A stretch of DNA of 37,757 nt, taken from contig JAFTTJ010000022.1 of NCBI GenBank assembly GCA_017466825.1, forward strand, positions 1-37,757, in the 5' to 3' direction. How positions within the stretch are numbered: position 1 is the first letter of the stretch; the number at the start of each line of letters is the position of its first letter. The DNA is from Clostridia bacterium. Its GTDB lineage: Bacteria > Bacillota > Clostridia > Christensenellales > Borkfalkiaceae. The notes below the pieces were generated by a model. That model was not told the DNA's origin. It ran no database searches and saw only the letters and a program-made list of their open reading frames with translations. The translations under genes and the position numbers were made by a program. Positions 1-37,757 of the stretch are shown here, piece by piece.

Positions 1-37
1 TATTTAAAAATATATTTTTAATCAAGGAAGCACGAGC

Positions 38-1141
38 ATGAAAATTATCGTAAACGGAAACGACCTTTCACAAGCAGTTATGAAGGTTTCAAAGGCAATC
101 AGCATTAAAACCACTAACCCCGTTTTAGAAGGAATTAAACTCTCGGTAAAAGGGGATAATCTTACTTTATCCGCAACCGATTTACAAATAGCAATTGAAA
201 AGTCGATAGTAAGCGACACTTTTATGGAAGGACAAACCGTCGTTCCCGGTAAAATCTTTGCCGAATTCGTTAAAAAACTTGAAAATGAAGAACAAGTAGA
301 ACTCGTTTTGGAAGGGGACGGTAAACTTAAAATAGTTTACGGCTCGAGCGAAGTATTTTTATCAGTTCTTCCTGCTGAACAATTCCCGTCTATTGAAAAG
401 ACGGTAAATGAAAACGCCTTTTCTCTTTTACAAAAAGATTTTAAAGACCTTATAAACAAGACCGTTTTTTCTTGCTCTACTGATGAAAGCAGACCTATTT
501 TAAAGGGATGTCTTTTTGAAGTTGCCGACGGCGAACTAACTTGCGTCGCTATCGACGGTTTCCGCTTGGCGGTAGCAAAGAAAAAGATTAAAGATTATAC
601 GTCTAATTTCAGTATAGTCGTTCCTGCAAGATCTCTCAATGAAATTTGCAGGCTTTTAGAAAACGACGAAGAAGAAATAACCTTCGTAAACGAAAAGAAC
701 AACTTTATGATTGAAGTTGAAGGTACGGTATTTATAACCCGTCTTTTAGAAGGTAATTTTGTAAATTATAAGCAAATTATACCGAGCGATTTTATAACCA
801 CCGTTCAAGTTAGCAGAAACGGATTTTTAAACAGTTTAGAAAGGGCTAACGTCGTTGCTAAAGAGTCTAAAAATATAGTTAAACTCGACATTAAAGAAAA
901 CTATATAAACATTTCGGCTAATAGTGAAAGCGGTAACGTAAATGAAAACGTTATTATAAACCTTGAAGGTAAAGACCTTTCGATAGCCTTTAACTCAAAG
1001 TTTATATGCGACGCTTTAAAAGCGGCTGGCGACGAATTCGTTAATATTTACTTAAACAGCCCCATTTCACCTTGCGTTATTAAACCTTATTCGGGCGAAG
1101 AATATCTCTATTTAATTCTTCCTATCCGTATAAATTCTTGA
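38..1141 (+). CDS. dnaN: DNA polymerase III beta subunit (sliding clamp)
   Basis: The product is the ring-shaped clamp that tethers the replicative polymerase to DNA and recruits other replication and repair proteins. The 367-residue length is normal for the family. The sequence starts MKIIVNGNDLSQAVMKVSKA and ends in the LILPIRIN region, both typical of three-domain clamps. The ATG at 38 has an AAGGA Shine-Dalgarno sequence 8-9 bases upstream. In Firmicutes dnaN normally follows dnaA at the origin, so dnaA and oriC probably lie just left of the window; that is inference. No terminator is visible before the rpmH promoter. Confidence 0.97.
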   Translation: MKIIVNGNDLSQAVMKVSKAISIKTTNPVLEGIKLSVKGDNLTLSATDLQIAIEKSIVSDTFMEGQTVVPGKIFAEFVKKLENEEQVELVLEGDGKLKIVYGSSEVFLSVLPAEQFPSIEKTVNENAFSLLQKDFKDLINKTVFSCSTDESRPILKGCLFEVADGELTCVAIDGFRLAVAKKKIKDYTSNFSIVVPARSLNEICRLLENDEEEITFVNEKNNFMIEVEGTVFITRLLEGNFVNYKQIIPSDFITTVQVSRNGFLNSLERANVVAKESKNIVKLDIKENYINISANSESGNVNENVIINLEGKDLSIAFNSKFICDALKAAGDEFVNIYLNSPISPCVIKPYSGEEYLYLILPIRINS

Positions 1142-1167
1142 AATATCGTAAAAGTTAATAATTAAAG

Positions 1168-1196
1168 TTGACAAAAGGCCGTAAAAAAAGTATAAT
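1168..1196 (+). promoter_or_regulatory. Sigma-A promoter for the rpmH-rnpA-yidD operon
   Basis: TTGACA (1168-1173) and TATAAT (1191-1196) are perfect consensus hexamers with a 17-base spacer. The leader to the rpmH start is about 105 nt. A strong promoter here is usual for the L34 gene. Confidence 0.9.
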
Positions 1197-1309
1197 TGCA
1201 AAGCAAACTTTTAAAAAAGAATTTTTCTTAGCGAGCGCGGTAAAAATTTTAAACCGAAAGTTAAGTTAAAGATAAAAATAAGAAATAATATAAAAAAGGA
1301 AGTACTATT

Positions 1310-1444
1310 ATGAAAAGAACTTATCAACCCAAAAAGAAAACCAGAAACAAGGTTCACGGTTTTAGAAAGAGAATGGCAACCACCAGCGGAAGAAAGGTAT
1401 TAAAGAGAAGAAGAAATAAAGGTCGTAAAAGACTTACTTACTAA
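1310..1444 (+). CDS. rpmH: 50S ribosomal protein L34
   Basis: The gene encodes 44 residues, beginning [18 protein letters not shown] and ending [11 protein letters not shown], the highly basic L34 sequence. L34 is a small protein of the large ribosomal subunit. The ATG follows AAGGAAGTACTATT, a good Shine-Dalgarno. The stop is 2 bases before the TTG start of rnpA, the usual tight coupling of these two genes. The gene is short and easily missed by length-filtered ORF calling. Confidence 0.97.
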
Positions 1445-1446
1445 AA

Positions 1447-1764
1447 TTGATTTATAGACTAAAAAGGAAGAGCGATTTTGATAAAATCTTTAAAAACGGA
1501 AAGAGATGTTACGCAAACTCGCTCATGATGCTTTATTTTAAGTCGGACTGTTTAAAAATAGGCTTTTCGGTAAGTAAAAAACACGGAAAAGCCGTTGTTA
1601 GAAACAGGATAAAAAGATTGCTCCGCGCTAGCGCGCGTAAAGTTTTTAAAGGTTTAAATAGTTGTCTTTACGTAGTTTTTTTGCCCAAAGTGCAAGAAAA
1701 CTATTCCTTTAAGGAATACTTAAATGATATGACCTATTTAGTAAAAAAGGAAAACCTTAAATGA
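1447..1764 (+). CDS. rnpA: Ribonuclease P protein component
   Basis: This is the protein subunit of RNase P, which cooperates with the catalytic RNA in tRNA 5' maturation. The 105-residue protein has the N-terminal YRLKRKSDFDKIFKNGKR block and the RNR signature within KAVVRNRIKRLLR, both diagnostic. The start is a TTG two bases after rpmH, which places the conserved YRLK at the N-terminus. No strong Shine-Dalgarno is seen, so translational coupling to rpmH is likely. The last four bases overlap yidD. Confidence 0.95.
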   Translation: MIYRLKRKSDFDKIFKNGKRCYANSLMMLYFKSDCLKIGFSVSKKHGKAVVRNRIKRLLRASARKVFKGLNSCLYVVFLPKVQENYSFKEYLNDMTYLVKKENLK

Positions 1765-2009
1765 GTATTATTAATAAATTATTGATAAAAATACTCAAAT
1801 TTTATAAAAAATATATTTCTGCAGGGTTAAAATCAGGTTGTATTTTTACACCTACTTGCAGCGTTTACGCCATAGAAGCGCTTGAAAAACGAAATTTGTT
1901 CGTGAGTATAGGGCTTATTATTTGGCGTATTCTTCGTTGCAATTCTTTAAACAAAGGTGGGTTTGATCCTGTGCCGGATAGTCCGGAAGTTGTTAAGTGG
2001 TTACTCTAA
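1761..2009 (+). CDS. yidD: YidD membrane protein insertion efficiency factor
   Basis: An 82-residue member of the YidD (DUF37, haemolytic domain) family, thought to assist YidC-dependent membrane insertion at the inner face of the membrane. The conserved core is seen: FYKKYISAGLKSGCIFTPTC followed by SVYAIEAL, and the GGFDPVP motif near the C-terminus. Its ATG overlaps the rnpA stop as ATGA. Position between rnpA and yidC is the standard bacterial order, although here a 536-base gap separates it from yidC. Confidence 0.95.
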   Translation: MSIINKLLIKILKFYKKYISAGLKSGCIFTPTCSVYAIEALEKRNLFVSIGLIIWRILRCNSLNKGGFDPVPDSPEVVKWLL

Positions 2010-2060
2010 TTTTAAAGGTTTATCTACTTCGTTAGCCTGCGTTACTGTATCGCCTTCAAA

Positions 2061-2096
2061 ACCTTGGTGACCGTCAAGGTCTACCAAGTCTTTTTA
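2061..2096 (+). terminator. Intrinsic terminator after yidD
   Basis: Stem CTTGGTgACC / GGTctACCAAG around loop GTCAA is followed by TCTTTTT. It would end the rpmH-rnpA-yidD transcript. The apical ACC-N5-GGT-CTA resembles the hairpin of the tandem repeats at 35.4 kb. Confidence 0.65.
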
Positions 2097-2130
2097 GGAT
2101 CACGAGCGCGTCGCAAATCGGCTAAAAATC

Positions 2131-2155
2131 AAACGGCAACCAAAGGTTGCCGTTT
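2131..2155. repeat. Perfect hairpin, 11-bp stem and 3-base loop
   Basis: AAACGGCAACC and GGTTGCCGTTT pair perfectly around AAA. There is no U-run after it, so it is either an extra terminator-like stem or a repeat remnant. Confidence 0.6.
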
Positions 2156-2234
2156 AGACCTAAAAGCCGTTTGCTCCTTTTCCCAAAAATTCTTTTGCAG
2201 AGCAAAATTATTTTCGGGATAGTGTTAAAGCATA

Positions 2235-2305
2235 CCGTAGGGGAGGGGCTTGCTCCTCCTATCAAACGAAGACTTTATTGGGCGGAGTTCAGCCTCGCTC
2301 CTACG
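2235..2305. repeat. Inverted-repeat element, copy 1
   Basis: The left arm (2235-2260, core GTAGGGGAGGGGCTTGCTCC) and right arm (2281-2305, GGCGGAGTTCAGCCTCGCTC then CTACG) are imperfect inverted copies of each other. Each has a diverged counterpart at 32256-32290 and 32391-32417. This looks like a small dispersed non-coding element (REP- or MITE-like). Confidence 0.65.
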
Positions 2306-2361
2306 AAATATTATTAGGCAAAATTTTCCTATATATTTAGAAAAAGGAAATTAAAAAACTG

Positions 2362-2377
2362 CTTTTCACGTGAAATA
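2362..2377. promoter_or_regulatory. Candidate parS site 1
   Basis: CTTTTCACGTGAAATA matches the Bacillus-type parS consensus TGTTTCACGTGAAACA at 13 of 16 positions, including the central CACGTG. It lies between genes, near dnaN. ParB is encoded at 26639. Confidence 0.55.
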
Positions 2378-2450
2378 ATTTTTTTTAAAAAAAATTAAAA
2401 CTAAAAAACCGTTCGGTTAAAATAAGCAAAATTTAAAAAAGTATATAATA

Positions 2451-2534
2451 AAAAAGACTTTTTAAGAGTTTACACGATTTCAAAACGTAATTTTTTGCGT
2501 TTTGAAATTTGTCGTTTTATTTTATAGTCTTTTT
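2451..2534 (+). promoter_or_regulatory. Structured yidC leader with two nested inverted repeats
   Basis: A TATAAT at 2444-2449 (no good -35) precedes an outer stem AAAAAGACT (2451-2459) / AGTCTTTTT (2526-2534). This encloses a 10-bp stem TTTCAAAACG (2478-2487) / CGTTTTGAAA (2498-2507). The Shine-Dalgarno AAAGGAG starts immediately after the outer stem, so folding could influence translation of yidC. Confidence 0.5.
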
Positions 2535-2545
2535 AAAGGAGAATA

Positions 2546-4222
2546 ATGGGTTTAATCAATTTATTGACGTCTATCTATTTTCCGTCGCTAGGCAATTTAA
2601 GTGAAATTGCTATCGAAAACGATTGGATATGTCAAGTTATTAACTGGCTTATTACCTTCGTTGGCGACGTGGGACTTGGTATTATCGTCTTTACCGTAAT
2701 TTTAAAACTTATAACCCTTCCGCTTGACATTTTTTCGAGAGCGTCTACAAAAAAGAACGCTTTAAAAATGGAAATGATGAAGGACGACCTTGAAAAACTT
2801 AAAAAACAATACAAAAACAACGAGCAACTCTATCAACAAAAGATGATGGCGCTCTATAAAAAGAACGGCTACTCTGCTTTTTCGGCTTGTTTGCCAACGA
2901 TAGTTACACTCGTATTCTTTATAATAGTTATCGGCGCATTTAACTCTTATTCAAGATTCGCTGATAAAGCCGTTTTCGTAAAGATGGGTAGCGCTTACGA
3001 CGAAAGTTTAAACGAATTCGTCGACGACGGTATTTTAATTAAAGAAGACGGTACTAGCGCTTATAAACTCAATATTAACAAGGCTATTGAAAACAAGAAT
3101 TTCACCGCTTATTTTAACGGTTATTCCGAAGGTCAAAGCAATATTGAAATTGAAACTTATTCTTTGAATTGGGATTTGTTTTTACAAGATAAAACCCTTT
3201 TAGAAACATACCCCAAACTTAAAGAGTATTTAAACGAAGAAGTAACTTCTTTAAACGAATCTAACGGCGACCTTTTAAACAGAATAAACTCCCTTTGCCA
3301 CGATTATATTATCGATAGATTTATGATGAACGGCGGTGACGTGGACGCTCTTTTAGGCGAAGGCGTTATTAGAAAGGACGAAGTTAAAAACGAAGAAAAC
3401 GAAGTTATAACCACCTATTTATATATTAGAGATATCGAAGGCTTTATAAAAAAAGTTGAAACTAACGAACATTTAATAAAGTATTTCGACGTTGAAAAGA
3501 AAGAGATAAAACACGGCGTTATTTTAGACGAAAGTTCTGAAATAAGGTACGTTTTTGAAGATTTTGGTAAAAATTTTGTTTGCGCTCAAGCAATAACCTT
3601 TATCGGTGAAGAATATAAGGAAAACGTTGTTCTTCCCGTTGCAAGAAAGGCTTCTGCCGACGCTTACGAAAAAAACGCTTCCCGTTCGGTAATATTCCCA
3701 TGGGTTAAAAACCTTTGGGTAGTAGACAGTCCGTTTAGTAGAGCAATCCCCACTATTCAAGACCTTGAAAATTCAATCGGCGCTGAAAATATGGGTAGTT
3801 TGAAAGACGAAAACGTTTACAACGAACTTACCGCAGGTTTAGCAAATTATAAAGAAACCGGTTTTGGAAAGGGTAACGGTTGGTTTATACTAGTTGCGCT
3901 TTCAATACTCACTATGCTTGGTTCTACCCTTATTATGAACAAGCAACAAAAAACGCAGATGGAACTCTCGTCAGTCGACGGAGAAAATTCGACAGCCGCT
4001 TCCACCCAGAAAATGATGACCTGGATGATGCCCATAATGTTCGGTATATTCGCATTTATTTACTCTGCAGCATTTTCAATTTATATGATAACGAGTTCAC
4101 TTCTCTCAACTGGTTTTACCTTGCTCATTAACTATTTAGTTGAACTTTCTTTCAAAAAGAAACTTGAAAAGGAAGCCGAAGAAAAAGCAAGTAAAGCCAA
4201 GTACGGTAAAAGAAGAGATTAA
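2546..4222 (+). CDS. yidC: YidC/Oxa1 membrane protein insertase with a large extracytoplasmic insertion
   Basis: The product inserts and folds membrane proteins, alone or with SecYEG. The 5-TM core is readable: TM1 about 28-60, a charged cytoplasmic hairpin at 64-107, TM2 about 111-133, TM3 446-464, and TM4/TM5 490-540 with the MPIMFGIFAF block. A basic C-terminal tail follows. At 558 residues it is about twice the usual Gram-positive length. The extra is a roughly 310-residue segment between TM2 and TM3, predicted outside the cell, where typical homologues have a short loop. The groove position usually occupied by arginine in TM1 appears to be Lys54. There is no lipobox. ATG 2546 follows AAAGGAG. 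The jag gene follows after 33 bases, as is usual. Confidence 0.93.
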   Translation: MGLINLLTSIYFPSLGNLSEIAIENDWICQVINWLITFVGDVGLGIIVFTVILKLITLPLDIFSRASTKKNALKMEMMKDDLEKLKKQYKNNEQLYQQKMMALYKKNGYSAFSACLPTIVTLVFFIIVIGAFNSYSRFADKAVFVKMGSAYDESLNEFVDDGILIKEDGTSAYKLNINKAIENKNFTAYFNGYSEGQSNIEIETYSLNWDLFLQDKTLLETYPKLKEYLNEEVTSLNESNGDLLNRINSLCHDYIIDRFMMNGGDVDALLGEGVIRKDEVKNEENEVITTYLYIRDIEGFIKKVETNEHLIKYFDVEKKEIKHGVILDESSEIRYVFEDFGKNFVCAQAITFIGEEYKENVVLPVARKASADAYEKNASRSVIFPWVKNLWVVDSPFSRAIPTIQDLENSIGAENMGSLKDENVYNELTAGLANYKETGFGKGNGWFILVALSILTMLGSTLIMNKQQKTQMELSSVDGENSTAASTQKMMTWMMPIMFGIFAFIYSAAFSIYMITSSLLSTGFTLLINYLVELSFKKKLEKEAEEKASKAKYGKRRD

Positions 4223-4255
4223 AATAAGCCCCAAAAAGGGAAAAAAGGAGAAAAA

Positions 4256-5053
4256 ATGGCTGAATTTATTGGCAAAACTGTTGACGAAGCAGTTGAAAAC
4301 GGTCTTAAAGCGCTCGGCGCTAGTAAAGAAGACGTAGTTATTAAAGTTTTAGAAGAGCCCGTAAAAGGCTTTTTAGGTATCGGCGCTAAACCCGCAAAAG
4401 TAGAAGTTTGCGTAAAGCCTAGCGACGGGCAAAGAGCGGTTGACTTTTTGAAAGGTCTTTTCGACCTTATGGACGTAAACGCAAAATGTAACGTTTCTAG
4501 CGAAGAAGAAAAGATTATCATAGACGTTATTACCGATAATTCTTCTTCACTTATCGGTTACAGGGGCGAAGTTTTAGACGCTATTCAAAATTTAGCGGGC
4601 GCTGTTGCAAATATCGGCAGAGACGAATATCGCCGTGTAGTAGTAGACTGTGAAGGTTATAGAGAAAAGAGAGAAGAAACTTTAAAATCTCTTGCTCAAA
4701 AACTCGCTGCAAAGGCAGTAAGAACGGGAAGAAAGGTTACTTTAGAGCCTATGAATCCTTACGAAAGAAGAATTCTTCACTCTGCTCTTTCCGAGCATCC
4801 TGACGTAAAAACTCAATCGGAAGGCAAAGAGCCCAATCGTTTCGTCGCTATTATCCCCAACAACTTAAAGCCTTTTGACAAAGGCGCAAGGCGTGACGAC
4901 CGTCGTGGTCAAAAAGGTGGTTATAGGGGCGGAAAAGGCGACAGGCGTGACGATCGCCGTGGCTCAAGAGATTCTGCTCCCCGCCAACCAAGACCTAAAA
5001 CAAGCGGATTTGGAACTTTTCTTGGCAATAGTATGAAAAAGGATAACGAATAA
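4256..5053 (+). CDS. khpB: Jag/KhpB RNA-binding protein (Jag-N, KH, R3H)
   Basis: A cytoplasmic RNA-binding protein (KhpB/EloR/Jag) that in other Firmicutes works with KhpA in controlling cell elongation and division. The Jag-N domain is at 1-52 with KGFLGIGAKPAKVEV. A KH domain around 80-130 contains the GxxG loop as GYRG (101-104). An R3H domain follows with PMNPYERRILHSAL (165-178). The tail from about 205 to 265 is rich in Arg, Asp and Gly, with two RRDDRRG blocks that probably add nonspecific RNA affinity. AAAGGAG lies upstream of the ATG. Position after yidC is conserved. Confidence 0.95.
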   Translation: MAEFIGKTVDEAVENGLKALGASKEDVVIKVLEEPVKGFLGIGAKPAKVEVCVKPSDGQRAVDFLKGLFDLMDVNAKCNVSSEEEKIIIDVITDNSSSLIGYRGEVLDAIQNLAGAVANIGRDEYRRVVVDCEGYREKREETLKSLAQKLAAKAVRTGRKVTLEPMNPYERRILHSALSEHPDVKTQSEGKEPNRFVAIIPNNLKPFDKGARRDDRRGQKGGYRGGKGDRRDDRRGSRDSAPRQPRPKTSGFGTFLGNSMKKDNE

Positions 5054-5088
5054 TAGTCTTTTATTATAAGAAAACAACTTAAAAAAAT

Positions 5089-5124
5089 TATATCCGCAAA
5101 GCACTCTTTGCGGATATTTTTTTA
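5089..5124 (+). terminator. Intrinsic terminator of the yidC-jag operon
   Basis: A perfect 12-bp stem (ATATCCGCAAAG / CTTTGCGGATAT) has a CACT loop and is followed by a run of T. It separates the conserved origin block from the genes that follow. Confidence 0.92.
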
Positions 5125-5129
5125 GTTTA

Positions 5130-5158
5130 TTGACAATAAAAAAAATATATAGTATAAT
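5130..5158 (+). promoter_or_regulatory. Sigma-A promoter for the LRR lipoprotein operon
   Basis: TTGACA (5130-5135), 17-base spacer, TATAAT (5153-5158): a perfect consensus. The leader is about 60 nt and ends with AAAAGGAGC before the ATG. Confidence 0.9.
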
Positions 5159-5224
5159 TTAAAAAACTCTTATTTATATAATAATGAAAGAAAGGGTTTA
5201 AATCCTTTAAAAAAGGAGCAAGAA

Positions 5225-7252
5225 ATGAAATCGAAAGTTATTAAAATTTTAATATTATGTCTTACGGCAAGTTTGTCGTTTTTCCTATTTTCATGTTCGC
5301 TTGAAATTTTTAAAACAACGGTGGCGCAAAGCGACGGTTTTAAATTTGTTCTTGACGAAGAAAAAGACGTTTATAAAATAAGCGAAATTTACGAAGAAGG
5401 GCTTTCACACGTAGAAATCCCGTCTACCTTTTGCAATAAACCCGTCGAAGAAATTTCCGCCAAAGCATTTTTTAATACCACACTCAATAGTAGCATAAAA
5501 TCGGTATTTATTCCTGCGAGTATAAAGGTTATAGGAAGTGGCGCATTTGCCCATTGCCCCAATCTTGAAAGTTTTGTCGTTGACGAAGAAAACCCACACT
5601 ATAAGTCGATTAACGGCAATTTATACGACATAAACGGCACTACGCTAATCCATTATGCGATAGGCAAAAAGGACGATAGTTTTGATATTCCTGATAGCGT
5701 TAATACTATTGGTGATTTCGCTTTTGCAGGTTGTGAAAATTTAAAAACGATAACTATGAGCAACCGCGTTAAATACATAAAAGAAGCCGCCTTTGCAAGT
5801 TGCGAACATTTGCAGGATTTAACATTGAGCAGTCTTTTACAATCTATCGGCAAAGGCGCATTTTCGTCGTGTAGCACCTTTAAAGAAATCATTTTGCCTA
5901 ACGATTTGAAAGAGATAGGAGAATACGCTTTTTATAATTGTAAAAATATAAAAAGTATTAAAATTCCAGACTTAGTAAGAAGTGTAGGTAAAGGAACTTT
6001 TGAGTTTTGCGAAAATCTTGAAAGTATAAATTTGTCTAATATAGTATATATTTCGGAAAACTGTTTTCATGGGTGTAAAAATCTTAAAAACGTAGACTTG
6101 CCCGAAACCATTATGTCAATACAAAGAAAAGCTTTTTCAAACTGTATTAGTTTAACAGAGATAAATATTCCAAACGAAACGTCGAAAATTTATAATAACG
6201 CATTTTTAGATTGCTATAACTTAACGAAAATTCGCCTAGGAACAGGGCTTGAATCGATAGATTATATGGCTTTTAATGGTTGTTATAGGTTAGTTGAAGT
6301 TGTAAACGATTCAAAAATGTTCATAAAAAAAGGATCTGAAGAAAACGGTGGTGTCGCGCTTTACGCCTTAGCCGTTTATAACTCAATCGAAGATTATCAA
6401 ACGAAAATTGTCAACGACGGCGATTTTATATTATATAATGAAGAAAGCGAGAGCGTTTTGATAAATTATACGGGCAATGAAAACGCCGTAGTTATTCCTT
6501 CGTACGTTACTAAAATAAATGCTTACGCATTTTACGATTGCAATAAAATATATTCTCTCGTTATTGGCGAAAAAGTCAATACAATAGGCGCGCAGGCTTT
6601 TGAAAAGTGTTTTAGATTAGTGGAAGTCGTAAGTAATTCGCCTTATATATCCTTGAAAAAGGGCGCAACTGAAAACGGCGGTGTCGCGCTTTACGCCCTA
6701 GACGTTTATAACGCAAGCGAAGACTATCAAACGAAACTTAGTAAAATTGATGGTTTTATCCTTTTTACTGACGGAAATGAAAAGATTTTAATCGATTATA
6801 ACGGTGAAGAAACTAATTTAATCGTAGAAGATTTTACTAAAATAAACGACTACGCCTTTTATGCAAACAAAGATCTAACTAGCGTAGAAATAGGTGATAA
6901 AATTACTGAAATAGGCGTGAGTGCCTTTGAATATTGCAGTATAAAAACGGCTAAGATAGGCGACGGCGTGAAAGGGGTTGGCGACGGCGCTTTTAGGTGG
7001 ACGTTCGCATTAAAAAATATCGTCGTTGGCAAAAGCGTAACTAATTTTGGTGATGAAGCCTTTAGGGGTTGCGATATTGAAAACGTCTACTTTAAAAATG
7101 ACGAATCAAACGGTAATATTTCACTCGGCACAGTCAACTTTACTTACGAAAAGGCAAATAAGTATTATTATCGAGAAGACAAGTCCGAAATTCCGTTTTG
7201 GGGTGGAAACTATTGGCATTACGGCGCGGACGGACAAATCGAAATTTGGTAA
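5225..7252 (+). CDS. BspA-type leucine-rich-repeat lipoprotein
   Basis: A 675-residue surface lipoprotein. The N-terminus is a signal peptide ending in the lipobox LFSC (Cys at about 24). The body is a series of Treponema-type LRRs (LRR_5) of about 23 residues with the pattern IGxxAFxxCxxLxxIxIPxx. A pair of longer modules at about 352-460 and 461-568 share blocks such as RLVEVV, ENGGVALYAL and YNxxEDYQTK, so the protein grew by internal duplication. BspA-type repeats commonly mediate adhesion or matrix contact in gut and oral bacteria; the ligand here is unknown. It is first in a run of genes ending at the 9802 terminator. Confidence 0.88.
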   Translation: MKSKVIKILILCLTASLSFFLFSCSLEIFKTTVAQSDGFKFVLDEEKDVYKISEIYEEGLSHVEIPSTFCNKPVEEISAKAFFNTTLNSSIKSVFIPASIKVIGSGAFAHCPNLESFVVDEENPHYKSINGNLYDINGTTLIHYAIGKKDDSFDIPDSVNTIGDFAFAGCENLKTITMSNRVKYIKEAAFASCEHLQDLTLSSLLQSIGKGAFSSCSTFKEIILPNDLKEIGEYAFYNCKNIKSIKIPDLVRSVGKGTFEFCENLESINLSNIVYISENCFHGCKNLKNVDLPETIMSIQRKAFSNCISLTEINIPNETSKIYNNAFLDCYNLTKIRLGTGLESIDYMAFNGCYRLVEVVNDSKMFIKKGSEENGGVALYALAVYNSIEDYQTKIVNDGDFILYNEESESVLINYTGNENAVVIPSYVTKINAYAFYDCNKIYSLVIGEKVNTIGAQAFEKCFRLVEVVSNSPYISLKKGATENGGVALYALDVYNASEDYQTKLSKIDGFILFTDGNEKILIDYNGEETNLIVEDFTKINDYAFYANKDLTSVEIGDKITEIGVSAFEYCSIKTAKIGDGVKGVGDGAFRWTFALKNIVVGKSVTNFGDEAFRGCDIENVYFKNDESNGNISLGTVNFTYEKANKYYYREDKSEIPFWGGNYWHYGADGQIEIW

Positions 7253-7273
7253 AAGACAAAAATCGGGGTAAAA

Positions 7274-7876
7274 ATGGAAAATAAGTTTAGGGTAAAAGAT
7301 ACTGATATAATCGCCATAAAAGAGTTGGCGGAAGAACTTAAAAATTTCGGCGTCGACGGCTACGAGTACTATTATCAAGAAGAAAACTCAAAGGTGCCCT
7401 TTTTTAAGATAACCAAGCCCTTTAAAAAGGAAAAGGATTCCGACCCGGACGAGCATGAAATTTTTATTGATATCGACCTAAACGCCCCCACGCCCGAGTA
7501 TACCGTTTGCGGACTTTTATGCCACGAACATTTTTTAGAGCCGAGCCAAGCAGTCCGCCTTGTAAAGGGAATGATTGACGGAATTATTGCGGAAGTCGGG
7601 CTTGTTTATCACAATATGAAGGCGTCGTTTTTTATAGTAAATAGGGGTGAGCCACAAAAAAACGTCGCTACTATTGACGAAAACGCGCAGTTTATTACCC
7701 AAAGACTTTTTGAAGGCGCAAAATTTACGGGATTTCACAATCATATTTTATTTAACGGTTCTTTTACAAATTATCTATATTGCGACCATAATAGTCAACT
7801 GATTTTTAAAGGCGTTCAAGTGTATTTAGTGTCGGCTATCTTAGGGGAACACCCCGAGTATTATATTATTCAATAA
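7274..7876 (+). CDS. Conserved-looking protein of unknown function
   Basis: I do not recognise this 200-residue protein. It has no signal peptide or membrane segment and is predicted to be cytoplasmic. Its N-terminal third is strongly charged and its C-terminal half has aromatic and His-rich stretches such as GFHNHILFNGSF and YLYCDHNSQLIF. The base composition and codon use match the neighbours. It starts 21 bases after the LRR gene, with GGGGTAAAA before the ATG, and is followed 19 bases later by the YigZ gene, so it is probably co-transcribed. The His and Cys positions do not form a motif I can name. Confidence 0.7.
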   Translation: MENKFRVKDTDIIAIKELAEELKNFGVDGYEYYYQEENSKVPFFKITKPFKKEKDSDPDEHEIFIDIDLNAPTPEYTVCGLLCHEHFLEPSQAVRLVKGMIDGIIAEVGLVYHNMKASFFIVNRGEPQKNVATIDENAQFITQRLFEGAKFTGFHNHILFNGSFTNYLYCDHNSQLIFKGVQVYLVSAILGEHPEYYIIQ

Positions 7877-7880
7877 CAAC

Positions 7881-7920
7881 AAAAAGTGGGGCTATATGTC
7901 GATTAACGGTTATTTTCGCG
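7881..7920 (+). repeat. 40-bp dispersed element, copy over the YigZ start codon
   Basis: It starts AAAAAGTGGGGCTATATGTC and matches the copy at 18567 at 33 of 40 positions. The ATG of the YigZ gene lies inside it, so the element supplies both the G-rich ribosome-binding region and the first codons. Confidence 0.6.
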
Positions 7921-8528
7921 TAAAAAACTCAATAGAAAAAGAAGTGGTTATCGAAAAGTCGCGCTTTATTGCTTATACTAAGATGACGCCGACGGAAGAA
8001 GACGCTAAGGCGTTTGTAGACTCTATCAAAAAAAAGCACCCCTTTGCAACTCACAACTGTTACGCCTACGTAACCGAAGGGGGCAAGGTAGCAAGGTTTT
8101 CCGACGACGGCGAACCGCAGGGCACGGCGGGTATCCCCATGCTCGAAGTTTTAAAAAATAGGGGGCTTAAAGATACAGCGGTCGTCGTTACCCGTTATTT
8201 TGGCGGGATTAAACTCGGCGCGGGCGGGCTCGTTAGGGCGTATTCGTCTACGACTTCTCTCGGGCTAGATACGGCTGGCGTTGAAGAAAACGTTTTGTCG
8301 AACGTATATAAAATTACCTTTGGCTACGACAAATATTCGTTATTTTTAAAGTTTATTGAAAAGTATAAACATAGCGTTATTTTTTCGGATTTTAACCAAG
8401 ACGTGCTAGTAAAAGTTGCCGTTCCTAGCCAAACAACTGACTTTTGCGACAAACTTATCGACTGTTTTTTGGGCAAAGTAGTAATTGAAGACGACGGGCA
8501 AACCTTCGTCGTTTACGGTGATTTATGA
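7896..8528 (+). CDS. YigZ/IMPACT family protein (UPF0029)
   Basis: A 210-residue member of the YigZ/YvyE family, related to eukaryotic IMPACT. The signature is clear: GEPQGTAGIPMLEVL followed by VVVTRYFGGIKLGAGGLVRA. The family has an RNase-like N-terminal fold and a C-terminal domain resembling elongation factor G domain IV, and is linked to ribosome-related functions; the exact role is unsettled. ATG 7896 puts the conserved KSRFIAY block at about residue 23, as usual. The last 4 bases overlap recX. Confidence 0.93.
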   Translation: MSINGYFRVKNSIEKEVVIEKSRFIAYTKMTPTEEDAKAFVDSIKKKHPFATHNCYAYVTEGGKVARFSDDGEPQGTAGIPMLEVLKNRGLKDTAVVVTRYFGGIKLGAGGLVRAYSSTTSLGLDTAGVEENVLSNVYKITFGYDKYSLFLKFIEKYKHSVIFSDFNQDVLVKVAVPSQTTDFCDKLIDCFLGKVVIEDDGQTFVVYGDL

Positions 8529-9148
8529 AAAAAATAACTGACATAAAACCGCAGGTTAAAGCGCCGACAAGGTGCAATATTTATTTAGATAACGTCTTTT
8601 ATTGTGGGCTAGAACTTGAAACCGTTATGAAAAACCGCCTTAAAATCGGTCAGGAAGTAGAGCCTAGTTTTTTAGACGAAATTCAATCCGAATCTGAACT
8701 TATCCAGGCTACGGAAAAGGCGCTCGCTTTGATTTCAAAGAGCCAAAAAACCCAAAAGCAGGTAAAGGACTACCTACTTAAAAAGGGGTATACCGAGTCC
8801 ACCGCCGAAAGGGTTATACAAAAACTTTTGGACTATAAATATTTATCCGACGGCGATTACGCAAGCCAATACGCCCGTTCTCAAAGTAAAACCAAGGGCA
8901 AAAAACTTATCGGTTTAGAACTTAGAAAAAGGGGCGTTTCGCAAGAAGATATATCCCAAGCGGTTGAAAATTTAGACGACCAAACCGAAGTTGCGGTTAA
9001 AGTTGCTCAAAAATACCTTAAAAATAAGCAAAAAGATAAGGCTAACACTTTTAAATGTTATAAATATTTGCTCTCTAAGGGCTTTGATTACGACGTGGCT
9101 AAAACCGCTGTCGAAAGGGTAGGAAGCATTGAAGACGATATACTTTGA
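8525..9148 (+). CDS. recX: Regulatory protein RecX
   Basis: RecX binds the RecA filament and modulates recombination and the SOS response. The 207-residue protein has a roughly 60-residue N-terminal domain, then tandem three-helix RecX repeats. These include QTQKQVKDYLLKKGYTE-like sequence, the SDGDYASQYARSQSKTKGKK block and LRKRGVSQEDISQAV. Its start overlaps the YigZ stop (ATGA) and its 3' end overlaps birA by 20 bases, so the three are translationally coupled. recA is not in the window. Confidence 0.93.
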   Translation: MKKITDIKPQVKAPTRCNIYLDNVFYCGLELETVMKNRLKIGQEVEPSFLDEIQSESELIQATEKALALISKSQKTQKQVKDYLLKKGYTESTAERVIQKLLDYKYLSDGDYASQYARSQSKTKGKKLIGLELRKRGVSQEDISQAVENLDDQTEVAVKVAQKYLKNKQKDKANTFKCYKYLLSKGFDYDVAKTAVERVGSIEDDIL

Positions 9149-9794
9149 AGAGATTTCTTCAACAAACGATTATCTTAAAAATTTAGATAGCGAAGAAGAC
9201 GTTTTGGCTATCGCAAAGCGTCAAACGGGCGGTCGAGGAACGAAAGGTCGCTCGTTTATTTCTGCCGAAGGGGGGGTGTATCTTTCACTTTTGCGCCTAA
9301 ACCCGTGTAAGGCGGAAGATTGCTTTTCGATTATGATGAATTCGGCCGTTGCGGTAGTTAAAACCCTGCACGCCTTTGATATAAAGGCAAAAATAAAATG
9401 GCCCAACGATATTTTGGTAGACGGCAAAAAAATTTGTGGTATTTTAATTGAAAACGTCTTTTCGGGCGAGATGGTCGCTCGCTCGATAGTCGGCATAGGA
9501 CTTAACGTAAACAACGACCTTGCCAAGGAAATTGAAGATATTGCAACTTCAACTAAAATCATTTTAAATAAAGAACTTTCACCCCCGACCGTAACGGCAA
9601 CGCTTTGCTATAATCTCTATCAAGACTACGGATTTGAAGATTACTCTCGCCACCTGCTTTTCGTCGGTGAAGAAGTGACGATAATCACTCAAAAGTCCGC
9701 CTATAAGGCGTTTATCGACCAAATACTGCCAAACGGCAACTTAAAGACAAAGGACGGGAAAGTGTTTTCGGCAGGTGAAATTTCAATACGGTAG
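9129..9794 (+). CDS. birA: Biotin--[acetyl-CoA-carboxylase] ligase without a DNA-binding domain
   Basis: The enzyme activates biotin to biotinyl-AMP and attaches it to a lysine of biotin carboxyl carrier domains. Seen are SSTND near the N-terminus, the GGRGTKGR biotin/ATP-binding loop (about residues 34-41), and KWPNDILVDGKKICGILIEN. It is 221 residues, lacking the N-terminal HTH of bifunctional BirA, so it should be enzyme only. The start is a TTG at 9129 preceded by AGGAAG inside the end of recX; no in-frame ATG would keep the N-terminal substrate motifs. A terminator follows. Confidence 0.92.
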   Translation: MKTIYFEEISSTNDYLKNLDSEEDVLAIAKRQTGGRGTKGRSFISAEGGVYLSLLRLNPCKAEDCFSIMMNSAVAVVKTLHAFDIKAKIKWPNDILVDGKKICGILIENVFSGEMVARSIVGIGLNVNNDLAKEIEDIATSTKIILNKELSPPTVTATLCYNLYQDYGFEDYSRHLLFVGEEVTIITQKSAYKAFIDQILPNGNLKTKDGKVFSAGEISIR

Positions 9795-9801
9795 TACTAA
9801 G

Positions 9802-9836
9802 AAAGTCTTTTCTTTATTCAAAAGAAAAGACTTTTT
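9802..9836 (+). terminator. Intrinsic terminator after birA
   Basis: A 14-bp stem (AAAGTCTTTTCTTT / AAAGAAAAGACTTT) has a short loop and is followed by further T. It closes the gene run that begins at 5225. Confidence 0.9.
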
Positions 9837-9873
9837 ATATGCTAGCAATTTACAAAAATTTTACGTTGCAGAA

Positions 9874-9902
9874 TTGCCTTTGTTATCAAATCATAGTATA
9901 AT
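9874..9902 (+). promoter_or_regulatory. Promoter of the two-component system
   Basis: TTGCCT (9874-9879), 17-base spacer, TATAAT (9897-9902). The start codon of the regulator is only 18 bases past the -10, so the leader is very short. Confidence 0.8.
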
Positions 9903-9919
9903 AGATTAAAGGAGTGATT

Positions 9920-10582
9920 ATGAAGAGTTTAATTTATATCGTAGAAGACGACGAAGGAATAAGAGCGGTATACGAAGGCGCTTTTGAAGGCATTTATAAA
10001 GTTAAGAGTTTTGAACGGGCTAGCGATTTTTTTGAAGAGTATGAAAAAGTTCAACCCGATTTAGTAATTTTGGACTTGATGCTACCTGATATGGACGGCA
10101 ACGCTATTTTGAAAAAGATTAGGGAAACTAACGAGCGCATGCCCGTAATTATCGTGAGCGCAAAGACTGACGAAACGAGTTTTGTTGACGGCTTAAACGA
10201 CGGCGCGGACGATTATATGGCAAAACCTTTTTCAGTTAAAGAACTTATAGCAAGGGTAAATACTAATTTAAGGCGCGCAAGTTTATATTTTACTCAAGCC
10301 GAAGGCTTTACGTTGGACTCGAATTTATTCAAGGCGTTTTACCAAGGAAAGGATTTGGGGCTAACTTTAAAGGAATTTAATTTATTAAAAACGCTTGTGC
10401 AAAAGGGTGGACGAACGGTTACTAGAGAAGAACTTTTTAAAGACGTTTGGGGTGAAAATTTTATTGGCGAAACCCGTACGGTAGACGTGCACGTGGCGTC
10501 GCTTAGAGATAAAATAAACGGTGCGGGCGGTGTAAATAAAATCGTTACCGTGCGCGGTGTGGGATATAGGTTTGAAAACTGA
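9920..10582 (+). CDS. OmpR/PhoB-family response regulator
   Basis: A 220-residue response regulator. The receiver domain has the acidic pair D10/D11, phospho-acceptor D52 in LVILDLMLPDMDG, S80 and K102 in MAKPF. The C-terminal winged-helix domain ends in the typical TVRGVGYRFEN. I chose ATG 9920, which has AAGGAG five bases upstream, over an in-frame GTG at 9914 that would overlap that Shine-Dalgarno. Its stop overlaps the kinase ATG by one base, so the two are translated together. The signal and target genes cannot be read from the sequence. Confidence 0.93.
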   Translation: MKSLIYIVEDDEGIRAVYEGAFEGIYKVKSFERASDFFEEYEKVQPDLVILDLMLPDMDGNAILKKIRETNERMPVIIVSAKTDETSFVDGLNDGADDYMAKPFSVKELIARVNTNLRRASLYFTQAEGFTLDSNLFKAFYQGKDLGLTLKEFNLLKTLVQKGGRTVTREELFKDVWGENFIGETRTVDVHVASLRDKINGAGGVNKIVTVRGVGYRFEN

Positions 10583-12285
10583 TGAAAGGTAAGATATTTT
10601 TAAGATTTTTTATCATAACGGCGCTAACCGCCCTAGTCGTATTTTTGGTCGGGCTTTTAGCCGTGTCGATAACGACTAATAATTTAGTTAAAGAAAGGTT
10701 GCAAGCCGAAACGAGATTGGTGTGCTTACTCGTCAATGAAGAAAGCGATTACAACAAGTTTGAAGCCTACTTCAATAACGACGAATTCCGTACGACTATT
10801 ATTGATTTAAACGGTGACGTTTTACACGAAAGCGACGTAAACGAAAGCCTTGAAAACCACTCTAACCGACAGGAATTTATACTTGCATTACAAGGCAAAA
10901 GTGAGCCTATAGAGCGATATTCGGACACTTTGAAATGCAATATGACCTATTACGCGCAAATGACAACGCTAAATAGCGGTGAACAAATAGTAATAAGGCT
11001 CGCGCTAAAAAGCAGTTTTATTTCAGACTACGCGCTAGTTACTTTGCCCCTTCTTGCCGTGGTGCTTATAGCAACTCTCGTAGCATCCGTCGTGTTTGCA
11101 ACTATGCAGGCAAAAACGGTTGCAAACTGCATTAACGAAGTTGGAAAAAGCCTTAAGAGTTTAAACGAAGGAACGTATCTTCCTATAAGCGCCGACGCTA
11201 GCGATAAAGAATTAGTCGCCGTTTACGACCAAATTAACGAACTGAGCGTTTCGCTACTTTCGTATATAGTAAAGGAAGAATTAGAGCGTAAAAAACTCGA
11301 TTCGGTGCTTTCAAACGTTTCGCAAGGCATAATTGCGCTAACTCAAAAAAACACAATCGCCTTCGTCAATAAATCGGCAAAACAACTATTCCTTGCACAA
11401 GAAGACTTAAACAAAAAGCATATTTCTTTATTGATTAAAGACGACGAACTTTGTAAAAAGATAGAGGGGCTTTTAGGAGAAGATATCATTTTTGAAAGCG
11501 AATTTTGCCAAAAAATACTTTCAATTTCGCTTAAAAAGACGGTCGACAGCACGCTTACGCGCACTTTTTCAAATATTATAATCATAACCGACGTAACTAT
11601 CGAAAAACAAATCGCAAAGCAAAAAAGCGAGTTTTTTGCAAACGCTTCTCACGAACTCAAAACGCCCGTTACCGTTATGCAAGGGCTTTCGGAAATTTTA
11701 CTTGAAAAGAATTTAGACGAGTTTACTCACGGTCAAATCGAGCGTATTTATAAGGAAAGTCAGCGCCTTTCCGCGCTTATTTCGGACATGCTAAAACTTA
11801 GCAAATTAGAGCGTGATAAGCAGTCCGCCGACGAGCGTGAAACTGTTGAAATTAAAAAGGTTACGGAAGAAGTTTTAAACGAACTTTCACCCAAAATCAC
11901 GCAAAAGCAAATTGCCGTTAGCGTAGTCGGCGAAGGCTCGTTATTTGCCACACAAAAGCACGTTTACGAACTTATAGGCAACCTTTTGTCTAATGCGATA
12001 AATTATAATAAGGTTGGCGGAAAGGTCGAAACGCGAATAATTAGCGAAAAAGATTTGCTCGCGATAGAAGTTGAAGATACGGGTATCGGCATAGAGAGCG
12101 AGCATATACCAAGACTTTGCGAACGCTTTTATAGAGTAGATAAATCACGCTCGAAAAAGACGGGTGGAACGGGGCTTGGACTTGCAATCGTCAAGCACGT
12201 TTGCGCCCTTTACGGCGGTGAAATAACCATACGAAGTCAGGTAGGCAAAGGCACTATCGTAAGGATTGAAATACCAAAAAGATAA
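10582..12285 (+). CDS. PhoR-like sensor histidine kinase
   Basis: A 567-residue membrane kinase that phosphorylates the regulator encoded just upstream. TM1 is about 9-31, an extracytoplasmic sensor domain covers about 32-150, and TM2 is about 151-173. A linker (HAMP-like position) and a PAS-like domain at about 235-345 follow. The HisKA block has the phospho-acceptor H357 in ASHELKTPVTVMQG. The HATPase has the N box (NLLSNAINYNK), DTGIGIES and GGTGLGLAIVKH. The architecture is that of PhoR/WalK-type kinases; phosphate sensing is not shown. Confidence 0.93.
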   Translation: MKGKIFLRFFIITALTALVVFLVGLLAVSITTNNLVKERLQAETRLVCLLVNEESDYNKFEAYFNNDEFRTTIIDLNGDVLHESDVNESLENHSNRQEFILALQGKSEPIERYSDTLKCNMTYYAQMTTLNSGEQIVIRLALKSSFISDYALVTLPLLAVVLIATLVASVVFATMQAKTVANCINEVGKSLKSLNEGTYLPISADASDKELVAVYDQINELSVSLLSYIVKEELERKKLDSVLSNVSQGIIALTQKNTIAFVNKSAKQLFLAQEDLNKKHISLLIKDDELCKKIEGLLGEDIIFESEFCQKILSISLKKTVDSTLTRTFSNIIIITDVTIEKQIAKQKSEFFANASHELKTPVTVMQGLSEILLEKNLDEFTHGQIERIYKESQRLSALISDMLKLSKLERDKQSADERETVEIKKVTEEVLNELSPKITQKQIAVSVVGEGSLFATQKHVYELIGNLLSNAINYNKVGGKVETRIISEKDLLAIEVEDTGIGIESEHIPRLCERFYRVDKSRSKKTGGTGLGLAIVKHVCALYGGEITIRSQVGKGTIVRIEIPKR

Positions 12286-12298
12286 ATAGCGGTAAAAA

Positions 12299-12326
12299 AA
12301 GCGGTCGACCTATTGGGCGACCGCTT
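12299..12326. terminator. Hairpin after the histidine kinase
   Basis: AAGCGGTCG / CGACCGCTT is a 9-bp stem; TGCGTTTTA follows. It is the first of two stems between convergent genes. Confidence 0.6.
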
Positions 12327-12340
12327 GCGTTTTATGCTTT

Positions 12341-12370
12341 AAAAGCCTTCCCCGCTTGGGGAAGGCTTTT
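12341..12370. terminator. Strong bidirectional terminator
   Basis: A perfect 13-bp stem AAAAGCCTTCCCC / GGGGAAGGCTTTT has a GCTT loop and A/T tracts on both sides. It can serve the kinase gene (+) and the SPFH/RHH operon (-). Confidence 0.9.
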
Positions 12371-12403
12371 AACGTATTCTGATTATAAACGTTAAACCCA
12401 CGC

Positions 12404-12577
12404 TTATTTATCTTCTTGTTTGCCTTTTGATTTCTTTCTTTTTTTAACGCACTCGTTAAGCAAAAATTCTATTTGCCCGTTTACTGAGCGGAAGTCGTCT
12501 TCTGCCCAGCGCATAAGGTCGTCGTATAATTTTTCGCTTATTCGTAGGGCGATTTGTTTCTTTCCGCCGTCAGTCAT
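12404..12577 (-). CDS. Small ribbon-helix-helix (Arc-like) protein
   Basis: The gene encodes 57 residues, beginning MTDGGKKQIALRISEKLYDD and ending in a Lys-rich tail. The pattern of a short beta strand (KQIALRI), helix (EKLYDDLMRWAEDD) and second helix (SVNGQIEFLLNECV) is that of Arc/MetJ-type ribbon-helix-helix DNA-binding proteins. It begins one base after the stop of the SPFH gene, so the two form an operon. It could autoregulate the operon through the direct repeats at 13683-13701. It is too short for length-filtered ORF calling. Confidence 0.82.
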   Translation of the reverse strand: MTDGGKKQIALRISEKLYDDLMRWAEDDFRSVNGQIEFLLNECVKKRKKSKGKQEDK

Positions 12578-12578
12578 T

Positions 12579-13580
12579 TTAGTACAAACTTCCCGAATTT
12601 ACTACGGGTTGAGCGTCGCGGTTACCGCAAAGAACAACCAAAAGATTTGAAACCATTGCCGCTTTTCTCTCTTCGTCGAGTTCAACGCAACCGCTGTCTT
12701 TAAGTCTTGCAAGCGCCATTTCAACCATGCCCACAGCGCCGTCAACGATCATCTTTCTCGCGTCGATAATAGCCGACGCTTGTTGGCGCTGAAGCATAAC
12801 TGCGGCGATTTCGGGCGCGTACGCAAGGTAGGTGATGCGCGCTTCGATAATTTCAATGCCCGCGTCGTTTACTCTTGACTGAATCTCATCCTTAATTCTG
12901 TTTGCAACGACTTCGCTCGAACCCCTTAAACTGCCTTCGTCGGCAACGCCGTCACCGGTCGTGTCAACGCCGGGCGCAACGTCGTAGGGGTAAATTTTTA
13001 CGATATTTCTGAGCGCGCTATCGCATTGAAGGGATAAATATTCCTTGTAGTTGTCTACGTTGAAAACGGCTTTAGCCGTGTCAACAACCTTCCACATAAC
13101 TGCAATTCCTATTTCAACGGGGTTGCCAAGGCAGTCGTTGATTTTTTGACGGGAATTGTTTAACGTCATTATCTTTAAGGAAATCTTTTTGTCAACGAAA
13201 GGCGTGGGCGAGCCTTCCGTGTCGATTGAAAATATCGATTCTTTCTTTTTGACGTCACCGCTTTGCGAAAGTTTAGTGTCCGCAGCGGGGTTTACTGCCG
13301 AGCAAAAGGGGTTTACCGCGTAAAAACCTTCGCCTTTGAGCGTGCCTACGTATTGACCGAAAAGGGTAAGCACGAGCGCTTCGTTAGGCTTTAAAATTTT
13401 AAGACCGACGAGCGGTATCCAGCTTATACAAGCGATAACCGCGCCTATTATTATAAAGACGGGGTTTTCGTTGTCTGAAATGCCGAAAACAAAAACCGCA
13501 ACGCCTATTAAAATAGCAATAACGCAACAAACTAGAGTTGCCATACCGTGTTTTTTGTCGTTAAGAACTTTTTCCTGCAT
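12579..13580 (-). CDS. SPFH/band-7 domain membrane protein
   Basis: A 333-residue protein with two N-terminal membrane segments (about 13-33 and 40-60). An SPFH (stomatin/prohibitin/flotillin/HflK) domain starts near LKPNEALVLTLFGQYVGTLKGEGF and runs to about 270, with a helical C-terminus (LQRQQASAIIDARKM) typical of band-7 oligomers. The family organises membrane microdomains or protease complexes; this subgroup's role is unknown. A good Shine-Dalgarno (AAGGAG) precedes its ATG. The leader contains two small hairpins and a parS-like site. Confidence 0.88.
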   Translation of the reverse strand: MQEKVLNDKKHGMATLVCCVIAILIGVAVFVFGISDNENPVFIIIGAVIACISWIPLVGLKILKPNEALVLTLFGQYVGTLKGEGFYAVNPFCSAVNPAADTKLSQSGDVKKKESIFSIDTEGSPTPFVDKKISLKIMTLNNSRQKINDCLGNPVEIGIAVMWKVVDTAKAVFNVDNYKEYLSLQCDSALRNIVKIYPYDVAPGVDTTGDGVADEGSLRGSSEVVANRIKDEIQSRVNDAGIEIIEARITYLAYAPEIAAVMLQRQQASAIIDARKMIVDGAVGMVEMALARLKDSGCVELDEERKAAMVSNLLVVLCGNRDAQPVVNSGSLY

Positions 13581-13663
13581 AGTTTTCTCCTTTTTGAAAA
13601 TTTATTTTAGGCAAAAGCGCCTAAAAATGATTATTTTTGGGCTTATTGCCCTACTAATGATAA

Positions 13664-13679
13664 AGTTACACGTGAAACT
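13664..13679. promoter_or_regulatory. Candidate parS site 2
   Basis: AGTTACACGTGAAACT matches the TGTTNCACGTGAAACA parS consensus except at its two end bases. It lies in the leader of the SPFH gene. Confidence 0.65.
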
Positions 13680-13682
13680 AAC

Positions 13683-13701
13683 GATATCATTTTGATATCA
13701 T
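13683..13701. promoter_or_regulatory. Direct-repeat operator candidate of the SPFH/RHH operon
   Basis: GATATCAT occurs twice with a 3-base gap (11-base period), immediately downstream of the minus-strand -10. Each half is itself palindromic. Ribbon-helix-helix repressors often bind such short tandem repeats. Confidence 0.5.
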
Positions 13702-13702
13702 A

Positions 13703-13731
13703 ATAATACACCATATTTTATGAATTGTCAA
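13703..13731 (-). promoter_or_regulatory. Promoter of the SPFH/RHH operon
   Basis: On the minus strand, TTGACA (13731-13726) is followed by 17 bases and TATTAT (13708-13703). The leader is about 115 nt. Confidence 0.85.
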
Positions 13732-13775
13732 TACTTTTCGTTAAAAATTTACCAAAATATTTTTCGCAAAAAAAT

Positions 13776-13797
13776 AAAGGGCAGTCACCTGCCCTTT
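13776..13797 (-). terminator. Terminator of the repeat lipoprotein gene
   Basis: AAAGGGCAG / CTGCCCTTT form a 9-bp stem with a 4-base loop. On the minus strand it is followed by ATTTTTTT, just past the stop at 13805. Confidence 0.88.
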
Positions 13798-13804
13798 AAA
13801 TAGG

Positions 13805-15427
13805 TTATAAATATAAGGTCGTTATATCGGGATAGATTACGGTATAATAATAATCTTTAATATAGTAGTCTTTTTCATAATAAGAGCCTGTGCCGTACCA
13901 ACAAGAATAAAAATCGCCTTTTATATCAAAAGTTTTTGTGAACTCAAAGTCTTTGTATGAACTAGTAACGTTATTGAATACTTCCTTTCCTAACAAATAA
14001 TTTGAACTTACCGTTTTTTCGGAATAAAAATCAACGAAGAATTTTTCAGTCGTAGTACTTTCAACGTATAGTTTCACATGCCATTTTATCGTAACGGTTA
14101 CGAGTTCTTCTTTCGGGAAAAAATGAGAATAATTAAATTTATAACAACAATTATCAAAAGTGCTATTTTCCACAGACGGTTTTTTTGTTAAAATACATTT
14201 TTGAGTGTTGCTAGGAATTTCTATAACGGTTTCTTCTAAAGCCTTATACCAACCCGCTTTAAGGTGAACGCTTGTAGAAGGCATAGCGGTACTCTCATAT
14301 TTTGATTTATCTTGCGTATACCAACCGGCAAAAATAAAGCCGTCTTTTTGGGGCGCTGGCAAAACGATACTTTCTTCACTTGGTTTAGAAACGTCTTGTA
14401 CGTCGCTACCGCCGTTTTCGTCAAAAATAAGCTTTGCTTGCCACTTAGCCGATAAAGTTATGCTTTGAGTAGGCATAGCGGTTAAATCGGTTACGTTTCC
14501 ACTATTATCAAGCCACTCGACAAATAAATAATCTTCTTTTTGTGGAATAGGTAATGAAATAGGCGTATTAGCGGTTGCAATTATAGGCGCAATTTGTTTA
14601 CCGCCGTTAACGTTAAACTCAATTACAGGGGCAAATTCTACGGCGTAAAGAGTGGTATCTTCAATAATTTTACCTGTAAAAACGTGGCTTTTATCTTCGT
14701 CGTTTTCTTCTGTTGACCAAGTTAAAACCCCATTTCCGCCAACTCTCGTTTGGTATAAAATATCTTTGACGTCACTGCCGTACGCAACCTGTATTTCTTC
14801 ACTTGCAACGCCGTTGCCAAAATTGAAAACGACGGTATGTTTTTCGGTTTCAAAACCTGCGTATAAATAAATGGTATCGCCCGAAAGGTCAAAAACCGTT
14901 TCGTTTACAAGGTTTTTCATGGGAATTTCGCCGTATCTGTCGGCAACTTGTACGCCGTCGCAGCTGGGTTTAGTAAACCAACCCAAAAAAGTTTTATGCT
15001 CTAATTCAAGCCCAAGCGGTAAATTTGTTATTAAGGAATCGTAACTCACCGTCATTGAGCGATCTCCCGTTACGGGCGCGCCTTGATAATCTAAAACAAG
15101 AGTATATTCCTTTGCTTTAAAATGTGGAAAAAGTACGGTGTTTTGATTTCCCCTAAACGGGAAAAGCGCGTTGCCGTTTTCGTCAACGTATTGCCGACCG
15201 CCCGTTTTCGTTTCAAAAAGGCCAATAAAATCATACCCGTGTTTTTCGGGAATTTCGTCGAGCGAATAGAGAGCGTCAGTCGTAACGGTAATAGAATGCA
15301 CCCCAGCGTCGTCGGTGTATTGTATAACGTATTCGGACTGGATTGACTCTTCACCGCAACTAAAAGCGGTAGAAAATAGCAATATAACCGCAACAAAAAC
15401 TGCAATTTTTGATAAAAACTTTTTCAA
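13805..15427 (-). CDS. Lipoprotein with Listeria/Bacteroides-type (InlB B) repeats
   Basis: A 540-residue exported lipoprotein with a signal peptide and lipobox TAFSC (Cys about 24). Several InlB B-repeat/Flg_new modules are readable by their paired strands and the GxxFxGWxT / TLYAxW pattern. Examples are HGYDFIGLF, KTFLGWFTKPSCDG, YLFVEWLDNSG and GFIFAGWYTQDKS, spread over about residues 35-405. The C-terminal 130 residues form a separate Tyr-rich region I do not recognise. Such repeats occur in surface proteins; the ligand is unknown. It is divergently transcribed from an XRE regulator with operator-like sequence in its promoter. Confidence 0.85.
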   Translation of the reverse strand: MKKFLSKIAVFVAVILLFSTAFSCGEESIQSEYVIQYTDDAGVHSITVTTDALYSLDEIPEKHGYDFIGLFETKTGGRQYVDENGNALFPFRGNQNTVLFPHFKAKEYTLVLDYQGAPVTGDRSMTVSYDSLITNLPLGLELEHKTFLGWFTKPSCDGVQVADRYGEIPMKNLVNETVFDLSGDTIYLYAGFETEKHTVVFNFGNGVASEEIQVAYGSDVKDILYQTRVGGNGVLTWSTEENDEDKSHVFTGKIIEDTTLYAVEFAPVIEFNVNGGKQIAPIIATANTPISLPIPQKEDYLFVEWLDNSGNVTDLTAMPTQSITLSAKWQAKLIFDENGGSDVQDVSKPSEESIVLPAPQKDGFIFAGWYTQDKSKYESTAMPSTSVHLKAGWYKALEETVIEIPSNTQKCILTKKPSVENSTFDNCCYKFNYSHFFPKEELVTVTIKWHVKLYVESTTTEKFFVDFYSEKTVSSNYLLGKEVFNNVTSSYKDFEFTKTFDIKGDFYSCWYGTGSYYEKDYYIKDYYYTVIYPDITTLYL

Positions 15428-15464
15428 TTTTCCTTTCTCCTATTTTATAATTTGCGCAAAAGCG

Positions 15465-15524
15465 CTTATCAAAATTATACCACTCAGTATATTGAGCGTC
15501 AACTATTTTATTAAATATATTGAG
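15465..15524. promoter_or_regulatory. Divergent promoter/operator between the lipoprotein and XRE genes
   Basis: On the minus strand TTGACG and TATAAT are separated by exactly 17 bases. The spacer carries the near-palindrome CTCAATATACTGAG. The half-site TATATTGAG occurs at 15488-15496 and again at 15516-15524 on the plus strand, just where the XRE gene begins. This is the layout expected for a repressor controlling the lipoprotein gene and itself. Confidence 0.65.
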
Positions 15525-15729
15525 TATAATTTTTGCTGATAGAATGTTAGAACAGAGAAAAGAAAAGGGGATAAGCCAAGCGCCCCTTTTAAAAGCAATA
15601 GGCGTAAGTTACGCCGTAGTATGTTATTGGGAAACGGACAGAAGCGTGCCTACTGCGCCGAATCTCGTTAAAATAGCCGACTTTTTCGACGTGTCCGTCG
15701 ACTATCTTTTAGGAAGAACGGACTTTTAA
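15520..15729 (+). CDS. Small XRE-family HTH regulator
   Basis: A 69-residue single-domain Cro/CI-type repressor. It reads MSIIFADRMLEQRKEKGISQ at the N-terminus, then the recognition region (GVSYAVVCYWETDRSVP) and the closing FFDVSVDYLLGRTDF. The TTG at 15520 gives the usual FADR-LxxxR start of the family. An in-frame ATG at 15544 would drop it, though a TATAAT at 15525-15530 hints that transcription could begin near that ATG. Neither start has a clear Shine-Dalgarno. It probably represses the divergent lipoprotein gene. Confidence 0.78.
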   Translation: MSIIFADRMLEQRKEKGISQAPLLKAIGVSYAVVCYWETDRSVPTAPNLVKIADFFDVSVDYLLGRTDF

Positions 15730-15740
15730 ATAGTTTATAA

Positions 15741-15770
15741 AAAACTGCTCTATTCAAGAGCAGTTTTTTT
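15741..15770 (+). terminator. Terminator of the XRE gene
   Basis: AAAACTGCTCT / AGAGCAGTTTT form an 11-bp stem followed by TTTT. Confidence 0.9.
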
Positions 15771-15834
15771 GATATAATGATTTTGCCACTTTGCACCTAT
15801 GTCAACAAATAATTCGCGTTTGGCATATTCGACT

Positions 15835-15874
15835 AAAAAGCCGTCTATAAGTTGATTATTCGGGTTTTTGATAG
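15835..15874 (+). repeat. 40-bp dispersed element, copy over the HNH stop codon
   Basis: The core CTATAAGTTGATTATTCG is preceded by AAAAAG and followed by GGGTTTTTG, as in the other copies. The last codons and stop of the minus-strand HNH gene lie inside it. Confidence 0.55.
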
Positions 15875-16302
15875 CGGTTTAGCCAACTTAAATCAAGCCC
15901 CCACTCGTCTATCTTATTGCGCCTAATATGGTCTTCGTTGGCTTTGCCAAGCGCCTTTATATAGTCGGCGTAAGAGCATTCGTTTACCTTGCAAAAATGG
16001 GCGATAGCCTTTTCTTCGTCGCCTAAAAGTTGAGTTCTACCGATATGAATAACCGAGTGGCACGAGTGGCAAACGGCTATGATTTCTTCAAGTTTTTGCA
16101 CCTTGTTTTCTTCGTCGTAAGACCACCTTTCGTGCGCTTCGAGCCGAGTTGCCTTTCTTGCGCAAATCATACACTTTCCGCCTGCGCGTTCATAGGCGTC
16201 TTTGCGTAAAATATCCCACGCTTTGGGTTTTAAAACGCTCCTTAAATTACTGTACCAACATCCGTCGGGCACTAGTTCAAAATTGAGTTTATAATCAGAC
16301 AA
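15856..16302 (-). CDS. HNH-type zinc protein (putative endonuclease)
   Basis: A 148-residue protein with a treble-clef/HNH pattern: C44-x2-C47, H57 in LEAHERW, C78-H79-x-C81-H82 and H86 in VCHSCHSVIHIG. The two CxxC pairs suggest a structural zinc, with H57 in the catalytic histidine position of HNH nucleases. Its N-terminal 30 residues and C-terminal helices do not match a specific subgroup I know. Its start overlaps the ABC permease gene by 8 bases, so it belongs to the same transcript. That pairing is unexplained, and a nonclassical role is possible. Confidence 0.75.
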   Translation of the reverse strand: MSDYKLNFELVPDGCWYSNLRSVLKPKAWDILRKDAYERAGGKCMICARKATRLEAHERWSYDEENKVQKLEEIIAVCHSCHSVIHIGRTQLLGDEEKAIAHFCKVNECSYADYIKALGKANEDHIRRNKIDEWGLDLSWLNRYQKPE

Positions 16303-17074
16303 TGTTGAGCCACCTACCCATAATTTTACGACTGAAAAAGACGTTTATAAAACCGGTTAGCGCAAAGTAAATGATATACGCCCATAGCCATAAGAAAGAC
16401 GTGTTTGCGCCGATGCCGAAAGTGAGCGAGAAGAGTATAATGAATAGGCTTGCGAAAACGAAGACTTCTAAAAAGTAAATGCCTGCGAGTATTAGCCCTG
16501 CAATTTTTTCGTTAAAGCGAGCCGAGAGCGATTGCGCCGTCAAAATTGAAAAGGCAAACGTCGAAACGATTGAAACGCAAAGGACTATTATCAATAAAAG
16601 CAAGTGCGCGTTTATCAAAAAACTTTCAAAATCGGTTATGGTAACGAATAAATACTGTATCCAAAACTTGCTGTTTACAGCACCAATGATGACGAAATAT
16701 AAGTAATTTGAAAGATTTGAAAGTACGATTGCAATCGCAAACCAAGTCATAAGCGCTAAAAATCTCGCCCAAAACTGCTCTTTATCGGTTGCCGGAAGGG
16801 TGTAAGTTAAATACGCTTCGTCGCTCGCAACCGCCTTTTTAAACCCTGCGAGCGCGATTATAAACGCTGCAAAAACGGATATGTTTGAAACGCCGAGTAA
16901 AAGCCCCGATCCGACTAAAAGTATCGAAACGGTAAAGTTTTGCGTTTCAATAAGGCTATAATACGTATTATATAATATCGCCGAAAGAAGGGCGCAGACA
17001 AGTGAAAGTATTCCCAAAATTATCCCCGTCTTTAAGGGGCGCAAAAAGGCGTGTTTAAATATTTTTAAAAACAT
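16295..17074 (-). CDS. ABC transporter permease subunit
   Basis: A 259-residue integral membrane protein with about six hydrophobic segments (roughly 15-38, 45-75, 108-132, 155-180, 190-215, 225-248). It resembles ABC-2-type permeases in size and topology. It overlaps the ATPase gene by 10 bases and is clearly its partner. The substrate is unknown; this architecture is common for bacitracin/lantibiotic-type or YtrB-like exporters. No GntR regulator, frequent with that class, is adjacent. Confidence 0.82.
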   Translation of the reverse strand: MFLKIFKHAFLRPLKTGIILGILSLVCALLSAILYNTYYSLIETQNFTVSILLVGSGLLLGVSNISVFAAFIIALAGFKKAVASDEAYLTYTLPATDKEQFWARFLALMTWFAIAIVLSNLSNYLYFVIIGAVNSKFWIQYLFVTITDFESFLINAHLLLLIIVLCVSIVSTFAFSILTAQSLSARFNEKIAGLILAGIYFLEVFVFASLFIILFSLTFGIGANTSFLWLWAYIIYFALTGFINVFFSRKIMGRWLNIV

Positions 17075-17760
17075 CTGAAAGTCTCCCTAAAAATTTCGTC
17101 TACGGTTTTGCCTTCTTCGTGTACGGCTCTCGCGTCTCCGTGGGCAAAAACCTTACTGCCGTTTATAAAGATATATTCGTCTAAAATCTCTTCAATATCT
17201 CTAATTAAGTGAGTGGAAATAATTATCGTGCCACCGTCGGAAATTCTAGTCAAAATGGTGTGCATAATAAACTCTCTCGCCGCAGGGTCTACACCGCCGA
17301 TCGGCTCGTCTAAAAGATACACGTCGGCTTGGCGAGCCATAACGGCTATTAGTTGAACTTTTTCCTTAGTGCCTTTTGACAGGGTTTTGAGTTGGGCTTT
17401 TTTGTCAACTTTAAGCGAATCTAAAAGTTCATAGGCTCTAACAACGTCGAAATCGTCGTAAAACTCTAAAAAGAGATTAAAAACGTCTTCAACTTTCATT
17501 GAAAGGTCTAAATAAGTCCTTTCGGGCAAAAACGAAACGACTTTTTTAGTTTCCGCGCCGACTGACTTGCCCATAATTTTTATATCGCCGTCGTAGGTAA
17601 GTAGCCCCGAAAGGCATTTAAAAAGGGTAGTTTTACCGCTACCGTTAGGGCCTAAAAGTCCTATGATTTTACCTTTGCCGAGCGATAAATTAACGTCGTC
17701 TAAGGCGACGAACTTGCCGTATTTTTTAGTTAAATTTTTTATTTCAATAGCGTTTTCCAT
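17065..17760 (-). CDS. ABC transporter ATP-binding protein
   Basis: A 231-residue ATPase that powers the permease encoded downstream. Walker A is GPNGSGKT (37-44). The signature loop is the variant LSKGTKEKVQL (127-137), Walker B is VYLLDEP (147-153) and the H-loop is STHL (182-185). The LSKGT form of the signature is typical of the BcrA/YtrB/CcmA-like group. ATG 17760 has an AGGAG about 9 bases upstream. A TATAAT lies further upstream in the 55-base gap after the thioesterase, with no convincing -35. Confidence 0.92.
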   Translation of the reverse strand: MENAIEIKNLTKKYGKFVALDDVNLSLGKGKIIGLLGPNGSGKTTLFKCLSGLLTYDGDIKIMGKSVGAETKKVVSFLPERTYLDLSMKVEDVFNLFLEFYDDFDVVRAYELLDSLKVDKKAQLKTLSKGTKEKVQLIAVMARQADVYLLDEPIGGVDPAAREFIMHTILTRISDGGTIIISTHLIRDIEEILDEYIFINGSKVFAHGDARAVHEEGKTVDEIFRETFRCF

Positions 17761-17815
17761 AAAAAATCACTCCTATTCCTTAAAATTATATGCTAGATAG
17801 TTACCGTAATTTATA

Positions 17816-18535
17816 TTATTCCACATTTATAGTAAGGGTTGCCCTAAAACACTCTTTATCGCCAGAAAACCCCTTTATAAGTCGATTATCGCCGTCTTTT
17901 TTGAAATATAACGAGTATTTACCGACCTGCATTTCGTTTATATAATTTATTTCAACCGAGCGTACGAACTCCCCTTTTTCAAGCGGAATAGCGTCGGTGA
18001 TAAATTCAAAATATCTAACGTTGTTTACGTGTCCGTTATGATCTAGCGTGGACTCGCCTGCGTAGCCTTCAAAAAGGCTCGCTCCGTCAAGGTTGAAATC
18101 GGGTAACTTTTTTAAATCAAAGTCGTAACTTCTCTCAGGGTAAAATTCCGTCAAAGGGTACTGCGCTTTGCCGAGAGCAATTCTTCTCGTTTTCATATTG
18201 ACGACGCACCATTTTGAAGTGGCTTTGACAAGCGTTTCACCACTCGAACTTTCAATTTTATAATCTCTGTCGTAGTCGACTTTGCCTGCGACGTGTGGCC
18301 AAGTTTTAACTACCACTTGTGTTTCACCATAGTTTATCCGCTTAATTACGTCAAATCTAGCCCTTACGAGCATCCAAACGCAATCGCTTTGCAAAAGATC
18401 CCTATATCCTATGCCAAGCCTTTTTGCGTGGAGGTCGGCAACGCTTTGAAAGGCGTCCATTATGGCGGTGGGTTTTAAGTCGTCGTTTTTGTCAAAGTCC
18501 GAAACCCTAAGTTCGTAAGTCTTTTCGTAAATCAT
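17816..18535 (-). CDS. Acyl-ACP thioesterase
   Basis: The enzyme hydrolyses fatty acyl-ACP to free fatty acid, ending fatty-acid elongation. The 239-residue protein is a double hot-dog of the FatA/FatB-related bacterial family (Acyl-ACP_TE). The N-terminal hot-dog contains VSDFDKNDDLKPTAIMDAFQ. The second holds the catalytic set STLDHNGHVNNVRY, with D165, N167 and H169. A TTGAAA-N17-TATAAT promoter lies about 95 bases upstream. Near its C-terminus the DNA carries a sequence matching the dispersed element (17865-17904), coding for DGDNRLIKGF. Other fatty-acid genes are not in the window. Confidence 0.9.
   Translation of the reverse strand: MIYEKTYELRVSDFDKNDDLKPTAIMDAFQSVADLHAKRLGIGYRDLLQSDCVWMLVRARFDVIKRINYGETQVVVKTWPHVAGKVDYDRDYKIESSSGETLVKATSKWCVVNMKTRRIALGKAQYPLTEFYPERSYDFDLKKLPDFNLDGASLFEGYAGESTLDHNGHVNNVRYFEFITDAIPLEKGEFVRSVEINYINEMQVGKYSLYFKKDGDNRLIKGFSGDKECFRATLTINVE
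17865..17904 (+). repeat. Dispersed-element match inside the thioesterase gene
   Basis: TTATAAGTCGATTATCGCCG followed by a T-rich run matches the core of the intergenic copies almost exactly. It is coding on the minus strand, so chance or an exapted copy are both possible. Confidence 0.4.
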
Positions 18536-18566
18536 ATACCGCTCCTTTTAACAAGTAGCAAAATTT

Positions 18567-18606
18567 AAAAAGTTGGGCTATAGGTCGATTATCGAGTGTT
18601 TTTGCG
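18567..18606 (+). repeat. 40-bp dispersed element, copy in the thioesterase leader
   Basis: It starts AAAAAGTTGGGCTATAGGTC and continues GATTATCGAGTG, T-run, GCG. It overlaps one arm of the inverted repeat at 18575-18629. Confidence 0.65.
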
Positions 18607-18659
18607 CTCAATTAACCGCTCTATAGCCCTATTATATCATAAAAAGAAATAAATTTCAA
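18575..18659 (-). promoter_or_regulatory. Thioesterase promoter with large inverted repeat
   Basis: The minus-strand TTGAAA (18659-18654), 17 bases, and TATAAT (18636-18631) form the promoter. Directly downstream GGGCTATAG (18575-18583) and CTATAGCCC (18621-18629) form a perfect 9-bp inverted repeat. The interior is partly self-complementary. It could be an operator spanning the start site or a leader hairpin. Confidence 0.6.
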
Positions 18660-18750
18660 TGTTTTTAAACGATTTACAAAAGACGTTTCGTCGACTGCGG
18701 TAGACTCTTTTTATTTTCCGCGCCGAAAAACGCCTTTAAAAAATCGAAAA

Positions 18751-20247
18751 TCAATATAGTAATACTGCGTTGTCGGGAACTTCGACGACTTTTCCGTTAT
18801 CACCTTTAATTAAGAAGAACTGTTGGTGATAGGTTTTGTGGGGGATGATATAAATGCGTTTGTCCCCCCAAATTTTTTCCACGTCCTTTTTTAAACATCT
18901 CTTTGCAAAAATATACTCGGCGATATCTATATTTAGGTCGACTATCGCCGTGTCGTAGCCGTCCGCAAAAAGGTCTAAAAGTCCCGTTCTTATCTTCATT
19001 ACGATATAGTCGTTTGACCAAACCGTACCGCTACCTTGGCAGTAAGGGCAAGATTTTACGAGCATAGACGCGCTTTCTCTACGTTTTTTCTTACGGGTGA
19101 TTTCAACGAGCCCCAAATTAGTCATACTGACAGCCGTGCATTTTTCTCTGTCTTCGGCAAGGTAGGACTGCAAGGTTTCAAAAAGCCTTTGCCTATGTTC
19201 TTCGCCTACCATATCGATAAAATCTACTATAATAATGCCCGAAATATTGCGCAGGCGCAGTTGTCTTGCGATTTCCTTTGAAGCGAGCAAATTGGTGTTA
19301 AAAACGGTGTCTTCAAGGTTGTCTTCACCGATAAATTTGCCTGTGTTTACGTCGATTGACGTGAGCGCTTCGGTCTTATCGATAACGAGATAGCCGCCGT
19401 TTTCAAGGGGTACGGTACTGCTAAGTAGGGTTGCGACGTCTTCGTCGAGCCCGTAAAAGTGGAACATATCCACTTTTTTGTCGTAGAGTTTGAGTTTGCG
19501 CTTTAAGCCGACGTCTACCTTTTGAGCGTACTCGGTGATTTTTTGATAAATTTCCTTATCGCCGACGATAAAACTATCTATATGCGGATTATAAACGTCC
19601 CTTACGAGCCTTATTGCGATATTTCCTTCTTCAAAAACGCAAGCAGGCGCTTTTGCCTTGCTAAATTCGTCTAAAATCTTTTTATACTGCTCGGTTAAAA
19701 TGGCAATATCCTTTTTAATTTCGGCTTTTCCGACGTGTTCGGCGGCAGTTCTAATAATAATGCCTTGCCCCTTTGGTTTTAGGCTTTCAGCAATTTTTAG
19801 TAAATTTTCTTTCGTTTTTTCGTCGGTTATTCTACGTGAAACTCCTAAAAAGTCTATCGTGGGCATAAAAACGACGAATCTAGTCGCAAACGAAATATTA
19901 GTAGTAAGCCTTACGCCCTTGCTACCTGCAGGATCTTTTACGGCTTGAACCATAATTTCGTCGCCTTCTTTTAAATTTAAAATAGACGGAATTTCCACCT
20001 TGCCGAGAAGTTCGGTCTTGTCCATGAGCATATCCGAAGCCGAAAGGTATCCGTTTTTTTGAAGGCCGACGTTTACGAAAGCGGCTTGCATGCCGGGTAA
20101 AACGTTCTCTACCCGACCTTTAAATACGCTACCTATCGTAACCGCCTTATTCTTTTTTTCCACTCTGTATTCGAGTAGTTTTTTGCCGTCCGCAACCGCG
20201 CCGATGACGTTTCCACCGTGGCTGTCGACGTATATATTAACCGACAT
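18751..20247 (-). CDS. rng: Ribonuclease G/E family endoribonuclease
   Basis: A 498-residue endoribonuclease that cuts single-stranded A/U-rich RNA, acting in rRNA maturation and mRNA turnover. The S1 domain is at about 36-120 (VTIGSVFKGRVENVLPGMQA). The Mg-binding aspartates are D299 in SIDVNTG and D342 in IVDFIDM. The zinc-link pair is C400/C403 in CPYCQGSG. It has the short C-terminus of RNase G rather than the long scaffold tail of RNase E. It is third in an operon with TIGR03960 and DUF2344 genes, a conserved clostridial order in which rplU usually follows; here it does not. Confidence 0.95.
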   Translation of the reverse strand: MSVNIYVDSHGGNVIGAVADGKKLLEYRVEKKNKAVTIGSVFKGRVENVLPGMQAAFVNVGLQKNGYLSASDMLMDKTELLGKVEIPSILNLKEGDEIMVQAVKDPAGSKGVRLTTNISFATRFVVFMPTIDFLGVSRRITDEKTKENLLKIAESLKPKGQGIIIRTAAEHVGKAEIKKDIAILTEQYKKILDEFSKAKAPACVFEEGNIAIRLVRDVYNPHIDSFIVGDKEIYQKITEYAQKVDVGLKRKLKLYDKKVDMFHFYGLDEDVATLLSSTVPLENGGYLVIDKTEALTSIDVNTGKFIGEDNLEDTVFNTNLLASKEIARQLRLRNISGIIIVDFIDMVGEEHRQRLFETLQSYLAEDREKCTAVSMTNLGLVEITRKKKRRESASMLVKSCPYCQGSGTVWSNDYIVMKIRTGLLDLFADGYDTAIVDLNIDIAEYIFAKRCLKKDVEKIWGDKRIYIIPHKTYHQQFFLIKGDNGKVVEVPDNAVLLY

Positions 20248-20294
20248 ATTTTTCCTTTGCCTATCGCAGTTTTTGACTGCGCAAAGCCTTTATT

Positions 20295-20912
20295 TTATTC
20301 TGTTTTTAAACTTGACTCAAAGTCCTTTCCATCCGCGGTGAGCCCACGGGTTTTAATGGCGGTAATTTCGCCACCGCCGTAAATTTCAACCAATTTTTCG
20401 GTAAATTTTTCTATCCTTAGTCCGTTGCCAAACCCGATAACGCACGAAAGGTCGTCCCCTTTCCACTCTACCGAGTAAATAAGGTCGCGCGCATTTTTGG
20501 GCGTCCCGTCCTTTTTAGTAATAATGAACTCGTCTTTTGCCAAAAAATCCCTTTCGTCAAAGTGGTTTATTCCTTTAATAAGGTATTCCGCCTTGACAAT
20601 ATCGCTTGCAACCCCAACTTTTGCAGGGGTTTTCCAAGCGCCGACGCACTTTATTCCCCTAGGGCAATTTTCGTTGAATTTTTGCATGAACGAATCGGGA
20701 TTTTCGTCCGTTTCGACTTGGCAGTATTCAGCGTAACTCGGTATGCCGATACCCATAGGCGCGGACATATAAACGAGCATGTGCGGGTTAAATCCTTGTG
20801 AAAAGGCGACTTTTATACCCGCTCTGCGCATGGTTCTGCCAAAATGCCTTAAAATATCGAGATGGGCTAAAAATTCTGCGCCGTCCGTCTTTTGATACTT
20901 AAAAACTATCAT
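20295..20912 (-). CDS. DUF2344 / TIGR03936 family radical SAM-associated protein
   Basis: The gene encodes 205 residues, beginning MIVFKYQKTDGAEFLAHLDI. The conserved motifs GAEFLAHLDILRHFGRTMRRA and FSQGFNPHMLVYMSAPMGIG identify the family, which always accompanies the TIGR03960 radical SAM protein and is often fused to it. The function is undefined, with a role near ribosome or RNA modification suspected from context. I chose ATG 20912, which overlaps the upstream stop as ATGA, rather than an earlier in-frame start that would overlap by 37 bases. Confidence 0.9.
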   Translation of the reverse strand: MIVFKYQKTDGAEFLAHLDILRHFGRTMRRAGIKVAFSQGFNPHMLVYMSAPMGIGIPSYAEYCQVETDENPDSFMQKFNENCPRGIKCVGAWKTPAKVGVASDIVKAEYLIKGINHFDERDFLAKDEFIITKKDGTPKNARDLIYSVEWKGDDLSCVIGFGNGLRIEKFTEKLVEIYGGGEITAIKTRGLTADGKDFESSLKTE

Positions 20913-22678
20913 ACGTCGCACCCGTATACCTTTTGTATACCACACCCTTTACAACTTTTTTTGCAACTGCCCGTAACTTCGCCGGCGTACGCCTTTTTCC
21001 TTTCCTTTAAAAGGAATTTTTTATCTACGAAAACGTCTATAAAATCCCAGGGCAAAATCTCGTCTTCGCCCCACTCTCTCGTGTAGAATTTTTTATCTAC
21101 GCCCGTTTCTTCAAAGGCTTCGTTCCAAAGGGTTGCGTTGAATTTATCCGTCCAACCGTCAAAATAGCACCCTTTTTCGTACGCTCTTTGCAAAACTTTT
21201 CCCACTCGCCTATCGCCACGGGCAAGAACGGCTTCCATTTCGGATAGCGAAAAATCATTCCAACTAATCGTGGTGTTTTTCGAATAGAGCCTACTGCGCA
21301 AAATATCGACCTTTCGCTTTACTTCTTCTTCGCTTATCTGCCTTTCCCATTGGAAGGGGGTGAACGGCTTGGGGATAAAGGTCGACGCCGACACGCTTAT
21401 CCTAAGTCTTCTCGCGCGCTGAGGGTTTGCCGAGTAAATTTTGCGAATTTTGTCTACTATATCGCAAATACCGCCTACGTCTTCGTCCGTTTCGGTGGGA
21501 AGCCCGAACATAAAATAGAGTTTTATGCCCGTGTAGCCGTTGTCAAAGGCCATATTAAGCCCCCTTTCAACGTCTTCTTCGGTGATGTCTTTATTTATGA
21601 CGTCGCGCAGTCTTTGAGTGCCCGCTTCGGGGGCAAAGGTGAGCGAACTCTTTCTCGATTCTTGCACGAATTCGCCGTCGAAACTATCGAGTCTAAGCGA
21701 CGGGAGCGAAAGGTGCACGTCGCTCGGCAAAGCGTCTTTTAAAGCGGGGATAAGGTCCTTTAAATAGGGGTAGTCGCCCGTCGAAAGACTGTTTAAACCG
21801 AGTTCGTCAAAACCCGAATTTTTAACGAGCGAACAGGCCTGCTCGGTGAGCGTTTTTACGCTCTTGTATCTAACGGGGCGGTATATAAAACCCGCTTGAC
21901 AAAATCTGCATCCCCTATAACATCCGCGCATTACTTCAATAACTGCTCTATCGAAAACCGACTCGCAATTTGGCACGGCTTGGCGCGCAGGAAAGGTTGC
22001 CCCGTCAAAGTCTTTCAGCAAGGCTTTTTTGATGGGTGTTTTAATAGAAAACCCGTCTATAAGTCCGTTATCTTTATATTTTACGTCTACAAGTGACGGA
22101 ACGTAAACGCCTTGAATAAGGCTTGCTTTTTGTAAAAATTCAGTTTTTGAAGACGTTTTTAATTTGAGATTTGCAAGTTCTTTCATGCTCTCTTCGCCGT
22201 CGCCGATGACGAAAATATCAATAAAATCGGCTAGCGGTTCGGGGTTTACGGCGCACGGGCCACCCGCTTGAATTATAGGAAATTCTTCCCCACGGTCTTC
22301 ACTTTTTAAGGGTATCCCCGCAAGGTCTAACATATACAAAATGGTCGTGTAACTCATCTCGTATTGAAGGGTAAAACCGAGCATATCGAAATCTTTAAGG
22401 GGCATTTTTAAATCGAGCGATTCAAGTAGCGTACCACTCTCTTTTAAAGCCTTGCCCATATCCGTCCAAGGCGCAAAACACCTATCGCAAACCGCGCCTT
22501 CAACGCGGTTTATAACGTCTGCAACGATACGTATACTTAGGTTGCTCATTGCAACTTCATACACGTCGGGAAAACATATACAAAAATTAAATTTTGATTT
22601 TTCTATTTGCGGAACGCCGAACTCGCCGCCGATATATCTCGACGGTTTTTCGACCTTTTTCAAAATCTTAGCGTCCAA
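20909..22678 (-). CDS. TIGR03960-type radical SAM protein with B12-binding-like domain
   Basis: A 589-residue radical SAM enzyme of unknown substrate. The N-terminal region (about 30-200) resembles a cobalamin-binding domain (FPDVYEVAMSN, QAGGPCAVNPEPLADF). The 4Fe-4S cluster motif is C253-x3-C257-x2-C260 in RGCYRGCRFCQAGF. TFAPEAGTQRLRD and the GLPTETDED block follow. The C-terminus ends with a Cys-rich tail, CKKSCKGCGIQKVYGC, which may bind a second cluster. It leads the operon with the DUF2344 and rng genes. Confidence 0.93.
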   Translation of the reverse strand: MDAKILKKVEKPSRYIGGEFGVPQIEKSKFNFCICFPDVYEVAMSNLSIRIVADVINRVEGAVCDRCFAPWTDMGKALKESGTLLESLDLKMPLKDFDMLGFTLQYEMSYTTILYMLDLAGIPLKSEDRGEEFPIIQAGGPCAVNPEPLADFIDIFVIGDGEESMKELANLKLKTSSKTEFLQKASLIQGVYVPSLVDVKYKDNGLIDGFSIKTPIKKALLKDFDGATFPARQAVPNCESVFDRAVIEVMRGCYRGCRFCQAGFIYRPVRYKSVKTLTEQACSLVKNSGFDELGLNSLSTGDYPYLKDLIPALKDALPSDVHLSLPSLRLDSFDGEFVQESRKSSLTFAPEAGTQRLRDVINKDITEEDVERGLNMAFDNGYTGIKLYFMFGLPTETDEDVGGICDIVDKIRKIYSANPQRARRLRISVSASTFIPKPFTPFQWERQISEEEVKRKVDILRSRLYSKNTTISWNDFSLSEMEAVLARGDRRVGKVLQRAYEKGCYFDGWTDKFNATLWNEAFEETGVDKKFYTREWGEDEILPWDFIDVFVDKKFLLKERKKAYAGEVTGSCKKSCKGCGIQKVYGCDV

Positions 22679-22710
22679 AATTATACTCCCGTAATTTTAC
22701 TCACCATTAT

Positions 22711-22739
22711 ATTATAACATAATATAAGAAAATTTGCAA
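22711..22739 (-). promoter_or_regulatory. Promoter of the radical SAM-DUF2344-rng operon
   Basis: On the minus strand TTGCAA (22739-22734), 17 bases, TATAAT (22716-22711); the leader is about 26 nt. Confidence 0.75.
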
Positions 22740-22742
22740 GGC

Positions 22743-22830
22743 TTATAGGTAGCGACCAAAAATTTTAAAAAACGGCTATTTTTTGGCTTATTTACTAAGA
22801 ATTTTCTACTTTTTTAGTAATCGCCTATAA
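22743..22830. repeat. Three-stem (cloverleaf-like) inverted-repeat structure
   Basis: TTATAGG-ta-GCGA (22743-22755) pairs with TCGCCTATAA (22821-22830). Between them sit a CCAAAAA/TTTTTGG hairpin (22756-22786) and a TTACTAA/TTAGTAA hairpin (22792-22820), each abutting the closing stem. Confidence 0.5.
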
Positions 22831-22887
22831 AAAATTTTTATTTTTTAAATATTTAAATGAAAACTCGGTTTAAAAAGTCTTTTTTGC

Positions 22888-22915
22888 ATAGCGCAAAAAA
22901 TTTATTGCGCTATAT
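22888..22915. repeat. TAGCGCAA palindrome upstream of ftsH
   Basis: TAGCGCAA and TTGCGCTA face each other around a short AT loop. The same arms form the larger palindrome at 23155-23180. Confidence 0.5.
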
Positions 22916-23001
22916 TTTAAGCCTAAATATACCCTTCGCGCCATCAGTTTTAGGCTGTTTAAACAATAATTTACGGGTTTTTTCTTTGACGACAGCTCTT
23001 T

Positions 23002-23017
23002 TGATTCACGTGAAACT
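23002..23017. promoter_or_regulatory. Candidate parS site 3
   Basis: TGATTCACGTGAAACT matches TGTTTCACGTGAAACA at 14 of 16 positions. It lies 2.9 kb from parA in an intergenic region. Confidence 0.65.
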
Positions 23018-23098
23018 AGCGCAAAACCTACTTTTTTAGCAAGGCTAAAATATCGGTTTAGTTTTACGCATTACTGCGCTATTTTTATACTAAAGCGG

Positions 23099-23127
23099 TT
23101 GACATTTTTGGGTTGTTAATATATAAT
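23099..23127 (+). promoter_or_regulatory. Distal ftsH promoter
   Basis: TTGACA (23099-23104), 17-base spacer, TATAAT (23122-23127): a perfect consensus lying about 540 bases upstream of the ftsH start. Confidence 0.85.
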
Positions 23128-23154
23128 AATTACAAGCGCAGATATAGTCGGCGC

Positions 23155-23180
23155 AATAGCGCAAAAATATTTTTGCGCTA
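23155..23180. repeat. Perfect 26-bp palindrome at the start of the ftsH leader
   Basis: ATAGCGCAAAAAT is followed directly by its exact reverse complement. It starts about 20 nt after the expected transcription start of the distal promoter. Confidence 0.75.
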
Positions 23181-23407
23181 TATTAAGCGCAAACTCCAAA
23201 AGGATAAAATATAAACTTGTCGAAAGATGGGATATTTTTTAAAATTTTGAATAAAATTGTATATAGGGGCAAATTAAGGTGCCGAAAAATATCGGCGTAA
23301 AAGGTATTTTGTAAAAACTTTTTGCCTTAAAACTGCTCTAAAATAAAAAATTATGAATTTTGCTTAAGTGAAAACTGTGTTAAAATTTTTAATAATTTTT
23401 TATTTAT

Positions 23408-23436
23408 TTGCCAATTTGCTTTACCTATGGTAAAAT
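23408..23436 (+). promoter_or_regulatory. Proximal ftsH promoter
   Basis: TTGCCA (23408-23413), 17 bases, TAAAAT (23431-23436); leader about 225 nt. Confidence 0.6.
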
Positions 23437-23507
23437 AGCATTGTTAAATAAACAAGCGCAACGGCGTTTTTTAAGTTAAGTTTTTTCAAAAATTTGCTTA
23501 AAAACCT

Positions 23508-23547
23508 AAAAAGTCTGCCTATAAGTCAATTATCGGCGTTTTTTGGG
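23508..23547 (+). repeat. 40-bp dispersed element, copy in the ftsH leader
   Basis: AAAAAGTCTGCCTATAAGTC, then AATTATCGGCG and a T-run, in the same orientation as the copies at 7881 and 18567. Confidence 0.65.
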
Positions 23548-23666
23548 GCAAAAACAAGGCCTTTTGCGCTATATACGAAAGTTGTTTGGCTCACCTAAAA
23601 AGTTAATGATAAATAAAATTTTGCTTATCATTATATATTTATAAGGCTCGCCAAAAAGGAGAATTC

Positions 23667-25742
23667 ATGAGAAAATCATCAAAAGCAACGATAATAATCA
23701 CGCTTATCGTCGTGGCGTTAGCGGCGTTCGTGCTCATATTATTATCAACGGGCTCGTCGACGACTTTGCCGACTACCGAGTTTTTCAAAAAAGCCGGTAT
23801 TAAGTACGAAACGGTTACCGTAGGCGAAGGCGAAAACGCAACTTCCGAAACGGTTATCGTCTACGATAAATCAAAGTCGGAAATCGACCAAATCGTAATC
23901 GACGTCTATACCCTTCGCGGTTATAAGGCTTCGGGCGTAAACGGAAAACTCACTCTCGTTTACGAGTCAAACCTTTATCCTTCAACCATTTTTGAAGAAG
24001 AATTCGACGTTTTAAAGAAAAACGGCGTAGTTTTAGAGTGTACCGACCCCAATGCGGGCTCGTTCTTCTCAAATTTGATAATGCCTCTTCTCATTTCAGT
24101 CGTCGGCATTATAATCTTCGTCATTTTGATTCGTCAAGCAAACGGCGGAGCAAAGGGCACGATGGATTTTGGTAAGACCAAGGCAAGAGTAAATCAAAAC
24201 ATTAAAGTAAGATTTTCAGACGTAGCGGGCGCTGAAGAAGAAAAGGAAGAACTTCAAGAAGTAGTAGAATTCCTTAAAAATCCCCGTAAATTCTCGGGAC
24301 TTGGCGCAAAAATCCCCAAAGGCGTACTTTTAGTAGGCCCTCCGGGAACGGGTAAAACTCTTTTTGCAAAGGCTGTTGCAGGCGAAGCGAACGTTCCGTT
24401 CTTCTCGATAAGCGGTTCGGATTTCGTTGAAATGTTCGTCGGCGTAGGCGCGAGCAGAGTAAGAGATCTTTTCAACATGGCTAAAAAGAGCATGCCTTGT
24501 ATCGTTTTCATTGACGAAATCGACGCCGTTGGTAGACACCGTGGCGCAGGTCTTGGCGGTGGTAACGACGAAAGAGAGCAGACTTTGAACCAACTTCTCG
24601 TTCAAATGGACGGTTTTGACGCTAACGAAGGTATTATCATAATCGCCGCAACCAACAGAGCGGACATCTTAGACCCTGCGCTTATGCGTCCGGGTAGATT
24701 TGACCGTCAAATTTACGTAAATATGCCCGACGTTAGGGGTAGAGAAGCGATAATTAAGGTACACGCAAGAAATAAGCCCCTTGCCCCCGACGTAAACTTT
24801 AAGACTTTGGCGAGAATGACGGCAGGTTTTTCGGGCGCGGATATCGCAAACCTTTTAAACGAAGCGGCTATTTTGGCGGCTCGTAAAAACCAAAAGGCGA
24901 TAACCAACGTAGATCTTTACGAAGCGATTAACAAAGTTATTATCGGACCGCAGAAAAAATCAAGGCTCGTTACCGAAACGGATAAGAGGATTACCGCTTA
25001 CCACGAAGCGGGACACGCAATTCTTGCAAGGCTTTTACCCCATTGTGATCCCGTTCACGAAGTTTCGATTATCCCCCGCGGTATGGCGGCAGGTTACACC
25101 ATGACAAGGCCAGATAGTGACGATAACCATATCGAAAAGAACAAACTTTTAGACGATATCGTAATGACTCTTGGCGGTAGAGTAGCCGAAGAACTCATTA
25201 TTAAGGATATTTCCGCAGGCGCGTCTAACGATATCAGCGTCGTTACCGCAAGGGCGAGAAAAATGGTTACCGAGTGGGGTATGAGTGATAAGGTCGGCCC
25301 TGTAAACTACGGCGGAAGCGACCAAGTATTTATCGGTAGAGATATGCAAACGAGAGCAAATTATAGCGAAGCAATGGCTACCGTTATCGACGAAGAAATT
25401 CAATCTATTATCAAAAACGCTCATCAAAAAGCAACCGAACTTTTAACCCAAAACAAGAGCCTTTTAGACGTAATGGCAAGGCTTTTGATTGAAAGGGAAA
25501 CTATTTATCAAGAAGAAGTAGACCTTATTATGGAAGGAAAAGACGTAAAAACTATCATGGAAATTATGGACAGTAAAGACCATGAAAGAACGGCTAACCC
25601 CTTCAAAAGGTACGACAATAAGCCCGCAGAGCCCACCGCTCCCCAAAGCGTAGACGGCGCAACTAACGCCCCCGACGCAAGCGCGCCCACAGCGCCGAGC
25701 GATCCTACTCAAAAGAGCGACTCTGACGGCGACAAAGCCTAA
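23667..25742 (+). CDS. ftsH: ATP-dependent zinc metalloprotease FtsH
   Basis: A membrane-anchored AAA+ protease that degrades misfolded membrane proteins and regulatory substrates. It has 691 residues: TM1 about 8-27, an extracytoplasmic domain at about 30-133, and TM2 about 135-155. The AAA module follows with Walker A GPPGTGKT (224-231), Walker B IVFIDEID (279-286) and the second region of homology [18 protein letters not shown]. The zinc site is HEAGH (446-450). The last 45 residues are a low-complexity Pro/Ala/Ser/Asp tail. Shine-Dalgarno AAAGGAG precedes ATG 23667. A bidirectional terminator hairpin follows the stop. Confidence 0.97.
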
Positions 25743-25749
25743 AATCTAT

Positions 25750-25777
25750 CCGCCGTTTTGAATTTTCAAAACGGCGG
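25750..25777 (+). terminator. Hairpin terminator after ftsH
   Basis: CCGCCGTTTTGA / TCAAAACGGCGG form a perfect 12-bp stem with a 4-base loop. The T-run after it is weak. Confidence 0.7.
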
Positions 25778-25875
25778 TTAAGCGTATTTTAAACTATTTT
25801 CGTTAATAAATTAAACTGATTTTTCGCGTTATTTATCGGCAAAAAGCCAAAATAAAACTTGCTTTCGGGGTGGGT

Positions 25876-26646
25876 ATGACTAAGATTATTTGCTTTACAA
25901 ACCAAAAGGGCGGTGTGGGTAAAACCACTACTTGCGTCAATATTTCGGCGTGCCTTTCGGCTTTGGGCAAAAAGGTGCTTATCGTAGATTTATCTCCGCA
26001 AGGCAATGCGACGAGCGGACTTGGAATTGATAAGCATAAACTTGAAAAGTCGGTCTATAACTCGATTATCGACGGTTTTCCGCTTGAAAAAGTCGTTTTA
26101 AATACGCAGTTTAAAAACCTATTTTTAGCCCCGTCCAACCTAGATTTAGCAGGTGCGGAAATCGAACTTGCAACTCTTAGCGGTAGAAACAAGCGCCTTT
26201 TATCCGCATTAGAGCCGATAAAGGAAAACTACGATTTTATAATGATAGACTGTCCGCCGACTACGGGTACGCTTACTTTAAACGCATTGACGGCGTCGGA
26301 TAGAGTTATCTTGCCGATAAGCCCCGATTTTTTTGCAATGGAAGGGGCTTGCCAAACGGTAAACCTTATAAAACTTATAAATAAAATCAATCAAAACTTG
26401 TCGCTTTGTGGCGTCGTTTTGACGGCTTACGACCAAAGGGCGCTAGTTTATAGACAAATTTTGAGCGAGATTAAAGAGCATTTTGGCGACAAGGTTTTTA
26501 AAACCGTTATTCCCCAAAACGTCAGGGTTGCCGAAGCCCCGAGCCACGGCTTGCCCGTAATTTATCACGCGCCTAACTGTATTGGCGCAAAGGCATATTT
26601 TGCAGTAACCAAAGAACTTATTAAAAGGGAGAAAAACAATGGGTAA
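25876..26646 (+). CDS. parA: Chromosome partitioning ATPase ParA/Soj
   Basis: A Walker-type ATPase that, with ParB and parS, segregates the origin region and can influence DnaA. The deviant Walker A is KGGVGKTT (11-18). Walker A' and B are seen in VLIVDLSPQGNATSGLG and FIMIDCPPTTGTLTLNAL. I chose ATG 25876, preceded by GGGG, over an in-frame GTG at 25870; this gives 256 residues, the usual Soj length. Its end overlaps parB by 8 bases. A dispersed-element-like stretch is within codons 57-70 (KSVYNSIIDGF). Confidence 0.95.
   Translation: MTKIICFTNQKGGVGKTTTCVNISACLSALGKKVLIVDLSPQGNATSGLGIDKHKLEKSVYNSIIDGFPLEKVVLNTQFKNLFLAPSNLDLAGAEIELATLSGRNKRLLSALEPIKENYDFIMIDCPPTTGTLTLNALTASDRVILPISPDFFAMEGACQTVNLIKLINKINQNLSLCGVVLTAYDQRALVYRQILSEIKEHFGDKVFKTVIPQNVRVAEAPSHGLPVIYHAPNCIGAKAYFAVTKELIKREKNNG
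26044..26083 (+). repeat. Dispersed-element match inside parA
   Basis: GAAAAGTCGGTCTATAACTC followed by GATTATCGACGGTTTT resembles the intergenic element over its whole length. It encodes normal ParA sequence, so chance remains possible. Confidence 0.35.
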
Positions 26647-27565
26647 ATACAATATCGGACTTGGAAAAGGACTTTCGGCGCTCTTTGCCGAAAATCAGGA
26701 TAGCGAGCAATTATCGTTTGATACCCCAACCGAAAAAGTGGGCGTACCCGTAGACTCTCGCATAACTTTTTTAAAGATTAGCGACGTTTACCCAAACCCC
26801 AACCAACCGCGTAAAAAATTCGATGGTAGCGCCCTTAACGACTTGGCGGAATCTATAAAAAAACACGGCGTTATTCAACCGATAGTCGTCAGCCAAACTG
26901 ATACGGGCTATATGATTATCGCCGGCGAAAGAAGATACCGCGCGAGCAAACTCGCAGGGCTTGAAACCGTGCCTACGATCATCCGCAATTACGGCGATAG
27001 GCAAATTAAAGAAATAGCCCTTATCGAAAACTTGCAAAGGGAAGACCTTAACCCCATTGAAGCGGCAAACGCAATGAAACTTTTAATGGACGAATTTAGG
27101 CTCACGCAAGAAGAACTCGCCGAAAGAATAGGTAAAAGCCGTTCAGTCGTAGCAAATACCGTTAGACTTTTAAATCTTTCGCCTACGGTAAGAGAATACG
27201 TTATGGAAAACAAACTCACCGCAGGGCACGGCAGGGCGCTCGTTACCCTTCCACAGCAAGAGCAGGAACTTCTCGCCGCAAAGATTATCACTAAGAGTAT
27301 GAGCGTAAGGGAAGTCGAAAAGGCTGTAAAGGACTATTTCAATCCACCCCAAGAAAAACCGCAAAAGGTGAGAAGGGAACTCTCGGTTGAACTTAAAGAT
27401 TTAATCGAAAGAATGCAGAGAAGTTTCGGTACGAAGGTTTCGGCAATTGGTAACGACAGAAAGGGCAGGATTTATATCGACTACTATACGAGAGACGATT
27501 TAGACCGCCTTTGCGACATTTTAGATTGCGTTGAAAAACATAAAACTTTAGTAGACGAATATTGA
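26639..27565 (+). CDS. parB: Chromosome partitioning protein ParB/Spo0J
   Basis: A CTP-dependent DNA clamp that loads at parS and spreads, recruiting ParA and SMC. The N-terminus reads MGKYNIGLGKGLSALFAENQ, typical of chromosomal ParB. The CTP-binding box GERRYRA is at 96-102 and IENLQREDLNPIEAA follows. The parS-reading HTH includes LTQEELAERIGKSRSVVANT. It has 308 residues with a C-terminal dimerisation region. ATG 26639 overlaps the parA stop and has an AAAAGGGAG ribosome site. Three parS-like sites are present in the same window. Confidence 0.95.
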   Translation: MGKYNIGLGKGLSALFAENQDSEQLSFDTPTEKVGVPVDSRITFLKISDVYPNPNQPRKKFDGSALNDLAESIKKHGVIQPIVVSQTDTGYMIIAGERRYRASKLAGLETVPTIIRNYGDRQIKEIALIENLQREDLNPIEAANAMKLLMDEFRLTQEELAERIGKSRSVVANTVRLLNLSPTVREYVMENKLTAGHGRALVTLPQQEQELLAAKIITKSMSVREVEKAVKDYFNPPQEKPQKVRRELSVELKDLIERMQRSFGTKVSAIGNDRKGRIYIDYYTRDDLDRLCDILDCVEKHKTLVDEY

Positions 27566-27567
27566 TA

Positions 27568-27594
27568 AAAAGCCCGCCAAAAGGTGGGCGTTTT
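27568..27594 (+). terminator. Terminator of the parAB operon
   Basis: AAAAGCCCGCC / GGTGGGCGTTTT with an AAAA loop; the stem ends in TTTT. Confidence 0.85.
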
Positions 27595-27620
27595 ATATCT
27601 AATTAAGGTTTGCTTTGTTA

Positions 27621-27655
27621 TTCAAAAATAGGCGATAATCGACTTATAGGGGCAC
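27621..27655 (-). repeat. 40-bp dispersed element, inverted copy before the Mrr-like gene
   Basis: Read on the minus strand it is CCCCTATAAGTCGATTATCG then CCTATTTTTG. On the plus strand its TATAGGGGC end supplies the Shine-Dalgarno of the downstream gene. Confidence 0.6.
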
Positions 27656-27657
27656 TT

Positions 27658-28149
27658 ATGATAAACATTTTGACAAATACCGCCTTTATTTTGGGCGGAA
27701 TTACCGTCGTCGGCGCGTTTTTGCTAATAGTTGGGGCGCTAGTTTTAATACGGTTTATAATTTTTAACGTCAAGTGGTCTATAAATAGAATAGACAAAAT
27801 GAAAGGATCGGAATTTGAAACCTTTATGAAGGAAGTCTACGTCTTGCTTGGGTATAGCGTAGAGCAGACTAAAATTTCGGGCGACCAAGGTATTGATTTA
27901 ATAGTAAAACGGTTTTTTAAAAAGACGGGTATACAATTAAAACGTTATAGTCAAAAGGTTGGCAACTCCGCCGTGCAAGAAGCGGCGGCAGGCAAGAAGT
28001 ATTATAAACTAGATAAAGTTTGCGTGCTTACGACGTCCTATTTTACGCAATCGGCAAAAGATTTAGCAAAGGCAAACGGGGTTGAACTTTTAGACCGTGA
28101 CGATTTACAAAAACTACTTGAAAAAGCAAAGAAAAAAGATAAGAAATAA
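27658..28149 (+). CDS. Membrane-anchored Mrr-like restriction endonuclease domain protein
   Basis: A 163-residue protein with an N-terminal membrane region (about 6-43, one or two segments). A cytoplasmic PD-(D/E)xK domain of the Mrr_cat type follows: MKGSEFETFMKEVYVLLGYS, then GDQGIDLIV with the catalytic Asp, and GIQLKRYSQKVGNSAVQEA with the Q-x-K pair. Such membrane-tethered Mrr domains are widespread in Firmicutes and are of unclear function (DNA quality control or defence). ATG 27658 has AGGGG six bases upstream; a longer TTG start would run through the repeat. A strong terminator follows. Confidence 0.85.
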   Translation: MINILTNTAFILGGITVVGAFLLIVGALVLIRFIIFNVKWSINRIDKMKGSEFETFMKEVYVLLGYSVEQTKISGDQGIDLIVKRFFKKTGIQLKRYSQKVGNSAVQEAAAGKKYYKLDKVCVLTTSYFTQSAKDLAKANGVELLDRDDLQKLLEKAKKKDKK

Positions 28150-28165
28150 CTATTTTTTAACCATA

Positions 28166-28195
28166 AAAAACGCCCCGACGAAAGTCGGGGCTTTA
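28166..28195. terminator. Terminator after the Mrr-like gene
   Basis: GCCCCGAC / GTCGGGGC with a GAAA tetraloop and flanking A and T tracts. Confidence 0.88.
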
Positions 28196-28202
28196 AAATT
28201 TT

Positions 28203-28253
28203 GCGCGGAAAAACAAAAACAAATATCTGAAGAACGTTCCGCGCTTTTTTATT
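28203..28253 (+). terminator. Second hairpin with T-run
   Basis: GCGCGGAA and TTCCGCGC are separated by about 28 bases, then TTTTTTATTTTT. It resembles a terminator with a long loop, or the 3' end of a small RNA. Confidence 0.45.
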
Positions 28254-28284
28254 TTTGTAAGATAAAAGCCATTGATTTATAGGC

Positions 28285-28324
28285 TAAAAGTGGCGGTATA
28301 AGTCGATTATTCGCCGTTTTACAT
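28285..28324 (+). repeat. 40-bp dispersed element, copy after the nifU gene
   Basis: TAAAAGTGGCGGTATAAGTC, then GATTATTCGCCG and TTTT. It lies in the gap between convergent genes. Confidence 0.55.
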
Positions 28325-28392
28325 AACAACGGCAACAAATTTTATAAAATAGCAAGCCTTGCGCCACGGGTAATTCTATAAAACGGCAAGTT

Positions 28393-28794
28393 TTACACCA
28401 TATCGATTTTATCGGGGGTTACTTTGCCTGCCTTGCGGTTTTGATAGTCTTCAATAGCCGCTTTTATCGCTTCTTCGGCAAGGACCGAGCAATGAATTTT
28501 TTGTGGTGGTAAACCTTCGAGTTCTTCAACGACTTTTTTGTTGGTGAGTTTTAATGCTTCGTCAATGGTCATACCTATTACCATTTGGGTAGCGGTAGAA
28601 GACGTTGCGATTGCAGCCGCGCAACCGAAAGTTTTAAATTTAGCGTCTACTATTACGTCGTTTTCAATTTTTAAAGTTATTTGCATAATATCTCCGCAAG
28701 ACGCGTTACCGACCTTGCCGAGCCCGTCGTAATTTTCAATTTCGCCTACGTTTTTGGGGTTTTTAAACGCTTCCATTACCTTTTCGTTATACAT
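28393..28794 (-). CDS. nifU: Iron-sulfur cluster scaffold protein NifU/IscU
   Basis: The scaffold on which Fe-S clusters are built from sulfur supplied by the cysteine desulfurase encoded upstream. The 133-residue protein has the three conserved cysteines C33 (NASCGD, with D35), C58 (FGCAAAIA) and C102 (KIHCSVLAEEA). It is the single-domain clostridial form without the NifU C-terminal domain. Its start overlaps nifS by 8 bases. Confidence 0.95.
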   Translation of the reverse strand: MYNEKVMEAFKNPKNVGEIENYDGLGKVGNASCGDIMQITLKIENDVIVDAKFKTFGCAAAIATSSTATQMVIGMTIDEALKLTNKKVVEELEGLPPQKIHCSVLAEEAIKAAIEDYQNRKAGKVTPDKIDMV

Positions 28795-29974
28795 CTTTAA
28801 TTTCTCCTTTCAAGTTAAAAAGCGGGGACATTTCCCTAAGTCTTCGTATAGTCGCCTTTAACGTATCTACTACGTAATCGACTTCTTCTACGGTGTTTTC
28901 TTTGCCGAAAGAAAACCTTATAGTGCCGTGAGCAATCTCTTCGGAAAGCCCTATTGCGAGCAGAACGTGCGACGGTTCGAGCGAGCCTGAAGAACAAGCC
29001 GAGCCTGACGAAACGGCGATTCCGTCCATATCAAGGCTAAAAAGTATTGATTCGCCTTCGATATATTCAAAGGAAAAGTCGGCGTTTGAAGGAAGGCGTT
29101 TAGCCATATCCCTAGCGCCGTTGAGTTTTACGAAAGGAATTTCCGCCGTAACTCTTTGCACGAATCTATCCCTTAAACTCGCGACGTACTCGTTGTCCTT
29201 TTGCATGTTTTCTTTGGTTAGGCGAAGGGCTTCGGCAAAACCGACTACGCCGGGAACGTTGGTCGTTCCGCCACGGCGAGTCCGCTCTTGGTGACCACCC
29301 GAAATGAGCCTGTCCATAGGTATTCCGTTTTTGATATAGAGCGCGCCTATTCCCTTAGGGCCGTTGAATTTATGCGCCGAAAAAGAGAGAAGGTCAACCC
29401 CGAGCGCGGAAACGTTGACATCGATTGCTCCCATTGCCTGAACGGCGTCGGTATGCACTAAAATCCCGTGCTCTTTTGCGATTTTAACGATTTCTTCAAT
29501 GGGTTCGATAGTTCCGATTTCGTTGTTTGCATACATACAAGAGATAAGCACCGTCGTGGGGCGAATAGCCTTTTTTAGTTGGTCAAGGTCGATAAAACCT
29601 TGTTCATCAACGTCGATATAACTAACTTCAACCCCGTCTTTTTCAAGTTCTCTTGCGGTTGAGAGCATTGCAGCGTGCTCGATTTTGCTAATTATTACGT
29701 GATTGCCCTTATTTTTATGGGCTTTAACTACGCCTTTGAGCGCCCAGTTATCACTTTCCGTTCCACCGGACGTAAAGTAAATTTCGCCGGGTTTTGCACC
29801 GATAAGCCTTGCAATTTGGTCGCGGGCTTGGTCAACCGCCTTTTGAGCGTCCCTACCAAAGGAATGCTGACTATTGGCGTTGCCGTAAACGTCCATAAAA
29901 TACGGGCTCATTTTTTCAAAAACCCTGCCGTCTAACGGAGTAGTTGCGGCGTGGTCGAGATATATTCTTTTCAT
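28787..29974 (-). CDS. nifS: Cysteine desulfurase NifS/IscS
   Basis: A PLP enzyme that takes sulfur from cysteine, leaving alanine, and passes the persulfide to the scaffold. The 395-residue protein starts MKRIYLDHAATTPLD. H100 lies in the KIEHAAM block, the PLP lysine is K202 in SAHKFNGPKGIG, and the catalytic cysteine is C327 in SSGSACSSGSLEPSHVL, an IscS-type loop. It is the middle gene of an Rrf2-nifS-nifU operon, one base after the regulator gene. Confidence 0.96.
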   Translation of the reverse strand: MKRIYLDHAATTPLDGRVFEKMSPYFMDVYGNANSQHSFGRDAQKAVDQARDQIARLIGAKPGEIYFTSGGTESDNWALKGVVKAHKNKGNHVIISKIEHAAMLSTARELEKDGVEVSYIDVDEQGFIDLDQLKKAIRPTTVLISCMYANNEIGTIEPIEEIVKIAKEHGILVHTDAVQAMGAIDVNVSALGVDLLSFSAHKFNGPKGIGALYIKNGIPMDRLISGGHQERTRRGGTTNVPGVVGFAEALRLTKENMQKDNEYVASLRDRFVQRVTAEIPFVKLNGARDMAKRLPSNADFSFEYIEGESILFSLDMDGIAVSSGSACSSGSLEPSHVLLAIGLSEEIAHGTIRFSFGKENTVEEVDYVVDTLKATIRRLREMSPLFNLKGEIKDV

Positions 29975-29975
29975 A

Positions 29976-30365
29976 TTAAACCTTACCTTCGGAGATATCT
30001 TGAAGGGTAACTCCGTCTAAAATTTCGTTGATGCCGTCGAAAAGTTTTTTCCAAAGTTTAGAAGAAGGGCAACAGCACCCCGTCTTTGCAACGCAGTCGA
30101 TAATTTCCATATTGTCTTCTTCCAAAGCGCGCACGACTTCGCCCATTTTTATTTCGCTCGCAGGGCGAGAAAGGGCGTAACCGCCGTTTGCGCCACGGGT
30201 TGCGGAAACAACCCCCGTATCCGACAAAATTTTAAGCACTTTTTCAAGATATTTGCTCGAAACACCCGTGCATTTTTCAAGTTCTTTTGCCGAAACGAGT
30301 TCAGTTTTTACAGCCAAAAAAGAGAGAATTTGCACTCCGTAATGGGTTTTTGATGAAATTTTCAT
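29976..30365 (-). CDS. Rrf2-family (IscR-like) transcriptional regulator
   Basis: A 129-residue winged-helix regulator beginning MKISSKTHYGVQILSFLAVK, with the recognition helix region VSSKYLEKVLKILSDTGVV and the RGANGGYALSRP wing. Its cluster loop holds C91, C97, C98 and C99 (IDCVAKTGCCCP), which could bind an Fe-S cluster as in IscR, although the spacing differs from the C-x5-C-x5-C of E. coli IscR. It leads the Fe-S assembly operon and probably autoregulates it through the palindrome at 30434-30452. Confidence 0.93.
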   Translation of the reverse strand: MKISSKTHYGVQILSFLAVKTELVSAKELEKCTGVSSKYLEKVLKILSDTGVVSATRGANGGYALSRPASEIKMGEVVRALEEDNMEIIDCVAKTGCCCPSSKLWKKLFDGINEILDGVTLQDISEGKV

Positions 30366-30433
30366 TGCGGAAACTCCTTTTTTTCATAATTTTAACGGCT
30401 TTTCGACTTAAATTTATTAGTCTTTGCGGTAAT

Positions 30434-30452
30434 TCCTACCCGCTTGGTAGGA
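30434..30452. promoter_or_regulatory. Palindromic operator candidate for the Rrf2 regulator
   Basis: TCCTACC and GGTAGGA are perfect inverted arms around a 5-base centre, 12 bases downstream of the -10. A related GTAGGCG lies in the promoter spacer. Confidence 0.65.
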
Positions 30453-30463
30453 TTTCTTAAAGT

Positions 30464-30492
30464 ATTATAATACGCCTACGCTATATTGTCAA
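30464..30492 (-). promoter_or_regulatory. Promoter of the Rrf2-nifS-nifU operon
   Basis: On the minus strand TTGACA (30492-30487), 17 bases, TATAAT (30469-30464): a perfect consensus, as expected for a repressor-controlled gene. Confidence 0.9.
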
Positions 30493-30581
30493 CTATTTGA
30501 TATATAATTACTTAAAAATTTTATAGCGCTATAAAAAATCGTGAAAACTTTTTCAGCATAAAATGTGCCAAATAGTCAAAG

Positions 30582-30596
30582 TAGACGAATCGTCTA
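30582..30596. repeat. Inverted repeat with 7-bp arms
   Basis: TAGACGA-A-TCGTCTA, upstream of the lipoprotein promoter. It could be an operator. Confidence 0.45.
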
Positions 30597-30616
30597 TCGT
30601 TTAGCCGAGTTATCAG

Positions 30617-30645
30617 TTGAAAAGGTTACCGCAAGGTGGTAAAAT
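30617..30645 (+). promoter_or_regulatory. Promoter of the Ser/Glu-rich lipoprotein gene
   Basis: TTGAAA (30617-30622), 17 bases, TAAAAT (30640-30645). The spacer contains TTACC and GGTAA arms in inverted orientation. Confidence 0.6.
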
Positions 30646-30680
30646 TAAGCCGAAAAAAAGCAACTTAAAAAGGAGAAGTT

Positions 30681-32219
30681 ATGCAAAGCAAAATTAAATG
30701 GATTTTTAGCCTTTTGCTTATCGGGACGACTGCTTTTGCGCTTTCGTCTTGCATGCCGAAAGTAGATAGCGAAAGCAAAGGGGAAAGCGCCTTTTACGAA
30801 ACGACTTATGAAAGTCAAGCCGAAAGCGCTTTCAGTAGCGGTGGCGAAGAAACGGACGAGAGCAATTTTAGCGGTCAAGAAAGTTTTGAAAGTCAAGAGA
30901 GCGCTAGCCAAAGCGAAAATGAAAATTCGAGCCAAAGCGAAAGGGTGGAAGAAAGCGATTCGGAAAGCGCAAGCGAGAGCCAAACGGAAAGCCTTTTCGA
31001 GTCTGAAATAGATAGCGAGAGCGCCCCTGAAACCGAAGGTGAAAGTGAGATTGAAAGCGAGAGCGAGTCTAGTCAAAATCAAATAATAGTAACGGTTAGC
31101 GGTTGGACGGTGGACCTCGGTGATTTTGCTACGGTCTTAACTTACGAAGAGCCCGTTATCGCAAGCCAAATCGTAAAGGACTCAGGTGTAACCGTTTCGG
31201 CAGGAAAATTAAGTTTATCGACTTATAGTGGGGGTAAACTTATAAAAATCAATTCAAACACGCAAATAAATTCGTCCTGTGAGATAGTAGTTGACGACGC
31301 TAGAACTTACGTTGCCGTATGCGGTGTAGATGAAAACGGCGCGCAAAAGACGGTATATCTTTTGCTAGGGATAAAGACTTACCGCGCAGGCAACGCCATT
31401 GCCGACGCAGGTTTTTCGTTTGACGATTTATATTGGGAAATAACCCGTACGGGTAGTGGTGTGGCAACTACCGAGCCTTTGACTAGTTCTCAACTCGCCC
31501 TTAAGGATAAAGACGTTTTGACGGGTAAAATTTTGGGCGCGGTAAGGGTTTACTTTGACTGCGCCGACTACGGCGAGTTAGCCTTTGGCGGATATGAGCT
31601 AGATTATGCGAAAAATAGCATTTGGAATAACCCTAAAATCAACTTGCCAAAAAGCCTTGAAACCGCTCTTCATTTTGAAGGCTGGGCGCTCAATAAACGC
31701 GCTATAGGCAACCTTTTTGACGTAAAATGGGTAAATTCGGTAGAGCAAATCTTTGCCCAAAAACTCGAAAAAGTTACCTTATATCCCGTGTTTAGCATAA
31801 ATTACGACAACCTACAAGGTTGGTTTAAAATCGAAGAACAAAACGCCTACGCGCAGATAGTCGGCGAAGAAGTTTTCTTTCACGGCGCTAGCATTGACAC
31901 AAACGGCGCGGTGAGCCTATCCGTTAAAGGCGGTGAAGTGTATTTAAAGTTAGACGCAAGCCTTAGTAGCGACGAAAAGAGAGAGTTTAGACTTGATTTT
32001 GACAAACGTCCGACGGGGGCGATAATGAAAATTAGGGTTGACGACCAAAACGGCTCTAATATAATCGTTTGCGAAGGCAGGGAGCAGTTTGACGCCTTGC
32101 TAGCCAAAGGCGATTTGGTTTTAAGGTGGCTTTACTGTAACGGGGTTAGCGTTACGGAAAAGCAAATTGAAAAGGGCAAGTATTACACGGCGTATTTTGC
32201 TTACTATACTTATCCTTAA
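30681..32219 (+). CDS. Ser/Glu-rich repeat lipoprotein
   Basis: A 512-residue lipoprotein with a signal peptide ending in the lipobox LSSC (Cys about 24). Residues 28-135 are a low-complexity stalk of Ser, Glu and Gln with recurring ESESES- and SQSE-like units. Such a stalk is typical of tethers that lift a domain off the membrane. After it comes an unrecognised mostly beta-strand region (about 138-290) and a stretch resembling one InlB B repeat (HFEGWALNKRAIG ... VTLYPVFS, about 333-375), then a C-terminal domain. AAAAAGGAG precedes the ATG. The stalk's AGC/GAA codon use creates a long antisense ORF that is an artefact. Confidence 0.82.
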   Translation: MQSKIKWIFSLLLIGTTAFALSSCMPKVDSESKGESAFYETTYESQAESAFSSGGEETDESNFSGQESFESQESASQSENENSSQSERVEESDSESASESQTESLFESEIDSESAPETEGESEIESESESSQNQIIVTVSGWTVDLGDFATVLTYEEPVIASQIVKDSGVTVSAGKLSLSTYSGGKLIKINSNTQINSSCEIVVDDARTYVAVCGVDENGAQKTVYLLLGIKTYRAGNAIADAGFSFDDLYWEITRTGSGVATTEPLTSSQLALKDKDVLTGKILGAVRVYFDCADYGELAFGGYELDYAKNSIWNNPKINLPKSLETALHFEGWALNKRAIGNLFDVKWVNSVEQIFAQKLEKVTLYPVFSINYDNLQGWFKIEEQNAYAQIVGEEVFFHGASIDTNGAVSLSVKGGEVYLKLDASLSSDEKREFRLDFDKRPTGAIMKIRVDDQNGSNIIVCEGREQFDALLAKGDLVLRWLYCNGVSVTEKQIEKGKYYTAYFAYYTYP

Positions 32220-32255
32220 CAAAATTTTCCTATCGTTGTGGCGCAATTTAGATTT

Positions 32256-32417
32256 CCGTTAAAAGGGAGGTGCAAGCCCCTCTCTTACGGCGGTTAATAT
32301 TGGGTGTAGTAGATCGGGGTTTACCCGTCATATTAAGTTTTCGGTAAAAGAGAGATCAAATATTTCATCTACAACGGTTTATATTAATTTTCGTAGGGGC
32401 GAGGCTAAACTCCGCCC
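32256..32417. repeat. Inverted-repeat element, copy 2
   Basis: The left arm (32256-32290) contains GGGAGGTGCAAGCCCCTCTC and can fold on itself. The right arm (32391-32417) reads CGTAGGGGCGAGGCTAAACT then CCGCC. The right arm is close to the reverse complement of the right arm at 2281-2305. The 100 bases between hold further decayed similar motifs. Confidence 0.6.
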
Positions 32418-32547
32418 TTTTTTCACGTTTTACGAAACGATTTGTAAAAACTTTTTGCAGGGTGGGTTTTTGTTAACCTAATTGCTTTAAAAAAGCAATT
32501 TTTAAGCAATTCTTTTTGAAAAGTCTTTAAAAAATTTTCACTCTTTA

Positions 32548-32576
32548 TTGACAAAAAGCGTAGTATATATTAAAAT
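32548..32576 (+). promoter_or_regulatory. Promoter of the cytidylate kinase-like operon
   Basis: TTGACA (32548-32553), 17 bases, TAAAAT (32571-32576). Confidence 0.82.
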
Positions 32577-32597
32577 AAAATATATAACACGAAAACG

Positions 32598-32615
32598 CGC
32601 GCCCACGTGGGCGCG
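32598..32615. repeat. GC-rich 18-bp palindrome before the ribosome site
   Basis: CGCGCCCACGTGGGCGCG is a perfect palindrome about 15 nt into the transcript and 2 bases before the AAAAGGAG Shine-Dalgarno. In an AT-rich genome this stands out. Confidence 0.75.
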
Positions 32616-32630
32616 AAAAGGAGAAAATCT

Positions 32631-33236
32631 ATGGAAAAAGAAAAAGCAAGATTTTACGTTACTATTAGTAGACAGTTTGGTTCGGGTGGGGCGGAAGTAG
32701 GCTCTAAGGTTGCCGCAAAACTCGGTATTCGTTGCTATGATAAATCTATTTCCGAGATGACTTCCGCAGTTACGGGCGTTGCTAAAAACGTAGTTATTTC
32801 GTCAGAAGAACAAGTAGCCGAAACCTTTTGGTATTCGGGCTTTTTAGGTGGCGAATCGGCAACTTATGACAAGGTAAACGGCGCGCACGAAAAAGTTATT
32901 CAAAAACTCGCTAAAAAGGGCTCTTGCGTGTTCGTAGGCAGATGCGCTTCGCACGTGCTTGAAAAAGAACACGACAACGTAATCAAAATCTTTATATGCG
33001 CCCCCATTGAAATTCGCAGAAAGCGCGTTTCCGAAGGTTATAAAATTACCCCCGTTGAAGCAGGCAAACTAATTGCTAAAAACGATAAGGCTCGCTCTGC
33101 GTACTACAAAAAATACACGGGCAAAGAGTGGGGTAAGCCTGAAAATTACGACCTTATCATCAACACGAGAATAGGCACGGCAAAAGCCGCAACCATAATC
33201 GCAGATTTCGTTAAATCAATAATGAAAAACAAGTAG
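32631..33236 (+). CDS. Cytidylate kinase-like family protein
   Basis: A 201-residue P-loop protein of the Cytidylate_kin2 family, related to CMP kinases; the substrate of these stand-alone clostridial members is not established. Seen are the P-loop variant ISRQFGSGGAEVGSKVA (residues 12-28), CYDKSI in the NMP-binding region, and the Arg-rich lid IEIRRKRVSEGYKI with later YYKKYTGKEWGKPENYDLIINT. ATG 32631 has an ideal AAGGAG; an upstream in-frame GTG would start inside the palindrome. Eight bases separate it from the membrane protein gene. Confidence 0.88.
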   Translation: MEKEKARFYVTISRQFGSGGAEVGSKVAAKLGIRCYDKSISEMTSAVTGVAKNVVISSEEQVAETFWYSGFLGGESATYDKVNGAHEKVIQKLAKKGSCVFVGRCASHVLEKEHDNVIKIFICAPIEIRRKRVSEGYKITPVEAGKLIAKNDKARSAYYKKYTGKEWGKPENYDLIINTRIGTAKAATIIADFVKSIMKNK

Positions 33237-33244
33237 GAATTTTT

Positions 33245-34552
33245 ATGAAGCAACTGTTTTCCCAAGCCATACAAAAAATTAAAAGAAAGGACTTTCTTGA
33301 CGACGTCGTAAGGGAAAAGACTGCCGAGTGTTCGGTTTTAACCGCGGAGATAGCCACTTTAAGAAAGAAGAACGGCAGTAGAGTAGGAAGCGAAATCGAC
33401 CTTCAAATATACCAACTCAACGCAAAAAAATCTTCTATCGAAACCCTTATTTCAAAATGCAAGGGCGAAATAAAGATTTTAAAAGCCGAAATTCAAGAGA
33501 TTTTGACCGAGAGTTACGCAAAAACCGATTCCCCTGAAATTCGCGCCAAAGTCGAAGCCGCTTGCGAGCACGCTTTCGGCGGTAAGATAAAACTCGTTTC
33601 CGACCAAACCGCAGGCGGTATTTGGGGGGAGTGCGAAATTATCGGGGCTATCGTTACCCACGATAAAAAGAAGAAATATTCGGTTGCTCAACTCGTAAAA
33701 GCAGGCGTTGCAAATTCTTCGGGCGGTATAGTAAAGCGTCCGCAAATATTCGTTTACGACTACGACAAGAAAAAGAAAGAAGGCTCTCTTCACCCTGAAA
33801 ACGACGATTTTAAAGTTCGGGTAAAAATTAAAAAACCAAACCCCGTAATCAAGTACGTTAAAGACGTATATTTTAACAAAAACACCCTTTTTGCGCTTGG
33901 TTTTGCCCTTATTTACGCCGTGTTTGCGGTATGGGCAATAATCGGTGGTTTTGCCGACGGCATAACCGGGCTTTTGCGGGTTAGAGCCCCGCTCGTAATA
34001 GGTTTTATATTAGCCCTTTTCACTCTCCACACCTTAAAAGACGCTCGAGCAACCCTTGCGGATATGATTCCGCTCACGGCGGTTTTGACGGGTGGAATTG
34101 CGCTCGCTTGCGCCTTTTCGTATAAAGACTTATTAAAAGCCTTAATTTTGCCCGTAGTTTTACTTTGCTACGGCGTAACCGCTTTAATTTTAAGGGCGGT
34201 TTTCGGTGGCAAAAAACAAGCGAAAACGGGCGGTGGACAAGCCCTTGCTTTAATCGGCGGAGTTATATTCACCTTCGTGTTTAGGCAAACAAGCATTGCC
34301 CCCTACGCCTACTGGATAACCTTACTCAGCCTTTTAGGCGGAATATCTTTAGTCGGCGGAATTTTATCAATAGCAAAATACAAATCGGATTTAAGCCCCC
34401 TTTATTCGTGCTTGGCGTATTTTGGTTGCGCGTTTTGTTTAACCTGTCTTTTATTTATGCCAACGCCCGTAACAACCTTTATTTTAATAGGAATTGCAGG
34501 TGTTTTGGGGCTTTGTCCGTTTATAGGAAAATTGGTTAATAAAGATGTATAA
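33245..34552 (+). CDS. Multipass membrane protein with N-terminal coiled coil (unknown function)
   Basis: I do not recognise this 435-residue protein. Residues 1-95 are charged and heptad-like, predicted coiled coil. Residues about 95-200 form a soluble domain with many Lys, including KIKLVSDQTAGGIWGECEII and a KKKKYSVAQLVKAG stretch. From about 212 to the end are eight or nine hydrophobic segments with short loops. The soluble part is probably cytoplasmic by the positive-inside rule. It lies between the kinase-like gene and a HAD phosphatase gene, overlapping the latter by 8 bases, so the three probably share a transcript. Confidence 0.72.
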   Translation: MKQLFSQAIQKIKRKDFLDDVVREKTAECSVLTAEIATLRKKNGSRVGSEIDLQIYQLNAKKSSIETLISKCKGEIKILKAEIQEILTESYAKTDSPEIRAKVEAACEHAFGGKIKLVSDQTAGGIWGECEIIGAIVTHDKKKKYSVAQLVKAGVANSSGGIVKRPQIFVYDYDKKKKEGSLHPENDDFKVRVKIKKPNPVIKYVKDVYFNKNTLFALGFALIYAVFAVWAIIGGFADGITGLLRVRAPLVIGFILALFTLHTLKDARATLADMIPLTAVLTGGIALACAFSYKDLLKALILPVVLLCYGVTALILRAVFGGKKQAKTGGGQALALIGGVIFTFVFRQTSIAPYAYWITLLSLLGGISLVGGILSIAKYKSDLSPLYSCLAYFGCAFCLTCLLFMPTPVTTFILIGIAGVLGLCPFIGKLVNKDV

Positions 34553-35342
34553 AGCCCTTATTAGTGATTTTGACGGAACTTTAGCGACTTGCGACAAAAG
34601 GGTTTCGACCGAAAATTTAAAAGCGATTGACGAACTTTTTTCCTTGGGGAAAAAGTTCGCTCTTTGTACGGGCAGAATGACGGCTTCGGCAATGACAGTC
34701 GTCAAAAAACTGCCGTTTAGACCCCTTATCGCCACCTATAACGGCGGTGAAATAGTCGATTCTTCAACGGGGAAGGTTTTAAAAAGATACGTTTTAGATA
34801 CGCCGCTCATTTTAAAACTTTTACAGTTTGGCAAGGCAAGGGGCTTGCATTACCATATTTTTTCGGACGAAGTAATCGTTGAAAAGGTGGACGAAATAGT
34901 AGATTTTTACTGTTCGATTTGCCTTGTAAAACCCAACCCCGTGGGCGATTTGTACGACTACGTTTTAAAAACGGGCGCAACTTCGCCTAAACTTATGTTT
35001 ATAACTTCAGACGGCGAAGTTAGTCGCTATATTAAGGAAATTTTAGACCTTTTCGGCGACCAAGTCGAAGCCGTGCGCTGTTATAAAGGCATGATAGATA
35101 TTACCCCCAAAGGTATAAATAAAGGCTCTGCTGTCAAAGATTTTTGTGAGATTTGGGGTATAACCCCAAGCGAGTGCGTTGCCGTCGGTGACGAAGGTAA
35201 CGACGTTGCTATGTTTAAAACTGCAGGCGTAGGCGTCGCAATGGTAAACGCTTTACCCGACGTAAAAGCCCACGCAGATTACGTCACTAAAAACACCAAT
35301 GATGAAAGTGGAGTTGCTGAGGTTATCCGCAAATTTTTTTAA
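34545..35342 (+). CDS. Cof-type HAD-IIB phosphatase
   Basis: A 265-residue HAD-superfamily hydrolase, likely a sugar-phosphate or similar phosphatase of the Cof/YidA group. Motif I is DFDGTLA with the nucleophile Asp at residue 8, motif II is CTGR, the lysine motif is in KGINKGSAV, and motif IV is GDEGNDVAM. The C2B cap lies between motifs II and III. Substrates cannot be predicted from sequence for this family. It begins inside the end of the membrane-protein gene. Confidence 0.93.
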   Translation: MYKALISDFDGTLATCDKRVSTENLKAIDELFSLGKKFALCTGRMTASAMTVVKKLPFRPLIATYNGGEIVDSSTGKVLKRYVLDTPLILKLLQFGKARGLHYHIFSDEVIVEKVDEIVDFYCSICLVKPNPVGDLYDYVLKTGATSPKLMFITSDGEVSRYIKEILDLFGDQVEAVRCYKGMIDITPKGINKGSAVKDFCEIWGITPSECVAVGDEGNDVAMFKTAGVGVAMVNALPDVKAHADYVTKNTNDESGVAEVIRKFF

Positions 35343-35764
35343 GTCTTATATACGTCGCAATACTATGTTTCTACAAAGCGTGCTTGACTGGGATGACCAA
35401 CAAGGTCTAACCCATCCAATCACCCTTTGTGAGCCTTGTCTTGCTCGTATCTAAAACTTGAAAACCGTAGACAAAATACGTCGCAATACTATGTTTCTAC
35501 AAAGCGTGCTTGACTGGGATGACCAACAAGGTCTATCACATCCAATCACCCTTTGTGAGCCTTGTCTTGCTCGTATCTAAAACTTAAAACCGTAGACAAA
35601 ATACGTCGCAATACGGCGTTTTATAAAGCGTGCTTGACTGGGATGACCAACAAGGTCTATCCCATCCAATCACCCTTTGTCCGCAACCAAAATTAAAAAA
35701 ATTTTAAAATTTTATAAAAGCAGTCGCTTGTTTTATGGCGCTTAAATATTTAAAGGAGTGAGTT
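35343..35764. other. Gap occupied by the tandem hairpin repeats
   Basis: The gap is almost filled by three tandem repeat units (35351-35680 and flanks). The last 85 bases are AT-rich and end in AAAGGAGTGAGTT before the FTR-like gene. No clear promoter was found. Confidence 0.75.
35351..35692. repeat. Three tandem 125-126 bp units, each with a long conserved hairpin
   Basis: Units begin at 35351, 35477 and 35602 with TACGTCGCAATAC. Units 1 and 2 differ at only about three positions; unit 3 is altered at its start and truncated at its end. Each carries an extended hairpin: ACAAAGcGTG pairs with CACcCTTTGT, GAcTGGgATG with CATCCAaTC, and the tip is ACC-AACAA-GGT. A second small stem GAGC-N8-GCTC follows in units 1 and 2. 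No coding potential is seen. Confidence 0.9.
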
Positions 35765-35962
35765 ATGCGAATAACCCTTAACCCCGATAAAGAAGTAGTA
35801 AAAACGGTTAGAGAAGGGCTTATTGCCAAAGGCGGATACTGTCCGTGTAGGTTTGGCAAAAAACCCGAATATAAATGTATGTGCGAAGAGTTCAGGGCGC
35901 AAATTGCCGACCCTAATTACGAAGGATTTTGCCATTGTATGCTCTTTTACAAAGAGAAATAA
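35765..35962 (+). CDS. Ferredoxin-thioredoxin reductase catalytic-domain-like protein
   Basis: A 65-residue protein with three Cys pairs: C26-P-C28, C38-M-C40 and C56-H-C58, within GGYCPCRFGKKPEYKCMCEE and GFCHCMLF. This is the pattern of the FTR catalytic chain, which holds a 4Fe-4S cluster beside a redox disulfide. Stand-alone forms of this size occur in anaerobes. In full-length FTR the middle pair is CPC; here it is CMC. Start ATG 35765 has AAAGGAG. Two bases separate it from the FAD oxidoreductase gene, so they may be functionally linked. Confidence 0.85.
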   Translation: MRITLNPDKEVVKTVREGLIAKGGYCPCRFGKKPEYKCMCEEFRAQIADPNYEGFCHCMLFYKEK

Positions 35963-35964
35963 TT

Positions 35965-37461
35965 ATGGCTAAAAAAGTTATAGTAGTAGGCGGTGGCGTT
36001 TCAGGCATTGCCACGGCAACTTATTTGCAAAAAAACGGCTACGAAGCCTTGGTGTTAGAAAAGAATCCTATTCTTGGCGGAGCGTGTATGGGTTGGGAAA
36101 GACAAGGGTGTTATATCGACGGCTGTATACATTGGCTCGTCGGCGCAAACCCCAAATCGCCAACCTATAAACTTTGGGAAGAAACGGGCGCTTTAACCCC
36201 CGAAGTAGAAATTTTTGATATAGATAATTTCTGCGTGGTAGACTTTGGCGACGGTAAAGTTATTTCAATGTGGGCGGATCTTGAAAGGTTTGAAAGGGAA
36301 CTTTTAGCCTTTGCCCCCGAAGACGAAAAGGAAATTAAAAAACTTTGCAAACTCATTAAACGGTTCGAGCGAATAAACGCTCCTTGCGAAAAACCCGCCG
36401 ATTTAATGAATTTAGGCGATCTTTTAAAAGTTGCGTTTACAATGGCGGGCGATTATCTTTTGGTTGAAAAATATTCCAAGGTCGACTGCAAGGATTACGC
36501 TAAAAAGTTCAAAAATCCATACGTAAGAAGGTGGATTGCAGAGCAGGTTATTGCAAATTATAACCTTATGACTTTTTTGTTTATGTTTGCCCATTGTACT
36601 GCAAAAGACGGCGGTATACCTATCGGCGGTTCGCTCGAAATGGTAAAGAGAATGACCGAATACGCAAAAGGGCTCGGCGCAACTTTTAGAAGTGGCGCGG
36701 AAGTCGAAAAAATTGACGTGGAAGACGGCAAAGCGGTAGGCGTTACACTTAAAAACGGCGAAAAACTCACCGCCGATTGGGTTGTTGCCGCAACCCCAGC
36801 CGAACACACCCTACAAAAATTATTAGACGGTAAATATAGCGTACAGAGTTTTGACGAAAGGTTTAAAGATAGAAAGGTTTACCCAATTTACACCTTTACT
36901 ATCGCCGTGCTTAAAGTAAACGAAGACACGTCCAGCCACCCCGTTTCGCACAAAATGTACGTGGACGAGCCTATTTCGTTAGAACAAGACCATTTTGCGG
37001 TTACTTTCCGTAATTATTCTTATGATAAAACGCTTAAAGTCCCCCAAGGTTATAGCGTAGTTCAAGGCGCTATCGGCGGTGACGACGATATGTATTTTTG
37101 GTGGGGAAAGGTACAAGAGCAGGGCGATTACAAGGCTAAAAAGCAGGAAATCGCTCAAAAGATTTTGCAAGTTTACCTTACGAGATTCCCCCACTTAAAG
37201 GATAAAATTGAAATTATAGACGTTATCACACCCCTTACTTATCAACGTTATTTAAACGGCAGAAATGGCTCTTTCCAAGGCTTCGTGCAGACGGCAAAGG
37301 GCAAGTCTATGATGCAAAAGGGCGAGATAAAAGGTCTTAAAAACCTTATCTTGTCAGGTCAATGGCTAATAAGCGTGGGCGGGCTTCCCCCTGCGGCTAT
37401 GACGGGAAAATTTGCCGTTCAAAGAATTTGCAAAAAGGACGGAGTAAAATTTAAAGCCTAA
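35965..37461 (+). CDS. FAD-dependent oxidoreductase, phytoene desaturase/amine oxidase-like
   Basis: A 498-residue flavoprotein. The N-terminal dinucleotide motif is VIVVGGGVSGIATATYLQKN, followed by LEKNPILGGACMGWERQGCYIDG, typical of CrtI/carotenoid isomerase-like oxidoreductases. A second FAD-contact region lies near the C-terminus (GLKNLILSGQWLISVGGLPPAAMTG, split here only by position). The substrate is unknown; carotenoid genes are not present. ATG 35965 follows AAAGAGAAATAATT and avoids the 37-base overlap of an upstream in-frame start. The FTR-like gene just upstream could supply or receive electrons; that is inference. Confidence 0.85.
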   Translation: MAKKVIVVGGGVSGIATATYLQKNGYEALVLEKNPILGGACMGWERQGCYIDGCIHWLVGANPKSPTYKLWEETGALTPEVEIFDIDNFCVVDFGDGKVISMWADLERFERELLAFAPEDEKEIKKLCKLIKRFERINAPCEKPADLMNLGDLLKVAFTMAGDYLLVEKYSKVDCKDYAKKFKNPYVRRWIAEQVIANYNLMTFLFMFAHCTAKDGGIPIGGSLEMVKRMTEYAKGLGATFRSGAEVEKIDVEDGKAVGVTLKNGEKLTADWVVAATPAEHTLQKLLDGKYSVQSFDERFKDRKVYPIYTFTIAVLKVNEDTSSHPVSHKMYVDEPISLEQDHFAVTFRNYSYDKTLKVPQGYSVVQGAIGGDDDMYFWWGKVQEQGDYKAKKQEIAQKILQVYLTRFPHLKDKIEIIDVITPLTYQRYLNGRNGSFQGFVQTAKGKSMMQKGEIKGLKNLILSGQWLISVGGLPPAAMTGKFAVQRICKKDGVKFKA

Positions 37462-37466
37462 AAACG

Positions 37467-37500
37467 AAACCCCTTGCCAAACTCGGCAGGGGGTTTATTA
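37467..37500 (+). terminator. Terminator after the FAD oxidoreductase gene
   Basis: AAACCCCTTGCC / GGCAGGGGGTTT form a 12-bp stem with one mismatch and a 6-base loop. Confidence 0.88.
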
Positions 37501-37618
37501 TAGCCCTATATTATATAATAATGAAACTACATTTTGTGGTTGTGTTCGGGGTAAAATACACTATTTAGTAAGGGTAAAATTTTGATGAAAAATTTTGTAA
37601 AAATGTGGCAAAAATCGT

Positions 37619-37757
37619 TTGACAATCTGAAATTAAAATGTTAAGATAAGCAAGCACTCTTGGGGAGCGACCTAGAGAAAGCGCATAAAAAAGCGAAGAG
37701 AGAAGGCATATAAAAAACTTTTAAAAAAGTAATAAAAAATGCTTGACAGTCGCAAAA
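37619..37757 (+). promoter_or_regulatory. Tandem strong promoters at the right edge
   Basis: TTGACA (37619-37624), 17 bases, TAAGAT (37642-37647) is followed 119 bases after the first hexamer's end by a second TTGACA (37743-37748) cut by the window edge. Tandem strong promoters without a nearby start codon are typical of rRNA operons, but the gene lies outside the window. Confidence 0.6.

Follow-up and report, generated by a model that had tools for sequence, protein, structure and literature searches.

The repeated motif and its copies in the window

The window, the 37,757-nucleotide stretch of DNA analyzed here, carries a motif that recurs within genes, at their edges and between them. Genes were called with a simple in-house caller, and copies were scored with a weight matrix. 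At a threshold of at least 12 bits the window contains 14 copies against 2 in the reversed-sequence control, although the matrix was trained partly on the same matches that it counts. The copies are as follows.

5589..5624, plus strand: copy in the gene for a BspA-type LRR protein (LRR_5), 36.3 bits
7882..7917, plus strand: copy overlapping the start of ORF 7896-8528 (UPF0029), 34.2 bits
9691..9726, plus strand: copy in a gene of the lipoate/biotin ligase family, 34.6 bits
10897..10932, plus strand: weak copy in a histidine kinase gene, maybe chance, 17.0 bits
11952..11987, minus strand: weak copy in a histidine kinase gene, maybe chance, 16.7 bits
15835..15870, plus strand: copy at the 3' end of a minus-strand gene, 37.4 bits
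17865..17900, plus strand: copy in the acyl-ACP thioesterase gene, antisense, 34.2 bits; G001 also has a copy, gapless
18568..18603, plus strand: intergenic copy, 36.8 bits
22047..22082, plus strand: copy in a radical SAM gene, antisense, 25.0 bits
23509..23544, plus strand: intergenic copy upstream of an FtsH-like gene, 39.1 bits
26045..26080, plus strand: copy in a ParA-like gene, 38.4 bits
27624..27659, minus strand: copy downstream of the ORF after parA (putative parB, by position), 41.1 bits, the top scorer of the window
28286..28321, plus strand: intergenic copy between convergent genes, 36.9 bits
31203..31238, minus strand: weak copy in a gene, 19.4 bits

Because the reversed-sequence control yields 2, two or three of the weakest copies (16.7-19.4 bits) may be due to chance. 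All eight stretches reported in a first-pass annotation, six between genes or at gene edges and two within genes, contain the motif, and its figure of 33 identical positions out of 40 between the copies at 7881 and 18567 was upheld when counted by eye. That list was too short by the copies starting at 5589, 9691, 10897, 11952, 22047 and 31203, and the copy at 7881, described as between genes or at a gene edge, does touch an edge in that it overlaps the start of an ORF.

The dispersed repeat is confirmed, and its extent greatly exceeds the first description. Its 17-bp core, allowing at most 3 mismatches, is matched 12 times in the window, where 0.19 matches would be expected; 0 of 100 shuffles reach 12. 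The genome is a MAG (assembly GCA_017466825.1, 83.6% complete), and its 1.65 Mb hold 165 core matches with at most 2 mismatches, 99 forward and 66 reverse on contigs of arbitrary orientation, against 0 for the reversed-pattern control; a genome-wide count at chance level, which had been named as grounds for abandoning the element, was thus not what was found. At genome scale the weight matrix suggests approximately one copy per 3.5 kb. An Rfam scan of the window gave no match.

Architecture of the motif

The unit had been described as 40 bp long. The conserved block in fact measures 36 bp (motif positions -10 to +25), with weaker phased A/T tracts further out, placed at helical spacing on both sides. 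The core is near-palindromic (CTATAA-GTCGA-TTATCG), and the A/T peaks are roughly mirrored around motif position +7 to +7.5 (correlation 0.74 and 0.70). These flanking peaks reach 2.2-4.3 times those at AT-matched control sites, from which a quarter to under half of the phasing can be attributed to genomic background. The information content of the 36-bp block is about 30 bits, compared with the approximately 13 bits that are enough to find ~450 sites.

The symmetry of the core does not translate into a hairpin. Across nine registers, pairing of the arms stayed near the shuffled level (best z 3.5, with 2.49 versus 2.33 of 6 pairs; next 2.8), and the arms hardly covary. Inverted partner cores likewise showed no excess, with 18 against 19 in the control among 408 when equal stretches were compared.

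Placement relative to genes and foreign DNA

The context of copies was examined in a 438-kb sample of four contigs, including the window, that holds 124 copies. Genic copies, of which two were listed at first, belong to the family as a matter of course, making up 70 of the 124. Orientation relative to transcription shows no bias (20 same, 18 opposite). The plus-strand predominance noted earlier is local: the window has a ratio of 11:3, and the other three contigs are even (21:24, 19:19 and 13:14). Even orientation on three of four contigs disfavors strand-biased functions of the Chi-like or FtsK-orienting kind.

Density is highest between convergent gene pairs, at 15.4 copies per 10 kb, compared with 7.7 for co-directional and 4.5 for divergent pairs. 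Copies also cluster at stop codons, with 24 centered 0-25 bp after a stop against 2 expected; 14 of these have the orientation of the gene and 10 the opposite, and in 18 of the 24, as judged by distance, the stop codon falls inside the motif. Copies avoid one another: after merging pairs that overlap within 40 bp, only 1 of 104 spacings is shorter than 500 bp, and such even spacing below 500 bp was seen in three genomes. There are 0 copies over the 40 kb of the one prophage examined, 2 copies in 55.7 kb of genes longer than 3 kb, and 0 matches in a scan of viral_contigs.

Gain, loss and distribution among relatives

Orthologs were compared for six copies inside genes and for one syntenic block. 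Copies inside genes come about by substitution: all but one of 26 comparisons (25) were gapless, as were all 11 alignments with orthologs lacking the motif, which excludes insertion as the origin of the genic copies examined. The radical SAM gene aligned without gaps to 12 relatives, where the site scores at least 20 in three, 10-13 in two and below 10 in seven; for the ParA-like gene, four relatives, also gapless, score at most 10.3.

Six sites of the syntenic block could be tested, and five of them are retained in 4-5 of 5 related species. The core is also found at the place equivalent to the top-scoring copy of the window (27624..27659) in G006 and G008. Among 22 kept syntenic pairs, core identity is 91-93% against 33-66% in the ungapped flanks, and the conserved block agrees at 107 of 144 third codon positions, the sequence beside it at 209 of 480; the pairs were preselected for a motif in both members, which favors the core. 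Both variable intergenic sites of the syntenic block (2/2) have a lone bearer among six genomes, with a spacer about 40-65 bp longer than most or all of the others.

Some uncultured gut Clostridia bear the motif hundreds of times, within and between genes. Clear carriers belong to three genera of one family, with one genus using another spelling; in G029 the commonest spelling differs and the flanks are the same. Copy number ranges from 4 to 164 inside one genus and is near zero in most sister genera, a pattern that looks as if the system were readily lost. Samples of 106 kb from G020 and 120 kb from G021 were searched de novo by k-mers for other spellings; none turned up, and no motif was found in either sample. 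The ComEC tree has long branches and does not separate the relations among genera, so that it speaks neither for nor against the three motif genera being sisters.

DNA uptake genes in the genomes compared

ComEC is present in 31 of 37 and 13 of 14 genomes, and DprA in 19 of 20. The ComEC of the window genome is short and adjoins a separate ORF with a metallo-beta-lactamase fold. ComEC does not track copy number: the low-copy genomes G007 and G012 have it, and G010 (81 copies, 80% complete) shows none. Of 15 genus members, a single one has ComGA/PilB (PF00437) above the cut-off, on a 9.2-kb contig that is itself possibly foreign; a partial match of 33 bits was seen in G026, and in G029 only one below the cut-off. 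ComEA passed a strict cut-off, one that is passed in 5 of 14 control genomes, in 0 of 15 family members tested, including 0 of 10 genus members, and sub-threshold matches sit in ORFs of about 610-1200 aa. The numbers for the pilus ATPase (1/15) and ComEA (0/10) weaken a reading as a classic uptake sequence, and because of them the motif was not filed under DUS or USS.

Interpretation of the motif

The earlier interpretation was partly supported. A protein-binding site, one of the options offered, is the best general class for the motif. A regulatory RNA target finds no support: covariation between the arms is slight, orientation to transcription is even and the genic copies formed without insertion. 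Not visible in the earlier reading were the spread across the whole genome, the half of the copies that is intragenic, the existence of a second spelling, the phasing of the flanks and the conservation of positions between species.

We tentatively favor, at less than even confidence, the reading that the element is a self-DNA tag for the exchange of chromosomal DNA between relatives. A sequence-specific, DNA-bending receptor would recognize the motif as a duplex DNA signal, DNA with a good copy would be acquired preferentially from relatives, and copies would accumulate through substitution and recombination, as in the uptake sequences of Haemophilus and Neisseria. ComEC and DprA would form the inner part of the import route; the outer part would have to be new, because in most members neither a competence pilus ATPase nor a clear ComEA was found. 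The receptor, transfer as the driver and the inner route are all three our inferences. The reading draws on the observed abundance of the motif, its unbiased orientation, phased flanks and second spelling, its wide range of copy number within one genus and near absence from most sister genera, an information content far above that needed, the many genic copies gained and lost without gaps, the conserved syntenic positions, the scarcity in prophage, viral and long-gene DNA, and the presence of ComEC and DprA. Counted against the tag are the mostly missing pilus ATPase and ComEA, the short ComEC and its independence of copy number, the mutual avoidance of copies, the lack of excess inverted pairs, the two-sided phasing, and the apparent length gains at both variable intergenic sites.

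The main alternative, possible though somewhat doubtful, is a chromosome-organizing or topology site. A putative dimeric protein, either a lineage-specific nucleoid protein or gyrase, would bind the core and wrap about 100 bp of phased flanks, and weak selection for even coverage would maintain copies away from promoters. The mirrored A/T peaks, the even spacing and the density between convergent genes fit this account, as does the failure to find a full uptake machine. The same plan, a 36-bp center with two periodic 10.75-bp flanks, is described for the gyrase motif of E. coli, and strong gyrase sites in E. coli and phage Mu are reported to prefer positions downstream of transcribed genes (PMC6379681). 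The periodic, symmetric flanks around a 36-bp center that mark strong gyrase sites are present in our motif. However, the gyrase motif is degenerate according to the same source (PMC6379681), unlike the nearly invariant core of this 30-bit site, and the match of the A/T profile to the annotated Mu gyrase cut site was not significant, at rank 898 of 73,144 with about 14 tries (7427 by flanks alone). A housekeeping function would also sit oddly with the patchy distribution, the second spelling and the near absence from some genus mates, and there is no known reader protein. If the motif is such a site, it is unusual in length, specificity and number.

A tag spread by some other biased transfer, for example the packaging start site of a phage-like particle carrying host DNA, is unlikely. 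Drive-like over-specification and a long phased site would suit a DNA-wrapping packaging protein, but no such particle was identified, and the motif is missing from the prophage and the viral collection.

Similarly improbable, in our view, is a REP-like or MITE-like mobile unit, some 40 bp in length, whose insertions would account for the copies between genes and leave the genic ones to another origin. REP and BIME elements are dispersed and often found at gene ends, and the present motif resembles them in both respects. The REP-like option in the first-pass annotation survives as a possible mobile unit at intergenic sites, where the extra spacer of the lone bearers and the many near-identical dispersed copies agree with it; the hairpin form of REP is unsupported. 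Unlike REP and BIME elements, more than half of the copies are genic, there is no stem-loop, and the genic copies were not inserted, although an insertion into a gene would break it and be lost. Differences in spacer length occur even where the motif is missing (G006), and positions are mostly stable between species.

It is highly improbable that the motif serves gene ends as an RNA signal, be it a transcription terminator or another kind: the clustering after stops, the A-run and T-run and the few inverted pairs or extra hairpins suit such a role, but post-stop copies point both ways, usually with the stop codon inside the motif, more than half of all copies lie inside genes, and the arms hardly pair.

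Comparison with known DNA uptake tags

The self-DNA tag reading invites comparison with two known systems. The USS of Pasteurellaceae is described as having A/T-rich tracts in helical phase and two dialects in the family (PMC12616744, PMC7811141), features that our motif shares, together with hundreds of copies or more. The present motif differs in that its phased tracts are two-sided, whereas the AT-rich regions of the USS are reported downstream (PMC12616744), and in its core of 15-17 bp compared with 9 for the USS. Copies of the motif avoid each other, whereas 23% of USS10 copies in H. influenzae are given as lying within 100 bp of another (PMC7811141). The hosts are Clostridia, and in most genus members no pilus ATPase was found.

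The DUS of Neisseriaceae is reported to tag the whole genome, in separate dialects that track phylogeny (PMC3630211), and its distribution has served to find integrative elements (PMC7371117). It is described as short and uninterrupted, about 12-13 nt long, with the minor pilin ComP as its reader (PMC12616744, PMC5031613). The present motif is likewise a genome-wide tag with dialects, but its sequence is unrelated and no pilus was found in most members. Of the features expected of DUS and USS, competence pilus machinery was not found in most members and close or inverted pairs, as in H. influenzae, were not common; far-above-chance copies on both strands, genic origin by substitution, dialects and depletion from foreign DNA (one prophage and the viral scan) were all found.

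Self-DNA sequence tags are placed by a 2016 review in species of two Gram-negative families (PMC5031613). It is conceivable, though we hold it rather doubtful, that the motif represents a third, independently evolved tagging system, in Clostridia without a recognizable competence pilus, which would imply a way of selecting kin DNA and bringing it in without a pilus, through a DNA-wrapping receptor. Whether it is a tag or a chromosome-organizing site, two spellings and copy loss within one genus provide a natural experiment for finding the reader protein. A motif with most of the genomic hallmarks of an uptake tag in gut Clostridia would mean that the idea embodied in USS and DUS evolved again, perhaps with different machinery.

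Abundance and anatomy of the motif

All eight stretches that the first-pass annotation had listed in the window contain the motif, and its genome-wide excess was confirmed: at up to two mismatches the core has 165 matches in 1.65 Mb (99 forward and 66 reverse, contig orientation being arbitrary) and the reversed pattern has none. At up to three mismatches, the core CTATAAGTCGATTATCG has 12 matches in the window versus 0.19 expected. A weight matrix applied at 12 bits or more to a 438-kb genome sample, comprising the window and parts of three other contigs, identified 124 copies (64 plus, 60 minus; 14 in the window); reversed sequence gave 7 and a Markov simulation 2.

Motif anatomy was derived from 408 distinct copies of at least 20 bits (98 from the own genome, 276 from named genome records and 34 from relatives; a single Psychrobacter locus was excluded), in which an A-tract at -10 and a T-tract at +25 bound the conserved block. 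Both flanks of these copies carry further A/T peaks at a step of ~11 bp, with approximate mirror symmetry about position +7 to +7.5; at 1500 AT-matched motif-free sites these peaks are present with a quarter to under a half of that height, which makes part of this phasing genomic background. The arms of the imperfectly palindromic core, CTATAA-GTCGA-TTATCG, show hardly any hairpin covariation (z 3.5 in the best of nine registers, where the effect is small), and inverted second cores beside the motif are not in excess (18 in the 408 copies versus 19 in the control). The 36-bp block holds 29.9 bits, while 12.8 bits are enough to locate 450 sites.

Placement and spacing

Genes contain 70 of the 124 sampled copies, and density varies with gene arrangement.

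Motif density (copies per 10 kb)
In genes: 1.9
Between convergent genes: 15.4
Between co-directional genes: 7.6-7.8
Between divergent genes: 4.5

Orientation relative to transcription is even, both between co-directional genes (20 and 18) and within genes (33 and 37), and genes longer than 3 kb hold two copies in 55.7 kb. Among 109 copies of at least 16 bits, 24 are centred 0-25 bp past a stop codon (2 expected), 18 of these having the stop inside the A-tract or core as judged by distance, and 11 lie 25-50 bp ahead of a start codon (2 expected).

Neighbouring copies in the own genome avoid one another. After merging of pairs within 40 bp, one of 104 spacings is below 500 bp versus 16.6 expected (0 of 1000 simulations that low), and 19 are below 1000 bp versus 28 expected (p 0.018). 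Below 500 bp, G029 and G026, from other genera of the family, have 6 of 60 (10.9 expected, p 0.03) and 0 of 29 (3.5 expected, p 0.02); G029 shows no avoidance below 1000 bp (19 versus 19.9).

The longest motif-free stretch of the sample, C27:62.8-103 kb (GC about 0.50 in the sampled half), is identified as a prophage by matches to portal, major head, tape measure, primase-helicase and polymerase proteins among the 10 of 47 gene calls scanned; the tenth, an edge methyltransferase gene, extends beyond the gap and contains one copy. Ten genes scanned in motif-free C7:33-57, 90-102 and 144-180 kb included no phage genes, these stretches being partly long surface-protein or transport genes. A viral collection gave no motif match.

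Distribution and spellings

All 15 genus members tested carry the motif (4 to 164 matches), with few and partly altered copies in low-copy G003, G004 and G012 (41-68 kb sampled).

Motif matches in other genera of the family
G026 (genus g13): 93
G029 (genus g16): 72 with the window genome's spelling
G028 (genus g15, 57% complete): 6
G021 (genus g8): 3
Remaining genera: 0-2

The commonest spelling in G029 is CTATAAGCCCGTTAT (13 of 59), followed by CTATAGGTCGATTAT (6), with the same flanks; a pattern spanning both spellings has 185 matches there (control 0). The two spellings coexist mostly as A at position 5 with CCCG and G at position 5 with TCGA/TCGG, and some mixed forms occur. An order-wide draw of 396 genomes, which lacked G029 and other genus mates, gave more than one match only in the own genome and G026. 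The exact pattern occurs in at least 104 named stretches; among the matches listed, 102 carry Clostridia or Clostridiales MAG titles, many of which name the gut or rumen of goat, sheep, deer, buffalo or reindeer. Of the other two, one is titled bacterium only, and the Psychrobacter match looks like chance.

Origin and conservation of copies

Across 26 orthologue comparisons of six genic copies with genus mates, alignments at the motif are gapless in 25, including all 11 relatives scoring below 10; four score 10-16, and in 11 the motif persists with at least 16 bits. In one syntenic block compared with five species, six of nine own copies could be placed: two are kept in all five species, three in four and one in none, with orientation preserved. 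For one of the three unplaced copies, a G010 copy lies in a loosely matching interval. G001 has two copies in this block that the own genome lacks, and G002, G006 and G008 have one apiece. Among 22 kept pairs, selected for the motif on both sides, core identity is 91-93% and that of ungapped flanks 33-66%; agreement at third codon positions is 107 of 144 in the block and 209 of 480 in adjoining sequence.

The spacer at the own-only intergenic copy C27:128349 is about 45-65 bp longer than in five relatives, and that of a G001-only copy (own C27:132709) some 40 bp longer than most, which counts against pure substitution. These alignments indicate that genic copies are gained and lost by substitution, and some intergenic copies may come and go together with a piece of spacer. 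By eye, the left arm of the copy at C27:134307 and its orthologues resembles the 3' half of an upstream hairpin, both arms of which change jointly between some species.

Other features of the window

2235-2308 and 32257-32417: GC-rich repeats in inverted orientation with some 30 kb between them (GGGGCTTGCTCCTCC and neighbours)
2546-4222: YidC-type gene
22888-22916 and 23156-23184: a pair of almost identical palindromes, ATAGCGCAAAAA...TTGCGCTAT, in a long intergenic region upstream of an FtsH-like gene
25870-28149: ParA-like gene, downstream ORF (putative parB, by position), then Mrr-type restriction endonuclease-like gene
35350-35680: tandem array, 126-bp unit, 2.6 copies

The genes at 25870-28149, ParA-like first, and the YidC-type gene suggest that the window lies close to the replication origin. 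The array's word GACTGGGATGACCA has six further single occurrences elsewhere in the genome sample, and the array therefore belongs to a second dispersed repeat family; GGGGCTTGCTCCTCC is found also on contigs C7 and C16.

DNA-uptake machinery

ComEC was found in 31 of 37 genomes in one search and in 13 of 14 in another, and DprA in 19 of 20. The type II/IV secretion ATPase family (including ComGA/PilB) exceeds the cut-off in two of 24 genomes, strongly in G011, on a 9.2-kb contig with adjoining PilC-like and EAL genes, and partially in G026 (33 bits); 12 further genomes have only sub-cut-off matches. ComEA passes a strict cut-off, which 5 of 14 control genomes pass, in one of 18 genomes, a member of another family (G037).

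The window genome's ComEC, at L039:7817-10059 on C27, is short (434-520 aa), lacks the beta-lactamase domain and adjoins a separate metallo-beta-lactamase-fold ORF. ComEC frames in motif-rich genera are short (501-546 aa), but several in motif-free genera are short as well.

Comparison with known systems

Uptake-sequence likenesses and mismatches, together with a gyrase-like plan that lacks a significant Mu match, lead us to favour, tentatively, a self-DNA tag with a putative receptor. A chromosome-organising or topology site is a slightly less probable reading. The E. coli gyrase motif (PMC6379681) has a two-sided plan resembling that of this motif, but the annotated Mu gyrase site gave no significant match when tested directly with the profile. 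That the motif is a mobile unit seems improbable.

PMC5031613 describes such sequence-specific uptake in species from two families, the Pasteurellaceae and the Neisseriaceae, and the titles and abstract openings of the literature matches listed, in two cases the first 15 of 43 and the first 12 of 241, report no such tags in Clostridia. The motif differs from uptake sequences in its two-sided phasing, in the mutual avoidance of its copies and in the lack of the pilus ATPase and of a clear ComEA in most members, but resembles them in abundance, over-specification, genic origin by substitution, conserved positions, variant spellings, patchy loss and its absence from one prophage.
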